From positions 124,001 to 188,000 of the forward strand of contig NZ_JACSIT010000154.1 in assembly GCF_014349155.1 (NCBI RefSeq): a stretch of DNA of 64,000 nt, written 5' to 3'. The stretch is from Neolewinella lacunae (GTDB lineage Bacteria; Bacteroidota; Bacteroidia; Chitinophagales; Saprospiraceae). Under the pieces are notes generated by a model. That model made no database searches. It had not been told where the DNA came from and saw only the letters and a list, made by a program, of their open reading frames with translations. Below are positions 1 through 64,000 of this stretch, piece after piece. How positions within the stretch are numbered: position 1 is the first letter of the stretch; each line of letters starts with the position of its first letter. The translations under genes were made by a program, and so were the position numbers.

Positions 1-27
1 CCACTGCGGGGAGCGGCGGGTTGGAGC

Positions 28-1185
28 ATGCGTCGGTTTAGGACGGCGGAAGAAATCTGCCAGCACTGGCCGGAGGGTGAGCGTGCTGACGGTTTTTGGC
101 TGCGGGCAGAGACTTTGGCTTTTCTCAGGAATCATCCGCAGGGGATCACCACGGAGGCGCTGTTGCTGGAGCACGCCCACGATGGCCGCCGGGTATGGCT
201 GAGTGCTCAACCTTTCTCGTTCAGTGCAGCGGGGCAGGTCAGTGACCAAGCCAAGGGAAAAACTTCTTCCTACGACTTTCGGCGTCGGCTCCTCGCGCCC
301 TTTTCCTTTCGGGTGCTCTGCATTGGGCAGTTTCTGGTGTCCGGGCCCTACGCCCAGGATGGCCTCCAAAATCTGGGGGCGGCGGAAGCCACGGACCTCC
401 TGAGCGCCACCGCCGATGCCCTGATGGACAGCTGCCGCGGCTACACGGCTGTACTGCTTAAGGACCTTTACCCGACCGAGCACCCGGTCTCCTGCGCACT
501 GGAACAACGGGGCTACCACGCCTTGCCCGCCGACCCCGTTATGGGTCTCCACATCCCTGCGCACTGGAACAATCTGGAAGACTACCTGCTGGACCTAAGC
601 AGCAAGTACCGGGTTCGCTACCGCCGCGCCCGGGGAAAAATGGAGGGCCTGGAGCGCCGCCGCCTCTCCGCCGCTGAAGTCGATCGCTACCAAGACCGCA
701 TTTACCACCTGTACCAGCAAACCAGCGCCGGGGCCGATTACAATGCGGCCACTTTGTCCGCTGCTTATTTCCCGTGGTTGGCCACGACGGGTTCACCCAG
801 TAAGGGGCACCGTTCGGCTGCGCTGAGTTACTTCCACGGCTACTTCACGGCTAGCGGAGAAATGGTGGGCTTCACCTCCGGCATCGGCAACGGAAAGGTT
901 TTTCACGCCCATTTCCTCGGCCTGGAAGATACCTACAAACGCAGCCACCATCTCTACCATAATATGCTCTACGACCTTTTGGCCACGGCCATCGAGGAAG
1001 GCTACGAAGAACTGGATTACGGCAGGACTGCCCTGGAGATCAAAAGCTCAGTAGGAGCCACCCCCGAGCGTTTCGCCTGCCAGCTCAAGGCCCGGCCGCG
1101 GCTGCTTAACCAACTGGTCCCTATCTTTACTCCTGCGGTTTATCAAGCCACCCCCTGGGAGGAGCGCAATCCTTTTCGAAATTAA
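28..1185 (+). CDS. GNAT/FemAB-like acyltransferase-fold protein
   Basis: A 385-residue soluble protein with no signal peptide. The second half has the look of a FemAB/BioF2-like GNAT fold: a basic stretch (YRVRYRRARGK, about residues 195-205) followed by a segment in which a strand ending in FHAHFLGL and a long helix lead to LDYGRTALEIKSSVGA. That tail is typical of proteins that move an amino-acyl or acyl group onto an amine. The substrate cannot be read from the sequence. The ATG at 28 gives a full-length domain, and only 27 bases precede it, so upstream context is missing. It stands alone, followed by a 271-bp gap. Confidence 0.6.
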   Translation: MRRFRTAEEICQHWPEGERADGFWLRAETLAFLRNHPQGITTEALLLEHAHDGRRVWLSAQPFSFSAAGQVSDQAKGKTSSYDFRRRLLAPFSFRVLCIGQFLVSGPYAQDGLQNLGAAEATDLLSATADALMDSCRGYTAVLLKDLYPTEHPVSCALEQRGYHALPADPVMGLHIPAHWNNLEDYLLDLSSKYRVRYRRARGKMEGLERRRLSAAEVDRYQDRIYHLYQQTSAGADYNAATLSAAYFPWLATTGSPSKGHRSAALSYFHGYFTASGEMVGFTSGIGNGKVFHAHFLGLEDTYKRSHHLYHNMLYDLLATAIEEGYEELDYGRTALEIKSSVGATPERFACQLKARPRLLNQLVPIFTPAVYQATPWEERNPFRN

Positions 1186-1371
1186 GCGTTTATTCGTTGG
1201 CTTCGAAAGGGTAAAAAGTTGGCCCTCTGGCCAGGTAAATTTTCTACTTGTCGGCTTTCGCCACAAATTTGTCAAAACGAACGGAAGTAACAAACCCCGG
1301 TGCTTTCCGGGAGGTTCTTTGGACAACACATCCTTTGAGAAAATTTATGTACGATTTTCCGCAGTTAAACC

Positions 1372-1402
1372 TTGGATAAACGGCAATATCGCCGTACTTT
1401 TC
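1372..1402 (+). promoter_or_regulatory. Predicted Bacteroidota-type promoter
   Basis: TTG at 1372-1374, a 20-bp spacer, then TACTTTTC at 1395-1402. This matches the -33/-7 pattern TTG-N20-TAnnTTTG except for the last base. It lies about 55 bp before the small gene at 1457 and would serve that gene and its downstream neighbour. Sequence match only. Confidence 0.45.
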
Positions 1403-1456
1403 ATCGTACCTAATCCCGGCTGTTTTTACTACCACTAAAATCAAAACCAAGAGCTT

Positions 1457-1684
1457 ATGTCTACCCGTCGTAATATCAAGTACCGCTACCTGAAAACCAA
1501 AATGGCCCTCAGTCAAACCGTACAGGCGATCCTCGATATTAACCGAAAGCGGCGATTCTTCCGCCAGGACGACGGTAAACAGGAAGAGCTCAACGAGGAG
1601 CTCAAAGTTTTGAACGCCGTAGCCGAAAACCAGGCCCGCTCCCTGAAGTCTTTTGAACTGCAGCTCAAAAACGAAGTAGCGTAA
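1457..1684 (+). CDS. Small lysine-rich protein of unknown function
   Basis: A 75-residue, basic, probably all-helical protein. The N-terminus is rich in Arg, Lys and Tyr (STRRNIKYRYLKTKMA), followed by heptad-like segments (EELNEELKVLNAVAENQ) that could form a short coiled coil. No signal peptide, membrane segment or known motif is visible. A promoter-like sequence lies about 55 bp upstream and the base composition fits its neighbours, which supports a real gene over a shadow. The gene at 1843 follows in the same direction, so the two may be co-transcribed. I do not recognise the family. Confidence 0.6.
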   Translation: MSTRRNIKYRYLKTKMALSQTVQAILDINRKRRFFRQDDGKQEELNEELKVLNAVAENQARSLKSFELQLKNEVA

Positions 1685-1842
1685 ATCAGACAACATTGCC
1701 GGATGTCATGGCCTTCCTCGTTGCCTACGAGGACTGGGACTGGCGGCCAGTGGGTAAAGTTCAACAAAAGTACCCGGCAACCTTTCCGCCCGGGCTCTCA
1801 CATTCGCGTTACCTTTGCGTGGCATACCAAACTGCGCATAAT

Positions 1843-2328
1843 ATGTCTACTGCCCTCGACCACCTTGCTTCCGATAGCCGCATCTGGATCTACGGAGCCG
1901 AACGTGCCCTTACCCCCGATGAGGTTACGACCATCCGTACCCGCCTGCAGGATTTTGTTGCCAACTGGGTGAGCCACCGCCAGGAACTGACGGCCGCCGC
2001 CGACATCCTCCACCAGCGTTTCCTGGTCATTGCCGTAGACGAAAGCAAGGCCGAAGCCAGCGGTTGCTCCATCGACGGGTCCGTTCACTTCATCCAGGAA
2101 CTGGGTGCCGAACTAGGCATCGACTTCTTCAACCGGATGCGCTTCAGCTACCGGGACGCCAAAGGCCACATCCATACCGTATCCCGCGAAGAGTTCAAGT
2201 CGCTCTACGAACAGGGCAAACTCGAGAACGACACCATCGTCTTTGACCCCCTGGTGAAAGAACTGGGCGAACTCCGGCAAATTTTTGAGCGCCCACTCGA
2301 AGACAGCTGGCATTCGCGGATGGTGTGA
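1843..2328 (+). CDS. Conserved 161-aa protein (so-called ABC transporter ATPase family of Bacteroidota)
   Basis: The reading frame is open from 1696, but I place the start at the ATG at 1843 because the upstream part has no conserved look and MSTALDHLASDSRIWIYG is a typical opening for this family. The 161-residue product is acidic and soluble and has no Walker motifs, so the ATPase name it often carries is not supported. Recognisable segments are GCSIDGSVHFIQELG and the acidic end TIVFDPLVKELGELR. The function is unknown. It ends 154 bp before the convergent stop codon of the next gene; that gap holds several partly complementary copies of GTGAGGT-type sequence but no clear terminator. Confidence 0.7.
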   Translation: MSTALDHLASDSRIWIYGAERALTPDEVTTIRTRLQDFVANWVSHRQELTAAADILHQRFLVIAVDESKAEASGCSIDGSVHFIQELGAELGIDFFNRMRFSYRDAKGHIHTVSREEFKSLYEQGKLENDTIVFDPLVKELGELRQIFERPLEDSWHSRMV

Positions 2329-2482
2329 GGTTAAGACGTTTTACGCCGCAGTGTGAGGTCAACACCTTCTAAGTCGTAGGGAAGACGTCCATTCCACCCT
2401 TCGCCGTGAAACGGCTCAACCATTGATACGGCTCGACCTCACGCGGAGCGTCTACGGAATACCCGACTTGCGCTTAGATTCC

Positions 2483-4912
2483 TTAACGAACCAGGCTGAA
2501 CTGCCCTTCCTCACTCACTTCCGTACCATTGATGCGGAATTTGGCCAGGTAGAGGTAGGTGTCCTGGTTCTGGGGCGTACCGTTTTTGGTGCCATCCCAA
2601 CCTTGGTCGACATCGGTGGTCGTAAAGATCTTCTGCCCCCAGCGGTTGAAGATGCTAAGGGTGAAATCCGTCACTTCTCCGCCGTAGAATACCCGGAAGA
2701 AATCGTTCGTACCGTCGCCGTTGGGCGTGACAAGTTCGGGGATTTCGTAGCGTGACTCGACGATGTTGATGACGATGGAGGCAGGGAATTCACAATTGCC
2801 TTCGGCGGTGGTGACCACGAGGTTGTAGATCAACTGGGCGGGGGTGTTCTGCCCCGGAGGTGGCACAGTCACCTGGATGCTGGTGCCGGAGCCGTTAGCG
2901 GGGCTGAGGTTGCCCGTCCAGGTGTACGTGGCGTTGAGTCCGGCCGGCAGGTTGATGGCCGTAAGCGTGATGGTGTTGCCACTGAAGACGACATCCGTTG
3001 CTGGTACGATATCATCACCTCCGCTGGTCATGGCAGCAATGGCCGGGTCAAGGTCGTCGCCGATGATCTCCACCGTAACGGTTGCCGTAGTGCTGCCGCA
3101 ACCCAAAGCATCGCTGAAGGCCACCGTGTAGGTACCCGACTCCGTGGCGTTGACATTGATCTGCCGGTCGGTCAGGCTCGATCCGCCCGCCAGCGTTGCA
3201 CCATCGGGTAGGGTCCAGAGAAAGTTGCCGTTGCGGCCATTGCTGACGTTGGCCGTCAGTTGGATGGGATCAGTGCCGCAAGCGGAGCCTGGGCCCTCGG
3301 CGGTAAGCGTATAATCTTCGGCGATTTCCAGGCGGATGGTCTGGCTGGTGGTCGTACACTCTCCGGTGGTTTCCACGGTATAGGTGGTAGACATGGTGGG
3401 CGTAACCTGGGCGAGCGGGTTACTGGTATCTACGCCCCCGCCAGTGATGCGGTAAGTGTAACCAGCGATGATGTTATTAACGATGAGTTGGCGGGAATCG
3501 CCCAGGCAGAGCAGCCGGTCATCGGTAAGGGTAGGTGCAATGTCCTGAATAACGCCAATGGAATACATCGTAGGTTCTGTACACTCCGAGCCTTCCGCCG
3601 TCATGGTGATCATGTAGGTTGTGCTCTGGCCCACCGTAGCGATGGGGTTCAGGCAGTCATCGCAACTCAGCGTGTTGCCCGGGTCTTCCCATTCCAGGGT
3701 GGCGTTGGGTCCGCTGGGGTCGAAAGTGACGGTGATCTGAACGGGCTCGCCGGGGCACACCAGGGGGTCTACGGGATTAAAGATGGGAACCGGTGGCTTG
3801 ATGACGTTGATCTGAATGGTGGTGGTATCCACGCAGGCTCCGCTGGTGTTGATGCGGGTGACCAAGGCGGAATCGGCAGCGAAGAACACGCCATTGTAGA
3901 GGTCCTCGGGGCTGGCCAGGCCGGGAGCCACATCCCAACTGTGGGTAATGAGCGGGAAATCACCCACATCGTAGACGGGCGATTGTAAGTAAAAGGTATC
4001 CCCCTGGCAGAAGGGATCCTTCATGGGGTCGAGCGTGAAGCTCATGTCTTGGGGCAGGGAGTCGGTACGCACGTAAACGGAATCGATCTGGTAACAGCCG
4101 TTGACCGTTGCTTCAGCGAAGTAAAGGACTTCTGGGGCGGGATCCACCTGAAAGGTAGTGCCCGTAGGCGGTGTGAGGGCTCCGGTAGTGGGGAACCAAC
4201 GGACTTCAGAACTGATGGCGGGTTGGATGCTGACCGACAACTGGATCGGTCCTTCGCCCAGACAGCGCAGTACGGTATCGCCCTGGGTGATCTCCAGTAG
4301 AGAAGGGATGATTTGCACCCGTACGGACTGAGTGTCGGCACAGAAGCCGTTCTCGGAGGTCGCCGTCAGGGTAAACACCGTGTCGAGATCGAAGGAATAG
4401 GTCAGCACGGCGTTTACGTCGGTAGAATCGTCCAGGAAACTTCCCGGGCTCCAGCTGTAGACGGTCTGGCCAGGGTCGGTGACGGCGGTGGCGACCAATT
4501 GAAGGGGCTGGCTACCGCAGTGGAGGGTATCGGACACGAGCTCAGGGACCACCAGGCGATCAACGTCAATCCAGATGCTGTCGCTACCCACTGAGCCATC
4601 GGCGGGGTCGACGACGGAGACTACGTAGTAGCGGGAATTTACGGGTACAACCCGGGGGTTGGGCGTGGTGAGGGGATCGATAAAACCTTCTTCGGGCCGC
4701 CAGACGAGGCCATTATCGGCCACGCTGTTGGTCTGCATCAGTTGCAAGGTATCGCCCTGGCAGAGGAAGACGGTATCGGGGTTCAGGATGGTAACAACCG
4801 GCATCAAGGAGGTGGGAGAGCCCGTGCGGGGAGCAGCGGGGTGGCCCGACGCGAAGGCAGCGGCGGAAAGCATCAGGATACTGACGAGGGATAGGAGCAG
4901 ACGGTTCATCAT
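2483..4912 (-). CDS. Secreted protein with gliding-motility-associated (T9SS type B) C-terminal domain
   Basis: An 809-residue exported protein. The frame extends to 4981, but the ATG at 4912 (or the adjacent one at 4909) puts a clean signal peptide at the start (MNRLLLSLVSILMLSAAAFA). The body is a series of Ig-like or PKD-like beta modules with paired cysteines, short DTV/DSV strands and many Thr, Pro and Asp residues. The last 85 residues form a CHU_C-type sorting domain: PNGDGTNDFF, FNRWGQKIF, GWDGTKNGTP, DTYLYLAKF. Such domains are recognised by the type IX secretion system, so the protein should cross the outer membrane and stay on or leave the surface. It is convergent with the gene before it. 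The ligand is unknown. Confidence 0.85.
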   Translation of the reverse strand: MMNRLLLSLVSILMLSAAAFASGHPAAPRTGSPTSLMPVVTILNPDTVFLCQGDTLQLMQTNSVADNGLVWRPEEGFIDPLTTPNPRVVPVNSRYYVVSVVDPADGSVGSDSIWIDVDRLVVPELVSDTLHCGSQPLQLVATAVTDPGQTVYSWSPGSFLDDSTDVNAVLTYSFDLDTVFTLTATSENGFCADTQSVRVQIIPSLLEITQGDTVLRCLGEGPIQLSVSIQPAISSEVRWFPTTGALTPPTGTTFQVDPAPEVLYFAEATVNGCYQIDSVYVRTDSLPQDMSFTLDPMKDPFCQGDTFYLQSPVYDVGDFPLITHSWDVAPGLASPEDLYNGVFFAADSALVTRINTSGACVDTTTIQINVIKPPVPIFNPVDPLVCPGEPVQITVTFDPSGPNATLEWEDPGNTLSCDDCLNPIATVGQSTTYMITMTAEGSECTEPTMYSIGVIQDIAPTLTDDRLLCLGDSRQLIVNNIIAGYTYRITGGGVDTSNPLAQVTPTMSTTYTVETTGECTTTSQTIRLEIAEDYTLTAEGPGSACGTDPIQLTANVSNGRNGNFLWTLPDGATLAGGSSLTDRQINVNATESGTYTVAFSDALGCGSTTATVTVEIIGDDLDPAIAAMTSGGDDIVPATDVVFSGNTITLTAINLPAGLNATYTWTGNLSPANGSGTSIQVTVPPPGQNTPAQLIYNLVVTTAEGNCEFPASIVINIVESRYEIPELVTPNGDGTNDFFRVFYGGEVTDFTLSIFNRWGQKIFTTTDVDQGWDGTKNGTPQNQDTYLYLAKFRINGTEVSEEGQFSLVR

Positions 4913-5037
4913 GGCGGATCGCCCTGGTTTTGGGTTTGGTACCGGAGCATACCTCCGGCAAAGGGATGGCAAAGTACGCATTTTACCGACTCTGCGCCAC
5001 AGCCCGGGGTGGATTGTGCACCTAAGTCACCCGGCCG

Positions 5038-5427
5038 CTATTCCTTAAGCCAGGCCCGGGCTTGCTCGACGGTGATGCCGCCGTAGTCATTTCCCCAGGC
5101 CTGGTGCAGGTAATTGACGATGTTGACGATCTGAAATTCCGTCAGGTCTTCGTTGCCGGGCATCGGCTCATCGTAGGTGATGCCGTTCGCCACCAAGGGC
5201 CCCTGCATACCGTAGCGTATCCCCCGGACCACCTCCCGGGGATTGTCCCGCAGGTAATCTGCCCCCGCCAGCGGTGGGATCAGTCGCCGGAGACCTTCCC
5301 CGTATTCTCCGTGGCAGTTGGCGCAGTGCTGGTCGTAAAGGTTGTGACCTTGTACGTTATCGGTTTTGCCGCAGCCAAAGACCAGCAAGAGGACGATCAG
5401 CGGGAGAAAGTAGAGAACGTAGCGCAT
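5038..5427 (-). CDS. Lipoprotein c-type cytochrome (monohaem)
   Basis: A 129-residue protein with a lipoprotein signal (LIVLLLVFGC, lipid-modified Cys at about residue 19), so it should be anchored in a membrane facing the periplasm. One haem-binding motif, CANCH, lies near residue 35. A methionine in EPMPGNEDLT is the likely sixth haem ligand. The fold ends with a helix carrying IVNIVNYLHQAWG, as in class I cytochromes c. It probably passes electrons to a terminal oxidase or another periplasmic partner; no oxidase gene is next to it. It lies upstream of the T9SS protein on the same strand, separated by 125 bp. Confidence 0.85.
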   Translation of the reverse strand: MRYVLYFLPLIVLLLVFGCGKTDNVQGHNLYDQHCANCHGEYGEGLRRLIPPLAGADYLRDNPREVVRGIRYGMQGPLVANGITYDEPMPGNEDLTEFQIVNIVNYLHQAWGNDYGGITVEQARAWLKE

Positions 5428-5555
5428 GGGGGAGTATCTTTTGTTTCACTGCCGGATAATGCCAGGTGGTAAAAAAGTACAACCAGCGTAGACCATTTAA
5501 GTTATCGCATTTTACATCCCTGGTCGGGTGGAAAATTCCCTTCCCCTCCCCGCCC

Positions 5556-5614
5556 TGCTCTCCCCCATTGGGGGTTGGGGGGTATCCCCCTGCACTGCAC
5601 CTGCGGCTGCGCCC
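5556..5614. repeat. Composite repeat: G/C hairpin module plus NotI-core variant
   Basis: A C-run/G-run hairpin (CCCCCATTGGGGG followed by TTGGGGGG, about 5561-5582) is followed by GCACCTGCGGCTGCGCCC at 5597-5614. The latter is the 18-bp repeat core in reverse orientation with one mismatch. It lies in the gap between the patatin stop and the cytochrome start. The same two modules are joined at 41.4 and 46.1 kb. Confidence 0.7.
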
Positions 5615-5680
5615 AACATGACGTACTGCAAAGCAAATAACGGCTACTGGCCTGGAAAACCCTGCCCTTCTCCTCGTCCC

Positions 5681-6709
5681 TCAGCCCTCAAAAAAAGCGC
5701 GCAATTCTTCCCGCCGGTGGGCAAACACCTGCCTGGCGAAGGTCTCGATGGCGTCGAGCTGCTCGCGGTCGGTGACGTCAATTTTCAATTTTTTGTCCTT
5801 GAGCACGGCGGGGGCGGCGGCCGATTTGTAGTAGCCCGAAAGACGGTAAAACTGCCGGGGAGCGAGCACCTGCTGCAAGACGTGCTGGGTAAATTCCATG
5901 TTGGTGTGAATGACCAGGCTGATGAGCCGCCCCATCCACTTGATGAGGCCCCACTGCCCGGTGCCAATTTTTTTGCGCGGGACGTAGGAGCTGCCATCGG
6001 AGCCGCAGCCGAGGGACAAAAAGCGGAGGTCGGTGGGCTGCAAGCCGAGGCCCTGGAGCCCGCCCGGCAGCAGGCTTTGCCCGGGGGCGGCGGGCTGGGC
6101 GTTGAGGCAAAAAGCCAGGGCAATGAGGCCGGGGTCGTTGGCGTAATTGCCACTTTCGCCGTAACGGCCGAAGAGGGGGAGGTTGACGGCGGCGGCGGAG
6201 GTGCGCATGGCCAGGTCCACCAGTTTTTCGTGGGCGTCGGTGGTATGGGCAGAATTATAGACCACAACCTTGAAAGCGGGGGTCTCCCCCGGCGCCAGAT
6301 CGGGGCTCATGTCTAAAGTCCCGGTCAGGAAAATGGTATCGGTACCGTAGCGTTGGGCGACATCCCCCAGCGTGGTGGTGGAGCCGAGTTTTTCGCTCAA
6401 GAGCTGCTGGAGGTTATCATTGGGGTACTTCGGCCGGAAGAGATTGAAGGGGTTAAAAACCCGTCGCCAAAAATTGCGGGGCAAAATGAAGCTGGCCCGG
6501 TCCCGGTAAATCCCGGCGATCTCGGCAATGGGCAATCCGGCGGCGAGGCCGAGGGTGATGATGCCGCCAGTGGCGGAGCCGACGATGACGTCGAAGTAGT
6601 CCGTCACCGATTCCCCCGTCTCTTTTTCCCACTCGTGCAGGATGGTGGCGGGAAAAAGACCGCGGGTGCCTCCGCCGTCGATGGATAAAACACGTAGGGG
6701 CTTGTGCAT
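5681..6709 (-). CDS. Patatin-like protein, predicted catalytically inactive
   Basis: A 342-residue soluble protein with a patatin phospholipase fold. The oxyanion-hole motif is intact at the N-terminus (SIDGGGTRG, residues 9-17), and the segment DYFDVIVGSATGGIIT (38-52) corresponds to the nucleophile elbow. The usual sequence there is G-T-S-T-G; here it is G-S-A-T-G, so position 46, where the catalytic Ser should be, is Ala. The partner Asp normally found in DGG..ANNP also seems lost: the segment reads ESGNYANDP (185-193), with Glu at that place. It may bind lipid without hydrolysing it, or use another residue. It is the last gene of a four-gene operon, 35 bp after a lipoprotein gene. Confidence 0.8.
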   Translation of the reverse strand: MHKPLRVLSIDGGGTRGLFPATILHEWEKETGESVTDYFDVIVGSATGGIITLGLAAGLPIAEIAGIYRDRASFILPRNFWRRVFNPFNLFRPKYPNDNLQQLLSEKLGSTTTLGDVAQRYGTDTIFLTGTLDMSPDLAPGETPAFKVVVYNSAHTTDAHEKLVDLAMRTSAAAVNLPLFGRYGESGNYANDPGLIALAFCLNAQPAAPGQSLLPGGLQGLGLQPTDLRFLSLGCGSDGSSYVPRKKIGTGQWGLIKWMGRLISLVIHTNMEFTQHVLQQVLAPRQFYRLSGYYKSAAAPAVLKDKKLKIDVTDREQLDAIETFARQVFAHRREELRAFFEG

Positions 6710-6744
6710 GGCTGCTTGTTTTTATTGGGCGGGGGGAATGGGCA

Positions 6745-7773
6745 TTAGTGGTTAAGGTAGGTGGCGAAGGACGGGTCGTTGGCGCGGGCCAGGAGCCGGG
6801 CGCGGATTTCTGCGGCGGCGGGGTCGGTCCGCAGCAACTCCAGCAGGCGCTGGTGGTGCGCCTGGAATTGCTGTTTGCCGGTGTACTGGCTTTGGTGCTC
6901 CCGGAGGATGTTCCGGAGGATTTCCTGTTGGTCGTCGGCAGCTGCCAGGCGCTGTTGCAGGTCGGCCATCGTCTGGTCGTAAGCCGATTGCGAAGGGATA
7001 GCGTCGATGGATTTGGTGAGATTAACGAGCAAATCGCGCTGCCTGCGGGCCTGGCTGTTTTTGCGCATCCAGAGCACGAAAAACAGGAGGGACAGGGCCA
7101 GCAGTACTCCCCCACCAGCCAGGGCGATGGTGCGCACGGTTTTGGAAATCTTTCCGGAGGTTCGGTCAATATCCCCCGTCGTTTTGCCTACCGCCAATTC
7201 CACCTTATTCAAAAGGCTATCGAGTTCCGGACTGCCCAGCATATTGTCAAATGCATCCACTAGAATGGCGCTGGCCAGCGCACCCGTTTTTTCGCCCAGC
7301 AGGGAATCACGGAGCAGGAGGATGCGGCCTTCGGCGGCGGCGTTGAGCAGCGTAGGCAGGGCGCGCGCCAGGCTTTGATCGAGCTGGCGCGTAAGGTCCA
7401 GCAGGGCCATGTGGAGTTTCACTTCCAGCGGGTTCAGCGCTGCGGTATCGGCCAGGAGGTGGTGGAGGCCGCCTTCTGCGTCGGCCATCAAAGCATTCAG
7501 GCTGGTCCGCACGGAGTCTTCTAGTCGCCGGATGCTCACGGAGTCGAGCTCCGCCTGCACGGATTGCCCCGCAGCGTGGACCAGGCGCGCCACCAGCTCA
7601 TCGAGCCTGGCGGTATCCAGCCCGCTGGCCAAGCCGCGCGTCAGGTTTTCGCCAATGCCCGGAGCTTGCTGCTTTACCTCCACCAGGCTTTTTTTTACGG
7701 TATTGACCACGCCACAGCCCGCTGTCAGCAGCATTCCGCAAACGAACCACAAAAGGATAGAGAGCTGTTTCAC
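6745..7773 (-). CDS. Lipoprotein with helical domain and internal membrane segment
   Basis: A 342-residue protein beginning with a lipoprotein signal (MLLTAGC, Cys at about residue 20). A long helical region rich in Leu, Ala and Arg follows, then one strong membrane segment around residues 216-236 (IALAGGGVLLALSLLFFVLW), then a charged helical tail with repeated Q, R and L. With a lipidated N-terminus and a later membrane span, the tail would lie in the cytoplasm if the protein stays in the inner membrane. Its start overlaps the stop of the flavoprotein gene by 4 bp, a sign of translational coupling, and the patatin gene follows after 35 bp. I do not recognise a family; a scaffold for the patatin is a guess from gene order. 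Confidence 0.65.
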   Translation of the reverse strand: MKQLSILLWFVCGMLLTAGCGVVNTVKKSLVEVKQQAPGIGENLTRGLASGLDTARLDELVARLVHAAGQSVQAELDSVSIRRLEDSVRTSLNALMADAEGGLHHLLADTAALNPLEVKLHMALLDLTRQLDQSLARALPTLLNAAAEGRILLLRDSLLGEKTGALASAILVDAFDNMLGSPELDSLLNKVELAVGKTTGDIDRTSGKISKTVRTIALAGGGVLLALSLLFFVLWMRKNSQARRQRDLLVNLTKSIDAIPSQSAYDQTMADLQQRLAAADDQQEILRNILREHQSQYTGKQQFQAHHQRLLELLRTDPAAAEIRARLLARANDPSFATYLNH

Positions 7774-9284
7774 GGGCCAGGAATAATCTCCGGCAAACGG
7801 GTTAAACCCATCTGTCGCACGAAGTCGTTCAGGAAAGTCCCCCTGGGGTCGAGGCGATCGCGAACCTCAATCCAGTCGTCCAGGCGCGCAAACTGTGCTC
7901 GGATGAAATCATGGTGTTGGTACAGGCGGGTATTGTGCTTGCCCCAGTGGGGGATGCCGCCGAGGCGGATCATCATTTCCTGGTAGCCTTCCAGTATTTC
8001 AATGTCCCCTACCGTGCCAAAAAGCAAGGGGACATCAATGTAGGCCGTCTCCCGCCCGTAGGCGGAGGAAAGCAGGGCCTGGGAGGGAGCCACAAAGCGT
8101 ACCGGGATGTGCGCCGACTGGTACAAGCCCGCCTCCGCAGCGTTGCGCTCGGCCTGCACAAAAATGGCTTCGATCACCTCCACGATTTTTTCGGCGTGGG
8201 CCGGAAAGGCGAACTCGGCGCTGATGCCGTAGCGGATTACGGCGTTGCCGCTCTGGTACAGCACCCGGTGGCTTTTGCCAAAGTAGCTCATGTCTTTGGT
8301 TGACCACAGGGCGAGCTGGATGGTTTTTTTTACGCCTTCGGGCTTGAGTTGGAGCTTACGGATGGTATTCTCCACCAAATACTCGATGTTGCCCAAGACC
8401 GTGGCAAAGATGTTGCGCATCCTGGCGTGGAGGCCGCGGGGTTGTTGGCTGCGGTCAACGATCGTTTGCTCAACGATGGCGCAGCGGTGTTTGCCTTTGA
8501 CGGCGTAGGGATTGACGCGGAAGGCGACAAAATCCGTCCCCCGCACCTTTTCCATAAAACTGCCGTCCAGCAGTGCCGCGCGGAGGTCTTGCCAATCGAC
8601 CAACGTACGGCGCTCCTGCATCCAGAACTGGGGTTCCACCTCCAGGGTGAGTTCATAAATGATCCCCGTAGCACCGAAGCCGAGGATGACGTTATGGAAC
8701 ACTGCATCGTCCTGGATCAGGCGCAGGTCCGGGTGGGCCGCTGCGTGGAGTACGGGGTCGGTCATCCCCTGCAGGGGTTCAATCTGGAGCAACTCGCCGC
8801 CCGTAGCGACCATGCGGACGGAGCGGACCATATCGGGCACCGCCGGCTTGGCAATCCCGGTGCCGTGGGTGCCGGTGAGCATGGCCCCCGAGATGGTCTG
8901 AAAATCCACCGCCCCCATATTCGTCAGGGCCAGGCCCATGGCATCGAGCCTGCGCGTCAGGCGTTTCAGGATGGTGCCCGCGCCGGCGGAGACGAGGTGG
9001 CGATCCCGCCAGGCGCTGCGCAGGGTCGCCGGGTCGGTCTTCTGCAGGCCACGCATTTTTTTCATGGACAGCAGAAAATCCTGGCCCTTGGGCGCTTCGG
9101 AATAAGAGTGGCCAGAGCCCACGGCCCGCACGCGCAAGCCCCTGCTTTCGGCCTCCCGGACGATGAGGCGGAGGTCTTCCACATCGGCGGGAAAAAAGAA
9201 GCGCCGCGGCGTCACCTCCACGTTGCGCGAGGCATTGATCCAGGTGTAACGGTCTACGGAAATTTTGGCGAGTCTTTCGTTCAT
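7770..9284 (-). CDS. FAD-binding oxidoreductase, aldonolactone oxidase family
   Basis: A 504-residue cytoplasmic flavoprotein of the VAO/PCMH fold. The N-terminal FAD-binding part has VRAVGSGHSYSEAP (about 52-65); the His there is where FAD is covalently attached in gulonolactone and arabinonolactone oxidases. A glycine-rich stretch, SGAMLTGTHGTG, follows near residue 132. The C-terminal domain carries GGIPHWGKHNTRL, the family's typical closing motif. It probably oxidises a sugar acid lactone with oxygen or a dehydrogenase-type acceptor; the substrate is not shown. It is the second gene of the operon, 12 bp after the CPBP gene and overlapping the lipoprotein gene by 4 bp. Confidence 0.85.
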   Translation of the reverse strand: MNERLAKISVDRYTWINASRNVEVTPRRFFFPADVEDLRLIVREAESRGLRVRAVGSGHSYSEAPKGQDFLLSMKKMRGLQKTDPATLRSAWRDRHLVSAGAGTILKRLTRRLDAMGLALTNMGAVDFQTISGAMLTGTHGTGIAKPAVPDMVRSVRMVATGGELLQIEPLQGMTDPVLHAAAHPDLRLIQDDAVFHNVILGFGATGIIYELTLEVEPQFWMQERRTLVDWQDLRAALLDGSFMEKVRGTDFVAFRVNPYAVKGKHRCAIVEQTIVDRSQQPRGLHARMRNIFATVLGNIEYLVENTIRKLQLKPEGVKKTIQLALWSTKDMSYFGKSHRVLYQSGNAVIRYGISAEFAFPAHAEKIVEVIEAIFVQAERNAAEAGLYQSAHIPVRFVAPSQALLSSAYGRETAYIDVPLLFGTVGDIEILEGYQEMMIRLGGIPHWGKHNTRLYQHHDFIRAQFARLDDWIEVRDRLDPRGTFLNDFVRQMGLTRLPEIIPGP

Positions 9285-9296
9285 TGTTCAGGAGGC

Positions 9297-10019
9297 TTAG
9301 TCGTAAAGCTGGCGTTGGACGCGTACCTCGGGATGGAGGTAAAGCGCCGTCCATTCGGTCGTCCAGGCTCCCACTACGTGTACGATAATGGTGGGCAACA
9401 GGCTCCCCGATTCCAGGGTGGCGTAGGCCATAATCAGTCCGTAGGGAATGCTGCCCACCGAAATGCGGTTGTTCTTGAAGTAGTGGATCATGCCGTACAT
9501 GCCCGTACTCACCAGCAGGGCCAGCCAGGTGCTGCCAGTATTCATAAATACGGATTGCAGTACCATCCCCCGGAAAAGAAACTCCATGCCCACCAGGTAA
9601 AGCAGCCAGAAAAAGGCGCTGCAGATGCACATGAGCGGTGTCCAGCAGGTCAGGCGAATCTCCGGGTATTCCAGCAAGTGGGCGCGGCCGCGGGTGGAAA
9701 GAAAGTTGAACAGCAGGGTGACGGGCAAGAGGCCCAAGAGCCAATACCCTACCGCAGGACTCCAGGCAAAACTGATCCCCAGGTCGACCAAACTGATGTC
9801 GCCCAACCACTTGAACCAGAACACCATCAGCAGCGGCACCCCGCCAAACAGAAAAGCGCCGAGCAGGCGCCGGCGGAGGATACGGCTGAAGTAAGACGAA
9901 TTAACGTCGTACTGGATCTGGAAAGATTTCGGCAAACGCAGCGAAGGGGACAGCGCGTACCAGAGGATAAAGCCCAGGGTTCCCGTAAGTAGCGACAGGA
10001 TCAGGTAATCGGTAGCCAT
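9297..10019 (-). CDS. CPBP family (Abi/Rce1-like) intramembrane protein
   Basis: A 240-residue polytopic membrane protein with about six to seven hydrophobic segments. The core motif reads GMEFLFRGMVL, equivalent to EExxFRG of CPBP glutamic proteases, with Met in place of the first Glu. A His-containing helix (MYGMIHYFKN) and a third motif helix (LLPTIIVHVVG) follow, as expected for the family. Members either cleave membrane substrates or work in bacteriocin immunity and protein sorting; which applies here is open. The Met substitution may be a phylum variant, since aromatic residues at this spot are not rare in Bacteroidota. It is the first gene of the minus-strand operon ending with the patatin. 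Confidence 0.8.
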   Translation of the reverse strand: MATDYLILSLLTGTLGFILWYALSPSLRLPKSFQIQYDVNSSYFSRILRRRLLGAFLFGGVPLLMVFWFKWLGDISLVDLGISFAWSPAVGYWLLGLLPVTLLFNFLSTRGRAHLLEYPEIRLTCWTPLMCICSAFFWLLYLVGMEFLFRGMVLQSVFMNTGSTWLALLVSTGMYGMIHYFKNNRISVGSIPYGLIMAYATLESGSLLPTIIVHVVGAWTTEWTALYLHPEVRVQRQLYD

Positions 10020-10154
10020 GCTTAAAATGCTGGTGTTGGAGTACAGTTGTATTGCAACAAATTACCAGGATGTTACAACACACTCCAAAAATAGCGGCAT
10101 ATCGGCCCAACTAAAGTTATAAGCTCGCCAGTACCCACGCGGTGGCGCACATTT

Positions 10155-10172
10155 GGGCGCGTTCGCAGGTGC
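10155..10172 (+). repeat. NotI-core repeat, diverged copy
   Basis: GGGCGCGTTCGCAGGTGC, two mismatches from the 18-bp core. It lies 136 bp upstream of the CPBP gene, in the orientation seen before many starts. The surrounding gap (10020-10397) also holds an AT-rich stretch next to the CPBP start, a GACCCC/GGGGTC hairpin and a tandem repeat. Confidence 0.55.
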
Positions 10173-10231
10173 CGGGTGATGGACGCAAAAAAAAGGAAGT
10201 CAAACGCCACTCAGCAAACAGCAAAGCACTT

Positions 10232-10260
10232 CACCCCCCCAGACCCCGGAGGGGTCGAAC
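10232..10260. repeat. C-run plus GACCCC-GGA-GGGGTC hairpin
   Basis: A run of seven C is followed by the perfect palindrome GACCCCGGAGGGGTC (10242-10256). It belongs with other short hairpins between genes of this genome type and could act as a weak terminator. It sits directly before the 39-bp tandem repeat. Confidence 0.5.
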
Positions 10261-10280
10261 TTTAATAACCCCGGATGAAG

Positions 10281-10386
10281 GATGCAAAGCAACCGTAATC
10301 CGGGGATACCCCACGTAAGCATGCAAAGCATCCGTAATCCGGGGATACCCCACGTAAGGATGCAAAGCATCCGTAATCCGGGGTGG
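10281..10386. repeat. 39-bp tandem repeat, about 2.7 copies
   Basis: Units begin at 10282, 10321 and 10360, each starting ATGCAAAGC; the first two contain CCGTAATCCGGGGATACCCC. The period is exactly 39 bp, so the plus-strand reading is a 13-residue repeat (MQSIRNPGIPHVR), though no gene is likely here. The third unit breaks off at CCGGGG. It ends 12 bp before the stop codon of the secreted hydrolase. Confidence 0.85.
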
Positions 10387-10397
10387 GGAGATAAACA

Positions 10398-11819
10398 CTA
10401 CTCAAACCGGGCATCAAGCCAATCCGCGATGGCTTCCAGCGCAACGGGGTCGAAGGTGATCTCAATACTGCCGTACTCCGTGGGAGCGCCCGAATCGGCG
10501 GGTTGGAAGAGGTGGTTCAGGTTGGGCAGGGCAAGAACGGTGGCGTCCTTATTGCCGCTGTAGGCCATGGCTTCGGCGATGGCGTGGAGGTTGGCCAAGT
10601 CGGGGACCTGGGTGTCTTTCGTTCCGTTGATGGCCAGCAGCGGCATGGTCAGCTGCCGCAGGTAATCCCGGGGCTGGAAGGCCAGGAAGTAGCGCATCCA
10701 CGGGGAGGAGAGCGGCCTGACGTACTGTGCGCTGTAGGCTTTGGGGTCGACGATGCTCTGGCGGACGGGCTCAGGCAGGTGATCGAGCTGGGCTTCGATT
10801 TGCCGGGACAATCCTTCCACGTAGGTGGCCTGATCGAGCTGGGTATTTTCCCCGATCCAGCGGTAGGCAGCGCGGATCAGGGGCTCGTCGCGCAAGGTAA
10901 TGGCCTCCGGCACGCCCATGGCTTTGCTGACCAGTCGGCGCTGTTCCAGCATCAGGCTGTCGATGGCTACGCCCGGGGCAGCCAGCAAGACCATGAAGTC
11001 CATTTTTCCATCGGCAACCGCCACCATGGGAGCAATCATACCGCCTTCGCTGTGGCCAGCCATGCCCACCGGCACCCCGGCCAAGGCGGGTTGCTCCCGC
11101 AAAAAGCGGAGGGCGGCCCCGGCGTCAGCGGCCAGATCGGCAGAAGTGGCACTGGAAAAACTCCCCGTGCTCTCCCCCACCCCGCGGTCATCGTAGCGGA
11201 GGACGGCGTAACCCCGCCTGGTCAGGAAATCAGACAGCACCAGAAAGGGACGGTGGTTGATCGGGGGGCCGAGGGCGGAGTTGCGATCCTGGGGGCCAGA
11301 GCCGGAGACCAGAACGAGGGCCGCTTTGGGGCGGTCGCTCGCCGGAAGGGTCAACTCTCCGGCCAGGGTGACGGAGTCGGCCCCGCCGGCGAAGGTGACT
11401 GATTGGCGCAGGTAGGGAAAGTCCTGCGGCTCCTGGGGACGACTGGGGGCATCGGCGGAGGGATAGCCAACGGGCCGCTGGCGGGTAAAGACCAGGGGGA
11501 AATCGGTATTGGCCTGGCGGAAGACGCCGCGGAGTTCCTCTCCATCTTGCGTCCCACTGAAGACGATGCCGAGGGTGGGAACGGTGTAGCTGAATTGCTG
11601 GCCATCGTAGTCGATTTCGGCCAGGTCGATGCGCCGACCGGGCACGGTGGGGTCAGACATCTCCCCGGCCCAGGTGTCTGCCGTCTGGCGGAGTTCCAGT
11701 TTCATGGGCAGTTTGGTCCCCATGGCATCAAGGACGGCAAACCACTCACCCGCCAGCTGGGCCTGGAGGGTGGCCATTCCAAAAAAACATGACAAAAACA
11801 CCGCACGAAGTAGGGCCAT
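10398..11819 (-). CDS. Secreted alpha/beta hydrolase (serine hydrolase)
   Basis: A 473-residue exported protein with signal peptide (MALLRAVFLSCFFGMATLQAQ). The first 110 residues after it form a beta-rich domain (WAGEMSDPTVPGRRIDL) often found before this type of hydrolase. The catalytic domain starts near residue 135 with VTLAGELTLPA. The oxyanion region reads LVSGSGPQDRN and the nucleophile elbow GHSEGG (Ser near residue 258). A late Asp (NGTKDTQVPD) and His (NLNHLFQP) complete the triad. It is probably a periplasmic esterase; the substrate is unknown. Its start faces the start of the Wzi-like gene across a 193-bp gap that contains one NotI-core copy. Confidence 0.85.
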   Translation of the reverse strand: MALLRAVFLSCFFGMATLQAQLAGEWFAVLDAMGTKLPMKLELRQTADTWAGEMSDPTVPGRRIDLAEIDYDGQQFSYTVPTLGIVFSGTQDGEELRGVFRQANTDFPLVFTRQRPVGYPSADAPSRPQEPQDFPYLRQSVTFAGGADSVTLAGELTLPASDRPKAALVLVSGSGPQDRNSALGPPINHRPFLVLSDFLTRRGYAVLRYDDRGVGESTGSFSSATSADLAADAGAALRFLREQPALAGVPVGMAGHSEGGMIAPMVAVADGKMDFMVLLAAPGVAIDSLMLEQRRLVSKAMGVPEAITLRDEPLIRAAYRWIGENTQLDQATYVEGLSRQIEAQLDHLPEPVRQSIVDPKAYSAQYVRPLSSPWMRYFLAFQPRDYLRQLTMPLLAINGTKDTQVPDLANLHAIAEAMAYSGNKDATVLALPNLNHLFQPADSGAPTEYGSIEITFDPVALEAIADWLDARFE

Positions 11820-11945
11820 GACCGGTTAATTTTATAGCCAAAGATAATTCTTTGCCTTAACCCTGCTCGCTATCCCCGTTAATGGCTGAGGATGTTTCGA
11901 GGGGACACTCTCGGGGAGTGTACTTCGCTGGGGCGTCTTTTCCCT

Positions 11946-11963
11946 GCACCTGCGACCGCGCCC
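11946..11963 (-). repeat. NotI-core repeat, one-mismatch copy
   Basis: GCACCTGCGACCGCGCCC, reverse orientation of the core. It ends 50 bp before the start of the Wzi-like gene and reads toward it, in the gap between two divergent genes. Confidence 0.7.
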
Positions 11964-12012
11964 CCTTCGTTTGCCAAGTCCAGGCATGCCCGGGCCGTCG
12001 TACCTTTCGGCC

Positions 12013-13800
12013 ATGTTGCAGCGCCTACCTTACCTCCTTTCTCTCCTCGGTATTCTTCTGCTGGGCCCGGTGTGGCTGCCTGGCCAGGGCAGTCCGCTGC
12101 CGACGGATGACGAGCACTACGAACTGCTCCGCCGACTGGCCATCCGCTACGGCTACGCGGGTTTTGAGCGACCGGCCACCGACCTGGCCCTCCGGCCCGT
12201 CAACCGCGCCGGGGCCGTTCGCCTCGCCAAAACTTACCTCGAGCGCTACGCCGCAGACCTGACGAAGACCGATCGCTACCGCCTGCAACGCTTTTTTGAC
12301 GACAACAACGAGTGGCTCGCCCTGCCCCCTCTGGCCCCCGCCGATGACGGCGACCGCGCCGCCTATGACCTGGGAGAAGCCTTCGCTACGGCCTCCGAGC
12401 AAAGCCCGTTGTACCGCCAACAAAAACCCCTCCTGGGGCTCCTCTACCCCACTCCGGCCAACCTGCTGGAGGTCAACCGCCCCGACTTTTACCTCCGCCT
12501 CAATCCCGTCATCGACTTCCGCTACGGCAAGCAAAAAGACGACGCCGAAGACTATTTCTACAACCGCCGGGGACTGCGCCTGCGGGCTGGCGTGGACGAC
12601 CGCATTTTTCTTCACTTCGAGATCCTGGAAACCCAGCGGGGCTTGCCAGATTACGTGCGGCAGTACCGGAACCGCTTCGGGGCGCTGCCCGGCGCGGGCT
12701 TCCTGAAAACGTACCAGCTCGATGTGGCCAACGTCCAGAACGGGGCAGATTACCTCAACGGGCAGGGTTACGTCTCCGCCGACCTGACCCGGCACGTCGG
12801 GGCCCGCCTTGGCTACGGCAACCACTTCATTGGCGACGGCGAGCGCTCGTTGCTGCTCAGCGATTTCAGCAACAACTACCCTTACCTGGAGCTGAACTGG
12901 CGCATCTGGAAATTCCACTACCGTAACCTTTTTGCGGAACTGACCAACGGACCGACGCGGGCCACGCCGACGGGCGTGCCGCTAACCAAAAAGTACCTCG
13001 CCGCCCACCACCTTTCCATCAACCTGGGGCAGCGCCTTACCCTCGGCCTGTTCGAAGCGGTGGTAATGAACCGGGAAGACGGTTTTGACCTGGCCTACCT
13101 CAATCCCATCATCCTTTACCGTACCATTGAGCAGAGTGTGGGCAGCCCCGATAACGCCATCGTGGGGCTCACGGGCCGCTACCAGACGCCGTGGCGCATT
13201 GAGGCCTACGGGCAGTTCATCCTGGATGAATTCAAGTTCGATGAGCTCTTCGTGGAGCGACGGGGCTGGTGGGCCAACAAATTCGGCTACCAGCTCGGGG
13301 CCCGCTACGTGGACGCCTTTGGCCTCAGGCAACTGGATCTGGTGGTGGAGCGCAACCTCGTGCGGCCCTACACCTATACCCACCGGGGACTGAGCAACTA
13401 CACCCACTTCGCCATGGCCCTGGCCCATCCGCTGGGGGCCAATTTCCGGGAATCGCTCGTCGGGCTGGATTACCGCCCGCTGCCGCGCCTGCACCTCCGC
13501 GGCCGGCTTTACCTCATCGAGCAGGGCGAAGGCAGCGCGGACCGCGTAGTGGGCGAAAACATCAACGTTTCCCACGAGCTGCGGGAAATGGATTTTGGCA
13601 ACGAAATTGGGCAGGGCATCAATTACCAGAACACCCTAATGACCCTGCGCGGCAGCTACGAACTCAAGCCCAACCTTTGGCTGGAAGGGGAATACATCTC
13701 CCGCAACAAAGACTCCCAGAGCGCCGACCGCGACCTGCTAACCTCCGTGCTGAACTTCGGGGTGCGCTGGAATGTGGCGCGGCGGGATGATGGGTTTTGA
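12013..13800 (+). CDS. Wzi-like outer membrane beta-barrel protein
   Basis: A 595-residue protein; the ATG at 12013 is chosen over the upstream in-frame ATG because it opens a signal peptide (MLQRLPYLLSLLGILLLGPV). After a helical periplasmic-looking part (residues 30-160), many alternating aromatic strands follow (DFYLRLNPVIDFRYG, YPYLELNWRIWKFHY, HLSINLGQRLTLGLFEAVV), typical of an 18-stranded barrel. The order and spacing resemble capsule assembly protein Wzi, which binds surface polysaccharide. The sequence ends with a barrel strand (SVLNFGVRWNVARR). It is convergent with the acyltransferase gene, with 9 bp between the stops. Confidence 0.7.
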   Translation: MLQRLPYLLSLLGILLLGPVWLPGQGSPLPTDDEHYELLRRLAIRYGYAGFERPATDLALRPVNRAGAVRLAKTYLERYAADLTKTDRYRLQRFFDDNNEWLALPPLAPADDGDRAAYDLGEAFATASEQSPLYRQQKPLLGLLYPTPANLLEVNRPDFYLRLNPVIDFRYGKQKDDAEDYFYNRRGLRLRAGVDDRIFLHFEILETQRGLPDYVRQYRNRFGALPGAGFLKTYQLDVANVQNGADYLNGQGYVSADLTRHVGARLGYGNHFIGDGERSLLLSDFSNNYPYLELNWRIWKFHYRNLFAELTNGPTRATPTGVPLTKKYLAAHHLSINLGQRLTLGLFEAVVMNREDGFDLAYLNPIILYRTIEQSVGSPDNAIVGLTGRYQTPWRIEAYGQFILDEFKFDELFVERRGWWANKFGYQLGARYVDAFGLRQLDLVVERNLVRPYTYTHRGLSNYTHFAMALAHPLGANFRESLVGLDYRPLPRLHLRGRLYLIEQGEGSADRVVGENINVSHELREMDFGNEIGQGINYQNTLMTLRGSYELKPNLWLEGEYISRNKDSQSADRDLLTSVLNFGVRWNVARRDDGF

Positions 13801-13809
13801 GGGGGGCTC

Positions 13810-14736
13810 TCACCACTCATACTCCGCCGCCAAATAATCCTTGCCCTGCAAAGCTTCGGCGGCAGCGGGGGCAACTCCCCGCTTCCAACGGCGGTGCGTC
13901 CAGAGCCAGGGCGTGGGGTCCCGCTGGATTTCTTTTTCCAGGATGCGGACAAAAGCCTCGGTAATGAAGCCGGGGGTCTCTTCACGCGGAGCATCCGTGA
14001 TCGGGATGAGGCGGGAGACATAGTGGCCGCGGCTATCCATGCGTAAATTCATGTAAAACACGGGGCGGTTGTGGCGCACGGCGTTGCGTTCGGGGCCCGC
14101 CAGAAAACTCGTGGTGCGTTCCAGGAAATGGGACCAGTGTACTTTTTCCCAGGCGTGGTTGCTCGGGGACTGGTCGGCAATAAAAATTTCGATGGCCGGG
14201 CGGACGGGGTCGGCAGCAAAGTATTCGTCCACTTCCCGGCGGCTGACCAGGTAAAGCCCCGTGCGTTCGCGGTTTTTGCGGATCATGGCGTCCATCGCCG
14301 GGTTCTTGAGCGGGCTGTAGATGGCCATGACGGTGAAATCCGGGAAGATGGCCGGGAAAGAGAGGGCGGCAATTTCCCAGTTGGCGTAGTGCCCGCCCAC
14401 CACCATCACGCTGCGCCCGGCGGCCGCGTAGGGGGCCAGCAGTTCGGGGTTTTCCACCCGGCAACGCTCGATGCTTTCGGGGACGGACATCGAAAAGAGC
14501 TTGATCGACTCGGCCAGCGAATCGAAAAAATAGCGGTAAAACTGCCGGGCTTGCGTGCGTACTTCTGCCTCCGTCCAGGCGGGAAAAGACCCGCGCAGGT
14601 TGGCCAAAACCACCTCCCGGCGGTAGCCCAACACCCGGTAGCCCAGCCAGTAGCCAGCACGGCCGACGGCGTAGAGGACAGGCAATGGGAGCCGACTCAG
14701 CGGCAGCAACATCAGGTAATAAAAGAGCTGGGCCAT
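13810..14736 (-). CDS. LpxL/HtrB-like lipid A acyltransferase
   Basis: A 308-residue inner membrane enzyme. The N-terminus is a membrane anchor (FYYLMLLPLSRLPLPVLYAV) followed by YRREVVLANLRGSFP. The catalytic motif HxxxxE is seen as GGHYANWE (near residue 117). A second conserved block is MAIYSPLKNPAMD, and ADQSPSNHAW matches the family's DQSP segment. Such enzymes add the secondary acyl chains to lipid A; in Bacteroidota related proteins also acylate aminolipids, so the acceptor is not certain. It does not form an operon with the MerR gene, which ends 56 bp upstream on the same strand. Confidence 0.85.
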   Translation of the reverse strand: MAQLFYYLMLLPLSRLPLPVLYAVGRAGYWLGYRVLGYRREVVLANLRGSFPAWTEAEVRTQARQFYRYFFDSLAESIKLFSMSVPESIERCRVENPELLAPYAAAGRSVMVVGGHYANWEIAALSFPAIFPDFTVMAIYSPLKNPAMDAMIRKNRERTGLYLVSRREVDEYFAADPVRPAIEIFIADQSPSNHAWEKVHWSHFLERTTSFLAGPERNAVRHNRPVFYMNLRMDSRGHYVSRLIPITDAPREETPGFITEAFVRILEKEIQRDPTPWLWTHRRWKRGVAPAAAEALQGKDYLAAEYEW

Positions 14737-14791
14737 GGCCCAAAGGTAGCCTTAGTGATCCGAAAAGGGACGGTGCCAGTTGTCCAAGTGC

Positions 14792-15124
14792 TTACTTCAG
14801 CAAGTCTTGCAGGCGCTGCCGTACGGCCAGCAGGCGCTCAATCACCTCTTCCTTGGCCGCTGGCGTCTTCTTGCCGTTGGTGATGGCCTTGCGCGCCCCC
14901 TCAATGGTGAAGCCCCGGTCTTTGAGCAGGTGGTGGATTTCTTCCAGCTGCCGGATGTTTTCCTTGGTAAAGCGCCGTTCGCCGCGGCTGTTTTTGCTGG
15001 GCTTGAGGTGGGGGAACTCCTTATCCCAAAACCGGATCTGGGAGGCGTTCACCCCCAGCCGCTCGGCCACTTCGCCGATCGAGTAATAGAGTTTGAGGTC
15101 GTCATCGCGCTCTTCCTTGGCCAT
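14792..15124 (-). CDS. MerR family transcriptional regulator
   Basis: A 110-residue regulator. The frame is open to 15283, but the conserved part begins just after the ATG at 15124. The winged-helix DNA-binding domain is clear: YYSIGEVAERLGVNASQIRF, then WDKEFPHLKPSKNSRGERRF, then a helix RQLEEIHHLLKDRGFTIEGA. The remaining part is a coiled coil for dimer formation; there is no Cys-rich effector site, so it is not a classic metal sensor. This type is common in Bacteroidota near genes of envelope synthesis; its target is unknown. It is divergent from cdsA, sharing a 204-bp upstream region. Confidence 0.85.
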   Translation of the reverse strand: MAKEERDDDLKLYYSIGEVAERLGVNASQIRFWDKEFPHLKPSKNSRGERRFTKENIRQLEEIHHLLKDRGFTIEGARKAITNGKKTPAAKEEVIERLLAVRQRLQDLLK

Positions 15125-15328
15125 ATTGCGGTGCATTTGGGCCAAAAAGGTAAGCTTTTTTTCGCGCACCTGGCGCGGGAGGGTCAGCAGCAGCCGCAAC
15201 TGCCCGCAGCGCACCGCCCGGCCGCCCTGCTTTTGGCGGGGGATTGGCCCGGTAGCCCCGTCCTCCACCGGGACATTTGCCAATCCGTCTTATCTTGCCC
15301 CCAAAGCCCCCGCTCGGGAAGAAGTTGC

Positions 15329-16168
15329 ATGCAAGGACTTTGGAGAAGACTCACCACCGCCGTTATTTTCGTTGTCATTATGGTTGCCGGCCATTACACG
15401 GGCGAGTACACCTTCAGTGCCCTCTTCCTGATCATCACGGGGGGCTGCCTGTGGGAGTTCTTTGGGATGACCCTCGATTTGCATACCCGGCGGGATAAAA
15501 TCCGCAAGGCCCTCGGTGTTGCACTGGGCTTAATGCCTTTTGTGCTGGTGACGGCGCTGAGCCTGCTGAAAGTCAAGGAGCCCGAAAATTTCATCACCCT
15601 GGCCAGCCTCCTCTTCTCTCCCTTCGTTTTCACCATCTTCATCTACGAACTGTACAGCAACAGCAAAGAACCTTTCGCCAACATCGCCTTCATGGTTTTG
15701 GGGCTTTTTTACATCGGCGTGCCTTTCGCTTTGCTGGACTTCATCGCCTTCGACGGCGAAAACAACTTCAACGGCCGGGTGGTGCTCGGCCTGCTGGTAC
15801 TGACCTGGGTGAACGATACGGGGGCCTACCTCACGGGCAGCCTCATTGGCAAAACGCCACTTTTTCCCCGCATCAGTCCCAATAAAACCTGGGAAGGCAC
15901 CACGGGAGGCTTCATCACCACCATCGTATTTGGTTACCTGCTGAGCTTAATTTTTCACGAGATCCCGCTGGTACAGTGGGTAGGGCTGGCCGTCATCGTG
16001 GCCGTCTTCGGTGGCCTGGGCGACCTGGTGGAAAGCATGCTCAAGCGCAGCGTAGGCGTCAAAGACAGCGGCAACCTCCTGCCCGGCCACGGGGGCCTGC
16101 TCGATCGTTTTGACGCCTTCATTTTCGTCATCCCTTTTGCCTCCGCCTACCTCCTGTACCTCCGCTAG
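15329..16168 (+). CDS. cdsA: Phosphatidate cytidylyltransferase
   Basis: A 279-residue inner membrane enzyme that makes CDP-diacylglycerol from CTP and phosphatidic acid, the branch point of phospholipid synthesis. The start is the ATG at 15329 (MQGLWRRLTTAVIFVVIMV); the longer open frame upstream overlaps the divergent MerR gene and looks non-coding. About eight hydrophobic segments are visible. The CDP-alcohol signature lies near the C-terminus: SMLKRSVGVKDSGNLL followed by PGHGGLLDRFDAF. The motif DTGAYLTGSLIGKTPLFPRI holds catalytic Asp and basic residues. The length matches the family. A NotI-core repeat lies 34 bp after its stop. Confidence 0.95.
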   Translation: MQGLWRRLTTAVIFVVIMVAGHYTGEYTFSALFLIITGGCLWEFFGMTLDLHTRRDKIRKALGVALGLMPFVLVTALSLLKVKEPENFITLASLLFSPFVFTIFIYELYSNSKEPFANIAFMVLGLFYIGVPFALLDFIAFDGENNFNGRVVLGLLVLTWVNDTGAYLTGSLIGKTPLFPRISPNKTWEGTTGGFITTIVFGYLLSLIFHEIPLVQWVGLAVIVAVFGGLGDLVESMLKRSVGVKDSGNLLPGHGGLLDRFDAFIFVIPFASAYLLYLR

Positions 16169-16202
16169 CGGGGCAAGGCCAGCCGGGGGTGGATGCACTG
16201 AT

Positions 16203-16220
16203 GGGCGCGGCCGCAGGTAC
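16203..16220 (+). repeat. NotI-core repeat
   Basis: GGGCGCGGCCGCAGGTAC, one mismatch, followed by CAGGGAAGTGAGGCAAAGAGCA, which fits the extended part of the family. It lies between the convergent stops of cdsA and the next gene. Confidence 0.8.
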
Positions 16221-16281
16221 CAGGGAAGTGAGGCAAAGAGCAGTGAACGGAAAGCGGGCGGAATAGCCTCACATACGGTGG

Positions 16282-17142
16282 TTACTTTTTCTTATGCTTC
16301 GGCTCCCAGATCAGGCGCACAAAAGAACTGAGCCTTTCGTTTTCCCGACTGACCGGAATCCCGGCGACGATGCCAATCAACAAATTATCGGCGATCCCCA
16401 GGCGCATCTGGGGCCGGATGGTCATATCAAAGTCGCGCTCGTCCAAGGTTTTGTTAAACTCCACACCAATAAAATTCCTGGTGCCCGGAATCATGTAGTG
16501 AAAACTTGTGTTGGCATCGTAGATCGTGTGAAAAACCTCGGTGTGGAAATTTTGCTCTACCGTAGGCCCCGTGTAAATCAGGCTATGGAAATTGTTGCCC
16601 CAGCGCTTAGCGACTACCAGAAAAGGATTATACACATTCCCTTTGATGAACGGCTTGCCAAAGCTTGCAAAGTCCGATAATTCCAGTTCGTTGATGTAGC
16701 CGATAGCCATGGAGGTGGCCCGCTGTTCATTGACGTAGAAGGACCATTGGGCCGCAACTTTCAGGCTGTTGAGCCGATTAGAAGGAACGTCCTCCCTTCC
16801 CGTCCCATTCACCGCCGAATAAAAGGTGAACGGCAGTTCGACTTCCAGACCCAATCGGTCCATTGGTGCCCATTCGTACTCAACGAGCGCTTCGTAAGAA
16901 TCGAAGTTCAGGTTATCCGTAAGGCCCAAGCCAATGTTCCACTCTTTCTCCCCTTTTCTTGCGCCTAAATCACGGATCAGGTCAATGTAGAGGGGTTCGG
17001 CGTGCAAGACCTTTGCAGGCTCCAAGTCGCCTTCGTGTTGTTGAATGTAAATACTGTCTTTCTCTGCGGCCGTGGTTTGAGCATACAGGCCGATCATTGG
17101 TGACAATACGAGGATTGACACCATCATTTTTTTGAGGTACAT
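16282..17142 (-). CDS. Exported protein of the HAEPLYIDLIRDLGARKGEKEWN family
   Basis: A 286-residue exported protein (signal MVSILVLSPMIGLYAQ). Its hallmark is the sequence HAEPLYIDLIRDLGARKGE at about residues 47-65. The rest is rich in aromatic beta strands (YEALVEYEWAPMDRLGLEVE) and ends with LIWEPKHKKK, resembling a small outer membrane barrel. I recall this family in Bacteroidota next to metal efflux genes; none are in this window. Codon use and base composition are more AT-rich than in flanking genes, as in the neighbour at 17217, suggesting joint gain by transfer. Its biochemical role is unknown. Confidence 0.7.
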   Translation of the reverse strand: MYLKKMMVSILVLSPMIGLYAQTTAAEKDSIYIQQHEGDLEPAKVLHAEPLYIDLIRDLGARKGEKEWNIGLGLTDNLNFDSYEALVEYEWAPMDRLGLEVELPFTFYSAVNGTGREDVPSNRLNSLKVAAQWSFYVNEQRATSMAIGYINELELSDFASFGKPFIKGNVYNPFLVVAKRWGNNFHSLIYTGPTVEQNFHTEVFHTIYDANTSFHYMIPGTRNFIGVEFNKTLDERDFDMTIRPQMRLGIADNLLIGIVAGIPVSRENERLSSFVRLIWEPKHKKK

Positions 17143-17216
17143 ATTGATTTGTTGAAAGCATTAGAAGTTCGTCCCGCCCCCCAATGGGGACAGGAGCAAT
17201 GTTGCTGGCAAACAAA

Positions 17217-17630
17217 TCAAAATCGGGGGGGAGGGGCCGCTGTTTCCAGGAAGCCTTTGGTTAGACAGGCTTCATAATGGGTCAGCGTTTTTTTTCGCAC
17301 CACTATTGTAGGGGGCAGCGGCGTCTCCAATGCGATTGGGAGAGGCCATAGTCCTATTTTGAGGTTATTTTTCTTGTTGTGGTCTTCTGCATCGTGATCG
17401 TCAAACTCTGTAAAGGCATCTTCAAAACCTAAAATGGTTTCTACCAAAAACTCCACAATACTTTCCTGGTCATTATACGACAAATCTTCCGCGAAATGCT
17501 GTGGAAGGTGGTCAATGGCATCTACACTGATGTTGAACAAATGAAGGCCCATCAGCCCCCAAAGGGCCTTAGAAAATATACTATTTCTCAACTGGGTAAT
17601 CACCGTATGCAAACGTTTTACCTGACGCAC
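17217..17630 (-). CDS. Small uncharacterised protein paired with the HAEPLYID-family gene
   Basis: A 137-residue protein. A hydrophobic N-terminal stretch (FSKALWGLMGLHLFNISVDA) may be a signal or anchor. A typical block follows: YNDQESIVEFLVETILGFED, then an acidic, His-containing segment (EFDDHDAEDHNKKNN) that could bind divalent metal. The C-terminus is basic and proline-rich. It lies 74 bp upstream of the HAEPLYID-family gene on the same strand and has the same AT-richer composition. I recall similar small proteins near heavy-metal efflux operons in this phylum, but the function is undescribed as far as I know. Confidence 0.6.
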   Translation of the reverse strand: MRQVKRLHTVITQLRNSIFSKALWGLMGLHLFNISVDAIDHLPQHFAEDLSYNDQESIVEFLVETILGFEDAFTEFDDHDAEDHNKKNNLKIGLWPLPIALETPLPPTIVVRKKTLTHYEACLTKGFLETAAPPPRF

Positions 17631-17652
17631 TTATTATTAATCCCCTAACCCG

Positions 17653-17670
17653 GCACCTGCGGCCGCGCCC
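17653..17670 (-). repeat. NotI-core repeat
   Basis: An exact reverse copy, GCACCTGCGGCCGCGCCC, preceded by CCCG as in several other copies. It lies between the permease stop and the start of the small uncharacterised gene. Confidence 0.85.
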
Positions 17671-17709
17671 CAGGCACAATACCCTACCAGCTAGCCCCCT
17701 CTGCCCCGG

Positions 17710-18879
17710 CTACAATTCGCCCCCGAAACTTCCGGTGGTGATGAAGCGCATCACGTAAACAAGCACGATACTGATGACCAGGCCAAAGGTGATTTTACCG
17801 AGGTCCTTGCCAATGTCCCAGAAGGCCTGCTTGAGGTTGAGATGCCCAGGGATAGTCTCGAAATAGACCACCGCAGCGCGGGCAATCATGGCGGCGGCCA
17901 TCACGATGATGACCAGGTTATTGATGTCATCGCGGAGGTAAACGACGTAGGCGATGAGCAGCAAGAGCAGGCCGTTGAGGGCGATTCCCGCGTAGTGTGC
18001 CAGCGGTGCCCGCTCAACGTCGCTGGGCTCACGGTGCAACTCCAGCTTATAGCGGATGGCAATTTCCCGACCCGCCAGCAGGCCCAAAAAGACCCAGGTG
18101 GTGGACATCGGCACGTTGCTGAACTCCTTGAAGAACAACAGTACGATGCCGTAGATGAAGTCGACAATGGTGGCAGAGCGGATGTCGGTCGTATTCGTTT
18201 TCGACTTTACAATTTTCTGAATTTTTCCACCCTTCGCGTAAAAAATGATGCCCAGCATGAGCAAGAGAATGCTCAGCGAAACGGTCATTTCGAGGCCCGT
18301 GATCGTCCGGGGCAGGTAGACGTAGATGTTGGCAAAGTCCTGGATGAGCCACTGCCCCCACAAAAAGCCGGTGGAGCACCACTGCAGGATGGTCCAGTTG
18401 CGTTTGCTGCTTTCACTGATGCCATTTTCGATGAAGCGCTTATCGAGTGTCCGCGTCACAATTTGCCACACGAGAATGGCAACGCAAAAGGCCAGGGCGT
18501 AGCCGAGGATGGACTTCATCGTCATGTCCAGCAAGCCCGCTGGCTTGAAGAAGGTCAGGACCAGAAACGAAGTACTCACAGGGATGCCCGTCCGCGTCAG
18601 CACCATCAGCACCAGGGGAGGCAGAAGGTACGGCCAGGTCATATCTGCCACGAAGGGATACTTTTCCAGGCGGCCGTAGCTGACGTCGCCAGTGTATTCC
18701 ATCCAGCCGTAGATCAAGGTGGCCGCCAGAATGGAGCCGGCGAAGGCCCAGAGCACGTACCAGGGGCGGTCTTCATTGGAGGAGAGGAAAGTCCCCAACG
18801 TTTGGATCGAGTCGTTCCCGACTACGGCGTAGCCAGCCAGGATGAAGCCGGTCCACATGATGATGAAGGTCAAATCCAT
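17710..18879 (-). CDS. PiT-like inorganic anion permease
   Basis: A 389-residue inner membrane protein with about ten membrane segments. I use the ATG at 18879 (MDLTFIIMWTGFILAG); the ATG at 18912 would add a basic tail. Both halves carry the sign of the PiT phosphate transporter family: VGNDSIQTLGTF near the start, then GIPVSTSF in the first half and NVPMSTTWVFLGLLAG in the second. This inverted-repeat layout supports a phosphate or sulfate permease coupled to cations. Distance from characterised members is large, so the ion is not certain. No regulator is adjacent. Confidence 0.6.
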   Translation of the reverse strand: MDLTFIIMWTGFILAGYAVVGNDSIQTLGTFLSSNEDRPWYVLWAFAGSILAATLIYGWMEYTGDVSYGRLEKYPFVADMTWPYLLPPLVLMVLTRTGIPVSTSFLVLTFFKPAGLLDMTMKSILGYALAFCVAILVWQIVTRTLDKRFIENGISESSKRNWTILQWCSTGFLWGQWLIQDFANIYVYLPRTITGLEMTVSLSILLLMLGIIFYAKGGKIQKIVKSKTNTTDIRSATIVDFIYGIVLLFFKEFSNVPMSTTWVFLGLLAGREIAIRYKLELHREPSDVERAPLAHYAGIALNGLLLLLIAYVVYLRDDINNLVIIVMAAAMIARAAVVYFETIPGHLNLKQAFWDIGKDLGKITFGLVISIVLVYVMRFITTGSFGGEL

Positions 18880-18987
18880 AGTGCGCGTTCGCCCGTTTAC
18901 CGGGCGGCGCAAAGATAGTATGGGCTTTGGCGGCCAATGTTAAGTGAGGGTTAAGTTCAAAAGTTGTGCCGCTGCTGCGCAGCTGCG

Positions 18988-19270
18988 TTTTGAACCACTA
19001 AGAACACGAAGAGGGGCTAAGTAAGACAGTTTTGAACCACTAAGGACACGAAGAGGGACTAAGTAAGACATTTCTGAACCAATAAGGACGCGAAAAGGGG
19101 CTTAGCCAAGTAGGGGAGCTGCGCTCCTTGTTTGAACCACTAAGAAAACGAAGAAGGACTAAGAAGAGAAGGGACCCTGCTGCGCAGGATCTTTTTGAAC
19201 CACTAAGAAAACGAAGAAGGACTAAGTTTAAACACCCTTAGTGCCTCTTCGTGTTCTTAGTGGTTCAAAA
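18988..19270. repeat. Cluster of GAACCACTAAG repeats
   Basis: Five direct copies start at 18988, 19030, 19071, 19130 and 19193, and one inverted copy occupies 19237-19270. The unit is about 34 bp: TTTTGAACCACTAAGAACAC followed by GAAGAGGGACTAAG. The last direct copy and the inverted copy can form a long hairpin before the pfkA stop. The gap 18880-19290 contains nothing else that I recognise except short GCTGCGCAGC palindromes between units. Confidence 0.9.
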
Positions 19271-19290
19271 GAAAGAGCGAAGCTCTCCCT

Positions 19291-20277
19291 TTAAATCGCC
19301 AGAATACTAGCCATCTCAATCAAGTCCCCCTGCGGCTTTTTCTCTTTGTAGATGGCCTCTTCAAAGGAAGTCAGCGTCACCAGGTCATTGACGATGCCGA
19401 CGGCCACATTTTCTTCTCCTTCCAGCAGTTTCGTTACCGCTGCATAGCCGAGGCGGCTGGCCAGCAGGCGGTCCAGTGCAGTCGGTGCCCCACCCCGCTG
19501 GAGGTGGCCGATGACGGTAACTTTAGGCTCCATGCTCGCCAGGTCGTCTTTGATCTTGGCGGCAATGCCCGCCGCACCGCCCATGGGGTGGCCCTCCGCT
19601 ACGATGACTACGCTGAAAAGCTTGCCCCGCGCCTTGTTTTTCTTCAGGACCGTCTTCAGGTCTTCCAAATTGGTGTTCGCCTCGGGAATCAACACGCTGC
19701 TCGCCCCCGAACCAATGGCCGTATGCAGGGCAATGTAGCCCGAGTGACGGCCCATCACTTCCACAAAAAACAGCCGGTTGTGGCTGTCTGCCGTGTCCCG
19801 GATTTTGTCCACCGCTTCAATGGCCGTATTGACTGCCGTATCAAAACCGATCGTGTAATCGGTGCCGTACAAATCGTTGTCAATGGTACCGGGGATGCCG
19901 ATGAAGGGAATACCGTGCTCTTCGCTGAAGATTTTTGCTCCCGTAAAAGTGCCGTTGCCCCCGATGGCAATGCAGGCATCAATGTCGTAAGCCCGCAGGT
20001 GATCCGCCGCCTGCGCCCGCCCTTCGGGCGTCATGAAACGCATGGACCGGGCGGTGCGCAGTACCGTACCACCGCGCTGGATGATGTTGGCCACGTCGCG
20101 CCGCTCCATCCGCTTAAAATGCCCGTCGATCATGCCTTCGTAGCCCCGCTCAATGCCGTAGACGTGGAGCTTATTCCAGGCCGCAGTACGCACCACCGCC
20201 CGCAGGGCAGCGTTCATTCCGGGGGCGTCACCGCCGGAGGTGAAAACGGCAATGCGGCGAATGTCTTCTCTTTTCAT
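19291..20277 (-). CDS. pfkA: ATP-dependent 6-phosphofructokinase
   Basis: A 328-residue glycolytic enzyme that phosphorylates fructose 6-phosphate. The N-terminus reads RIAVFTSGGDAPGMNAALRA, the ATP-loop signature. The catalytic segment is GIPGTIDNDL (Asp near 133), and FVEVMGRHSGYIAL binds the sugar phosphate. LQRGGAPTALDRLLASRLG closes the active site. GTIDND rather than a Lys-containing variant fits ATP rather than pyrophosphate use. One oddity: the Mg-binding motif usually GGDGS reads GGNGT (Asn108). It is 41 bp downstream of the GlcNAc-kinase-like gene on the same strand, a likely operon for sugar entry into glycolysis. Confidence 0.95.
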   Translation of the reverse strand: MKREDIRRIAVFTSGGDAPGMNAALRAVVRTAAWNKLHVYGIERGYEGMIDGHFKRMERRDVANIIQRGGTVLRTARSMRFMTPEGRAQAADHLRAYDIDACIAIGGNGTFTGAKIFSEEHGIPFIGIPGTIDNDLYGTDYTIGFDTAVNTAIEAVDKIRDTADSHNRLFFVEVMGRHSGYIALHTAIGSGASSVLIPEANTNLEDLKTVLKKNKARGKLFSVVIVAEGHPMGGAAGIAAKIKDDLASMEPKVTVIGHLQRGGAPTALDRLLASRLGYAAVTKLLEGEENVAVGIVNDLVTLTSFEEAIYKEKKPQGDLIEMASILAI

Positions 20278-20318
20278 AGTCGTTTTTTGGGGTAAGGGGT
20301 CTGGGGTACAGCCAGTGC

Positions 20319-21164
20319 CTAAAGCGCCTTGCGGTGAAAGTCCGCCAGCGCTTCAATGGGTTTGTGGACGAAACGGCCGGCCCGCAGGTCGCGCTCGTTC
20401 ATGGCCGCCAACAGAATCTTCTTGAAGTGAAAAGCAATCGAGCCGATAAAGTGCACCGGAATGCCCAGGTGCCCCCGGTATTTGCGTACGTGGCGGTCTA
20501 AAAACTCCGCAAAGCTAGAGAAAACGATCTTTTGAATGAGCGGATGCTCCTGGTGCTCGCCCATAAAACGGGTAAAACTGGCCAGGTAAGTGTTCGGCAG
20601 GGCCGTTGAGTAGACCTTGTCGAGGATCGTCGAACGGTCCACCGTAGCAAATTTCTCGAAGGCGTCGTTGAGCTCGTCGTCCAGCTCCCGGTAGAAGTAG
20701 GCCCGCAGAAAGGCTTTACCCAGGTGCGAACCGCTGCCCTCGTCGCCCAGCATGAAGCCGAGGTTGGTGACGTTGTCAATCACGTCGTCACCGTCGTAAA
20801 GGCAGGTGTTGCTGCCCGTACCCAGAATGCAGGCAATGCCCGGATCCCGCCCGCAGGCCGCACGGGCCGCCCCGAGCAAGTCGTGCATCACCGTGATTTT
20901 TGCGGAAGGATACGTATGGCGCAGCGCGTCGGCAATGACTTTTTTGCGGTTGTGATCCCAGCAACCAGCGCCGTAGTAGAAAATGTCCGTAGGCTCCAGC
21001 CCGGGCAACAGCGCCGTAGAGAGCTTTTCCAACTCCGTGTACAGCAACTCTTTGGGGTGCACCACCGGGTTGAAACCTTCCGTATGTACGAAAGTGCTCT
21101 CCCCGTCTTTGGCCACCCAGGCCCAATCGGCCTTCGTAGAGCCGGAATCCGCGATCAATAACAT
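20319..21164 (-). CDS. N-acetylglucosamine kinase-like protein (BadF/BcrA ATPase family)
   Basis: A 281-residue cytoplasmic protein of the actin-like ATPase fold. The phosphate-1 motif is LLIADSGSTKADWAWV at the N-terminus. GAGCWDHNRK, then HDLLGAARAACG, then LGTGSNTCLYDG (phosphate-2) follow in order. LGFMLGDEGSGSHLGKAF is the adenosine-binding region typical of BadF-type kinases. Bacteroidota members are annotated as GlcNAc kinases in cell-wall recycling. That use fits its place before pfkA and opposite a glucosaminidase gene, but the substrate is inferred. Confidence 0.85.
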   Translation of the reverse strand: MLLIADSGSTKADWAWVAKDGESTFVHTEGFNPVVHPKELLYTELEKLSTALLPGLEPTDIFYYGAGCWDHNRKKVIADALRHTYPSAKITVMHDLLGAARAACGRDPGIACILGTGSNTCLYDGDDVIDNVTNLGFMLGDEGSGSHLGKAFLRAYFYRELDDELNDAFEKFATVDRSTILDKVYSTALPNTYLASFTRFMGEHQEHPLIQKIVFSSFAEFLDRHVRKYRGHLGIPVHFIGSIAFHFKKILLAAMNERDLRAGRFVHKPIEALADFHRKAL

Positions 21165-21278
21165 TACTGCCAGTTTTTTTGCTTCGCGAAGGTAGTGTAA
21201 TTTTTACACTAAGTCCGCTAGCTTTTGCGGCGAAAGTGGCAACCCGGTTGCTGCTTACCCCAAATTGTGGCTCTTCCC

Positions 21279-21296
21279 GGGCGCGGCCGCAGGTGC
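21279..21296 (+). repeat. NotI-core repeat
   Basis: Exact copy GGGCGCGGCCGCAGGTGC with a long extended match: CAGGCAAGTCGAAAAGGAGC follows. It lies 115 bp upstream of the GlcNAc-kinase-like gene, reading toward it in the preferred orientation. Confidence 0.9.
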
Positions 21297-21343
21297 CAGG
21301 CAAGTCGAAAAGGAGCGAAGAAGGAAAAAAAAGCAGGCCCCTC

Positions 21344-21374
21344 TTGCGGGATAAAACTTTTTGTAGTAATTTTG
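21344..21374 (+). promoter_or_regulatory. Predicted promoter of the glucosaminidase gene
   Basis: TTG at 21344-21346, a 20-bp spacer, then TAATTTTG at 21367-21374. This is a full match to the TTG-N20-TAnnTTTG promoter of Bacteroidota. The predicted leader before the ATG at 21490 is about 110 nt. Confidence 0.65.
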
Positions 21375-21489
21375 TTTTCGACGGCAGATTTTTAAACATT
21401 TTATGGAACCGTAAGCTCTGACCCCTTGGTCAATGGCCCCTGCAGTGCCCCACACTTTCCATTTTCTTGGTTGCAAAAACACAATTCCG

Positions 21490-22386
21490 ATGTCCGCTCC
21501 CCCTACCCCCCAACCCACGGCCCTGGGCCGAACCGTAGCCAAATGGCTGGATTACGCGGTTTTTTACGCTTTTGAGATTGTCCTGGTCCTGCTCATCCTC
21601 TACCTCTGCATCGCGCGGGGGCTCAGCTTCAGTATTGACGTGTACGAACCCCTGGAGCCCCGCACCGGAGCCCTCTCCGAAGCGTCAATGGAGGGATGGA
21701 TGTCGACCGTCGGGCAATCCCTGGCCGTTCTGTTCACCGATTCCCAACCCGTAGCCGCAGTCGCCCCGCCCGCCCCGGTGGATTCAACGCAGGTGCCCAG
21801 CGGTGAGGAGGGCTTCGACGACTTCAACGCCGTAGCCCCCTCGGATGATCCCGCCCCCCACATCAGCAACCTCACCCTCGTGCTCAGCCCCGACTACGGC
21901 CACCGCAAAGGACTCCCCGCCCATATCGTGGCCGCCAAGCGCGCCCGGGTAGAGCGTTACCTGAACCGCTACCTGCCCATCGCCCAGCGGGAAATGCGCG
22001 ACCACGGCATCCCCGCCAGCATCACCCTGGCGCAGGGGCTGCTGGAGTCCAACGCCGGCGATAGCAAGCTGGCCGTAAATTCCAATAACCACTTCGGCAT
22101 CAAGTGCCGCAGCAAATGCCTGGGCTGCACCTGCCGCAACTACGGAGACGACACCCGCTACGACATGTTCCGTGTCTTCACCTCCGCCGCCGAAAGTTTC
22201 CGCGAACACAGCGCCCTGCTTACCTCCGACCGCTACGCCAAACTCAAAAACCACGGCATGGATTACCGCAAGTGGGCCCACGGCCTGAAGTCCTGCGGCT
22301 ACGCGACCGACCAACGCTACGCCCAAAAACTCATCACCATCATCGAAAACCTCGAACTCGACCGCTACGACGAGCAAGTCCCCTAA
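21490..22386 (+). CDS. Membrane-anchored glucosaminidase (GH73 family)
   Basis: A 298-residue protein started at the ATG at 21490. A membrane anchor (AVFYAFEIVLVLLILYLCIA, about residues 22-41) holds it in the inner membrane with the catalytic part in the periplasm. A Pro/Asp-rich linker leads to a glucosaminidase domain: IPASITLAQGLLESNAGDSK, where the Glu in LLES is the likely catalytic acid, then NNHFGIKC. A four-cysteine cluster (CRSKCLGCTC, about 206-215) follows directly. The end, YDMFRVFTSAAESFREHSAL, matches the FlgJ/Auto type. It should cut peptidoglycan and may feed GlcNAc to the kinase encoded opposite. Confidence 0.9.
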   Translation: MSAPPTPQPTALGRTVAKWLDYAVFYAFEIVLVLLILYLCIARGLSFSIDVYEPLEPRTGALSEASMEGWMSTVGQSLAVLFTDSQPVAAVAPPAPVDSTQVPSGEEGFDDFNAVAPSDDPAPHISNLTLVLSPDYGHRKGLPAHIVAAKRARVERYLNRYLPIAQREMRDHGIPASITLAQGLLESNAGDSKLAVNSNNHFGIKCRSKCLGCTCRNYGDDTRYDMFRVFTSAAESFREHSALLTSDRYAKLKNHGMDYRKWAHGLKSCGYATDQRYAQKLITIIENLELDRYDEQVP

Positions 22387-22419
22387 TTCCTCAGCAGCAA
22401 GTTCATTAGCCGCAACTAT

Positions 22420-22470
22420 GAACTACTGAACTACAGAACTACTGAACTACTGAACTACCGAACTACCGAA
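22420..22470. repeat. 8-bp tandem repeat (AACTACTG type)
   Basis: About six units of AACTACTG, AACTACAG or AACTACCG in a row. The stop codon of the minus-strand hydrolase (22463-22465) lies inside the last unit, so the repeat forms the end of that gene. Confidence 0.8.
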
Positions 22471-23257
22471 CCCCTAACCTCCCCAGCCAGTCCAGCACGA
22501 TGGCATTATACCCCACCTGGTCTTCAAGATTGCAAAGGTGGCCCCGGCCTTCCATCACCATCAGTTCGGCCCGGGGAGCGTGCTTTTGGGCGTAGCGTTC
22601 GGCCGCCTCCAGAAAAACGTGGTCTTGGCTGCCCATCACCAGCAAAGCAGGAACCCGCAGCGGACGTTGGTAGAAACTGCGCACCACACTGAAGAAATCC
22701 TGGTAGAGGCCCAGCCACTTCAGGAAGTCGCCCGGCGCCAGCTTTTTCGACTGCCGCCGGTACATCTTGCGGCTGAAGGCGTGGTTCTTGCGCGGCATCA
22801 CGATGATGATGAAAGAGTCATAGATCCAGCGAAAAGGAACGAAGTAGCTCAGGAATTTGCCGCTGTGCGCAAAAGCCCGGATGCGCCAGTCGGCTTTGAA
22901 TACGCCCCCGGCCATGATCATTGACTTGATCATGCTCGGCCGCCGGTCATCGAGCTGCTGCAAGATGATGCTGCCCAGAGAAAGGGACATAAAATGAGCT
23001 TGCCGGATCCCGATGTGGTCCAGCGTCCGCACCACATCGTCGGTCACAATGTCAAAGTCGTAACTGTCGTAGTCAGGGTGCATATTTTTGCTGCCGCCGT
23101 GGTCGCGCAGGTCCAGCAAAGCCAGGTTGAAGTGATCCTGGAATGCCGCAGCCTGGTGCTTCCAGGTCAGGGAACTCCCCCCGGCCCCGTGGATGAAAAC
23201 GATCCAATCCAGGGCATCGTCCTTGCGGATCAAGTCGTAGTGCAGCAGTTCGTTCAA
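22463..23257 (-). CDS. Alpha/beta hydrolase
   Basis: A 264-residue soluble hydrolase. The oxyanion strand is DWIVFIHGAGGSSLTW (residues 17-32), then LALLDLRDHGGS. The nucleophile elbow reads MSLSLGS, so the central Ser is present though the first small residue is Ser rather than Gly. The acid is likely in LVMGSQDHVF and the His in EGRGHLCNLE. No signal peptide is visible. The nearest types are esterases or MhpC-like C-C hydrolases. It has no operon partner. Its stop codon is supplied by an 8-bp tandem repeat. Confidence 0.8.
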   Translation of the reverse strand: MNELLHYDLIRKDDALDWIVFIHGAGGSSLTWKHQAAAFQDHFNLALLDLRDHGGSKNMHPDYDSYDFDIVTDDVVRTLDHIGIRQAHFMSLSLGSIILQQLDDRRPSMIKSMIMAGGVFKADWRIRAFAHSGKFLSYFVPFRWIYDSFIIIVMPRKNHAFSRKMYRRQSKKLAPGDFLKWLGLYQDFFSVVRSFYQRPLRVPALLVMGSQDHVFLEAAERYAQKHAPRAELMVMEGRGHLCNLEDQVGYNAIVLDWLGRLGVR

Positions 23258-23428
23258 GGCATCGAGATTTAAAGCAACAGGCCGCGCCCATGCTGGCCTA
23301 AATGTAGGACTTCACGCAACCAAATTCCTGCAAGGTTAAGCTATTGTTGGCGAAAAAGCCCCTTCGACTCCAAATATTAATCCAGCATTAAATCACACTG
23401 CTCCCTACATTATATCGTATTTTTTCTC

Positions 23429-23459
23429 TTGTGTAACGCCGTTACGATCAGCAAATTTG
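23429..23459 (+). promoter_or_regulatory. Predicted promoter of the HAD-like gene
   Basis: TTG at 23429-23431, a 20-bp spacer, then CAAATTTG at 23452-23459, one mismatch from TAnnTTTG. The leader to the ATG at 23550 is about 85 nt. The rest of the 292-bp gap is AT-rich with no other structure I can name. Confidence 0.4.
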
Positions 23460-23549
23460 GGACCTGATCGGGGCTTTTACGGCCCCTGACCCTGGTGTTT
23501 TGTTGCTTTCCTGCCTACTGGTGGATTGGGGACAAGAAAAAAAGACGGT

Positions 23550-24155
23550 ATGCTTTCGCGTTTCAATGAACCCCGCCTGGAATTGGCCATTTTTAGCCTG
23601 GAGGACGTTTGCGTCCGGGTTCAGCGGGGCATGGACGCCCATTTGAAAACGGCCGCTTTGGTGAAATCCGACGGAGTAGACGCGGTCTTCCGCTGGCTGC
23701 GCAAGCGCGGCATCAAGGTTTGCTTGCTCAGCCGCCGCGACCAGGCGGCCACCGAACTGCTGCTCGAACGCCTGGAATGGACCTGTGGCGAAGACGAGTG
23801 CTTCCAGTACATCATTTATGACCACCGCGAGCTGTCTAATCCCATCCAGGCAGCCCTCGAACATTTTGGCCTCAGCGAAGCTTCCCGGGCCCTGGTGCTT
23901 TCGGATACACCACGGCTTTTGCAGTGTACCGCCGAGTGCCGGATCCACTTCAACCTCGGCGTCACCAACGGCCGCACCCGCTACGATGTGCTGGTCAAAG
24001 AGCCCTTTTTTCATCTCCTCGACGGCGTGCTGCAATTGCCCAATTTCTTGTTGGAACACATCCCCCAAACTGCGCCCACCGTACAAGGTCGTCCCCTCAT
24101 GCGGGCATCCGTCCAGCGCCTCCTCCTCTCCCGCCCCAACTGGGACGTCGGCTAG
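23550..24155 (+). CDS. HAD-superfamily-like protein lacking the nucleophile Asp
   Basis: A 201-residue protein. The fold follows phosphonatase-type HAD proteins: first strand LELAIFSLEDVCVRVQRG, a helical cap, strand IKVCLLSRRDQAATELLLER (motif II region, Ser present), then RALVLSDTPRLLQCTAECRI (motif III/IV region). The first strand should carry D-x-D; here it reads S16-L-E18, so the nucleophile and the general acid are both missing. It may bind a ligand without catalysis or act as a regulator. The ATG at 23550 is chosen over one at 23526, which adds only a basic stretch. Confidence 0.6.
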   Translation: MLSRFNEPRLELAIFSLEDVCVRVQRGMDAHLKTAALVKSDGVDAVFRWLRKRGIKVCLLSRRDQAATELLLERLEWTCGEDECFQYIIYDHRELSNPIQAALEHFGLSEASRALVLSDTPRLLQCTAECRIHFNLGVTNGRTRYDVLVKEPFFHLLDGVLQLPNFLLEHIPQTAPTVQGRPLMRASVQRLLLSRPNWDVG

Positions 24156-24166
24156 CTCCTTCTCTT

Positions 24167-24220
24167 CTTAGTCCTTCTTCGTGTTCTTAGTGGTTCAAAA
24201 TATCCTGCGCAGCAGGGTCC
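24167..24220. repeat. GAACCACTAAG repeat, single inverted copy with GCTGCGCAGG partner
   Basis: CTTAGTCCTTCTTCGTGTTC leads into TTAGTGGTTCAAAA (24167-24200), followed by TATCCTGCGCAGCAGGGTCC. The second part is the complement of GACCCTGCTGCGCAGGAT beside the copy at 19193, so the two modules travel together. It lies between convergent genes and may end transcription. Confidence 0.85.
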
Positions 24221-24259
24221 CTCCCTTCCACCTTTACATCTTTCCCCCTTTACTCCTTA

Positions 24260-26110
24260 CTAACCTACCAATTCCCCCGGTCGCTTCTTCCTGAGCGTGC
24301 CCGCACTACTGGTGCTGCGCAACACGCCTTTTTCCCCGACGTTGATTTCTGCGGCATTGCCCTCGTCGGTATCGATGTGCATCTCCAGGCGGTAGTCAGG
24401 AGAAACGCGGATGAGGACGTTGCCAAAGACGAGGGAACGCTCGCCGCTGCCTACGGCCACTTCGACGATGTCGCGGTCTTTCACCCCAAAAACGGCGGCG
24501 TCCTCAGGAGTCATGTGGATGTGTCGCCAGGCGCAGATCACGCCGTCTTCCAGGTCTACTGTACCGGCCGGGCCGATGAGTTTGCAGCCCGGGGTGTTTT
24601 CTACTTTCCCCGACTCGCGGATCGGCGCGTCAATGCCCAGAAAGAATTCGTCGGTCCGGCTGATTTCCAGCTGATCGGCGGAGCGGACGGGCCCCAGCAC
24701 CCGTACCCGCTCGATCTGGTTGCGGGGGCCAACGACGGTAACGAGCTCCTCGGCGGCAAACTGCCCGGGCTGGCTGAGCCACTTCTTTACGGTCAGCTCA
24801 TGCCCCTTGCCGAAGAGTTGCTCGACGGTTTCCTGGCGGAGGTGGATGTGGCGGGCGGAGATGGCAATGGGGATGGCCGGCAGGGTATTGACGGCGTCTT
24901 CCTGGGCAATGAGCTGCCCGCACTGCCGGGCAATGGCCAACTGCTCGTCCGTACGCACGGCGAGGAGCTTCACCCGGCTGTGCTGCATGCTGAAGTCGAA
25001 TACCGGTGCCTGGTCGCTCAGTTTGGCGGAGTGGTTCTTGTCTTCGTTGATGATGGCCCCGAGAAAATCGAGGCGCTGGGCCGCACGGTGGCGGATGACG
25101 GGGCTGTTCTCGCCGATGCCGCCGGTAAATACGATGGCGTCCACGCCGCCCATCACCGCAGCGTACGCCCCGATGTATTTCCGCAAGCGGTGGGTGAAAA
25201 CCTGAACGGCCAGCTGGCAGTCAGGGTCGCCTTCCGTAGACCGCTGAAGAATGGTGCGCATGTCGTTGCCCGCCCCGGAAAGTCCCGCCAAACCACTCTG
25301 GCGGTTCAACAGTTCATCGAGGGCCGCAGGGCTCAGGCCAGCCTGCTCGTGGAGGTAGCGGATCAGGCCGGGGTCCACATCGCCCGAGCGGGTCCCCATC
25401 GCCAGGCCTTCCAGCGGGGTCATGCCCATGCTCGTCTCTACCGAACGGCCAAATTCGATGGCGGCCACGCTGCAGCCGTTGCCCAGGTGGCAGGTGATGA
25501 TGCGCAGGTCCCGCGTCTCCGCCCCGAGGTGCTTGGCGGCCACGGCGGCGACGTACTGGTGGCTGGTGCCATGGAAGCCGTAGCGGCGGATGCCGTGCTC
25601 GGCCAGCAGGGCCTTCGGCAGCGCGTAGGTCTTGGCCCGGTTGGGCAGACTCTGGTGAAAAGCCGTGTCAAAAACCGCAAAATGATCGACCGCAGGAAAC
25701 AGTTCCTGGGCCGCCTGGATGCCGCGCAGGTTGACCGGGTTGTGCAACGGAGCCAGTTTGGCCAGGCCGGCAATTTTTTCTTCCACCCCGGCGTCAATGC
25801 GCACCGCCCGGTCAAAAGCCTCGCCGCCGTGAACGACGCGGTGGCCAACGCCGGCCAGCTCCGTATCCGCCAGCTTCTCCTTCAGTGCTTCGAGGCAGGT
25901 GGCGATGGCCCGGTCGGGACCCTTGCCGCTCAGTTCCAGGTGGGTTCCATCCGAGAAGTCGATGACCGGCGCATCGAGCAGCCGTTCGGCGTTCATTTCC
26001 AGCAGGCGGGCGCCCGTTGCGGGGTCAATGACGGCGGCCTTTACCGAAGAACTGCCGGCGTTAATCACTAAGATGTTCACGGAGGTGGGGTTTGCAGGGG
26101 GAAACGGCAA
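24260..26110 (-). CDS. ackA/pduL: Fused acetate kinase and PduL-type phosphotransacylase
   Basis: A 616-residue two-enzyme protein. Residues 12-400 are a full acetate kinase: LVINAGSSSVK, VGHRVVHGGE, RYGFHGTSHQYV, HLGNGCS and MGTRSGDVDPG, with TDEQLAIAR at the end. From about residue 408 a full PduL phosphate acyltransferase follows: ISARHIHLRQETVEQLFG, a metal-binding HxH, then GPVRSADQLEISRTDEFFLG, CAWRHIHMTPEDAAVFGV with a second HxH, and RLEMHIDTDEGNA. Together they turn acetyl-CoA and phosphate into acetate and ATP, or the reverse, with acetyl phosphate as the internal intermediate. No shell genes are near, so a microcompartment is unlikely. The ATG at 26110 is used; a GTG at residue 11 is possible. 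Confidence 0.9.
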   Translation of the reverse strand: MPFPPANPTSVNILVINAGSSSVKAAVIDPATGARLLEMNAERLLDAPVIDFSDGTHLELSGKGPDRAIATCLEALKEKLADTELAGVGHRVVHGGEAFDRAVRIDAGVEEKIAGLAKLAPLHNPVNLRGIQAAQELFPAVDHFAVFDTAFHQSLPNRAKTYALPKALLAEHGIRRYGFHGTSHQYVAAVAAKHLGAETRDLRIITCHLGNGCSVAAIEFGRSVETSMGMTPLEGLAMGTRSGDVDPGLIRYLHEQAGLSPAALDELLNRQSGLAGLSGAGNDMRTILQRSTEGDPDCQLAVQVFTHRLRKYIGAYAAVMGGVDAIVFTGGIGENSPVIRHRAAQRLDFLGAIINEDKNHSAKLSDQAPVFDFSMQHSRVKLLAVRTDEQLAIARQCGQLIAQEDAVNTLPAIPIAISARHIHLRQETVEQLFGKGHELTVKKWLSQPGQFAAEELVTVVGPRNQIERVRVLGPVRSADQLEISRTDEFFLGIDAPIRESGKVENTPGCKLIGPAGTVDLEDGVICAWRHIHMTPEDAAVFGVKDRDIVEVAVGSGERSLVFGNVLIRVSPDYRLEMHIDTDEGNAAEINVGEKGVLRSTSSAGTLRKKRPGELVG

Positions 26111-26155
26111 AGTAAATGGGGAGGTTCAATGTCCGTCCGGTCGGGCAATAATCCC

Positions 26156-26173
26156 GGGCGCGGCCGCAGGTGC
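26156..26173 (+). repeat. NotI-core repeat
   Basis: Exact copy GGGCGCGGCCGCAGGTGC, 46 bp upstream of the AckA-PduL start, reading toward the gene in the preferred orientation. AGTGCACGTTGAAGGAGCGA follows and fits the extended family. Confidence 0.9.
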
Positions 26174-26292
26174 AGTGCACGTTGAAGGAGCGAGGGATGC
26201 CCGCGCAAGGCCCCACGCATCAAGAGCGCACAGGTATTTTTGCAGCGCCCGCCCCCGTGCTTTCCAATAGTGGAGAGTTTCACTCATACGCC

Positions 26293-26409
26293 CTACCTTC
26301 AACTTGGTATTCCGCGCGGTGGCGGCGTTAGCAAAATCCTCATTTAGCTACGGCTAAACTCCGGTTTTGCTGCCTTGCCACCACACAGACTACCTGCGTT
26401 CAAGGTCAG
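26293..26409. repeat. Long imperfect palindrome
   Basis: About 117 bp that can fold on itself. The centre is TTTAGC-TACG-GCTAAA. Outward come GCAAAA/TTTTGC, GGTGGC/GCCACC and ACCTTCAAC/GTTCAAGGT. It fills most of the gap between the AckA-PduL start and ftsY. It has the form of a MITE-like or REP-like element and carries no open frame. Confidence 0.8.
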
Positions 26410-26507
26410 GTCGATGAATGAACCTCTCCACTGGGGCGGGGGTATTCGCCGGGGGGGTATTACCTTTGCTGGCCTTGGCAATCATTGCCTGATAATCCCT
26501 CGGCCCT

Positions 26508-26525
26508 GCACCTGCGGCAGCGCCC
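26508..26525 (-). repeat. NotI-core repeat, one-mismatch copy
   Basis: GCACCTGCGGCAGCGCCC ends 24 bp before the ftsY start codon and reads toward it, so it should lie in the ftsY leader. Confidence 0.75.
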
Positions 26526-26548
26526 TGAAAGACCCTCCCCTCAACGGC

Positions 26549-27526
26549 ATGAGCTTCCTAAAAAAATTCTTCAGCAAGGAAAAAAAAGAGGACCTGGATA
26601 AGGGCCTCGAAAAAACGAAAACGGGCTTTTTTGATAAGCTGAACCGCGCCGTAGCCGGCAAAGACACCGTCGATGAAGAGGTGCTCGACGAGCTGGAAAA
26701 CGTATTGATTACCAGCGATGTAGGCCTGGAAACGACGGTTAAAATCATCGAACGGATCGAAGCCCGCGTGGCCACTGATAAGTACGTGAACACCACCGAA
26801 CTGAACCAGATTTTGCGGCAGGAAATCGTCAATCTCCTGGCCGAGCAAAATGACGTGGACTACGAAGACTACGTCCTGCCCCCGGTAGAGGGTGGTGGCC
26901 CGGCCGTAATTCTGGTGGTGGGCGTCAATGGCGTGGGAAAAACAACAACTATTGGTAAAATTGCTCACCAGTACCAGCAAAAAGGCCACCGGGTGGTGCT
27001 GGGCGCGGCCGATACCTTCCGGGCGGCGGCGGTGGACCAGCTCAAGATCTGGTCGGAGCGCGTGGGCTGCGATTTTTACGCCAAGGGCATGTACACCGAC
27101 CCCGCCGCGGTCGCCTACGAAACGACGAAGTACGCCATCGATAACCACTGCGACGTGGCCATCATCGATACCGCAGGGCGGCTCCACACGAAGTTTAACC
27201 TCATGAAGGAGCTTTCCAAAATAAAAAGATCGATCACCAAAGCCCTGCCCGCTGCCCCCCACCAGGTCTTGTTGGTACTCGACGCCACCACGGGGCAGAA
27301 CGCCATTGAACAGGCCCGGGCCTTTACCGAAGCGACCGACGTTAATGCGCTGGCACTCACCAAGTTAGATGGCACTGCGAAGGGCGGTGTAGCCATCGGA
27401 ATCACGGATCAATTCCAGGTCCCCATCCGCTACATTGGCGTTGGCGAAGGCATCAATCACCTCCAGGTTTTCAATAAGAAAGCCTTCGTAGACAGCCTTT
27501 TCGGGAGCGATTTGAAAAATTCTTGA
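26549..27526 (+). CDS. ftsY: Signal recognition particle receptor FtsY
   Basis: A 325-residue GTPase that docks signal recognition particles and nascent membrane proteins at the inner membrane. The start is the ATG at 26549 ([18 protein letters not shown]); the open frame before it holds repeats. The N domain is residues 1-105. G domain motifs: [20 protein letters not shown] (P loop), [37 protein letters not shown] and [13 protein letters not shown]. The acidic A domain of E. coli FtsY is absent, as usual in this phylum; the basic amphipathic N-terminus can take its place at the membrane. A strong terminator follows. Confidence 0.97.
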
Positions 27527-27596
27527 AAAAAATTTTGCGAAGTCGTGCACATTTTGTAATCGAGTGAGTTTTAGCCTCCGAATCACGCAAACGAAA

Positions 27597-27640
27597 GGAG
27601 CCGACTACATCCGGCAAGACGTAATCGGCTCCATTTTTTT
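27597..27640 (+). terminator. Rho-independent terminator after ftsY
   Basis: A 12-bp stem, GGAGCCGACTAC (27597-27608) with GTAATCGGCTCC (27621-27632, one G-T type mismatch), closed by a 12-nt loop and followed by a run of seven T at 27634-27640. Confidence 0.9.
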
Positions 27641-27771
27641 GTAGTGTTTCGAGTTTTCCTGGCGTACCGCGGCAACGGTATGAACCCCAGAAATTTGCAA
27701 TTATCTCTCTAACTCGGCAGCCCAAATCAGTGAACGGAAAGGGGCCGCCGCGACACTACAATTACACGATT

Positions 27772-30700
27772 ATGTTTAAAGTAACGCGTTTACTATGGCT
27801 AGCGCTGTGCACGCTCGTCTTCGCAACTGCCCCACTTTTCGCACAAGATACCCAATACGAAGTTAATTTTGCAAGTATTCGCTTCGTAAATGTCAATCTC
27901 AACGCAGATTGTTCGCGCGCCATGATCTATTCCAACTTACTCAGCGGTGATGCTGATGCGGATGGAGATGGCCTCGTCCCCCCCGAAAGTGCTTTTAATA
28001 TCGTTATCAACGACAGCAACCCGGCAAACGGCCGCATCGTCGATGGCTGTGGGACTTTCACCTACACCATTACTCCGGTGCCGGGCAGCGGTATTATAGG
28101 CTTCACCAACGGCTCTGGCAGTATTACTGCGGCTGACGTTTCTTCGCCGGTGCAGGTGTCCACGGCAGTTCCCCGCGGACCTTTCCTGACGCCCCATCTG
28201 GCCAGCCTGACGATTAACACCTTACCCGTTTCGGTTTCCCGCTCTTTCATTATCGACCGGGCCACCACCATCCCCCGGATGAGTACGCTGGACCCCCAGC
28301 TGATGACCCGCTTACTGGCGGGTGGAGATATTCCCCGCTTTACCGATGGCTGCTCCGATATTAAGGTGGTGGTTAAGGACGTCGTCCGGGAAATCAGTGA
28401 GTGTGGCAACATCATCATTACGCGCACCTTCACGGCTACTGACGAAAGCACCACTTGTTCCAGCGGTGGCCCCAGCAGCAGCCCCACCATCGTCAGCTAC
28501 GACATCGTACTGGAACGCCCCCGTGGCAGCAACGTACAGCCTCCTGCGCCGGTAGTCAATATTGAATGCAACAACCCCGACCTGGTGCCCGGCGTTAATC
28601 CGCCGCCCGCCGTGGAAGACCGTCCTTTCCTGAACGGTCCTGCCGGCCCCATTTACCTCAACACCACCTACGGCAACGTGGGCGCGTCGTTCTCCGATAG
28701 CGAGCGCATCCAGACCTGTACCAACACCTATAAATTCGTACGCACCTGGACGGTCATCGACTGGTGTGATCCAGACAATGTGCGCTCCTTCTCCCAGTTG
28801 GTAAAAGTGGGTGACACCAGTCCGCCTACCCTGACGCTGCCTACCCAGGACCTGGATTTTGACGGCCTGCCCGACACCGGCCCCCTCGTATTCAGCACCA
28901 ACGCACCGGGTTGTGGTGCGGTGCTGTCCACCAACACCAACGGCTTGCGCGTTACCGACCTTTGCTCCTCCGTCACCAGCCTTGAAGCCTTCGTACTGCT
29001 CAATGGCAACCCCGACGACCTGCTGGGCCCCATCAATGTCTACGCCCCCAGCCCCGTTAACCGCCTGACGCCCTTCCTGCCCGCTGGCCCGCACGTACTC
29101 CGCTACGTAGCCACCGACCAGTGTGGTAACGAGGCGGTGGGGGAAGTCCAGATTCTGATCGAAGACCGCTCCGGCCCCGTCATCATCGCCGAAGACGCCC
29201 TGAACGTTTCGCTGAGCAACAGCGGTTTTGCCGAGGTAGCCGCTACAGACGTGGACCGGGGTTCTTACGACGACTGTTCGGACATTGTACTGGAAATTGC
29301 CTTTGCCAACCCGGCGACCTTACTCTCCATCGGTGGCTTCGGCCCTTCCATCACCCTGACCTGCATTGACGTAGGTGCCGTCCCCGTCATCCTGCGGGCT
29401 ACCGACGCCAACGGTAACCAGAACCAGCGCATGTCCGTCATCAATGTCGTAGACAATTCCGCGCCCCTCTGTATTGCTCCCGGTTCGGTTTCCCTGAGTT
29501 GCACCGAAGCGGCCACCATGCTGCCCGAAGACGTCAACGTTTTCTTTGCCGCCGACCCCAATGGTACCATTAACATGTTCAACGAAATGTTTGGCCTGCC
29601 CACCAGTCTGGACAACTGCGGGAACGAACTGACGACCCAAACCATCTTCTCCACCATCAACGACTGCGGAACGGGGCAGGTCACCCGCGTCTTCACCGTC
29701 ACCGACGCCCGGGGCTTTACCTCCGCGCCCGGCTGCCAACAGATCATCAACGTGGGTGGGGTGCGCAATTACACGCTGGAATTCCCGGCCGATGCTTCCG
29801 CTACCTGTGGTTTCTCTCCGTCCTTTAATAACGTAGTGTACACGCCGCTGGGCTGCGACATGGTCGTCTCCACGATGGACGTCGACACCTTCTTTGCTAC
29901 TTCCGACGCCTGCTTCAAAATCCGCCGCACCATTGAAGTCATCAACTGGTGTGAGTACGATGGCATCGGTGCCTACTACAACGTGCCGCGTGATGCCGAC
30001 AACGACGGCAACTTCAACGAATCCACCTTCCTGCACATCGTCCCGAACGGCAACACCAACAGCCTGGACGACGTAGCCATTCTGGACCGCGACGGCGTAC
30101 GGACCAACGCCAACAACATCGGCTTCCTCGATCCGAATTACGCTACTTCCCGCAGCCGGGGGGCCTTCCGTTACGTTCAATTCCTCAAGGTGTTTGACGA
30201 CGAAGCCCCCATCCTGACCCACGTGGAAACCGAGGTGGAAGGCACCGAAGATTGCAACGGCGGCGACGTAACGATCGAATACAACATCTACGACGCCTGC
30301 TCCGGTGCCACGGTTACCACTACGGCGGAACTGGACCTCGACTATGCCCCGGCGGGCGGATTCACGGCCAGCCGGGCCATCCGCTCCGATGAACTGACCA
30401 ACAACGGCAGTGGCAATTACGCGGTCACCCTGGATGAGATTCCCGCCGGCGAACACGCCCTGCGCGTCCGGGGCTTTGATGGCTGTGGCAACACTACGGG
30501 CCGAATCATCCCCTTCACCGTAGCCGATAACGCGGCCATCTCGCCGATTTGCGTGCGCAATCTCACCTTCGTGCTGATGAACGACGGAGACGGCGGTGGT
30601 ATCGCCTCGGTAGAAGCAGACGACTACGTGGTTGACGTAACGGGCAACTGCAACAACCGGCCCTTGCGCTACTCCGTGTACCGGGAAGAGGAGGAAGCCG

Positions 30701-32076
30701 GCGTGCCGGGCTTCGTCCCAATGCCTGGCCGGGGCAGTTTCCTGGTCAACTGCGAGGACGAAGGAGAAATTTCCGTGCGGGTGTACGTATTCGCGGAAAA
30801 CGGACAGTCCAGCTTCTGCGCAACCACGGCCAGGATTACTGCCTTCAACCCCCAGATCTGCGCCAATTCCAATGGTACGGGCTCGCTGGCTGGCTTCATC
30901 ACTTCACCAACCAACGAGTTACTGCGTGGGATTGAAGTCCACATCAGCGACCTGGAGCAGATGGACAACATGATGTACACCGACGACAACGGCAGCTTCT
31001 TATTCAACGACCTGATGGAGGGCCACGAGTACATGATCCGTCCCAGCATGCCCGACCAGGTAGACCTCGCCCGGGTGAAAACCAGTGACATCTTTAAGAT
31101 TACCAACCACGTCCTGGGCATCGAGCGCATCACCAATCCTTACCGCCTCATTGCGGCCGACGTTAATGCCGACGGCGTGATCAACATCTCGGACATGGTA
31201 GCCATTCGGCGGGTTATCCTGGGCCTGGACAATACCTTCACCGACGGACCTACCTGGCGCTTCATCCGCCGCAGTTTCAGCCTCGACGGGCTTCAGGAAG
31301 GTTGGGATCCGGCGATCTTCCCAAGTACCTTCACCGTCGATGAACTCCGGGGACATAACCGGGAAGCTGACTTTGTAGCCATCGAAATCGGGGACGTGTT
31401 CACCGAAATCATTCCCCGCAGTGACCTCCACTTCACTGCCCAGGACCAAGTCCTCAAAGCGGGCGAACGCGCCACCATCAGCCTCGGCGCTGCGGACCTC
31501 GCTGGCTTCCAGGGCACGCTCGATGCCGCGCCCGGACTGGTGATCGAAAATTGGCACTCTACCCTCCTTTCTGCGGGTAACGTCAACGCACAATCGCTGC
31601 AGCGGGGCCTCCTGGCCATCAGCTACAATGGCGCTGAAGACCTGGCGGGCCGGGAAATTATCCGCCTCGACGTGCGGGCCGATATCAATCTCCGAATTAG
31701 TGATTACCTTCGCGTCTCCGACCGGGTAACCTTCCCCGAAGCCATTGCCAAGGAAGGCGGCACGGCCGGACTGCGTATCGCTTTTGAACAATCCAACACA
31801 ACGGAGGGACTGGCCCTTTTCCAGAACTATCCCAATCCGGTTTTTGCACAGACGACCATCGAATTTGACCTGCCCAGCCCCAGCGAAGTATCGCTGGAGG
31901 TACGCGACATCACGGGCCGACTCCTGAAGGAACTGCACCTCCAGGGGAACGCTGGCCGCAATTCGGTAATGCTTTCGTCCCACAACGATCTCATGAACGC
32001 AACGGGCATCTTCACCTACACCCTCCGGGTAGGGCAGGAGCGCCTGACCAAACGTATGACGGTGGTAGCCCACTAA
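27772..32076 (+). CDS. Giant T9SS cargo protein with dockerin-like segment and type A sorting domain
   Basis: A 1434-residue secreted protein. The ATG at 27772 opens a signal peptide (MFKVTRLLWLALCTLVFATA, cleavage after PLFAQ). The body is a chain of beta domains with paired cysteines, repeated DxSPPTL-like joins and CGN motifs, as in HYR or adhesin-like modules. Around residues 1128-1158 a dockerin-type segment occurs (DVNADGVINISDMVAIRR), a calcium-binding site for cohesin-like partners. Residues 1347-1434 are a type A T9SS sorting domain: LFQNYPNPVFAQTTIEF, VRDITGRLLKEL and RLTKRMTV. It should be surface-attached or released. The gene has no same-strand partner close by. Confidence 0.88.
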   Translation: MFKVTRLLWLALCTLVFATAPLFAQDTQYEVNFASIRFVNVNLNADCSRAMIYSNLLSGDADADGDGLVPPESAFNIVINDSNPANGRIVDGCGTFTYTITPVPGSGIIGFTNGSGSITAADVSSPVQVSTAVPRGPFLTPHLASLTINTLPVSVSRSFIIDRATTIPRMSTLDPQLMTRLLAGGDIPRFTDGCSDIKVVVKDVVREISECGNIIITRTFTATDESTTCSSGGPSSSPTIVSYDIVLERPRGSNVQPPAPVVNIECNNPDLVPGVNPPPAVEDRPFLNGPAGPIYLNTTYGNVGASFSDSERIQTCTNTYKFVRTWTVIDWCDPDNVRSFSQLVKVGDTSPPTLTLPTQDLDFDGLPDTGPLVFSTNAPGCGAVLSTNTNGLRVTDLCSSVTSLEAFVLLNGNPDDLLGPINVYAPSPVNRLTPFLPAGPHVLRYVATDQCGNEAVGEVQILIEDRSGPVIIAEDALNVSLSNSGFAEVAATDVDRGSYDDCSDIVLEIAFANPATLLSIGGFGPSITLTCIDVGAVPVILRATDANGNQNQRMSVINVVDNSAPLCIAPGSVSLSCTEAATMLPEDVNVFFAADPNGTINMFNEMFGLPTSLDNCGNELTTQTIFSTINDCGTGQVTRVFTVTDARGFTSAPGCQQIINVGGVRNYTLEFPADASATCGFSPSFNNVVYTPLGCDMVVSTMDVDTFFATSDACFKIRRTIEVINWCEYDGIGAYYNVPRDADNDGNFNESTFLHIVPNGNTNSLDDVAILDRDGVRTNANNIGFLDPNYATSRSRGAFRYVQFLKVFDDEAPILTHVETEVEGTEDCNGGDVTIEYNIYDACSGATVTTTAELDLDYAPAGGFTASRAIRSDELTNNGSGNYAVTLDEIPAGEHALRVRGFDGCGNTTGRIIPFTVADNAAISPICVRNLTFVLMNDGDGGGIASVEADDYVVDVTGNCNNRPLRYSVYREEEEAGVPGFVPMPGRGSFLVNCEDEGEISVRVYVFAENGQSSFCATTARITAFNPQICANSNGTGSLAGFITSPTNELLRGIEVHISDLEQMDNMMYTDDNGSFLFNDLMEGHEYMIRPSMPDQVDLARVKTSDIFKITNHVLGIERITNPYRLIAADVNADGVINISDMVAIRRVILGLDNTFTDGPTWRFIRRSFSLDGLQEGWDPAIFPSTFTVDELRGHNREADFVAIEIGDVFTEIIPRSDLHFTAQDQVLKAGERATISLGAADLAGFQGTLDAAPGLVIENWHSTLLSAGNVNAQSLQRGLLAISYNGAEDLAGREIIRLDVRADINLRISDYLRVSDRVTFPEAIAKEGGTAGLRIAFEQSNTTEGLALFQNYPNPVFAQTTIEFDLPSPSEVSLEVRDITGRLLKELHLQGNAGRNSVMLSSHNDLMNATGIFTYTLRVGQERLTKRMTVVAH

Positions 32077-32197
32077 AGCTAACCCCGCTGGCCAAACACC
32101 AGAAAGATTTAGAGAGTAGCGCGACCCTGCCGGACCTTCGGGACCGGTGGGGTTATGCTCTTTTTGGGACCTACATCGCTCTTATTTACGAAACCAT

Positions 32198-32215
32198 GCA
32201 CCTGCGGGAGCGCCA
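32198..32215 (-). repeat. NotI-core repeat, diverged copy
   Basis: GCACCTGCGGGAGCGCCA, three mismatches from the reverse core. It lies between the T9SS gene and the sigma54 activator, 208 bp before the latter's ATG and reading toward it. A TATCTTTG box (32292-32299) follows, but no TTG sits at the right distance. The 346-bp gap shows nothing else clear. Confidence 0.5.
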
Positions 32216-32422
32216 CTACTGCGATCAATACTCATCAAAACACTTCCTAAGTGCCGCCGGTATTTTTACCACATCCCTCGTAAGTAATACTTATCTTTGA
32301 CCAAGATCGGTAGGCTGGCACCGGGCATTCTGGTGGTAGTTTAACCATATAAATGTACATACAATATTTACCAGTAATCATTTTTGAACTCCCTCACTTT
32401 ATCCCTCCCTGGTTTCGACCAA

Positions 32423-35209
32423 ATGTTTGCCCACCTGACCGTGCCAGCAATGCTGGTAGCGGAAAATGGTACCGTGCAGGGCCTTAACGATGCGGCCGCA
32501 GCGCTCTTTTGCATGGAGGAAAACGAAGTGCGGGGTAAACTCTGGGCAGGCTTGGATGCCCACCTGACGGCCATCCAATGGCGCAGTCGTTGGAAAGAAT
32601 TACAGACGGCCAAAAAACTGACCTACGCCACTGATATCCTGACCGGGCATGAGTACCTCCGTTCGGTCAATGTGACCCTGGCCCTGCTGGAACCCAGCCA
32701 TACGCTCATCATCCTTCAAGACCGCATTGCCTCAAGCATGATTGAGAGCGAGCTGGAGATGATGGCCGACAAACTCCAGGCAGGGTTTTGGTCTTACAAC
32801 CGCGTCGATGGCCGCATTCGCATCTCTCAGCACGCCCGCCGTTTGCTGGGTCTGCCCGACGGAGAACCCACCAAGCAAAATGTCCTGCTTTGGTTGAGTC
32901 AGCATATCCCCACCAGTCAATGGGAAGAAATCCGGGCAATGGGCCAGCGCCTACTGCGGGAGCCCCTGCAGGTCAATCATTCCTTCTTTTTAGAAAAGGA
33001 AGGAGGCCTCGGGCGGGTGAAGGTTTCGGCCAACTCCGTTGGTAATTCCCTCCACATTACCCACCTCTACGGCATTATTCAGGAAGACCGGAACGAAGCC
33101 GATAACCCCAGTGGGCACAACATCTCCGGAGACCTGGCCATCTTCAGCATCGAACACGCCCAGGACATGATTTTCTGGACCCGCCCCGATGGGTCCATCT
33201 TTTACATCAACCAGATCGTCAGCAACAAATTGGGCATCCCCAAGGAAAAGCTGATAAAGATGAAAGTTAAAGAGTACGCCCCTTACTTCGACGGGCAGGT
33301 GCTCGAAACCTTTTGGCAGCGCCTGCGCACCGAAAAGTATTTTGAAGCGGAGTACCCCCTCTACCGGAGCGATGGGCAGATCATTGACGTTTACGCATCC
33401 ATAAGCTACCTCCGTTTCGGAGAAGAAGAGTTTTCCTGTGGGATTTGCCGCGACATCACTACCCGCCGCAAACTCGAACAGCGCCAGAAGCTGACCGAAT
33501 TTACAATTGACAATTCAGAGGAAATGATCCTCTGGTCTACTCCCGAGAGTGCCATCACCTACGCAAATGATACCTTTTTCAGCATGACGGGGTATCAACT
33601 GCAAGACCTTTCCTCGCTCAGCCCCCAATCGCTATTTCCCGTCCTGGTCAATCCTGATCAGGAGGTGTTGTGGAACCAACTTCGTAAGGAGCACCACCTT
33701 AGCTTCGAAAACAACCTGCGCCTCGCCAAAGGGAAATTGATCCCCGTGCGCCTCGACATGAATTACCTGCAATTCGAGGGAGGAGAGTTTGCCTGTATTT
33801 ACCTGCGCGATCTGCGTGGGAAAAAAAAGCGGGACCGCCAAATCAAACTCTCTCAGGTTGCGCTGGATACGGCCCTGGATTATATCCTTTGGCTTGACGA
33901 AAAGTTCCGCATCAGATACGTCAACAATGCGCTTTTGCAGCTCTTGGGCAGTCATCCAAAGACTTGGGTAGGCACTGCCGTAGAAGAAGCGATCCCCGGC
34001 CTGCACCGCACAAGCATCGCCCCCGGAGAAACGCTGGACGTAGCCATTATCCCCCATAAGGGCACCGAAGAAATCCACCTCAACCTGCAGTGCAGCGAGG
34101 TGGTCTACGAAGAAGAGTCCATCTTCATGCTCGTGGGCCGCGACCTGACCGCCCTCGTCGAACTTCAGGAAGACCTCAAACTGGAAAACCTCAAAATCAG
34201 CGAACTGCGCGATCGCCTGCTCGAAGAAAACACCACCCTGCGCGAAGACTATGGCAAGGATTACAACATCAATGAGATCATCACCGTCAGCCCCAAATAC
34301 CAGGCCATCCTCAAGCAGGTAGGGCAGGTAGCCGACGTAGACACCACCGTCTTGATCACCGGCGAAACGGGTACCGGCAAAGAATTACTGGCCCGCGCCA
34401 TTCACCAACTCAGCGACCGCGAAGAGCACCCCCTCGTGAAGGTCAACTGCGCTGCCTTGCCCGAAAGCCTGATCGAAAGCGAACTCTTTGGCCACGAAAA
34501 AGGGGCCTTCACCGGAGCCACCGCCCGCAAGAAAGGCCGCTTCGAGATGGCCGATAAGGGCACCATCTTTCTGGACGAAATCGGCGAGTTGCCCCTGGAA
34601 CTGCAATCCAAACTCCTCCGCGTCTTGCAAGAAGATGAGTTTGAACGCGTGGGCGGTACTGAAACCATCCGCGTCGACGTACGCCTGGTAGCGGCCACTA
34701 ACCGCGACCTGGCCGAGATGGTCCGCGAAGGGCGCTTCCGCGAAGACCTCTACTATCGCCTCAATGTCTTCCCCATCGTCAATCTTCCCCTGCGCGAAAG
34801 ACCAGAAGACATCCCCGTCCTGGTCGAACACTTTACCCATAAGTTTGCCAAGCGCCAGGGCAAGACCATTCGCCGGGTCAACACCGCAGATCTTAACCTG
34901 CTCAAGAACTATGCCTTCCCGGGCAACATCCGGGAACTGGAGAACCTCGTCGAGCGGGCCGTTGTCCTTTGTCAATCGGACACCCTCAGCATCAAAATCG
35001 GCCAGGGCGCGGGTGCCGCCACTACCCGTCAGCAACGCTTCCTGAGCTTCGAGGAAATGCAACGGCAGCACATCATCGACGCACTCAAACGCACCGGTGG
35101 CCGCGTCACCGGCCCAGACGGTGCAGGCATTTTGCTCGACATGAACGACCGGACGCTGGTCTCCAAAATGCGTAAACTGCGCATCGAAAAGCATGAATAC
35201 TTACTTTAG
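32423..35209 (+). CDS. Sigma54-dependent transcriptional activator with five PAS-like domains
   Basis: A 928-residue cytoplasmic regulator. Five PAS-like units occupy about residues 1-575; examples are [20 protein letters not shown] and [18 protein letters not shown]. They are joined by short coiled coils and probably sense small molecules or redox state. The AAA+ domain follows: [14 protein letters not shown] (Walker A, near 646), [10 protein letters not shown] (the sigma54-contact loop, near 690), [12 protein letters not shown] (Walker B) and [10 protein letters not shown] Fis-type helix-turn-helix ends the protein (about 880-928). No receiver domain is present. An in-frame TTG at 32384 could add 13 residues; I prefer the ATG. 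Targets are unknown. Confidence 0.88.
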
Positions 35210-35335
35210 CCGTGTTTAGACACCCTCGCAGAGTGTTTGGCAAGCTACCTTGTCTCCCATTATCTTCGGGTTGTCGAAATTCCCACGTATAACACGAACA
35301 TTTAGGCCCCGCCTCGCGTAACCAACCTAGGTGCT

Positions 35336-35710
35336 GTGTTACATCCTTACACATCACCCATTTTTGCTCCAGTTTTGTCAACCGCAACTAACCATAACGC
35401 TATCAAAGAAGATCTACTTTCCCGCTGGCTTTTGACTAGTGAGAAAGGGCTGGTCGTACTGGTTTTCTCCGCCAAATGGATGGGGAGTACCTACTTGTTT
35501 GAAAGTTTCATGAAAGACATTCGCGAAGCTGCCCCAACCCCCTTTGCCCTTGATTACATTGACGTTGAGGACGACGAGGAGATTGCCAGCCAGCTTGGTG
35601 TCTCCCAACTGCCAACGACTGTCCTGCTGAAAAAACGCGAGGTGGTCGATATGCTGGTGGGCCCCATGTCCCGCAAAAAATTAATGGCCCGCATCACGCC
35701 CCATTTTTAG
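35336..35710 (+). CDS. Thioredoxin-fold protein without catalytic cysteines
   Basis: A 124-residue thioredoxin-like protein. The strand and active-site loop read LVVLVFSAKWMGSTYLFESF (39-58): the usual W-C-x-x-C is W-M-G-S-T, so both redox cysteines are gone. The cis-proline is kept in QLGVSQLPTTVLLKK. Such proteins may act in protein binding rather than disulfide exchange. There is no signal peptide. The start is uncertain: GTG at 35336 opens the frame, and a TTG at 35375 (residue 14) would suit the fold as well. A NotI-core repeat lies 9 bp after the stop. Confidence 0.7.
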   Translation: MLHPYTSPIFAPVLSTATNHNAIKEDLLSRWLLTSEKGLVVLVFSAKWMGSTYLFESFMKDIREAAPTPFALDYIDVEDDEEIASQLGVSQLPTTVLLKKREVVDMLVGPMSRKKLMARITPHF

Positions 35711-35719
35711 CGTCCGCTG

Positions 35720-35737
35720 GGGCGCGGCCGCAGGTGC
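35720..35737 (+). repeat. NotI-core repeat
   Basis: Exact copy GGGCGCGGCCGCAGGTGC, followed by CGGGGAAAGGGACTGAGGAG and CAAAGCCCC, one of the longest extended matches. It lies between the thioredoxin-fold gene and the tonB-like gene. Confidence 0.9.
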
Positions 35738-35851
35738 CGGGGAAAGGGACTGAGGAGCAAAGCCCCACCACCCACCAAAAAAAACCAGGCTAGCATCTCT
35801 CAGGTCAGCAGCTGGCCAGCGCTGTCTTTCCCCTCGCTAAACCATTTTACC

Positions 35852-36712
35852 ATGATGCTTTATACCTTTAGTGGCACTGCGGTGCTGCTGGGCTTGGCCG
35901 GACTCTGCTTGCTCCTGGCCCTGACCGTAGTCTCGCTGCGCCGGATTTTGCGCCAGCAGGCCACTGGCCAACGCACGAAAAACGCCGCCTTCAGTTTCAC
36001 CGGCCCCGTCCAGCAACTCAGCCTTTGCGCAGCCATCGCCGCAGCCTTCGTCACCATCAACTGGACGCGTTTTGCTGCCGAACCTACCCAGTACGCCGCC
36101 TTTGAAGTGATCGAAGACCTCATTGAGGTGGACATTCCTACCTTTTATGCCCCACCGCCGCCACCACCGCCCCCGCCACCGGTCATTGAAACCGCCCCCG
36201 TAATTGAAGTGGAGCCCGAAGAATTTGTCAGCCTGGACGTGGCAGCAGACGAGGCCGTCCCTCCCCCCGCTCCGCCACCCGCCCTCGCACCTGCGGCCGC
36301 GCCCGTCCCCCCACCCCCTCCCCCGCCGGTGGACTACGGCACGGACCAGGAATTTTTGTTCGTAGAGCGCATGCCCGTTTTCGGCCAGGAATGCCGCGAA
36401 CTCTCCGGCGACGCCCGTAAGGCCTGCTCCGATCGTGCCCTGCTCGCCTTTGTACAGTCGCGCGTACGCTACCCCGCCATGGCCCGGGAAAACGGGCTGC
36501 AGGGGACGGTAGTGGTGAGCTTCACCGTAGAAAAAGACGGCAGCATCAGCGCCATCGAGGCCGTCCGAAAAATAGCCGGTGGCTGCACCGAAGAAGCCCT
36601 CAAAGCCGTGGAAGCCATCAACCGCGAAGGGCAAAAGTTCACGCCCGGTATGCAACAGGGCCGCCCGGTAAGGGTCCGGTTCAACCTGCCCATTAAGTTT
36701 ACCTTGCAGTAG
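35852..36712 (+). CDS. tonB: TonB-family energy transducer
   Basis: A 286-residue protein that links inner membrane proton force to outer membrane receptors. Two hydrophobic segments lie near residues 8-28 and 55-70, so the N-terminus may span the membrane more than once. A proline-rich periplasmic spacer runs from about 92 to 165, with runs of ten and seven Pro. The C-terminal TonB domain has VRYPAMARENGLQGTVVVSF, then VEKDGSISAIEAVRKIAGG and VRVRFNLPIKFTLQ. A perfect copy of the NotI-core repeat (36287-36304) is part of the reading frame and encodes APAAAP in the spacer. A hairpin terminator follows the stop. Confidence 0.9.
   Translation: MMLYTFSGTAVLLGLAGLCLLLALTVVSLRRILRQQATGQRTKNAAFSFTGPVQQLSLCAAIAAAFVTINWTRFAAEPTQYAAFEVIEDLIEVDIPTFYAPPPPPPPPPPVIETAPVIEVEPEEFVSLDVAADEAVPPPAPPPALAPAAAPVPPPPPPPVDYGTDQEFLFVERMPVFGQECRELSGDARKACSDRALLAFVQSRVRYPAMARENGLQGTVVVSFTVEKDGSISAIEAVRKIAGGCTEEALKAVEAINREGQKFTPGMQQGRPVRVRFNLPIKFTLQ
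36287..36304 (-). repeat. NotI-core repeat inside tonB coding sequence
   Basis: An exact reverse copy, GCACCTGCGGCCGCGCCC, read in frame as Ala-Pro-Ala-Ala-Ala-Pro within the proline-rich spacer. The spacer tolerates such residues, so this copy may be an insertion or a chance match. Confidence 0.75.
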
Positions 36713-36737
36713 TACTGTAGTTAGGCATCGTTGCAAG

Positions 36738-36790
36738 GAGGTCCACTGGCCCCACCGTAGCTTCAGGGGGCCGGTGGACCTTCTGCTTTT
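36738..36790 (+). terminator. Hairpin terminator between tonB and the arsenic operon
   Basis: A stem of about 15 bp, AGGTCCACTGGCCCC with GGGGCCGGTGGACCT, and a 13-nt loop, followed by TCTGCTTTTCC. It lies between convergent stops and can serve tonB; the other direction lacks a clear U run. Confidence 0.8.
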
Positions 36791-36792
36791 CC

Positions 36793-37425
36793 TTATTCCG
36801 CCAACTCGCCCAGGCTGTTTTTCACGGCAAAGAAGATTTCCCGACCAATTTGTTGCACCCTTTCGTCGTACCGCGCCGCTTCCTCGGGGGTGTCATCTGC
36901 CTCCTTGGGGTCGTCGTAGGTCAGCGGCAAGCGGAAGGCTGCACCGGGGATGTAGGGGCAGTTTTCGTCGGCGTCGGAGCAGGTCATGATGGCGGCAAAG
37001 TCTTCAGTCGGGTTGGCGGGGTCATCAAAGGTCTTGGACCAGCTGATGACCGGCGCGGCGTCCTCAGAAAAGTGCACGGCGTAGCGGGGGTTCTCTCCGC
37101 CCGGGTTATCGATCACGAAGCCCGCCCGCTCGAGGGCCGCCACAGCGCGGGGATTGAAGGCCGTAGCCTCCGTCCCACCGGAATAGCAGCGGATGTTTTC
37201 CAGGCCGTAGTGCGCCGCCGCCACCGCAGTCCAAACCTGGCCAAGGTGACTGCGCCGCGAGTTGTGGGTACAGATGAAATTGAGCTGTACGGTCTTCTCC
37301 GCGTTTCGCCGAAGGTAATCGCTGAGTTTGAGCAGCAAAGCCTGGCGCTCGGCGGGGACTTGGCTGGCCTGCGCAATAATCTCCGCCACGTAGGCTTCCA
37401 AGGCGGGGTAGAACTGGTTTTTCAT
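36793..37425 (-). CDS. arsC: Thioredoxin-coupled arsenate reductase (LMW phosphatase fold)
   Basis: A 210-residue enzyme that reduces arsenate to arsenite. The phosphate-binding loop is NFICTHNSRRSHLGQVW with nucleophile Cys52 and Arg58 (C-X5-R). The shuttle cysteines of the S. aureus type are present as IMTCSDADENCPYIPG (Cys149 and Cys156, a C-X6-C spacing). An N-terminal extension of about 45 residues is helical. It is the last gene of a minus-strand operon with ArsR 99 bp upstream and DUF6428 before that. No arsenite pump gene is in the window, so export must be encoded elsewhere. Confidence 0.85.
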   Translation of the reverse strand: MKNQFYPALEAYVAEIIAQASQVPAERQALLLKLSDYLRRNAEKTVQLNFICTHNSRRSHLGQVWTAVAAAHYGLENIRCYSGGTEATAFNPRAVAALERAGFVIDNPGGENPRYAVHFSEDAAPVISWSKTFDDPANPTEDFAAIMTCSDADENCPYIPGAAFRLPLTYDDPKEADDTPEEAARYDERVQQIGREIFFAVKNSLGELAE

Positions 37426-37524
37426 AGCTGACCATTTTCAATGCCAGGAGATGACAATCCCCCCCGAAGGAACCAATCCCAGGGTAGTGAGGCCCACCCC
37501 ATTGCCCGCAGCAGCACCGCAGAA

Positions 37525-37857
37525 TCAGCACGGACAGTCCCGGTCCAGGACGTAAGTGTTAAACAGTTGGTTGAAGAGTGCCTGGATTTCCCGCCACCGC
37601 GGCGCGTTGATGCAGTAATTGACGCTCGTTCCTTCGATGGTGCCCTGGATGATGCCGATGGCCTTGAGTTCCTGGAGGTGCTTGGAGATGGTCGGCTGGG
37701 CCAGCTCAATCTCTTTGGCAAAGTCTCCGCAAATGCAGCAATTGACTTCCAGCAGTTGCTGGATGATGGCAATACGGGCCGGGTGCCCGAGAGCCTTGTA
37801 GATGACCGCCAGTTCGTTTTGCGCCTGCGTATAGTTTTCTGCCTTAGTAAGCCCCAT
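37525..37857 (-). CDS. arsR: ArsR-family metalloregulator
   Basis: A 110-residue repressor. The winged helix reads ALGHPARIAIIQQLLEVNCC (22-41), then ELAQPTISKHLQELKAIGII with the recognition helix, then GTSVNYCINAPRW. Cys40, Cys41 and Cys43 in NCCICGDF fit the As(III) site of ArsR-type proteins. A CPC tail (Cys108, Cys110) may add a ligand site. Binding of arsenite should release the operator. A palindrome in the operon's promoter is a good candidate target. It lies 69 bp after the DUF6428 gene and before arsC. Confidence 0.88.
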   Translation of the reverse strand: MGLTKAENYTQAQNELAVIYKALGHPARIAIIQQLLEVNCCICGDFAKEIELAQPTISKHLQELKAIGIIQGTIEGTSVNYCINAPRWREIQALFNQLFNTYVLDRDCPC

Positions 37858-37926
37858 GGTCTTGGTAATTGTAGTTTGCTAAGCAACGCCAGGATAAGGT
37901 GGACGCCCGCAAAAGTACCGTCGCTG

Positions 37927-38400
37927 CTAGCAACAACCGCTGCCGGGTGCACAAGTGCTGGCCCCCACCGCGAGGTTTTTGATGGACACCTTAGGCTTTT
38001 CCGCCGGGATGCCGCATTTGTCTTTCGCCAGGCAATCCGTCAGTTGCCCCACCAGCGCCAGGCCGTCGCCCACCACTTCCAGGCCGTACTGCTCGATGGT
38101 GTTTTGGCCTTGGAACTCTACCTGTACTTCCAGGTCGCCCAGGCCGAGGTTGCGCTCTGCCAAACTAATGATGTGGTGAAATTTCGTTCCCAGCAGGCGA
38201 TGGTCATAATCGGTAGCACTCCACAGCTGGAGGGTAGCCACTTTTTCGAGCCGTACCGTGCCGCCGCAGTCGATGAAGTGCTTGGTCGTTTCCCCCACTT
38301 CAGTAACGTGAAAGTGACTCGGGACGAACGTTCCGTTGGGAAGGGTGATGGCCAGTTCTTGCTTATCCGCAAGGAAGTTTTTGAGTGCGCTGATTTTCAT
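37927..38400 (-). CDS. DUF6428 family protein of arsenic operons
   Basis: A 157-residue soluble protein, first gene of the arsenic operon. It opens with MKISALKNFLADKQELAITL, followed by VPSHFHVTEVG, FIDCGGTVRLEK and ATDYDHRLLGTKF, which I recognise as DUF6428. The C-terminus ends in STCAPGSGCC, with three cysteines that could hold arsenite or another thiophilic metal. Its biochemical role is unknown. Gene order with ArsR and ArsC points to arsenic handling. A strong promoter with a palindrome lies just before the start. Confidence 0.8.
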   Translation of the reverse strand: MKISALKNFLADKQELAITLPNGTFVPSHFHVTEVGETTKHFIDCGGTVRLEKVATLQLWSATDYDHRLLGTKFHHIISLAERNLGLGDLEVQVEFQGQNTIEQYGLEVVGDGLALVGQLTDCLAKDKCGIPAEKPKVSIKNLAVGASTCAPGSGCC

Positions 38401-38404
38401 GCTG

Positions 38405-38436
38405 CAAATATAGCTATAAAGCTATGAAAGAAACAA
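38405..38436 (-). promoter_or_regulatory. Promoter and putative ArsR operator of the arsenic operon
   Basis: On the minus strand: TTG (38436-38434), a 21-bp spacer, then TATATTTG (38412-38405), a full match to the phylum's promoter. A palindrome, ATAGCT-ATAA-AGCTAT (38410-38425), overlaps the -7 box and the spacer, so a bound repressor would block RNA polymerase. The -7 box ends 4 bp before the start codon, so the leader would be absent or very short. Confidence 0.65.
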
Positions 38437-38498
38437 GCCCATGCGTATTTTTTATTCCGGGGTCGTGATTCTCCTTAAATGTTCTCCCTGCCTCCTGC

Positions 38499-41336
38499 TC
38501 AAACCACCAGCCCGATCAGCGAGCCGTAGTCGTCAAAGCGGGCGTCTTCTTCCTCCATTTCCAGTAGTGCGCCGTGGTCGAGATCGAGGTAAGCGTCTTG
38601 TAGTGCCCCCAGCGTTGCGGCGCAGCGCACCTCTACGGTTCCTTCCCGGAACTGCTCCCAGCGCCAGTTGTAGGTCGTGCGAATTTTACGGAGGGTCTCT
38701 TGTTGCACCACCCGGGCCTCGTCTTGGCCCGCCACGGTTTCGATGTTGGCAAAGGCCAGTTCGTTGCGGCTCAGCATCACGGCGTCGCGGATGATGTAGT
38801 AGGCGGTGTGCACCGTTGCCGCCGCCGGAAACAGTGGCTGTCCGTCTTCTCCCCGGCCCTTGTTCTGGGTGATGAATTCGGCGTAGAGGCACAGCTGTAC
38901 GTCTTTGGCATTGCGCAAGAGATTGCGGAAGACCGTCTTTCCGCGCCATTTCAGATCGACTACACAGAGTTCCGGCCGTCCGTTTTTGTGGCGCTCCAGC
39001 AGCAGGTCGGCGCGGCCGCGTACGGACTGGCCCATGGCTTCGAGGTCCCCCTCCAGCGTTTGCTCCGAGCTGCGGATGGTCCAGCCATTTTCCTGGATGT
39101 AGTGGACGAGCGACCAGGCAGCGTAGTGCATCGTCCGCACGAACTGCACGCGCTCCGGCTCCTGCCCGTATTCCAGCAGGACGGCGCCTTCGCGTTCCAG
39201 CAAGCCACGCCAGTGCTCATCGATCCACTCCCGCACAAAAGTTCGGTTCATCTTCGCGGGGTCGGGGCCAATAGCCGTCAGGAGGCGCTCGATGAAGAGG
39301 TGGCTGAGGTTGCCGCGCAGGCGGTTTTCGTTGGCAACCGACAAAATAGGGGTGCCTTTAAGTTTGAGGTAGTGGCGGAAGACCCATTTGTGGGGGTAGT
39401 ACAGTAAGTCTTCCAGCGCCGTGGGGGTTTCAAATTCCCGCTCGGGGCTGCTGCGAAGGCGCTCGATGTGGAGTTGGGCGCGGGGGCGGTCCAGTGGTTC
39501 CAGGGGCACGGGCGCAAACTGCGGCGTGGCGGAACCCAGCAGGGTGCTTGCAGCCTCGGCCGCATCGACATCGACGGTGATCCGGGCCAGCGCTCCGGGG
39601 GGAAAGGCCGCTTCCAGGTCGCCCAGCAGTGGGTGAGGCTCCACCGGCTCGCCATCGACGCGGGCGGGAAGACAAAGGACCAGGCGGCGGCGGGCGTGGA
39701 GGATGGGCCGGGCCTGCTGCCAGCGCGCCAACTCGTTTTGGTGGCGGGGCCCGTTGGGTTCGGCGTCGTGCGCGGCCAGCCAGGCCAGCTCGTCGGGGTA
39801 ATAGCGGCTGAAAAAATAGTCGGGCTCGTGCTCCACAAAGTCCCACCACAGGATTTCTTCCGCCGCCGCCCCGCTGGGTGTTTTTTGCACGGATGCAGGT
39901 GCAAAGACCGTCGTAAGGGAGCCCTGTTCACGGGGCTGAAACCGCGTTGGTGCCGGTTCGTAGACGGTCCGGATGAGGCGCTCGATCTCCAGAAAACCCA
40001 AATCGGCTTCGGGCTGGGCGTCGAGCAGTTCCGTGGCGCGCTGGGCCTGCGCCGCCAAAACGAGGAGGCCGGCGTAGTCCTGCACCACCCGGTTTTTGCG
40101 CACGTCTTCCTTGCGCAGTTCGTTGCGCTCGTCCATCGCCCATTGCCGCAACTCGACGAACAATTGCCGGAGGTCAAACTTCGGTACCCGCCCACTGCGG
40201 GGGTAGCGCCGCCGCCGGAACCAGCTTTCGTACTGGTCGCGCACGTCTTTGAGCCGCGCCGGTGTCCACTGCCGCTCTTCGCGCATCTCCGTAAAAAAGC
40301 CCTCAATCATGGCAAACCAGCGGGGACCGAACAAGCCCGGCGTATCGGCCAGGTAGGTGGCAATGCGCTGGGCCAGCCGCCAGTGGAGGGGCTTGGTGAC
40401 CAGACTGACGAATTCCATGATCCGGTCTACCTCCAGGGGATCCCAGAGGAAGGCGGTAACGAGCTTGAGTACCTGCAAACTCGGCCGGGCCAGGCTGGTG
40501 GATGGCACCCCCAGGCTGGGGAGACCTTCACTGACCAGGGCATTGTCCAGGGTCTGGTTCCGTACCGTCAGCAGGGCACCGGGCCGCCAGTCGGGCTGGT
40601 CCCGCAACAGGCGCGCCACGTAGGCGGCCAGGTGGGTTTCCCGCTCGGCTCGCAGCAAGACCAGGCTGCCGTCGCCTTGCAACGTTGTGTCGCTGCGCTG
40701 GCCAGTCGTCAGGCAGTGTTGCCAGCGGCCCAGGTCGTGGTCCTCTTCCGTGGGAACGGGTTCTGGCAGTTGTTCTACGCTGTCGCCCCGGGCTTCCAGG
40801 CGATCGAGGAGCCGGCGCAGACCGGGGGGCAGGAGTGGGCGGGGCTCGTTCAGGCCGATCCAGAGCCGGGGGTGGCGGTCTTCGCCCAGGGCCCCCAGCA
40901 GCAGGTTCAGGCGGTCGGCGGGGCCGGGCAGCAGGTCGAGGGTGTAAGTATCGTCCAGCAACAAAGCCTCCAGTTCGTGGAGCACCAACAGGCGCGGGGG
41001 CACCGCTGCTGCGGGAGAGCGGGCCAGGGCGTAGCCAGCGTCCAGGAGTTCATCGCGCCGGGAGAGGAGTTCGGCCGCCGTGGCAAACTCATCGGCGCGG
41101 AAGGCGGCCTCGTAAAAGGGGGGCGCGGCGGCCAGGCCCAGGTGCAGGGTAAGCAGCTGCCGGTACTGCTCCGTGCGCAGGGCCGTGCGGTTGATGGCCG
41201 GAGCACCCAGAGCGTAGAAAGTCTCCAGGTAACGCAGCAACGCCGCCGGACTAAACACGGCGTACCCCTCCGGCCCCGCAGGCGGAGCGGGCAGCAATTG
41301 TTGATCGGCAAAGCTGAGTCCTAAGAGTATGCGCAC
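38499..41336 (-). CDS. AddB-like PD-(D/E)XK nuclease
   Basis: A 945-residue protein. The C-terminal 300 residues are a RecB-family nuclease: PTALEDLLYYPHKWVFRHYL, then GNLSHLFIERLL, then GRADLLLERHKNG and VVDLKWRGKTVFRNLLRNAK, which gives the D...D-x-K catalytic set. The first 600 residues resemble the inactivated helicase of AddB, with LPSLGVPSTSLARPSLQVLK as a recognisable block but no Walker A motif. AddB works with AddA in repair of double-strand breaks. No AddA or UvrD-type helicase is within the window, so the partner must be elsewhere. No iron-sulfur cysteine pattern is visible. The gene stands alone. Confidence 0.75.
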   Translation of the reverse strand: MRILLGLSFADQQLLPAPPAGPEGYAVFSPAALLRYLETFYALGAPAINRTALRTEQYRQLLTLHLGLAAAPPFYEAAFRADEFATAAELLSRRDELLDAGYALARSPAAAVPPRLLVLHELEALLLDDTYTLDLLPGPADRLNLLLGALGEDRHPRLWIGLNEPRPLLPPGLRRLLDRLEARGDSVEQLPEPVPTEEDHDLGRWQHCLTTGQRSDTTLQGDGSLVLLRAERETHLAAYVARLLRDQPDWRPGALLTVRNQTLDNALVSEGLPSLGVPSTSLARPSLQVLKLVTAFLWDPLEVDRIMEFVSLVTKPLHWRLAQRIATYLADTPGLFGPRWFAMIEGFFTEMREERQWTPARLKDVRDQYESWFRRRRYPRSGRVPKFDLRQLFVELRQWAMDERNELRKEDVRKNRVVQDYAGLLVLAAQAQRATELLDAQPEADLGFLEIERLIRTVYEPAPTRFQPREQGSLTTVFAPASVQKTPSGAAAEEILWWDFVEHEPDYFFSRYYPDELAWLAAHDAEPNGPRHQNELARWQQARPILHARRRLVLCLPARVDGEPVEPHPLLGDLEAAFPPGALARITVDVDAAEAASTLLGSATPQFAPVPLEPLDRPRAQLHIERLRSSPEREFETPTALEDLLYYPHKWVFRHYLKLKGTPILSVANENRLRGNLSHLFIERLLTAIGPDPAKMNRTFVREWIDEHWRGLLEREGAVLLEYGQEPERVQFVRTMHYAAWSLVHYIQENGWTIRSSEQTLEGDLEAMGQSVRGRADLLLERHKNGRPELCVVDLKWRGKTVFRNLLRNAKDVQLCLYAEFITQNKGRGEDGQPLFPAAATVHTAYYIIRDAVMLSRNELAFANIETVAGQDEARVVQQETLRKIRTTYNWRWEQFREGTVEVRCAATLGALQDAYLDLDHGALLEMEEEDARFDDYGSLIGLVV

Positions 41337-41429
41337 GGCAAGCAGTATGGCGTTGGTGGGTTTTGGTGGGCAAGAATGGCAACGGGCACACTAGCAAGTG
41401 GAAGGAGCAACTTCCCGTCCTCCTCCACC

Positions 41430-41490
41430 TTGCTCCTCGTCCGAACTCCCCCCTTTGGGGGGCCGGGGGGGAGCACCTGCGGCCGCGCCA
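41430..41490. repeat. Composite repeat: TTGCTCCT part, G/C hairpin, NotI core
   Basis: TTGCTCCTCGTCCGAA is followed by CTCCCCCCTTTGGGGGGCCG with more G (41446-41471), then GCACCTGCGGCCGCGCCA at 41473-41490 (one mismatch at the last base). The TTGCTCCT part belongs to the extended NotI repeat, so the hairpin looks inserted into an older copy. Confidence 0.8.
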
Positions 41491-41501
41491 GAAAGATAAA
41501 A

Positions 41502-41882
41502 TCAACCGCCCATTTCCGCTTTCATACGCGCCAGCTGGGTTTCCCAGAGCGAACGCTGGTCATCCACCTCGTCGTGGTCGGCAAAGTCGGTCACGTAAAC
41601 AATGGTCTCGCCGGTGACCGGGCTCTTGCTGATGTCAAACTCCAGGTACTCGTCCTCGTCCTCGGCGTCTTCCCAGACGAAGCGCACCAGGTCGCCCTCC
41701 TTGTCTTCGATGAGCTCAGCGATTTCAGCCGAGTCGTTCCAGATGAAGGTGTAGGTCTGGTCCACCACGTCAACTTCCTCGCAAAACCAACGGGTGATGC
41801 AGGCAGGGTCCGTCAGGAACTGGTAAACGATGGCTGGAGAGGCGCGGAAGATGAATTCCGCTGTAAACTTAACGCGTTCCAT
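41502..41882 (-). CDS. START-like domain protein of Bacteroidota
   Basis: A 126-residue, acidic, cytoplasmic protein. The start is the ATG at 41882 (MERVKFTAEFIFRASPAIVY); the frame continues to 41999 but the extra part is not conserved in look. The fold is that of SRPBCC/START proteins: a first strand, then PAIVYQFLTDPACITRWFCE, several strands with DEDEYLEFDI, and a long C-terminal helix (SLWETQLARMKAEMGG). It may bind a hydrophobic ligand or a protein; many Bacteroidota have one copy next to the primary sigma gene or close by, as here. Function unknown. Confidence 0.8.
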   Translation of the reverse strand: MERVKFTAEFIFRASPAIVYQFLTDPACITRWFCEEVDVVDQTYTFIWNDSAEIAELIEDKEGDLVRFVWEDAEDEDEYLEFDISKSPVTGETIVYVTDFADHDEVDDQRSLWETQLARMKAEMGG

Positions 41883-42016
41883 GTCAGGGGGTTGGGGGGT
41901 GAGCGCGGCCAAATAAGGCAATAAAAATGAGAGTACCAAAATTCTTTTTACCGCCAACCTATTGCACAAACAGGGTGTTGGTAGAATGTCAGTTCGCAAT
42001 TCTGGACGGTAAGGTA

Positions 42017-42047
42017 TTGATTCTTAGTGAAAATAGCCTTAATTTTG
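42017..42047 (+). promoter_or_regulatory. Predicted promoter of rpoD
   Basis: TTG at 42017-42019, a 20-bp spacer, then TAATTTTG at 42040-42047: a full match to the Bacteroidota primary promoter. The start codon is at 42076, so the leader is about 22 nt. Confidence 0.7.
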
Positions 42048-42075
42048 CGCCCGCTTTCTAAAACGTTACTCCTGC

Positions 42076-42942
42076 ATGAGACAGCTTAAAATTACCAAGT
42101 CGATCACGAATCGTGAGAGTCAGTCACTCGAGAAGTACCTCCAAGAGATTGGCAAGGTAGATCTCCTGACGCCCGAGGAGGAGGTCGATCTGGCCAAGCG
42201 TATTAAACAGGGGGACCAGGTCGCGCTGGAAAAGCTCACCAAAGCCAACCTGCGCTTCGTCGTTTCGGTAGCTAAACAGTACCAAAACCAGGGCTTGAGC
42301 CTTTCCGACCTCATCAACGAGGGCAACCTGGGCCTCATCAAGGCTGCCCAGCGCTTTGACGAGACCCGGGGCTTCAAGTTCATCTCCTACGCCGTGTGGT
42401 GGATCCGGCAGTCTATCCTCCAGGCCCTGGCCGAGCAGAGCCGCATCGTTCGCCTCCCCCTCAACAAGGTGGGCTCCCTGAACAAGATCAACAAAGCCTT
42501 CAGCCGCCTGGAGCAAGCTTTTGAGCGCGAGCCCAGCAGCGAAGAACTGGCCGGGGAGCTTGACATTGCCGCCGACGAGGTAGAAACCACCCTCGGCGTG
42601 GCTGCCCGCCACGTTTCCATGGACGCTCCCTTCGTCGAAGGCGAAGACAACAGCCTGCTCGACGTGCTGGCCAACACCGGCCCCGGCACCGACTCTTCCC
42701 TGGAGTACAAAGAATCCCTGCGCCGCGAAATCGACCGCAGCCTCGGCACCCTCACCGAGCGGCAGTGCGACGTGATCAAGCTCTACTACGGCATCGGCGT
42801 GGAACACCCCATGAGCCTCGAAGACATCGGCGAGAAGTTCGGTCTCACCCGCGAGCGCGTCCGGCAGATCAAAGACAAAGCCATCAACAAACTCCGCGGC
42901 GCCAACCGCAGCAAGTTGCTCAAGACTTACCTGGGGAACTAG
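42076..42942 (+). CDS. rpoD: Primary RNA polymerase sigma factor (RpoD/SigA type)
   Basis: A 288-residue sigma70 factor, the short form used as main sigma factor in Bacteroidota. Region 1.2 is [20 protein letters not shown]. Region 2 has [20 protein letters not shown] and [20 protein letters not shown]. Region 3 follows from residue 130. Region 4 ends with [20 protein letters not shown] and [13 protein letters not shown]. The long acidic region 1.1 of E. coli RpoD is missing, as expected. It should recognise the TTG/TAnnTTTG promoters found in this window, one of which lies before its own gene. A good terminator follows. Confidence 0.96.
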
Positions 42943-42977
42943 TAGGCACCTTGCCCACGCACCCGGGCCCGCCCGGT

Positions 42978-43017
42978 AAAGCCACCGCTACCCCCCGAGG
43001 TACCGGTGGCTTTTTTT
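42978..43017 (+). terminator. Rho-independent terminator after rpoD
   Basis: A stem, AAAGCCACCG plus TACC with GGTA plus CGGTGGCTTT, one unpaired C on each side, a short C-rich loop and a run of seven T. It ends about 22 bp before the thioesterase start. Confidence 0.9.
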
Positions 43018-43039
43018 CTTGCTCTTAGCCCCTGCCGCC

Positions 43040-43459
43040 ATGCTCAGCCTTTCCGACTTCAAAATCACCGCGCGCTACCCCACCCACTGGGGGGATATGG
43101 ACCAGGCGCGGCACATCAATAACCTGATTTACCTCCGCTGGGCGGAGACGATCCGCGTAGTCTACTTCGAGGCTATGGAGATGAACACCAGCTTTGCTCC
43201 CGGTGGCATCGGCCCCATCCTGGCCTGGCAAGACGCCAAGTACATCTTTCCCATGACCCACCCGGATACGGCCGTACTGGGAGTGCGGGCAACGGCAGTG
43301 AGCGCCGACCGCTTTACGCTGGAAACGGCCATTTTCTCGGAGCAACACCAGCGCATCGCCGCCATCACGCAGCAAATCATCGTGCCTTACGATTACGCCC
43401 TCCTGCAAAAAGCCCCCCTGCCCGCCGCCTGGGTAGCCGCCATCGAAAAACTGGCCTGA
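43040..43459 (+). CDS. Acyl-CoA thioesterase (4HBT hotdog fold)
   Basis: A 139-residue soluble enzyme. The start is the ATG at 43040. The hotdog motif RYPTHWGDMDQARHINNLIY holds the catalytic Asp (WGDMD) and the helix start with HINN. LRWAETIRVVYFE is the central helix. It should hydrolyse acyl-CoA esters; the chain length cannot be read from sequence. The stop is followed after one base by the GTG start of the methyltransferase, so the two are translated from one message. Confidence 0.87.
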   Translation: MLSLSDFKITARYPTHWGDMDQARHINNLIYLRWAETIRVVYFEAMEMNTSFAPGGIGPILAWQDAKYIFPMTHPDTAVLGVRATAVSADRFTLETAIFSEQHQRIAAITQQIIVPYDYALLQKAPLPAAWVAAIEKLA

Positions 43460-43460
43460 C

Positions 43461-44018
43461 GTGAAGTACCGCAAAAAAACCATGGACGAATTGGAGCGGC
43501 TGGCCCCGGAAGCGTTCCAAAGCAGCGATCGGATTCCCCTCACGCTCCTTTTAGACGACATCCGCTCGGCCAATAACGTAGGCAGCATTTTCCGGACGGC
43601 CGACTGCTTCGCCCTCCAGCACCTCTACCTCTGCGGCATCACCGCTACCCCGCCCCACCGCGACATTCTCAAAACCGCCCTGGGCTCCACCGAAACCGTC
43701 AGTTGGAGCTACCACCCCGACGCAGAAGCCCTCGTACAGGAGTTGCGGGGCGCCGGAGCGCAGGTGCAGGGTCTGGAACAAACGGAGCAAAGCACGGCAC
43801 TGAGCGCCTTCATCCCCCCTGCGAACCAAATGCTGGTCCTGGTCGTCGGCAACGAAGTCAACGGCGTCAGCCAGTCCGTCCTCGAGCACTGCGCGGGGAC
43901 TTTGGAGATCGAGCAGTTCGGCACCAAGCACAGCCTCAACGTGGCGGTGGCAACGGGCATGGCGGTGTACCAGTTGAGCGCCCGGCTGCGGGGGAAGGCG
44001 GGCTGGCAGGCGGGATAA
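43461..44018 (+). CDS. TrmH/SpoU family RNA methyltransferase
   Basis: A 185-residue SPOUT methyltransferase that moves a methyl group from S-adenosylmethionine to RNA, likely the ribose 2'-OH of a tRNA or rRNA. Motif 1 is DDIRSANNVGSIFRTADCFA, motif 2 LVLVVGNEVNGVS, and motif 3 EQFGTKHSLNVAVATGMAVY, whose knot binds the cofactor. The N-terminal extension is short, so it has no separate RNA-binding domain. The start is GTG at 43461, one base after the thioesterase stop. The target nucleotide is not certain. Confidence 0.9.
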   Translation: MKYRKKTMDELERLAPEAFQSSDRIPLTLLLDDIRSANNVGSIFRTADCFALQHLYLCGITATPPHRDILKTALGSTETVSWSYHPDAEALVQELRGAGAQVQGLEQTEQSTALSAFIPPANQMLVLVVGNEVNGVSQSVLEHCAGTLEIEQFGTKHSLNVAVATGMAVYQLSARLRGKAGWQAG

Positions 44019-44037
44019 GATAAGCCATAAATTTCCG

Positions 44038-44068
44038 TTGGCCCTTTTACCTGGGCAGTGTACCTTCG
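44038..44068 (+). promoter_or_regulatory. Predicted promoter of the VOC gene
   Basis: TTG at 44038-44040, a 20-bp spacer, then TACCTTCG at 44061-44068, one mismatch from TAnnTTTG. The ATG is at 44099, giving a leader of about 24 nt. Confidence 0.5.
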
Positions 44069-44098
44069 TCAGCACAACTAAACCTTTCGCTACTTACC

Positions 44099-44527
44099 AT
44101 GCTCCAACCGTTCCACCTCGCTGCTCCCGTTGACGACCTCGAAGCCGCCCGTCATTTTTACGGCACCATCCTCGGTTGCCCCGAAGGCCGCACGGACGCG
44201 GAGTGGATCGACTTCGACTTCTTCGGCCACCAGCTCGTTGCCCACCTGGCGCCCAAAAAGGAGGCCCCCGATCACCGCAATGAGGTGGATGGCAAGCACG
44301 TGCCCGTCCCCCACTTCGGCGTAGTGCTGGAGTGGCAACAGTTCGAAGATTTTGCCGAGCGGCTACGCGGCCACGGCGTCAAGTTCGAGATCGAGCCCTA
44401 CGTGCGCTTTCAGGGCTTGCCGGGAGAGCAAAACACCATGTTCTTCTACGACCCCGCCGGAAATGCCCTCGAGTTCAAGGCATTTAAGGACATTTCGCGG
44501 CTGTTCGCTAAGCAGTTGAATGGATAA
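44099..44527 (+). CDS. VOC superfamily (glyoxalase-like) protein
   Basis: A 142-residue protein with two beta-alpha-beta-beta-beta units. The first is FHLAAPVDDLEAARHFYGTI with LGCPEGRTDAEWIDFDFFGH; the second begins at HFGVVLEWQQFEDFAERL and ends with NTMFFYDPAGNALEFKAFKD. His5-type and Glu residues at the ends of the strands (FHLAAP, HFGVVL, ALEFK) fit a metal site. It could be a dioxygenase-like, isomerase-like or resistance protein; the substrate is unknown. It has its own promoter and stands apart from the TrmH gene. Confidence 0.85.
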   Translation: MLQPFHLAAPVDDLEAARHFYGTILGCPEGRTDAEWIDFDFFGHQLVAHLAPKKEAPDHRNEVDGKHVPVPHFGVVLEWQQFEDFAERLRGHGVKFEIEPYVRFQGLPGEQNTMFFYDPAGNALEFKAFKDISRLFAKQLNG

Positions 44528-44545
44528 TGCCTCACCGGGTCACCG

Positions 44546-45325
44546 CTACCCCAGCTTGGCGTGCTGCCAGAAATCCGGGAAGTGCGCTACCGCCGCAATG
44601 TCTTCTGGGGTGAACAGAAAGTCCTGAACATCTTGGGCCAGTTCTTCGAAATTAAAAGCGGCAATATGGGCGGCCACCATACTGCGCAACCCCTCCGCAG
44701 TGGTCACTTGAAATCGGACGTCCAAATAACCATAGTCAGGAGTAGTTTGTCCTAATATCCAGGTCAGGTCAAAAAAGTCACGGCCCTTAGGTCGCTTGCG
44801 GCCCATGATGGCAGCAATTTTCTGGCTCGCCAGGAGCTCGAGCGGAACGGCAAGTACGTCCACTTTAACCCCAAACTTATTTATTTCTACCAGCTTACGC
44901 TCGTAGTCGTAGTGCTGCTTTTCCGTATCCATCTTCACCAGCAAACGGGCTTCCTTATGGGGACTAAGACCAGCCTGGTAGAGCAAAGCGGGAAAGCGGA
45001 TGTTGCAGTGAAACGCCCCTTTGTAAGCAAATTTGATGGTAACGGTAAATCCCAGTCGCTCTAATCCCTGCTTGATGGAAGCAGCCGTAGCCTCAAACTC
45101 TTTTTCGGTGAGGTTTGCGCCATTAAGGTCCATATCCTCAGAAAAGCGCTGGGTACCGTAACAGACCCGCAGGCAGGTACTACCCAGAAACGTGTACCGG
45201 TGTGCGTATTTTCCTTCAAAGACCAGTTTAAGGATTTCGTACTGTAAGTATTCCCTGAGCAGATGTTCTCCCCGGTTGTGTAAATCGTCGGGATAAAAGC
45301 GCTGAATATCATCGAAAAAGATCAT
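44546..45325 (-). CDS. abiEii: AbiEii-type nucleotidyltransferase toxin
   Basis: A 259-residue protein, the toxin of a type IV toxin-antitoxin and abortive infection system. The nucleotidyltransferase motif is FLGSTCLRVCYGTQRF and SEDMDL (residues 47-68), with the G-S and D-x-D residues needed for catalysis; the first motif has GST where GGT is more usual. A later block, ELLASQKIAAIMGRKRPKGR and DFFDLTWIL, carries the conserved Lys, Arg and Asp residues. AbiEii toxins transfer nucleotides to RNA and slow growth. It overlaps the antitoxin gene by 4 bp. The pair is less GC-rich than its neighbours, which suggests transfer. Confidence 0.88.
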   Translation of the reverse strand: MIFFDDIQRFYPDDLHNRGEHLLREYLQYEILKLVFEGKYAHRYTFLGSTCLRVCYGTQRFSEDMDLNGANLTEKEFEATAASIKQGLERLGFTVTIKFAYKGAFHCNIRFPALLYQAGLSPHKEARLLVKMDTEKQHYDYERKLVEINKFGVKVDVLAVPLELLASQKIAAIMGRKRPKGRDFFDLTWILGQTTPDYGYLDVRFQVTTAEGLRSMVAAHIAAFNFEELAQDVQDFLFTPEDIAAVAHFPDFWQHAKLG

Positions 45326-45933
45326 AGCGTATAAGTTTCACGCAGTGCGGTAATACGGTCAATCAGGGTCTGAGATTTTACCGCTTTCGCATAAGACACC
45401 AGCAGGCCCATGTCCAAAGTCATCATCATTTCCTCCGGGTCAAATCTCATTTCCAGCAACCAATCAGGGTCAGAAAACCAGGGGTTCAGGTAGGCAAAAT
45501 CCAGCAGTGTCTTTTCGGGCGTGGCTAAGTTAAAATAGCCACCGTGCCAAGCGATTGTCTTGTAGCCCCAAAATAGCTCCGGTTTCAGCGTCTGGTAGCA
45601 AAAACGCCCCAGCTTATTATGAAAGGTCTTTGTTTTTTGCGTGGTGATTGACGTAGTGGCATAGACCATCTCCGGTATGAAATTATAGTAGCGAAGCGCA
45701 CTGTGCATAGAGATGTAGGAAGGCTCGTACATTCTGCCCGCGGCCACAAATCTGTCCACATCTCCCCGGATAGGGTCGGCCGTATTCCGGTACAAGCCAT
45801 TGCGCAGCTTTTCTATCTTCCCTTCCTGCTGCCAGCGTTTGAAGATGTTGGGATCGTAGTTTTCCCCGTAGCGCTTACGAAGGTCTACCGGGCGGATGAA
45901 GGTCTTCTCCGCAGGAAATACGTACTTACTCAT
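45322..45933 (-). CDS. abiEi: AbiEi-type antitoxin
   Basis: A 203-residue protein, cognate antitoxin and likely repressor. The N-terminal winged helix is RPVDLRKRYGENYDPNIFKR and WQQEGKIEKLRNGLYR. The C-terminal AbiEi domain has EPSYISMHSALRYYNFIPEM, TKTFHNKLGRFCYQ and ATPEKTLLDFAYL. Type IV antitoxins counter the toxin without binding it directly, and AbiEi controls its own promoter through inverted repeats. A perfect inverted repeat lies 4 bp before the start codon here. Stop and start overlap the toxin gene (ATGA). Confidence 0.88.
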   Translation of the reverse strand: MSKYVFPAEKTFIRPVDLRKRYGENYDPNIFKRWQQEGKIEKLRNGLYRNTADPIRGDVDRFVAAGRMYEPSYISMHSALRYYNFIPEMVYATTSITTQKTKTFHNKLGRFCYQTLKPELFWGYKTIAWHGGYFNLATPEKTLLDFAYLNPWFSDPDWLLEMRFDPEEMMMTLDMGLLVSYAKAVKSQTLIDRITALRETYTL

Positions 45934-45937
45934 TTCG

Positions 45938-45972
45938 TTTCCTTTTTTCAGTTAACGGCTGAAAAAAGGAAA
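45938..45972. promoter_or_regulatory. Perfect 14-bp inverted repeat, putative AbiEi operator
   Basis: TTTCCTTTTTTCAG (45938-45951), a 7-bp spacer, and CTGAAAAAAGGAAA (45959-45972). It starts 4 bp before the AbiEi start codon. Its place suits autoregulation by the antitoxin; it would also form a hairpin over the ribosome entry site. Confidence 0.7.
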
Positions 45973-46046
45973 TAGTTTCCCAGCCACCCAGCCAATCGTC
46001 ACCACCTGACCCACCGGTGTAGCCACCAGCTTTCTCAGGTCCTGCC

Positions 46047-46128
46047 TTGCTGCTCCCCCTGTGGGGGTTGGGGGGCGAACCAACTCCCCCCTTCGGGGGG
46101 TCGGGGGGGAGCACCTGCGGCCGCGCCC
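46047..46128. repeat. Composite repeat: two G/C hairpins plus NotI core
   Basis: Two hairpin modules (CTCCCCCTGTGGGGGTTGGG at 46053 and CTCCCCCCTTCGGGGGGTCG at 46084) are followed by an exact reverse core, GCACCTGCGGCCGCGCCC, at 46111-46128. It fills the gap between the amidohydrolase stop and the AbiE operon. Confidence 0.85.
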
Positions 46129-46129
46129 T

Positions 46130-47530
46130 TTACTCCCCCTTTAAGGGCCGGGGTGCCCGCACCACCTTGCCGTGCTTCATCACCATATCCACACCCTGCA
46201 GCAGGGCGATGTGGCGCAAGACGTCTCCTTTGACGGCAATGATGTCGGCAAATTTGCCCGCCGATACCGTGCCGTAATCTTTGTCCACCCCCATCATCTT
46301 CGCCGGCCAGTAGGTGGCCGCCTTGATGGTGTACATGCTGGGAATGTCAAATTCGTTGGTCCACACGTCCAGCTCATTCCAGGTGCTTTGGCAGTGGAAC
46401 TTCATGGGGATGCCCGAGTCGGTGCCCACCAACAGCACTACCCCGGCGTCCCTCAATTCTTTCACCTTGCGCTCCAGCGTGGGCCGGCGGATGGGCGTAA
46501 GCTGGAAGTAAGGCAGCTGCCCCGGGCGGTGGAGGCTGGCGCGGATGTCTTCAATAATTTCGGGGGTGAGGCCCTCGTGCCAGCAGTCGTTGTCCAGCGC
46601 CTCCGGGTTATCGCGGGTGTACTCGTAGTTGTACAAGCCCTCCACGGTGGGCGTCCAGTAGAGTGGCCCCAGGTTCATCTGCGCGGTGCGTTCGCGGATC
46701 ATCTCCAGGATGTCTTCGGGATAGCCGGGGGCGGAGCTCAGGCCCGTGTGCTCAAAGCAATCGACGCCCGCCTGGAGGCCGCGGCGGATCTCCTCCGGCC
46801 GGTGGCTGTGGGCCACCACGGTGAGCCCCCGCCGGTGGGCCTGATCAACGAGCGCCATGAAGGCATCCAGCGGAATCTGGTCTTGGTCCACCACCTTGAT
46901 GCAATCTACCCCGGCGTCGGCCAGCTGGTTGACCTTGGCGCGGGCTTCGGCGACGGACTGCACCGCCCAGCGAAAATCTTCCGTCCCGGGGTAAGGCGCG
47001 TACTGCAAAAATGGCCCGGAAACGTAGAGCGTCGGGCCCAGCAGTTCGCCCTTGTTGATGCGGTCGCGGACGGAAAGCGATTCCCGCAGCGGCCCGCCGA
47101 GGTCGCGGGCGCTGGTGACGCCGGCCATCAACAATTGCTTGGCGCTGGCGGGCATGATGATCTCTTCGAGGTAGGGCGGCATCACGCTGTCCCAGTACCC
47201 ATAGTCGCTGTGGCCGTTGATCATCAGGTGCACGTGCATGTCCCACAGCCCCGGTAGCACGCTCATCCCTTCGGTGGAGATGATCTCGGCCCCGGCGGGG
47301 ATAGGGACCTCGGCGCGGGTGCCCACTGCCTTGATGCGCTCGCCCTCAATCAGGATCACGCTGTTGCGCAGCGGCGTCCCCCCGAAGCCATCGATGAGGG
47401 TTCCGCCCACCAGGGCTTTGACTTTATTGCTGGTTGGCGGGTCCGTTTTGCTGCCCGGTATTTCTTGCTGGGCGCGGCCGCAGGTGCCGAAGAAAAGGAT
47501 AAGGAGCAGGGGGAGGTAAAAATGACGCAT
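46130..47530 (-). CDS. Exported amidohydrolase
   Basis: A 466-residue metal-dependent hydrolase with an export signal. The start is the ATG at 47530 (MRHFYLPLLLILFFGTCGRA); an open frame to 47635 precedes it. The signal could be cut after GRAQ or lipidated at the Cys. The metal-binding motif GLWDMHVHLM holds the first two His; TVVAHSHRPEEI and CFEHTGLSSA give the next, and LVGTDSGIPM the Asp. PDP-like imidazolonepropionase or prolidase relatives act on cyclic amides or dipeptides; the substrate is unknown. The end of the signal peptide is encoded by an exact NotI-core repeat. Confidence 0.85.
   Translation of the reverse strand: MRHFYLPLLLILFFGTCGRAQQEIPGSKTDPPTSNKVKALVGGTLIDGFGGTPLRNSVILIEGERIKAVGTRAEVPIPAGAEIISTEGMSVLPGLWDMHVHLMINGHSDYGYWDSVMPPYLEEIIMPASAKQLLMAGVTSARDLGGPLRESLSVRDRINKGELLGPTLYVSGPFLQYAPYPGTEDFRWAVQSVAEARAKVNQLADAGVDCIKVVDQDQIPLDAFMALVDQAHRRGLTVVAHSHRPEEIRRGLQAGVDCFEHTGLSSAPGYPEDILEMIRERTAQMNLGPLYWTPTVEGLYNYEYTRDNPEALDNDCWHEGLTPEIIEDIRASLHRPGQLPYFQLTPIRRPTLERKVKELRDAGVVLLVGTDSGIPMKFHCQSTWNELDVWTNEFDIPSMYTIKAATYWPAKMMGVDKDYGTVSAGKFADIIAVKGDVLRHIALLQGVDMVMKHGKVVRAPRPLKGE
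47470..47487 (+). repeat. NotI-core repeat inside the amidohydrolase signal peptide
   Basis: Exact copy GGGCGCGGCCGCAGGTGC, read on the minus strand as Gly-Thr-Cys-Gly-Arg-Ala at the cleavage region. CGAAGAAAAGGATAAGGAGC follows, as in other full-length copies. Confidence 0.85.
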
Positions 47531-47659
47531 AAGTTGAGTGTTCCGTTCGTTGGTAAGCAGGCAATAAGCGTAGCCAAAGTAGCAAATCGGCATTACCCAG
47601 CCGAACAATTTCTCATTGTCCCGCATTTTAACCACCTTTGGAGCTCATTTGAATCCCCC

Positions 47660-48631
47660 ATGGCAGTACCCCAGTTTAAGTCCGACGTAGAAGCCGTCGA
47701 CGCCCTAGCAAAAGCTTACCGCGATCTGCGCGCCGAAATCGGCAAAGTCATCGTCGGCCAGGACGAAGTAGTCAAAACCGTACTGATCTCCCTTTTTTCC
47801 AACGGACACTCCCTGCTGGTGGGCGTTCCCGGCCTGGCCAAGACGCTGCTGGTCTCTACCATTTCGGAGGTACTCGACCTGGATTTCAAGCGCATCCAGT
47901 TTACGCCCGACCTGATGCCGACCGACATCACCGGCTCCGAAATTCTGGGCGACAACCGCAAGTTTGAGTTCAACCGCGGACCCTTGTTTGCCAACATCGT
48001 CTTAGCCGACGAGATCAACCGTACCCCGCCCAAGACCCAGGCCGCCCTGCTGGAAGCCATGCAGGAGCGCTCGGTCACCGTCTCCGGCGTCCGCCACGTA
48101 CTGCCCGCGCCTTTCTTCGTACTGGCCACCCAGAACCCCATTGAGCAGGAGGGCACCTACCCCCTGCCCGAGGCGCAGCTTGACCGTTTCATGTTCAACA
48201 TTCCGCTGGACTACCCCAGCTACGAACAGGAGATCGCCGTCGTAAAGGGTACCACCGGCAACCAGGTTCAACAGTTGCGCAATATCCTGACGGGCGTGGA
48301 AATCCTCTATTTCCAGCAGCTCGTCCGCAAAATCCCCGTAAGCGACAACGTACTGGAATACGCCGTAGGGCTCACCACCAAGACCCGCCCCAACACGCCC
48401 CGCGCTACGAATGAGGTAAACAACTACATCAGCTGGGGGGCCGGTCCGCGCGCCAGCCAGTACCTCGTCTTGGGGGCCAAGTGCCACGCCGCCATCTCGG
48501 GCAAGTACAGCCCCGATATTGAAGACGTGCAGGCCATCGCCAAGTACGTCCTGCGCCACCGCATCGTCCGCAACTACAAGGCCGAAGCCGAGGGCATTAC
48601 GGAAGAAAACGTCATCGAGTCCCTGTTCTAA
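47660..48631 (+). CDS. MoxR-family AAA+ ATPase
   Basis: A 323-residue AAA+ protein that acts as a chaperone in complex assembly. The start is the ATG at 47660 (MAVPQFKSDVEAVDALAKAY). Walker A reads LLVGVPGLAKTLLVSTISEV; Walker B is ANIVLADEINRTPPKTQAAL; sensor 1 is FVLATQNPIEQEGTYPL and the arginine region is LPEAQLDRFMFN. A C-terminal lid with TRPNTPRATNEVNNYISWGA follows. MoxR genes usually precede DUF58 and von Willebrand genes of an aerotolerance locus; none follow here. A MITE-like element sits 3 bp after its stop, so such partners may have been separated or were never here. Confidence 0.92.
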   Translation: MAVPQFKSDVEAVDALAKAYRDLRAEIGKVIVGQDEVVKTVLISLFSNGHSLLVGVPGLAKTLLVSTISEVLDLDFKRIQFTPDLMPTDITGSEILGDNRKFEFNRGPLFANIVLADEINRTPPKTQAALLEAMQERSVTVSGVRHVLPAPFFVLATQNPIEQEGTYPLPEAQLDRFMFNIPLDYPSYEQEIAVVKGTTGNQVQQLRNILTGVEILYFQQLVRKIPVSDNVLEYAVGLTTKTRPNTPRATNEVNNYISWGAGPRASQYLVLGAKCHAAISGKYSPDIEDVQAIAKYVLRHRIVRNYKAEAEGITEENVIESLF

Positions 48632-48634
48632 GGG

Positions 48635-48879
48635 TAGGCTGTCTAATTAGCCAGGCCGCAGCCGTACTCACTTTGGCCAACCGGGGAGGCTCAAGCGCTT
48701 AATAGGTCGAGACCCTCTGGGTCGTAGGAGAATACGCCAATGTACTTAGCTGGATCGACCCAGAGGGTCTCAACCTAGGGGGGCACCGTGATTAGCTGGA
48801 TCGACCCAGAGGGTCTCAACCTAGGCGGTCTAGGCCCCTAAAGCGCGTACGGGTTAAACCCATTAGATTAGACAGCCTA
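48635..48879. mobile_element. MITE-like element, 245 bp, with 10-bp target duplication
   Basis: The ends are perfect 13-bp inverted repeats, TAGGCTGTCTAAT and ATTAGACAGCCTA. The element is flanked by the direct repeat GTTCTAAGGG (48625-48634 and 48880-48889), which includes the MoxR stop codon. Inside are two direct copies of CTGGATCGACCCAGAGGGTC plus TCAACCTAGG, and one inverted match, GAGACCCTCTGGGTCG (48710-48725). No open frame for a transposase is present, so it would need one in trans. Confidence 0.8.
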
Positions 48880-49031
48880 GTTCTAAGGGCACCACCCAGT
48901 TGGCGGGTAAGCAAGCATCCGCGTCCCCCCTCCCCGGCGGCCAAGTGTGAGCGTAGCGTTAAAATCCCGACGGCTGCCCACCACAACCCTGCGTGACATC
49001 ATCTGTTTGAGGTAAGATAGATTGTTTAGTT

Positions 49032-50111
49032 ATGACCCAACGGTTCTTCAATTACCTCCTGGCCCTCCTCCTCGGCAGCGTAGCTTTTTCCTGCGGGGAT
49101 GAGATGCAGCAAACCCTGCAGCCCACGCCCTCCGCTTTTGGCCGCATCAACAGCCTCACGGTGGTGGCCGATAGTTCCCTGTGGATGAACGGTGCGCGGG
49201 ATTCGGTGGCCTACTTCTTCGAGTCCCCCTACATCATCCTGCCCCAGCCGGAGCCCATCTTCGACGTGCGCCACATCGAGCCCGGGGTGCTCAGCAGCCA
49301 GCCTACCTTCCGCGAACTCCGCAACTACCTGGTCTTGGCAGACCTGAGTGACGAAAACAGCCCGGCCACCCAAATGGTCATTGCCGACCTCAACGACGCC
49401 AAGATCCAGCAAGTGCGCGAAGAAGGCTTCGGCTCCGCCGTAGCCCGCAACAAGTGGGCCACCGGCCAGCAACTCGTCTACCTGATGGGCCGCAACCGCC
49501 AGGAACTCCTCGATGGCCTCAGCGTTACCTATCCCGCCGTCGTCAAACGCATCGCCGAACGCGAAAATGAGCGCGTCAAAGTTACCACCTACTTCCAGGG
49601 CATCGACCGCCGCCTGGGTGATACCGTTGCCGTCCGCAGCGGTGCCCGGATCGACATTCCCGGCGGTTACGAACTCGTCCCCATTGACGCCCGCGATTTT
49701 GCCTGGCTGCGCAAATCCACCAAGGGCGGGAGCCTCAACATTATGGTCACCCGCGTCCCCTACGAACGGCAATCGCAGCTCACCAAAGAAGGCCTCAAGG
49801 AGATCCGCGACCAGATCGGCCGCGAGTACATCAGTTCTACCCTGAGCAATACCTATATGAAGGTGAACGACTCCGACCTGCCTCTCTTCACCGAATCGAC
49901 CCAACTCAACGGTGCTTTTGCCATCGAAGGCCGGGGCATCTGGGAGATGGAAAACGACTTCCAGGCGGGCCCCTTCCTCTCCTACCTGATCAATGATGAG
50001 GCCGATCGCCAACTGGTTCTGATCGATGGTTTCGTCCTGGCTCCCGGCGAGAAAAAACGCGAGCTGATGAGCGAACTCCAGCAGGTCCTGCTCACCGCCG
50101 AGGTGCAGTAA
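49032..50111 (+). CDS. DUF4837 family lipoprotein
   Basis: A 359-residue lipoprotein with signal MTQRFFNYLLALLLGSVAFS and lipidation Cys at about residue 21. The body fits DUF4837: SAFGRINSLTVVADSSLW, YFFESPYIILPQPEPIFDVR, then ATGQQLVYLMGRNRQEL and a second half starting at GYELVPIDARDFAWLRK. QIGREYISSTLSNTYMKVND is typical of the C-terminal part. The family is limited to Bacteroidota and its function is not known. It follows the MoxR gene and the MITE-like element on the same strand with a gap of 400 bp. Confidence 0.88.
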   Translation: MTQRFFNYLLALLLGSVAFSCGDEMQQTLQPTPSAFGRINSLTVVADSSLWMNGARDSVAYFFESPYIILPQPEPIFDVRHIEPGVLSSQPTFRELRNYLVLADLSDENSPATQMVIADLNDAKIQQVREEGFGSAVARNKWATGQQLVYLMGRNRQELLDGLSVTYPAVVKRIAERENERVKVTTYFQGIDRRLGDTVAVRSGARIDIPGGYELVPIDARDFAWLRKSTKGGSLNIMVTRVPYERQSQLTKEGLKEIRDQIGREYISSTLSNTYMKVNDSDLPLFTESTQLNGAFAIEGRGIWEMENDFQAGPFLSYLINDEADRQLVLIDGFVLAPGEKKRELMSELQQVLLTAEVQ

Positions 50112-50119
50112 GACCTCCC

Positions 50120-51253
50120 TTAGCCACGGCCCACGGCATCTTTTCCAAAGCGCTTGCGGACTTTATCAAGGGCCTGCAACAGGGCACTGTCTTCGGCCGT
50201 ATCAGCGAAGAGGTCGAGTTGGCTGTGCCCGGCCGCCAGGCGCTCGAAGCGGATGCCCAGCAGGCGGATACACTGGCGGCGGGTGAAGAGTTCGCTGAAC
50301 AACTGCTCGGCCGCCGGCAATAACTGTTGGTCGTGGGCGGTGTAGGGCAGCCGGCGACTGCGGGTGTAGGTATTGCCGTCGGTGTAGCGGATTTTGACGG
50401 TGATGGCGGCGGTAAGTTTGCTGGCCTGCCGCAGGTCAAAAGCCAGGCGCATGGTCAGGTCGCGCAGGCAGCGGCGCAGGACTTCCACCTCAATGGTGTC
50501 GGTATCGAAACTGTGTTCCGAAGAGAAGAAGCTGCGTTCGTTGTAGGGCACTACCGGGCGGTGATCGATGCCGTTGGCGCGCAGGTGCAGCTCCCGGCCG
50601 GGCTTGCCGAACTCCCGCTCGAGGAGGGCCACGGGCACCTGGCTGAGGGTTCCCGTCTGCCGGATGCCGAGGAGGCTCAGCTTGCGGGCCGTTTCGCGGC
50701 CTACGGAAGGAATTTTACCTACGGGCAGCGGCGCTAAAAAAGCCCGCTCAGCACCCTCGGCTACCCAGCCGGAGCCATTGGGTTTGGCCTCGCTGGCCCG
50801 CACCTTGGCCACCAGCTTGTTTACCGCCAGGCCCGCAGAAAGTGGCAGGCCCGTCTCCCGGCTGATCCGCTGCCGCAACTCCTGCCCCCAGCGCACGCAC
50901 CCCAGGTGCTTGTCCATCCCCGTAAGGTCAAGGTAGAAAGCATCCAGCGCCGCCTTTTCAAAAACGGGTCCCGCCTCGGCGATGATCTCCGTGACGATGC
51001 CCGAGTACTTTTCGTAGTCCTCAAAATCCCCGCGCAATACCTTGGCACCGGGGCAGCGCCGCAGCGCCAGGGACAGCGGCATCCCCGCGTGGATCCCGAA
51101 ATGCCGGGCCTCGTAGTTGCAGGAATGTACAATGCTCCGCCCGCCAAGCCCGGCCACCACCACGGGCAAACCGGCCAGGCGACTGTTTTTCATGATTTCC
51201 ACTGAGGCGAAAAAGGTATCCAGATCGAGGTGCAGAATGGCTTTGTGGTACAT
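50120..51253 (-). CDS. dinB: DinB-type Y-family DNA polymerase, catalytic Glu replaced
   Basis: A 377-residue Y-family polymerase. The start is the ATG at 51253 (MYHKAILHLDLDTFFASVEI), not the longer frame that crosses a repeat. The palm has HLDLDTFFASVE (first metal Asp) and, later, FEKAALDAFYLDLTGMDKH. The equivalent of the conserved S-I-D-E here reads A-L-D-A, so Asp remains but the next residue, the second catalytic acid, is Ala. The little-finger region (FFSSEHSFDTDTIEVEVL) is complete. It may be a polymerase of low or no activity that still binds damaged DNA or the sliding clamp. The stop is 8 bp from the convergent DUF4837 gene. Confidence 0.85.
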   Translation of the reverse strand: MYHKAILHLDLDTFFASVEIMKNSRLAGLPVVVAGLGGRSIVHSCNYEARHFGIHAGMPLSLALRRCPGAKVLRGDFEDYEKYSGIVTEIIAEAGPVFEKAALDAFYLDLTGMDKHLGCVRWGQELRQRISRETGLPLSAGLAVNKLVAKVRASEAKPNGSGWVAEGAERAFLAPLPVGKIPSVGRETARKLSLLGIRQTGTLSQVPVALLEREFGKPGRELHLRANGIDHRPVVPYNERSFFSSEHSFDTDTIEVEVLRRCLRDLTMRLAFDLRQASKLTAAITVKIRYTDGNTYTRSRRLPYTAHDQQLLPAAEQLFSELFTRRQCIRLLGIRFERLAAGHSQLDLFADTAEDSALLQALDKVRKRFGKDAVGRG

Positions 51254-51306
51254 GTGTCTTCGTGAGGAGTAGCCGCAGCCCGTGCTGCAACTGGGCAAAA
51301 TAAAAA

Positions 51307-51324
51307 GGGCGCGGCCGCAGGTGC
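51307..51324 (+). repeat. NotI-core repeat
   Basis: Exact copy GGGCGCGGCCGCAGGTGC, 54 bp upstream of the dinB start in the preferred orientation; CGGGGAAGTCAGCC follows. Confidence 0.9.
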
Positions 51325-51438
51325 CGGGGAAGTCAGCCAGCAACAACAAACCGTGGCAAACAACGGGCTTCGGAAGTTACAATGCAAACAAAATGTGTTA
51401 AATAATTTATTTTTCGGTAGCTTTTGACTGGGGAGTGG

Positions 51439-51469
51439 TTGGCGAACATGGCCCTTTGTCTTTTCTTTG
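51439..51469 (+). promoter_or_regulatory. Predicted promoter of the GNAT gene
   Basis: TTG at 51439-51441, a 20-bp spacer, then TTTCTTTG at 51462-51469, one mismatch from TAnnTTTG. The expected transcription start would fall inside the NotI-core copy that begins at 51469. Confidence 0.45.
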
Positions 51470-51487
51470 CATCCTGCGGCCGCGCCC
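51469..51487 (-). repeat. NotI-core repeat with 1-base insertion
   Basis: GCATCCTGCGGCCGCGCCC, the reverse core with one extra T. It ends 43 bp before the GNAT start and reads toward it. Confidence 0.75.
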
Positions 51488-51529
51488 TGCTGCCCTGGCT
51501 GCGTTACCACCTATCCACTTTCTTGTTGC

Positions 51530-52051
51530 ATGCACTACCGCTCCGCTACTTCCGCCGATGTACCCGCCATCGCTGCTCTCCACGCCGCCAGTTGGCAACG
51601 CACTTACCGGGGTGCTTTTTCGGACACTTACCTCGATGAGCAGGCCCCGGCCGAACGCCTGGCCACCTGGCGGGAGCGCTTTGCGGTTCCCAACCCCCGC
51701 ATGATCGTCACCGTAGCCGAAGACGATACCGGATTACAGGGATTTTGCTGTGTCTTTATGGACCATGACCAAGACGGTCACCTCCTGGATAATCTCCACG
51801 TCTCACCCGCTTACCAGGGCCAGGGGATCGGCAAACGCCTGATGCAACGCAGCGCCGCCCGCGTGGCCGAGCACGCCCCCGGGGGGGATATTTACCTGTG
51901 GGTGCTCACGGTCAACACCCCGGCCCTGCGGGTTTACGAAAGCCTGGGTGGGCGGCCGGGCCGCACCGAAGTCCAGCACTTCGCCGCCGGCAACCAGACC
52001 CCCGCTCTGCAAATGATCTGGAGGCTTGCCGACATGGCAGCGTTTACCTGA
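51530..52051 (+). CDS. GNAT family N-acetyltransferase
   Basis: A 173-residue acetyltransferase. The start is the ATG at 51530 (MHYRSATSADVPAIAALHAA). The acetyl-CoA loop is HLLDNLHVSPAYQGQGIGKR (R/Q-x-x-G-x-G type), followed by LMQRSAARVAEH and IYLWVLTVNTPALRVYESLG, the usual N-x-x-A-x-x-x-Y motif. The substrate is unknown. The last codons overlap the convergent glycosyltransferase gene by 8 bp. Confidence 0.9.
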   Translation: MHYRSATSADVPAIAALHAASWQRTYRGAFSDTYLDEQAPAERLATWRERFAVPNPRMIVTVAEDDTGLQGFCCVFMDHDQDGHLLDNLHVSPAYQGQGIGKRLMQRSAARVAEHAPGGDIYLWVLTVNTPALRVYESLGGRPGRTEVQHFAAGNQTPALQMIWRLADMAAFT

Positions 52052-53759
52052 GGGGTTGGCCAACGACGGTGTGGGCCGTTTTTTCGCTCTGGCCCCGCAG
52101 CGGAGACATCCCCTCGTACCCGAGCCCCCATTCGATTTCGACTGCGCCGGCGGGTAAGTCCTGCGGCAGTTCCAATGCTCCGCTGAGCAGGACCGTAGTA
52201 GCGCTACGGGGCAGGAGCGAAGTGGCGGGCGGGGTCAGCTTCCAGAAAATCATCGTGTCTGCGTAGTGGAAGGTAACGAACAGCTCCAGGGGAAGTCCTT
52301 TCCGCAGGTCAATCATCCCGGCGCTGGGTGGCATTTGAAAGGAGGCCTCGATGGTGAGGGGGTAGCGTGCGCCGGGCCGCAGGGTGGTGGGCAGCGGCTC
52401 GGTGGGAGCGAGGCGGAGGCCTTTGACGACCTGGAATTCCTCCACTGCCGCAATGCGCATATCGCGGTCCTGGGTACGGAAGGCCTCGGTATCGGCTTTG
52501 CTCCAGCTTTTTTGTCCCAAGACCAAAACGGGGCCTTGGTGGAAGGTAGAATCGGCCGTCCAGAGGTCGTACTGATTGCGGCGGTAGAAAACATCGGTAA
52601 AGGTCCAGGCGGGCTGTTGGGCGTAAAATTCGTAGAGCGAAGCCAGGCGGTAGCTGTTCTGGACAATCACGGGGCGGCCATCGGCAATTCCGGCCAGTCT
52701 TTCCACCCAGGGCTGGTGGTCGAAGGGCTTGGCGAAGGGCAGCCAATCCCGGGGCATCACGAGGAAAATCCGGGCCAGCAGCAAAACGCCAACGGTAATC
52801 CAGGCCAGCCGTTGCAGGCGGGGCTGCCAGGCGGAAAAACGGTCGCGGGCGGCGCGGAAAGTGAGGTAAACGAGGGGAATGCTCAGCAGGGCCGTCCACT
52901 GGGCCTCGGTACTGCCCTTGAGGGTGGTGTAGAGAAAAAAGAGCAGGAAGCCGAGGACGAGCCAGCGGTTGGCGGTGTCAAAACGGTCCTGGCTGCGGTC
53001 TTTCCAAAAAGTCTGGACGTAATACCACAGGAGAAGCGGACTGAAGATGACCAGCTGGTTGAGCAGATACTGCAAGGTAAAAGCCAATTCGTAGGGGTCG
53101 TTGCGGCCGCTGAGGTGGTAGCGGAAGGACGGAAAATCGTTCAGGTATTGCCAGTAGAGATGGGGGATGAACAAGGCGGCCCCCCCGAGGGCGGCGAGCC
53201 AGGCCCCCGGCTTGCGGAGCAGCCAAAGGAGGTGGGGCAACACACTGAAAAAGATCAGCATCACCCCGTGGTACTTGCTGTAGAGCGCTCCGGCCATGGT
53301 AATGCCCCAGAGGGCTCCGTTGGCCAAGGTCGGCGCGGTCAAAAAACGGCGGTAGGCCAGGAGGTAAAGGACGGTAAAGAGCAGCAGGGGCCCATCGGGG
53401 GTAGCAATAAAACTGTAGACGTTGAGCATCGGCTGGGCAAAAACCAGGGCGGCGGCCAGCCAAAGCGTTGCTCCCCGCGGCCGATCCAGTAAATACCACA
53501 GGGCGACAATTGTGGCGGTGGAGGCCAGAACGTGCCCGAAGCGCAGCCCCAGGGCCCCCGGCAACCAATCTTTACCCAAGCTGACCAACAGCGCCACGGC
53601 GGGCGGATGATCAAAGTAGCCCCAGTCCAGGCGCTGGGCGTACATCCAGTAATAGGTTTCGTCGGCATCCAGCGGGGAGAAGGCCGCCTGGAGCAAGGCC
53701 AGGGCCAGCCAGGCCAGGAGCAACCAGTAGGGGGACACTGCGGGGCGGGAAGTATGCAT
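52044..53759 (-). CDS. ArnT-like membrane glycosyltransferase (GT39/GT83 type)
   Basis: A 571-residue inner membrane protein, start at the ATG at 53759 (MHTSRPAVSPYWLLLAWLAL). About eleven to twelve membrane segments occupy residues 10-400. The first periplasmic loop has LDADETYYWMYAQRLDWGYF and DHPPAVALLV, where the acidic residues of GT-C enzymes lie. FSKYHGVMLIF-type helices follow, and the last 170 residues form a periplasmic domain with MIFWKLTPPATSLLP. Such enzymes transfer a sugar from a polyprenyl phosphate to lipid A or proteins. The sugar and acceptor cannot be told. Confidence 0.85.
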   Translation of the reverse strand: MHTSRPAVSPYWLLLAWLALALLQAAFSPLDADETYYWMYAQRLDWGYFDHPPAVALLVSLGKDWLPGALGLRFGHVLASTATIVALWYLLDRPRGATLWLAAALVFAQPMLNVYSFIATPDGPLLLFTVLYLLAYRRFLTAPTLANGALWGITMAGALYSKYHGVMLIFFSVLPHLLWLLRKPGAWLAALGGAALFIPHLYWQYLNDFPSFRYHLSGRNDPYELAFTLQYLLNQLVIFSPLLLWYYVQTFWKDRSQDRFDTANRWLVLGFLLFFLYTTLKGSTEAQWTALLSIPLVYLTFRAARDRFSAWQPRLQRLAWITVGVLLLARIFLVMPRDWLPFAKPFDHQPWVERLAGIADGRPVIVQNSYRLASLYEFYAQQPAWTFTDVFYRRNQYDLWTADSTFHQGPVLVLGQKSWSKADTEAFRTQDRDMRIAAVEEFQVVKGLRLAPTEPLPTTLRPGARYPLTIEASFQMPPSAGMIDLRKGLPLELFVTFHYADTMIFWKLTPPATSLLPRSATTVLLSGALELPQDLPAGAVEIEWGLGYEGMSPLRGQSEKTAHTVVGQPLR

Positions 53760-53929
53760 CGTGGGGCAAAGGTAGTGCCCCCAGCGGCACGTCGTACGCC
53801 TCACTTGGGGGAGAGACTGCTGCCGCACGCAGGTGCCCCAAGCAATTGGGAACGGAATCCGGCCCGCGTTCCCCCACTAGCACTTATCTTAGCGGCCGAG
53901 AGTTTTTCTACCTACCAACATTTAATGGC

Positions 53930-55726
53930 ATGAACCTACGTCTATTCCTCTGTCTCCTGCTGGCGGGAGGCTTACTCACGTTGTGCAAAGAATCTGACTC
54001 TGCGGGCACGGAAGCCACCGCTACGGTCGATCCCTCAACACTTAGTTTCAAGCGCACGGACAACACCGTCCGCATCGGCATCCGGACCGAGCCACCGGGC
54101 CTCAACCCCATCCTCTCCACCCAGGCCTCCGCACGCTACGTGAGTGAGATGGTGTTCCAGACACTCACCAGTCAGCACCCCCAGACCTACGAGCAAGTAC
54201 CCAACCTGGCCAGTGTGGCCGATATCAGCAAAGAGGCCAATGGAGGCGTGGCCTATGCCTACGTCTTAGACGAACAAGCCACCTGGCCGAACGGAATGCC
54301 CATTACGGCAACGGACGTCATTTTCAGCCTCAAGGTAGTCCTGCACCCCCTGGTTGCGTCCGGTGCCTACCGCCCCTACTACGCTGCGGTTACCAACATC
54401 GTCACCTCCCCCAATAACGAGAAGCGTTTCAAGGTGATGACCAGCGGCCCCTACCTGCTGGCCGAACAAGCCCTGGGCAGCCTGACCATCTACCCCGAGT
54501 ACGCCTACGACCCCGAAGGCCTCCTGCGCAAGGTGCCGCTTACGGACTTCACCAACGCCGCTAAAATTGAAAAACTGGCCGAAAGTGACCCCGACCTGAA
54601 GGCCTTCGCCGAGTTCTTCAGCGCCCCCGAGCGGGGGCACGATCCCGAACTGGTGGTGGGCAGTGGCCCCTACCAGCTCGTCAGCTGGGAAGAAGGCCAA
54701 CGCATCACCCTGGAGAGAAAGCCGAACTACTGGGGGATGAAAAAAAACGAGGAATGGCTCGCCGCCCGCCCCGAAAGCATCGTCTTCGAGATCATCCCCG
54801 ATGACAACACGATGGCCAACGCCCTACGGGATGAACTCGTAGACGTGGTAGTGGATATGGGCGTTGACCAATTCAAGGAATTGCACAACGACGAATTTCT
54901 GCAACAACGCTACAGCTTCTCGGCCGTCCCCAGCTTCAAATACTTCAGCATTCTGCTCAATCAGCAAAACCCCCTTTTCCGCGAAGTGGAAACCCGGCGG
55001 GCAATGGCCTACCTGATGGACATTGACGCCATGATTGAGCAAATCTTTTCCAAAGACCTGGCCACACGGGTCGCCAGCCCCGTTCTGCCCGCCAAGAGTT
55101 ATTACCACGACGGCCTCGAGCTCATCCCCTACAACCCCGAACGCGCCACAGAGCTGCTCTCCGCCGCGGGCTGGACCGACACCAACGGCGATGGAACGGT
55201 TGATAAGGAAATCGACGGCAAGCGCGAAGAACTCAGCTTTGAGTTCCTCATCTTCCCTTCCCCCGCCGGCGAATCAGTAGGTACCCTCGTGGCCGAATGG
55301 GCCAAGGCCGTGGGCGTAGACATTCGTGTCGTTCGTCAGGACGTTCGCGCACTCTACGGAGAATTGAACAAGGGCAATTTCGCCATGGCCCTGACTGGCT
55401 TCGGCTTCGACCCCAACCCCGACGACTTCACGCAGGTGTGGGCCTCGACTTCCGTCCCCCCGAACGGCACCAACCGCGGCGGCTTCAACAACCCCGAGGC
55501 CGATCAACTCATCAAGAAAATCCGCGTAACTCTCGACGACGCCAGCCGCGCTCCCCTCTACCGGCGTTTTCAGGAAATCGTTTACGAAAACCAACCGATG
55601 GTTTTCCTCTTCTCGCCCAAAGACCGCGTGGTGGTATCCAAACGCTTCAACTTTGAGGCGAAATCTATCGCCCCCAACGTCAGCTTCAATGCGTTGGCGC
55701 AGGAGGAATGGAATCAGGGGAAGTAA
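53930..55726 (+). CDS. OppA/DppA-type solute-binding lipoprotein
   Basis: A 598-residue periplasmic protein of solute-binding family 5. The start is the ATG at 53930, opening a lipoprotein signal (LFLCLLLAGGLLTLC, Cys at about 19). TDNTVRIGIRTEPPGLNPIL is the first domain strand; ATWPNGMPITATDVIFSL is the family's conserved block; VVGSGPYQLVSWEEGQRI and LERKPNYWG follow. The C-terminal part has DPNPDDFTQVWAS and PLYRRFQEIVYENQPMVFLF. It should bind peptides or another small solute. No ABC permease genes are adjacent, so the transporter partner is elsewhere. Confidence 0.9.
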   Translation: MNLRLFLCLLLAGGLLTLCKESDSAGTEATATVDPSTLSFKRTDNTVRIGIRTEPPGLNPILSTQASARYVSEMVFQTLTSQHPQTYEQVPNLASVADISKEANGGVAYAYVLDEQATWPNGMPITATDVIFSLKVVLHPLVASGAYRPYYAAVTNIVTSPNNEKRFKVMTSGPYLLAEQALGSLTIYPEYAYDPEGLLRKVPLTDFTNAAKIEKLAESDPDLKAFAEFFSAPERGHDPELVVGSGPYQLVSWEEGQRITLERKPNYWGMKKNEEWLAARPESIVFEIIPDDNTMANALRDELVDVVVDMGVDQFKELHNDEFLQQRYSFSAVPSFKYFSILLNQQNPLFREVETRRAMAYLMDIDAMIEQIFSKDLATRVASPVLPAKSYYHDGLELIPYNPERATELLSAAGWTDTNGDGTVDKEIDGKREELSFEFLIFPSPAGESVGTLVAEWAKAVGVDIRVVRQDVRALYGELNKGNFAMALTGFGFDPNPDDFTQVWASTSVPPNGTNRGGFNNPEADQLIKKIRVTLDDASRAPLYRRFQEIVYENQPMVFLFSPKDRVVVSKRFNFEAKSIAPNVSFNALAQEEWNQGK

Positions 55727-55765
55727 TGATTTGAACCGCCTTTTTCCACCACGAGGACGAAAAAT

Positions 55766-55820
55766 TACGAGGGGCAGTGAGGGTGCACTAAAAAATAGTG
55801 CACCCTCACTGCCCCTCGTA
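55766..55820. terminator. Perfect 25-bp hairpin between convergent genes
   Basis: Arms 55766-55790 and 55796-55820 are exact complements (TACGAGGGGCAGTGAGGGTG plus CACTA) with a loop of five A. It is placed to end transcription from both sides, although the T run is short (TATTTAAAA). The stem is much longer than a usual terminator. Confidence 0.75.
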
Positions 55821-55841
55821 TTTAAAAGCAGCAGCTAAGCC

Positions 55842-57446
55842 TTACTTCACATCCACGACGATGCGGCGATCCTGGTTGGCCAGTTGCCAGGCGTTGTGGA
55901 AGATGAGCTGCCCGACGAGGGCCATCTTCTTGAAGTTGATTTTCTCGATCGTGTCCGTAGACTGGTGGTAATCGGCGTGGGTACCATTGAAGAAAAAGAC
56001 ACTGGGAATGCCTTTTTCGGCGAAGTTGTAATGGTCGGAACGGTAGTAGTAGCGGTTGGGATCGTCTTCGGCGTTGTAGGTGTAGTCCAGTTCCAATTGT
56101 GTGAAGGTGCTGTTCATGCGCTCTCCGATGGCGTGGAGTTCGCTGCTCAGGCGGTCGCTGCCAATTACGTAGATGTAGTTGGGATTGTCTTCGTGAGCCT
56201 CATCGACGCGGCCGACCATATCGACGTTGATGTCGGCAATGGTGTTTTCCAGAGGGAAGATGGGGTGGTTGGCGTAGTACTCGGAGCCCAGCAGGCCTTT
56301 TTCCTCACCGCTTACGAGCAGGAACAAGACGCTGCGCCGGGCACCTTTGCCCATTTCCTTCGCTTTTACGAAAGCCTCGGCGATTTCCAGGACAGTGCTG
56401 GTGCCGGAGCCATTGTCGTCGGCCCCGTTGAAGATCACGTCTCCGCGGCGGCCGATGTGGTCGTAGTGTGCACTGACGACGAGGACTTCATCCTTCAGGC
56501 GGGGGTCCGTTCCTTCGACGAAGCCCAGGACGTTTTCCCCCACCAGTTCTTCTACACTTTTCTCCTGGGTGAGGCGGAGTGCAACGGGAAAGGTTACGGG
56601 CTTGAGTTTGCCGGACTTTTCGAGTTTCTTCCGGGCTTTTACCACTTTCTTGGCGGCGCGGCCCATGATTTTCTTACTGAGCTGGGGGGTGAGGTAAACG
56701 ACGTTGGCCGCCTGCCGTTCCGCCTCGGTGGTTTCGGCCATTTTCATCCGCCCGTCGAGGGTTTCCTGGCGGATGGCCCGAACGTTGTCCTTGAAATTGG
56801 CATCGATGATGAAGACGGTGGCTACGCCTGCTTCGTGGGCAACGCTGAGCTTGCGTTGGTCGGTAGCCGACCATTCAGAGGGACTGGAATTACCGCTCAA
56901 CCGGTAATTCCCGGCGGCGTCCTGGGGCTCGCCCGAGAGGATGATGATGTGCTTTCCCCGCAGGTCCTGCCCGGCGTAGTCATCGTAAGCGGCATCTTTA
57001 ATGCCGTAGCCGAGGAAGGTCAGTTCACCAATGTCCACCGCGCTGCGCCCCGCGTTTTGCGAAGGAGCGCTGGCAAATTCCCAGAGGTGCCGCAGGCTTT
57101 CGCCGTCGAGTTGGAGGTCAATATGTTGCCACATCTGCCGCGTAAAGAGGATACGCTGGAAGTAACCATTGTTTTCGCCAATGGTGGGCAGGCCGAGCCG
57201 GGCAAATTCGCCGCGCAGGTATTCGGCTGCCCGTTTTTGCCCGGGTTCGCCGGTTTCGCGGCCTTCCATATCGTCGGCCGAAAGGATGGTCAGGTGGCGG
57301 GTGAGGTCTTCCACCGTAATGGTGGCCGCCAGGGCGCGGGCCTCATCATCCGTGGTAAAAAGCTGCTGGGGGGCATACTGGCCAAATACGCTGGCGGTGA
57401 AGGCCAGCACCACAAACAGAAAAGAGTAACGAAGCATACGGAGCAT
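55842..57446 (-). CDS. Exported M28 family metallopeptidase
   Basis: A 535-residue exported aminopeptidase-type enzyme. The ATG at 57446 (or 57437) opens the signal peptide MLRMLRYSFLFVVLAFTASV; the longer frame to 57740 overlaps the next gene. The zinc ligands are in order: VSAHYDHIG, NGADDNGSGTSTVLEIAEAF, SGEEKGLLGSEYY, NVDMVGR and YYYRSDHYNF. A protease-associated domain is inserted between about residues 110 and 270. It should trim peptides in the periplasm or outside the cell. It lies 133 bp after a small lipoprotein gene on the same strand. Confidence 0.92.
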   Translation of the reverse strand: MLRMLRYSFLFVVLAFTASVFGQYAPQQLFTTDDEARALAATITVEDLTRHLTILSADDMEGRETGEPGQKRAAEYLRGEFARLGLPTIGENNGYFQRILFTRQMWQHIDLQLDGESLRHLWEFASAPSQNAGRSAVDIGELTFLGYGIKDAAYDDYAGQDLRGKHIIILSGEPQDAAGNYRLSGNSSPSEWSATDQRKLSVAHEAGVATVFIIDANFKDNVRAIRQETLDGRMKMAETTEAERQAANVVYLTPQLSKKIMGRAAKKVVKARKKLEKSGKLKPVTFPVALRLTQEKSVEELVGENVLGFVEGTDPRLKDEVLVVSAHYDHIGRRGDVIFNGADDNGSGTSTVLEIAEAFVKAKEMGKGARRSVLFLLVSGEEKGLLGSEYYANHPIFPLENTIADINVDMVGRVDEAHEDNPNYIYVIGSDRLSSELHAIGERMNSTFTQLELDYTYNAEDDPNRYYYRSDHYNFAEKGIPSVFFFNGTHADYHQSTDTIEKINFKKMALVGQLIFHNAWQLANQDRRIVVDVK

Positions 57447-57579
57447 GATTTTTGAATGCTGATGCGCACCGGGATTTGTTTTGCCACCCTGCGCAGGGCC
57501 GCCAGACGAAATCCCCAACGCGCGTGGGTACGGTGTAGACAACGCCGCAGTGGCGGGCAGGTTGACTCCAGCGGTGGCC

Positions 57580-58200
57580 TCAATGCCAGGCGGCCAACAG
57601 GCGGCCAATGGTGTCTTCGGGCAAACCCACGAGGTCTGCCCCTTCGAGGGGCCCGGCAGCATCGCCCGTAAGGCGGAGATCGGGAGTCCCGGAAAGGAGA
57701 TTGACCAAGACCAGAGACTGGCTGGCTTCCTCCTCCCCACACTTCAGCTGGTAGGACAGGAGAAAGTGTAGCGCGGAGGGCTCCAGCCACGGAGCGGGGG
57801 CGAGGCTGGCCGTGCGGTTAAAGACGTCCCCTGCACCTGCGGGCCGCGCCGCCTCCGTACCCGATTCGGTGGCCTGACAAGCCAGGGAATCCTGGTAAGT
57901 CCAGAGCAGCTCCGCCGCTGGAAAGGCCAGGCGGTAGCGCCGTAGGTAAATGCCCGAATAGTGGGTGGCAGGGTCATATTCCCGGGTCAAAACCATAAAG
58001 TAATCTTCTTCGCCGAGTGTGCCCACGTAGGTGTCCAGAATTTCGCCGGTTGATTGGGCCCGGAGCTGCTCGATTTGCTGGGCGCGATCGGCGTCCGAAA
58101 GGTAGCGGCGGTCGTACACCACCTCTGCGGGGGATCCGCCGCAGGCAGTGAGGGCAACGAGGAAAAACAGCAGTAAGCTGAGCAGGCGAAAATCAGTCAT
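57580..58200 (-). CDS. Lipoprotein of unknown function
   Basis: A 206-residue lipoprotein (signal LLSLLLFFLVALTACGG, Cys at about residue 20). The mature part is of mixed alpha/beta type with GTLGEEDYFMVLTREYDPAT and YRLAFPAAELLWTYQDSL. Its middle (ESGTEAARPAGAGDVFNRTA) is encoded by a NotI-core copy with one extra base, so this segment may be an insertion. It lies 36 bp after the sigma-partner gene on the same strand and may be the last gene of that operon. No family recognised. Confidence 0.6.
   Translation of the reverse strand: MTDFRLLSLLLFFLVALTACGGSPAEVVYDRRYLSDADRAQQIEQLRAQSTGEILDTYVGTLGEEDYFMVLTREYDPATHYSGIYLRRYRLAFPAAELLWTYQDSLACQATESGTEAARPAGAGDVFNRTASLAPAPWLEPSALHFLLSYQLKCGEEEASQSLVLVNLLSGTPDLRLTGDAAGPLEGADLVGLPEDTIGRLLAAWH
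57833..57850 (-). repeat. NotI-core repeat inside lipoprotein coding sequence
   Basis: GCACCTGCGGGCCGCGCC, the reverse core with one inserted G; read in frame on the minus strand as Gly-Ala-Ala-Arg-type residues. Confidence 0.65.
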
Positions 58201-58236
58201 CAGATGAGTAAAGCTTCCGAATCTTTCGGTGGTTCG

Positions 58237-59880
58237 CTATTTATGTCCAAAGAGGTAACGGCTGCCGAGGCGGACGTTGGTCGTATGGATGCGGTCGTTG
58301 TACGGGCCGATGCCCCGCTCGGCATCGAGGTAAATCACGCGGCCGAAGGTGGGGGCGGCGTAAATGCTCCAGCGGGGAGAGAGGGTCCGCTCGATGGTGA
58401 TGCCACCGCCGAGGTAGAAGCTGGCGTTGGTCAGCATAGATCCGCCTTCGAGCCAGCCGGGCTCGGGGTCGGTCAGTTTGCGCGAACTCTGGTAGCTCGG
58501 CGAGCGCTTGCCGTCGGCTTCCGGGGGGTCTACGTCAAAGCGCCCGGTAGTGCTGTTGAAGGCTTCCACCAGGTCTTGCCCCCCTTCCGGAATGTAAAAA
58601 GTGGAGTTAGCAATCACGCTCATGCTCATCCCCACCTGGGCCGTCAGGCGCCAATCCGTACTTTCCCGCAGGGTGCGCTGGTAGTTGAAGGGGAAGATGA
58701 TGGAGTGGTGGATGAAGCGGCTGTAGCCTTTAACGGGCTCAATGAGGGGGTAATCTTCCTGCAAATACCACTTCAGGGCGGTGGGGATGTAAGCGCGGCG
58801 GCTGTAAATGACCCCGATCTGTAAACCGTTTTTGCCACTCGTCGCATCCAGGAGCAGGCCAGCCGTCGTGCCGCGGGCCAGGCGGGAGTCGCTGTCCACG
58901 TCAAAATCTCCAAACTGGGTTGCGGGAGTGACCACCTGGTTAAAGTCGACGGGCGAGAAAAAGACATTCAGGTAGTAGCGGATGGGCGTTGCACGCGGTT
59001 GGGCGGGCAGGCGTAGGGCCGGGCTGGGCAGCATCAGGCTGCGTTGGGCACCGTACTCGAGCGTAGCCAGGGGGCTGACGTCGGCCAGAAGCGGCTCAGC
59101 GGCTGGCGCAGGAACGTCCCTTGCCGTTGTTTGCTCGTTGGCATCCGGGAATAGAGGAGCACTGCTCGCTTCCGGTCGGACCGCAGTCGGCACTGTTGCG
59201 TCGGGTAGTCCAGGACCAGGCTTAAGCTTCGGCAATTCAGGAGAATTGCCGGTAAGGGCCTGGGGGCGTTCGGGGACGGGAGCAGCAGCAAGCGTTGGCA
59301 AAAGACCAACGGCGGGTGCAACCGAAGCAATATCCTGCGCTGCGGCCAGCGCCGGTACTGGCTGGCCAGCCCCATCGGGCAAGCCACCAAAACGAAGGAA
59401 AAGTAAAAGCAGGCTCAGGAGCAGAGAAAACTCGGTGATTTTCCAGGCGGCAACCAATTCCCGACGCTGCCCGATCAGCTCAAGGCGGGCGGCCAGGGCG
59501 GCCCAGCCCCTGCTACCGGTAGCCGTATTCCGGGCCAGCCGGTCGGCCAGCAGGGCATCAATTTTTACCTCGTCTGCCTCATCCAGGCGGGCCGCAAGTA
59601 AGTCCCAACTGCCGGGGGCAACGGCCGGGCGCAGGCCGTCGAGCCCGGCCGCCAGCTGCGAGTCGCTGGCGGCGAAGACGTCCAGCTTGCGCTCCAAAGA
59701 CGCCCAGCCGGTAGCTTCGTTGCTGGCCAGCGCGGGCCCCGTGAGGGCTCGGCGGAGGTAATCGTCGGCATCCAACTCCCCGGCCAGGCGCTGCCAGCCC
59801 GGCCCACTGGGCGGAAGATCTGGCAACTGTTTGAGCTGCTGCCGGACCAAAGCATCGAAGTCCTGGTTGCGCGAAGTCAT
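58237..59880 (-). CDS. Putative sigma-partner: Trp-repeat cytoplasmic domain, membrane span and barrel-like domain
   Basis: A 547-residue protein, 2 bp after an ECF sigma gene. The N-terminal 140 residues are cytoplasmic and hold four repeats of about 33 residues, with Trp29, Trp59, Trp92 and Trp126, each in a W-x-x-L-x-x-x-L(D/E) pattern (for example TGWASLERKLD and GSWDLLAARLDE). One membrane span follows (FSLLLSLLLLFLRFGG, 151-166), then a Pro/Ala/Thr-rich linker to about 300, then a 240-residue beta-rich part with strands such as YYLNVFFSPVDFNQVV and LTAQVGMSMSVIANSTFYI. The end, GSRYLFGHK, looks like a barrel strand. Its position suggests an anti-sigma or membrane signalling role. Confidence 0.65.
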   Translation of the reverse strand: MTSRNQDFDALVRQQLKQLPDLPPSGPGWQRLAGELDADDYLRRALTGPALASNEATGWASLERKLDVFAASDSQLAAGLDGLRPAVAPGSWDLLAARLDEADEVKIDALLADRLARNTATGSRGWAALAARLELIGQRRELVAAWKITEFSLLLSLLLLFLRFGGLPDGAGQPVPALAAAQDIASVAPAVGLLPTLAAAPVPERPQALTGNSPELPKLKPGPGLPDATVPTAVRPEASSAPLFPDANEQTTARDVPAPAAEPLLADVSPLATLEYGAQRSLMLPSPALRLPAQPRATPIRYYLNVFFSPVDFNQVVTPATQFGDFDVDSDSRLARGTTAGLLLDATSGKNGLQIGVIYSRRAYIPTALKWYLQEDYPLIEPVKGYSRFIHHSIIFPFNYQRTLRESTDWRLTAQVGMSMSVIANSTFYIPEGGQDLVEAFNSTTGRFDVDPPEADGKRSPSYQSSRKLTDPEPGWLEGGSMLTNASFYLGGGITIERTLSPRWSIYAAPTFGRVIYLDAERGIGPYNDRIHTTNVRLGSRYLFGHK

Positions 59881-59882
59881 GG

Positions 59883-60434
59883 TTATCGGCCTAGGGAGGT
59901 GAGCATTTTTTGCAATTTTCCCCGGGCTTTCACCAGGTTAGAGCGGCTGGTACTTTCGGTGATCTGGAGCTGCTCCCCGATTTCCCGGTGGCTGTAGCCT
60001 TCCACTACGTAAAGGTTGAAAATCGTCCGGTAAGTAGGTGGAAGCTGCTGAACGGCGGCCAGGATCTCCCGGGCGCCGAACTGGGCAAAGATGTCGGGGG
60101 CGTCGGTGCTTACGTTGTACGCTTTATCAAGGTCTTCCGTCCGGCGGCGGCCATTACGACGGTATTGATCGATGGCCGTGTTTACCGTAATACGGCGCAT
60201 CCAAGCCACCAGCGCCGTCCCACTTTCGTAGTGGCTGATCTTCTTAAAAATCTTGATGAAACTCTCGTGGAGCAAGTCCATGGCCTCGTCGTCACTACCG
60301 GCGTAACGCTGGCAGATCGACATCAGGGTACCGTAGTATTCTTCGTAGAGCAGGCGCTGGGCTTCGCGGTTGCCGCGGGCCAGGGCAGCGATAAACTGCT
60401 GTTCGTTCTGGTGAATAGTTAAGGTGTAATCCAT
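59883..60434 (-). CDS. ECF-type RNA polymerase sigma factor
   Basis: A 183-residue sigma70 factor of the extracytoplasmic function group. The ATG at 60434 (MDYTLTIHQNEQQFIAALAR) is chosen because region 2 begins right after it; the longer frame crosses a repeat. Region 2 has YEEYYGTLMSICQRYAGSDD, EAMDLLHESFIKIFKKISHY and ALVAWMRRITVNTAIDQYRR. Region 4 is LPPTYRTIFNLYVVEGYSHR with EIGEQLQITESTSRSNLVKA. The partner gene starts 2 bp after the stop, as in sigma/anti-sigma operons. A NotI-core copy lies 134 bp upstream in the preferred orientation. Confidence 0.93.
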   Translation of the reverse strand: MDYTLTIHQNEQQFIAALARGNREAQRLLYEEYYGTLMSICQRYAGSDDEAMDLLHESFIKIFKKISHYESGTALVAWMRRITVNTAIDQYRRNGRRRTEDLDKAYNVSTDAPDIFAQFGAREILAAVQQLPPTYRTIFNLYVVEGYSHREIGEQLQITESTSRSNLVKARGKLQKMLTSLGR

Positions 60435-60567
60435 GGTCGAAAGGATATGAGTGGTAGCAGCCAAAGCGCGCTTAAAGACCGTAAAGTAAACGTTTTTTGC
60501 CTTTCCTCCGCTGCTTTGCCCCCCTTTATTTACGGTATTCGCAGTTGGCGGACGATTTTTAATACCC

Positions 60568-60585
60568 GGGCGCGGCCGCGGGTGC
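60568..60585 (+). repeat. NotI-core repeat, one-mismatch copy
   Basis: GGGCGCGGCCGCGGGTGC (A to G). AGGGTAAGGAAGAGCGGAGC and AAAGC follow, fitting the extended family. It is 134 bp upstream of the ECF sigma gene. Confidence 0.85.
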
Positions 60586-60718
60586 AGGGTAAGGAAGAGC
60601 GGAGCAAAGCGGGGGCACGGGCGTAAAGTTGTTCCGCAAAAGGAGGGCAACGAAAAAAAAGACCGTGCGCGGCGCAAAGCCGGCACGGTCCATTTCTCTT
60701 AGCGAGGTACTACTTGTA

Positions 60719-61627
60719 TTACTTCGCCTCAGCAGCAGCGGCCTTCAGCGCAGCAAGTTTCTCTGGCGTCGGGTTGCGGTAGCGGGGTCCACACTGGTTG
60801 AGGATTTCCGTCATCTTGACGTTAGACAGTTTGGACATGGCGCTGGGGGTCTTTACGCCAGCGGCTTCAAACTGCGCAGCCATAGTGGGGCCTACTCCAG
60901 CAATTGCCTGCAGGGGGCTGGGGGGAAGTTTCTCCTTCGCGGGGCGGCCAGCTTTTTTCGTACCTGCGGGCTTCTTCGCAGCAGCCGTTTTCTTACCACT
61001 ACCGGGCTTGCGGCCGCGGGTAGCCTTTGCCGGAGCGGGTGCTTCGGTGGTCATGGTTTCCGTAGCGGTCGCGTCGGTAGCCATTACTTCCTCAGCGGCA
61101 GTGGGAGCGTTCTTGCGGGGGCGACCACGGCCGCGCGTGCCTTTCGGAGCGGGTGCACTGTCTTTCTTAGGACGTCCGGGGCCACGGCTACTTTTGGTGG
61201 CAGTGGTGCCGGAAGCATTTTTCTTCGGACGGCCGCGACCACGGGTAACCGGAACAACGGGAGCTTCCGTCTCGGCAGTTTCCGTTTCAGCCGGAGCCGG
61301 AGCGGCCGTCTTTTTAGGACGCCCACGCTTGCCCTTGGCCTTGGCTTTGGGAGCTTTCGGAGCTTTGGCCTTCGGAGCCTCACTGGTCTCCGCCGGAGCG
61401 GAGGTGTTGCCCTTCAGCGCATCAAGCTCCATCTGGAGGATGGCCAACTCTGCCTTGAGTGCTTCCACTTCGACCCGGTAAGACTTGGCAGCGGCATTGG
61501 CTGCTTTAAGTTCCTTCTTGTGCGCCTTAGTAAGCTGCTTTACGTCAGCAGAATTATGCATGAAGGCATCTTTTGCCGCATCGAAGCGGCTGATGAGGTC
61601 TTTTACCTCTTTCTCTAAATTTGACAT
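60719..61627 (-). CDS. AT-hook DNA-binding protein with coiled coil and helix-hairpin-helix end
   Basis: A 302-residue basic protein. Residues 1-72 form a coiled coil (EVKDLISRFDAAKDAFMH, YRVEVEALKAELAILQMELD). Residues 80-232 are low in complexity, rich in Ala, Pro, Lys and Thr, and contain four clear AT-hooks: KRGRPKK (100-106), RGRGRPKK (129-136), RGPGRPKK (148-155) and RGRGRPRK (165-172), plus weaker TRGRKPG and AGRPAK. Residues 236-302 hold a helix-hairpin-helix-like domain, PLQAIAGVGPTMAAQFEAAG and VKTPSAMSKLSNV. It should bind the minor groove of AT-rich DNA and may shape the nucleoid. The gene stands alone with a promoter-like site upstream. Confidence 0.85.
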   Translation of the reverse strand: MSNLEKEVKDLISRFDAAKDAFMHNSADVKQLTKAHKKELKAANAAAKSYRVEVEALKAELAILQMELDALKGNTSAPAETSEAPKAKAPKAPKAKAKGKRGRPKKTAAPAPAETETAETEAPVVPVTRGRGRPKKNASGTTATKSSRGPGRPKKDSAPAPKGTRGRGRPRKNAPTAAEEVMATDATATETMTTEAPAPAKATRGRKPGSGKKTAAAKKPAGTKKAGRPAKEKLPPSPLQAIAGVGPTMAAQFEAAGVKTPSAMSKLSNVKMTEILNQCGPRYRNPTPEKLAALKAAAAEAK

Positions 61628-61921
61628 TTAACTGTTTTGAGTGAGAAACTAATATGGTCGATTTCCTCGCCGATAGGAAGGGTGGCTTAGAAATGATTTC
61701 ACTAGTGTTGAATCCGGCTAAGCCGCTTTCTCCAGCCTTAATAAAGGCTCTGCCTTCGAAAAGGCAGGGTGTATTTGGTATGCAGGTACCTTTACAGGCA
61801 GCTGGAGATCAGGTAAGTCGGAAGGTTCAATGTTATTGGTTTACATTAGATAAGCGCCCGAACCGGCTCTTTGTTCTTAGCTAAGTCAACAAAATCTTGG
61901 GGGTTTATTTTCTTTCCGCTA

Positions 61922-61954
61922 CAAAGATAGTATGAACGTTGCACATAACACCAA
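61922..61954 (-). promoter_or_regulatory. Predicted promoter of the AT-hook gene
   Basis: On the minus strand: TTG (61954-61952), a 22-bp spacer, then TATCTTTG (61929-61922). The -7 box is a full match; the spacer is slightly long. The leader of about 290 nt is unusually long. Confidence 0.45.
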
Positions 61955-62384
61955 CATTTCTTTGCATATTTTTTTTGCTGGCTTAATGCGCTGCCTCCCC
62001 GACTGCTTTTTAAAGGCCAATTTTAGCTGAAGAAGGTCAGGGAAAAGCGCCCAGGCGAGTGATTATATGCGTTTAGCAACCAGGAAAGAGTGCGCTTGTG
62101 CGACACCGCCGGGACAGGTAAGGACTATTTGCCCGGGCGGGAGAGAGGTCTTATCCCATCGATAAAATAACCATCCGGGCGGATAAAGTGCCAGGCGATG
62201 ATTGGCTAAGTGGTCGAGAACCGGAAAGAATAAAGACTGGGTGAAGTGTAAGCGGTCTTACTCCACGCCCGCTGGGTGCGGCGCCGGACTTTAAAATGCA
62301 GAAGAACAACCGCCCGGCCACCGGTACTTTTGTGGGATTGCTCATTTGTCGTAGTGCACGTCGATCAAGTCCGGAAGTTACCGC
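61955..62384. other. Non-coding stretch, nothing identified
   Basis: Between the AT-hook gene's promoter region and the nadK stop. Short frames here have no codon signal. Several GC-rich partial palindromes occur (GCCCGGGC near 62132, ATCCGGGCGGAT near 62173), but no known RNA family or terminator is recognised. Confidence 0.5.
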
Positions 62385-63269
62385 CTAATGGTTTCTGCGG
62401 TCTTCTCCCCACGCCAGTTTAGACCGCAGCGTATCCATAAAGGTAATCCCCGCCAATTTAACCAGGTTGAGCCCGAAGGCATTTTTGCGTACGGCCAGAC
62501 TATGGGCCGAAGTAATGGTCTCGAAGCGGCTATCGAGGGTACAAAGAAAATTTTCTGCCCGCCCCTCTATTTCAAAACTGACGACCGAGTCGTCGCTAAT
62601 CACAATCGGCCGTACGTTGAGGTTATGGGGAGCGACGGGGGTGATCACAAAATTCCCCGACCCCGGAAAAACGATCGGCCCCCCGCAACTCAAACTGTAC
62701 CCGGTAGACCCCGTCGGGGTGGCTACGATAATACCGTCGGCCCAGTAGCTGTTCAAATAGGCACCGTTGATGTAAGTATGGATGGTGATCATCGAGGAGG
62801 TATCCCGCTTGAGCAGGGTAAAGTCATTGAGCGCATACGGGGTTTCGTTGAACAAGGGGATGTTGCTCTCCAGGTAAATCATATCCCGGGTTTCCGTCTC
62901 AAAGCGCCCCCGGGCCAGCAGGCGCAAGGTATCCTCCAGTTTGGTCTTTTCCACCCGGGCCAAAAACCCAAGTCGCCCCAGGTTAATCCCCAAAATAGGA
63001 ATTCCGGAATCGCGGATGAGGGTAGCCGCCTTGAGAATGGTGCCATCGCCCCCCAGGGTGATGAGCATATCGAAGCGCTTGAGCCGGAAATCGATGTGGC
63101 TTTCAAAAATTCCCACATCGCGCTTAAAGACGATGTGCGGACGAATTTCCTCCAGATAAGGACCGTAGACGTAGGTAGAAAAACCCTCGGTAGCCAATAG
63201 ATCAAAAAGTTGCTGGACGTGAGGAATGTCTTCACTCTTCAACAATTGGCTGTAAATGACTACCTGCAT
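62385..63269 (-). CDS. nadK: NAD kinase
   Basis: A 294-residue cytoplasmic enzyme that phosphorylates NAD to NADP. The signature MLITLGGDGTILKAATLI holds the catalytic Asp (GGDGT); GINLGRLGFLARV and NDFTLLKRDTSSM follow; TPTGSTGYSLSCGGPIV binds the nucleotide, and VTPVAPHNLNVRPIVISDDS matches the C-terminal domain. The length is typical. It begins 4 bp after the stop of the outer membrane protein gene, so the two share a message. Confidence 0.96.
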   Translation of the reverse strand: MQVVIYSQLLKSEDIPHVQQLFDLLATEGFSTYVYGPYLEEIRPHIVFKRDVGIFESHIDFRLKRFDMLITLGGDGTILKAATLIRDSGIPILGINLGRLGFLARVEKTKLEDTLRLLARGRFETETRDMIYLESNIPLFNETPYALNDFTLLKRDTSSMITIHTYINGAYLNSYWADGIIVATPTGSTGYSLSCGGPIVFPGSGNFVITPVAPHNLNVRPIVISDDSVVSFEIEGRAENFLCTLDSRFETITSAHSLAVRKNAFGLNLVKLAGITFMDTLRSKLAWGEDRRNH

Positions 63270-63273
63270 AGGA

Positions 63274-64000
63274 CTAGAAATTCAGGTTCAAAGCTAAGAA
63301 AATGCCATCTTCGCCCAGGTGATTCCGGTTGTACTGGATGCTGCCCACCATGTCGTAAAACAACACCAGATCGAGTCCGACGGATCCGCCCGTCAGCAAA
63401 CGGTTGTTCAGTTGATTACTGGCCTCAATGAAGGGAGCGTTGGCATAACCCTGGTTGAGCTGTAAGGCAAACAATATCCGGTAGGGGATGTAGCGGAAAG
63501 CATCGATGAAGACCAGTTTGCCAAGGTCTGTTTTCCCCTTTAGCAATTGCCGGCGAAGACCGACACGCCAGATGGCCATATCCAATCCATCGACAACGTA
63601 AAACTGGTACCCCACCAAACTGTTGTTTTCAAACCCGATGGCCCGGTTTTCCAGAAAAGGTTGCTGGCTGCGGATGAAACTGTACTTCGTGGCCAGTCCG
63701 GCGTTGAGGGCGAGTTTTTCGCTTAATGGCCAGAATTTGCTGAAGTTGACGCCACCCGTCAGGCCACTCCGTTCGCCCGTTATCCCCAGGCCTTCTTTTA
63801 CCAGAGAGGTTTCGAGATAATAGCCTTTCCAGGGGTAATTGCGCACGTCGCGCCGGTCATTGATGTAACGGTATTCCAGGCGGAAGAACTCCAGGCTGCC
63901 GCTGCCGTTGCCGAAGAAGGCCGGATTCAGTACGCGGGCGATGGTATCCGCAATTCCTGAATCCCGGTAGCCCATTTGTAAACGGTGAGAAACGTAAAGC
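63274..64000 (-). CDS. Outer membrane beta-barrel protein, C-terminal part (cut by window end)
   Basis: At least 241 residues; the frame stays open to the edge of the window, so the ATG at 63975 is probably internal. Long amphipathic strands (FFRLEYRYINDRRDVRN, NYPWKGYYLETSLVKEGLG, SLVGYQFYVVDGLDMAIWRV) and a final Phe in FLALNLNF are typical of BamA/TamA-type surface antigen barrels. The R-x-x-x-N-Y-P-x-x-G-Y segment fits the family. The N-terminal POTRA-like part would be outside the window. It precedes nadK by 4 bp. Confidence 0.7.
   Translation of the reverse strand, partial: LYVSHRLQMGYRDSGIADTIARVLNPAFFGNGSGSLEFFRLEYRYINDRRDVRNYPWKGYYLETSLVKEGLGITGERSGLTGGVNFSKFWPLSEKLALNAGLATKYSFIRSQQPFLENRAIGFENNSLVGYQFYVVDGLDMAIWRVGLRRQLLKGKTDLGKLVFIDAFRYIPYRILFALQLNQGYANAPFIEASNQLNNRLLTGGSVGLDLVLFYDMVGSIQYNRNHLGEDGIFLALNLNF

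Follow-up and report, generated by a model that had tools for sequence, protein, structure and literature searches.

The window analyzed here, a 64,000-nt stretch of a Neolewinella lacunae contig, contains 18 copies of a short repeat, GGGCGCGGCCGCAGGTGC, when both strands are searched with up to three mismatches (Table 1). Under the same criteria, 100 dinucleotide shuffles of the window gave a mean of 0.38 copies and at most 3, which bears out the dense, dispersed repeat family described in the original prediction as something other than a product of chance. Seventeen of the 18 sites listed in that prediction are among the copies found here (its site at 51469 being the copy at 51470), and the copy at 9680 was missing from it. 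The remaining listed site, at 57833, is related without being a plain core, as it has one extra base between its two halves. The estimate of "nine or so" exact or one-off copies was too low, since 8 copies are exact and 6 carry one mismatch. The window also holds another repeat family, with five direct copies lying within 240 bp.

Table 1. Copies of the repeat in the window, with strand and surroundings
Position	Strand	Copy	Surroundings
5597..5614	-	core copy, 1 mismatch	intergenic
9680..9697	+	core-like copy, 2 mismatches; poor tail; possibly chance	antisense in CAAX-protease-like gene
10155..10172	+	core copy, 2 mismatches	intergenic
11946..11963	-	core copy, 1 mismatch	divergent predicted genes on either side
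16203..16220	+	core copy, 1 mismatch; tail box AGAGCAGTG	predicted stop codon 34 nt before
17653..17670	-	core copy, exact	predicted stop codon 39 nt before
21279..21296	+	core copy, exact; then tail AAGGAGCGAAG	
26156..26173	+	core copy, exact	convergent with 26508
26508..26525	-	core copy, 1 mismatch	convergent with 26156
32198..32215	-	core copy, 3 mismatches	intergenic
35720..35737	+	core copy, exact; tail CGGGGAAAGGGACTGAGGAGCAAAG	predicted stop codon 9 nt before
36287..36304	-	core copy, exact	antisense in predicted gene; proline/alanine-rich stretch (APAAAP)
41473..41490	-	core copy, 1 mismatch, long form; G/C-rich hairpin separates core from tail box	
46111..46128	-	core copy, exact, long form with hairpin	predicted stop codon 1 nt before
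47470..47487	+	core copy, exact	antisense near predicted gene start; signal-peptide-like stretch (GTCGRAQ)
51307..51324	+	core copy, exact	intergenic
51470..51487	-	core copy, 3 mismatches (core end GGATG); tail present	
57833..57850	-	4-nt-spacer variant GGCGC-GGCC-CGCAGGTGC	
60568..60585	+	core copy, 1 mismatch; tail AAGAGCGGAGCAAAG	

The motif consists of two half-sites, GGCGC-N3(4,5)-CGCAGGTGC. Matches to GGCGC-Nk-CGCAGGTGC numbered 294 at k = 3, 13 at k = 4, and 6 at k = 5, with none at k = 0 to 2 or 6 to 9, and the control gave none at any k. A weaker box, GGAGCAA, lies about 14 nt downstream of the core. In 1.264 Mb of the genome, this box was found with at most one mismatch within 75 nt after the core in 163 of 311 copies, compared with 42 of 310 control stretches taken 300 nt further on; the one-sided extension to about 50 bp that had been reported earlier is therefore real but weak. 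The box follows 128 of the 268 short-form copies and 35 of the 43 copies of a long form that bears a hairpin. Sharp conservation is confined to the core in a profile of the copies that excludes those too close to the end of a stretch. When four of the window copies were folded as single-stranded DNA, they did no better than shuffled sequences, and an RNA or hairpin element was rejected for this reason.

The 5.8-Mb genome contains 1,260 copies with at most two mismatches (636 and 624 on the two strands), compared with 4 and 0 for a reversed-pattern control in the same genome. A genome-wide count had been proposed as the check on a chance origin, and the result, hundreds of times the control, speaks against such an origin. 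Most copies are intergenic (225 of the 311 in the 1.264 Mb). Those within genes, 40 in sense and 46 in antisense, substantially fill five of the six combinations of frame and strand and sit, among other places, in signal-peptide-like and proline/alanine-rich stretches. Five in-gene copies were compared with homologues, and in the three that were informative, those in PheT, an OmpA-domain protein, and an aminotransferase, the motif aligns without gaps, indicating that the copies in these genes arose by substitution. The other two, in a Sir2-like and a hexosaminidase-like gene, were uninformative because the alignments to solved structures miss the motif.

A search of 60 genomes found the family almost exclusively in Neolewinella. 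Genomes of other genera contain 0 to 3 copies each and therefore share no set of places with the window, which disposes of the possibility, raised at the outset, that the same copies are conserved across distant genera. Within the genus, copies of the main word elsewhere number 994 in G018, 31 in G006, 7 in G010, and 2 in G001. Genome G010 has an unrelated word, GACTWNCAAAGTAGCANTG, with 512 copies and none in 39 other genomes. A further word, GGCGGCGGAGCGCAGGTA, is present 609 times in G001 and 183 times in its sister G006; other genomes of the genus have 1 to 93 copies and those of other genera 0 to 2. The G006 word is weak (the 183 matches to the G001 word compare with 3 in the control), and no 12-mer was present five or more times in 140 kb of this genome. 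No comparable word was found in 80 kb of G021, which belongs to another genus. The dialects follow phylogeny as judged from PheT, the only gene traced across the genus (19 of 21 genomes; G018, with a partial match, and G009, with none, were left out): GGCGGCGGAGCGCAGGTA belongs to the supported clade of G001 and G006 (99/99), and GACTWNCAAAGTAGCANTG belongs to G010, the longest, outlying branch of the tree.

The spacing of the copies differs between strands. In the genome of the window (G000), with at most two mismatches allowed, there were 2 same-strand pairs closer than 1.5 kb compared with 57 expected, and 66 opposite-strand pairs compared with the same expectation. Same-strand pairs are almost absent up to 1.5 kb and remain depleted out to 3 to 4 kb. 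At less than 3 kb there were 19 same-strand and 117 opposite-strand pairs, and 20,000 strand shuffles gave a mean of 67.9 same-strand pairs and a minimum of 45. The copies at 9680 and 10155 are the only same-strand pair below 3 kb in the 124-kb contig stretch that contains the window. On hold-out contigs the strand alternates in 141 of 190 neighbors. Seven other species together showed 1 same-strand and 43 opposite-strand pairs below 1.5 kb, using the same mismatch limit except in G001 and G005 (at most three mismatches) and in G010, where a degenerate 13-base pattern of its own word gave 0 and 14; two of the seven, G019 (12/24) and G014 (11/23), do not alternate individually. None of 691 control 7-mers reached the same-strand exclusion of the word; these replaced 9-mers as the control because at that frequency the 9-mers comprised only sub-words of the motif. 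Spacing along each strand is even (coefficient of variation [CV], 0.48 to 0.61), and the two strands carry nearly equal numbers of copies on each of the eight G000 stretches examined, as they do on stretches of other genomes; 200 kb of DNA in contig 1 of G019 showed no one-sidedness (11 copies on the + strand and 16 on the - strand). Convergent pairs closer than 200 bp are enriched, with 15 observed compared with 3.8 expected in one estimate and 2.1 in a second.

We hypothesize that the repeat serves as a self-DNA recognition word specific to the species, functioning much as a DNA uptake sequence does and spreading by substitution and recombination, and we consider the chances of this reading to be about even. 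A DNA-handling machine, presumably a protein, would read GGCGC and CGCAGGTGC at a separation of 3 nt (4 or 5 in rare cases), with the weaker box some 14 nt further on assisting, and would recognize them in a single orientation with respect to the way it moves. DNA bearing the word would be preferentially taken up, protected, or recombined, with natural transformation as the presumed process, and mutations creating or improving copies could then spread through the population via horizontal recombination (molecular drive), chiefly in tolerant sequence such as intergenic DNA, signal peptides, and linkers. As species diverged, the word would change, giving rise to dialects. Because the reading would be polar, a second copy on the same strand within about 3 to 4 kb would be redundant, and one on the opposite strand would not be.

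The closest known systems share several features with the Neolewinella word. The descriptions of Neisseriaceae DNA uptake sequences (DUS) in PMC3630211 and PMC2397512 include a short nonpalindromic word present in hundreds to thousands of copies, an intergenic preference with a minority of copies in genes, close inverted pairs, and clade-specific dialects. Unlike DUS, which have 10 to 12 bp, the word described here has an 18-bp two-part core and a tail, and unlike the DUS dialects, for which a common CTG core is described (PMC3630211), the word of G010 is unrelated in sequence. Same-strand exclusion is a feature of the Neolewinella word and is not among the DUS features in those descriptions (PMC3630211, PMC2397512). 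Pasteurellaceae uptake signal sequences (USS) are likewise described as abundant and relatively evenly distributed, with known inverted pairs at gene ends (PMC7811141), although their core has 9 bp (PMC1626085). In Haemophilus influenzae, uptake is reported to be independent of word orientation (PMC1939737), and by the account in PMC2346458 a general orientation bias of uptake words in genomes had not been observed by 2008; strand-specific exclusion is thus unlike what classical uptake would predict. It also bears on whether words spread by uptake bias alone, as an orientation-blind bias should not distinguish strands. In USS, a strong core is accompanied by weaker boxes at a distance of about one to two helical turns, and the Neolewinella word is similar.

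Of the competence core, ComEC was found in all 21 genomes of the genus and DprA in 20 (the miss is a genome that is 55% complete), and both prove little because they are widespread in the controls (10/14 and 11/14, respectively). The known receptor ComP is a type IV pilin. The predicted USS receptor is described as a minor pilin (PMC12616744). A convincing type IV pilus ATPase, which would be a further likeness to DUS, was not found in the 21 Neolewinella genomes: matches to the type IV pilus/type II secretion ATPase profile (PF00437), seen in 20 of them, were weak and partial, covering at most 84 of 370 profile positions, just passed the cut-off in 11 (about 25 bits), and were strongest in open frames of approximately 900 to 1,070 codons. 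We therefore liken the word to DUS and USS in its working and do not file it as a member of either. In favor of the uptake-like reading, Riemerella columbina (Flavobacteriaceae) has been reported to prefer its own DNA (PMC7965970).

The main rival is a Chi-like polar signal, which we regard as unlikely. Under this reading, an enzyme of the RecBCD/AddAB kind that processes DNA ends would travel along the DNA from a break, read the word in one orientation, and switch from degradation to recombination. Chi sites are asymmetric words with polar, strand-specific action, and if each strand needed its own copy every few kilobases, both the exclusion on the same strand and the independence of the strands, as observed over 3 to 4 kb, would follow. 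Phages would gain by carrying such a word, and three phage-like contigs, chosen for having several matches, do carry it, which counts against the uptake reading; uptake sequences reportedly accumulate in Pasteurellaceae prophages too (PMC7371117). Primase-, terminase-, and head-protease-like genes are present on the phage-like contig richest in copies, which therefore looks like a replicating phage; packaging by a gene transfer agent was considered and set aside. Known Chi words have 5 to 8 nt, are conserved among related genera, and favor the leading strand. The word described here is longer, with two half-sites and a tail, turns over between species of one genus, and is nearly balanced between strands on the stretches examined. 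Cyanobacterial HIP1 is likewise one word iterated genome-wide in one lineage (PMC4390886), but it is an 8-bp palindrome and hence strandless, unlike the longer, asymmetric Neolewinella word. Somewhat less probable than a Chi-like signal is that the repeat is a polar word of another sort, kept by selection and not by recombination drive, such as the site of a genus-specific protein that organizes, marks, or protects the chromosome or a polar polymerase stop on each strand. Near-fixed half-site spacing and even spacing along each strand would suit any regularly needed word. However, a site fixed at hundreds of positions would not be expected to change rapidly between species without something to spread it, and the near equality of sense and antisense copies within genes argues against a transcription stop.

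Two further explanations are far less probable. The exclusion could be a mere scar of deletions between direct repeats, with the function of the word being unrelated, since the DNA between two repeats can be deleted when they are direct but not when they are inverted. Deletions between repeats as short as 13 to 18 bases should be very rare, however, and the depletion around an 18-bp word is almost total within 1.5 kb and reaches 4 kb, holds for the 13-base word of G010, and coexists in the window with the closely spaced direct copies of the other family; we consider this reading very improbable. Least probable of all is a REP/BIME- or MITE-like repeat moved by a Y1 or other transposase, a possibility raised in the original prediction. 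The high copy number, short and mostly intergenic copies, one-sided tail, and hairpin of the long form are in its favor. The common form, however, has no inverted-repeat unit, only the core is sharply conserved, and the gapless in-gene copies (three of three informative genes), together with the four window copies that fold no better than shuffles, are not what insertion of a defined palindromic unit would leave. Y1 transposases (PF01797) do not track copy number either: they are present in 20 of 21 genomes of the genus, including G001, G006, and G010, and absent from G018, with its 994 copies. Transposition also does not predict same-strand exclusion. We therefore rejected a REP or transposase origin, and the near-fixed 3-nt spacing of the half-sites, the species words, and the strand-specific spacing point instead to a recognized DNA word.

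A bolder possibility, to which we give somewhat less than even chances, is that Neolewinella genomes carry a self-DNA address system resolved by strand. Each strand would have its own independent series of an asymmetric word peculiar to the species, spaced at about 8 kb and with a zone of 3 to 4 kb from which further copies are largely barred. A one-way DNA-translocating machine other than a type IV pilus would read the word, and the spacing would record the in vivo reach of that machine. Such a system would be the first in the Bacteroidota, with words that can be replaced outright within a genus. To our knowledge, Pasteurellaceae and Neisseriaceae are the only groups with proven self-recognizing uptake words. 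Another independent case, the third, from the Bacteroidota and with several dialects in one genus, would allow comparative study of how words originate and are replaced. The dialects offer a simple route to the reader, as a factor that changes along with the dialect, and strand-specific exclusion gives a polar process a quantifiable signature across the whole genome, which can be tested for wherever words are iterated.

The relatives compared are too distant for an intergenic empty-site comparison (75 to 78% protein identity in one gene). The genes flanking the copies at 51307 and 51470 were both found in one of 14 relatives, G002, where the copy at 51307 has no counterpart. The copy at 51470 has a likely counterpart there in the same orientation, 26 nt from the start of the neighboring gene (43 nt in the window).

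The window contained 18 copies of the 18-bp word GGGCGCGGCCGCAGGTGC at three or fewer mismatches, against 0.38 expected. Seventeen of the 18 places named in the original prediction were among them; the remaining one, 57833, proved to be a variant whose spacer is 4 nt long, and a copy at 9680 had been overlooked. The claimed excess over chance holds for the whole Neolewinella lacunae genome (G000; 5.8 Mb, 154 contigs), which at two or fewer mismatches carries 636 copies in forward and 624 in reverse orientation, compared to 4 and 0 for the pattern read backwards. In a profile of copies from an initial 464 kb, the 18-bp core had sharp edges, next to no conservation upstream, and a weak purine-rich tail extending to about +45. 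A larger sample of 1.264 Mb held 311 copies (159 exact, 106 with one mismatch, and 46 with two). The exact half-sites, GGCGC and CGCAGGTGC, were separated there by 3 nt in 294 cases, by 4 nt in 13, and by 5 nt in 6, and were never found at spacers of 0 to 2 or 6 to 9 nt (control, also 0).

The tail box, GGAGCAA, most commonly lies 13 to 16 nt past the core, as it does in 80 of 128 box-bearing short-form copies. A long form, represented by 43 of the 311 copies, has a G/C-rich hairpin directly 3' of the core; just 10 of the 53 hairpins of this type in the sample were located away from a core. The hairpin measures 24 nt in 36 of these 43 copies. In the long form the box is commonest 36 to 37 nt off (21 of 35). 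Of the 25 copies in which the box was found again after removal of the hairpin, 17 had a core-to-box distance of 12 nt, near that of the short form. Such distances would be expected of a strand able to fold out its hairpin, a capacity that single-stranded DNA could have. Two long-form copies that were folded did no better than shuffles.

Practically all copies of the core in the 60 genomes searched (G000 included) belonged to the genus Neolewinella (Bacteroidota, Saprospiria). Seventeen of the 20 other genus genomes had 109 to 1,362 copies each, three had few (G001, 2; G010, 7; G006, 31), and the 39 genomes from other genera had 0 to 3 each. In a named genome collection the exact core was matched by at least 89 stretches; of the 80 listed, 70 belonged to Neolewinella or to MAGs bearing the titles Lewinella, Saprospiraceae, or Bacteroidia, while the other 10 were lone matches from other phyla. 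Counting k-mers de novo in the three core-poor genomes revealed other words in two of them. The G010 word, GACTWNCAAAGTAGCANTG, occurs at 512 places at one or fewer mismatches, is absent from the 39 other genomes searched, and has no visible similarity to the core. The G001 word, GGCGGCGGAGCGCAGGTA, occurs at two or fewer mismatches at 609 places in G001, 183 in G006, 1 to 93 in the remaining genus genomes, and 0 to 2 in other genera; it has CGCAGGT in common with the main word and resembles the minor 5-nt-spacer spelling, which in G000 also bears the tail. In a PheT tree, G001 and G006 were sisters (99/99) and G010 formed the longest, outlying branch. No comparable word was seen in 80 kb of one genome from another genus. 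A stretch of the relative G002 (L104-L109) carries an 8-bp iterated word, TATCGCATATCGC, with 12-mers recurring 9 to 11 times in 120 kb, possibly as a tandem array.

Copies of the word exclude one another in a strand-specific manner. Neighbours in G000 were opposite in orientation in 225 of 303 cases; this alternation, first noticed on four stretches, was tested on four fresh ones, in which 141 of 190 neighbours were opposite (p 1.6e-11). When all pairs were counted, same-strand pairs numbered 2 at <1.5 kb (57 expected), 17 at 1.5 to 3 kb (57 expected), and 19 at 3 to 4 kb (38 expected), approaching normal past 4 to 5 kb, while opposite-strand pairs numbered 66 (57 expected) and 51 (58 expected) in the first two ranges. 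Spacing on each strand had a CV of 0.48 to 0.61. Strand shuffles with positions fixed gave 67.9 same-strand pairs at <3 kb (sd 5.8; minimum 45 of 20,000) against 19 observed, and exact copies alone gave 2 same-strand and 29 opposite-strand pairs. The same-strand share was 0.140 for the word versus a mean of 0.552 (minimum 0.385) for 691 control 7-mers of like frequency. Seven other genomes, pooled, had 1 same-strand and 43 opposite-strand pairs at <1.5 kb and 7 and 21 at 1.5 to 3 kb (32 of each expected in either range), with alternation in 114 of 179 neighbours; G010, with its own word, had 0 and 14 at <1.5 kb. Two single genomes showed no alternation among neighbours 400 bp or more apart (G019, 12/24; G014, 11/23). 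Convergent pairs at <200 bp were enriched, and divergent pairs at 200 to 1,000 bp were somewhat scarce (6 vs 15; 3 vs 8.5 in a second count).

A crude gene finder based on hexamers placed 225 of the 311 copies between genes and 86 inside genes, where an even spread would place 258. Five of the six frame and strand combinations were substantial among the in-gene copies (24, 21, 19, 15, and 6; the sixth, 1), and the encoded peptides were unrelated (ARPQV, GAAAGA, APAAAP), some resembling signal peptide ends (e.g., GTCGRAQ). Five in-gene copies were compared with solved proteins; the motif was covered in three alignments, all gapless there, and uncovered in two. Among the 21 genus genomes, PheT was traced in 19 (G009 gave no match and G018 a partial match only), and the 50 columns of the alignment displayed about the motif contained zero gaps. 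One clade of nine genomes (support, 88/86) bears the word or a close variant, degenerate in G015; the remaining ten lack it. At least the PheT copy thus arose by base changes and was inherited later. At the intergenic place 51307/51470, both flanking genes were kept in one of 14 relatives, G002, which has a likely counterpart of the 51470 copy and none of the 51307 copy. The syntenic comparison proposed earlier thus gave, in the single comparable relative, one copy likely present and one absent. Copies are therefore inherited in part and turned over in part. The REP-like nature hinted at in the original prediction did not hold up: copy number was not tracked by Y1 transposases, and this, with the gapless in-gene copies, led us to reject an inserted element.

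Same-orientation copies are mutually redundant and opposite-orientation copies are not. Since a process that merely required a fragment to contain the word would treat both orientations alike, the reader should be polar; it would travel along DNA and recognise the word in one orientation. Given polarity, dialects, origin by substitution, and genome-wide iteration, the closest resemblance is to recognition of self-DNA during DNA exchange, with recombination spreading the word. Competence genes are present in the genus (ComEC in 21/21 genomes, DprA in 20/21), but the search for an ATPase of a type IV pilus or T2SS turned up nothing convincing. The essential transformation genes found in Riemerella anatipestifer, also of the Bacteroidota, were ComEC, DprA, ComF, and RecA homologues plus four function-unknown proteins (PMC8459023); R. 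columbina shows a preference for its own DNA (PMC7965970). Uptake by H. influenzae is described in PMC1939737 as indifferent to word orientation, whereas the Neolewinella word has strand-specific spacing.

A Chi-like signal read by a one-way process would explain the polarity equally well, and phages bear on both readings. In a viral collection, 83 stretches match GGGCGCGGNCGCAGGTGC, many probably by chance; nine stretches from three contigs, chosen for several matches each, were examined. The host word there often has its tail. One phage-like 44.6-kb contig, with terminase-, head-protease-, primase-, and tail-fibre-like genes, has 10 copies at two or fewer mismatches in five stretches (37.4 kb summed, overlaps possible), several with recognisable tails. 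Phage-like contigs carrying the word also fit a Chi-like role, which nevertheless leaves two traits of the word, its length and its turnover, unexplained. For self-DNA recognition there is a parallel in Pasteurellaceae prophages, in which uptake words are said to build up (PMC7371117). Three stretches (L211, L236, and L257) each have one copy followed by similar sequence ending CTTCAT, in L211 antisense and ~40 nt inside an ORF start.

Literature searches of open-licence full text listed no paper recognisable as an account of word iteration in Lewinella or Neolewinella, of an uptake word in Bacteroidota, or of strand-specific spacing of uptake words. We group the Neolewinella word with self-recognition words that are iterated through a genome and stop short of calling it a proven DUS. 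Among other repeats in the window, 12-mers of a second family also recur elsewhere in G000, as does, in the genome sample, an 8-mer (AACTATGA) related to a tandem array.

Other features of the window, in-gene copies aligned with solved proteins, and phage-like contigs
Feature	Place	Description
39-bp unit	10278-10394	three tandem copies
Second repeat family, TTTGAACCACTAAG..ACGAAGA...CTAAG	18959-19283, 24158-24222	five direct copies spanning 240 bp, and inverted ones as well; adjoined by palindrome CTGCGCAG
Tandem array	22411-22474	8-mer TGAACTAC
One ORF	24260-26080	predicted acetate kinase/phosphate propanoyltransferase (PTAC) fusion
Inverted repeat	55763-55823	28-nt arms, 96% complementary, 5-nt loop
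In-gene copy, PheT		1 mismatch to core; gapless
In-gene copy, OmpA-type domain		exact core; gapless
In-gene copy, aminotransferase		2 mismatches to core; gapless
IMGVR_UViG_3300009467_000002	L211, L225, L240, L269, L274	phage-like contig bearing host word
3300012037_000001	L236, L239	phage-like contig bearing host word
2830033918_000001	L228, L257	phage-like contig bearing host word
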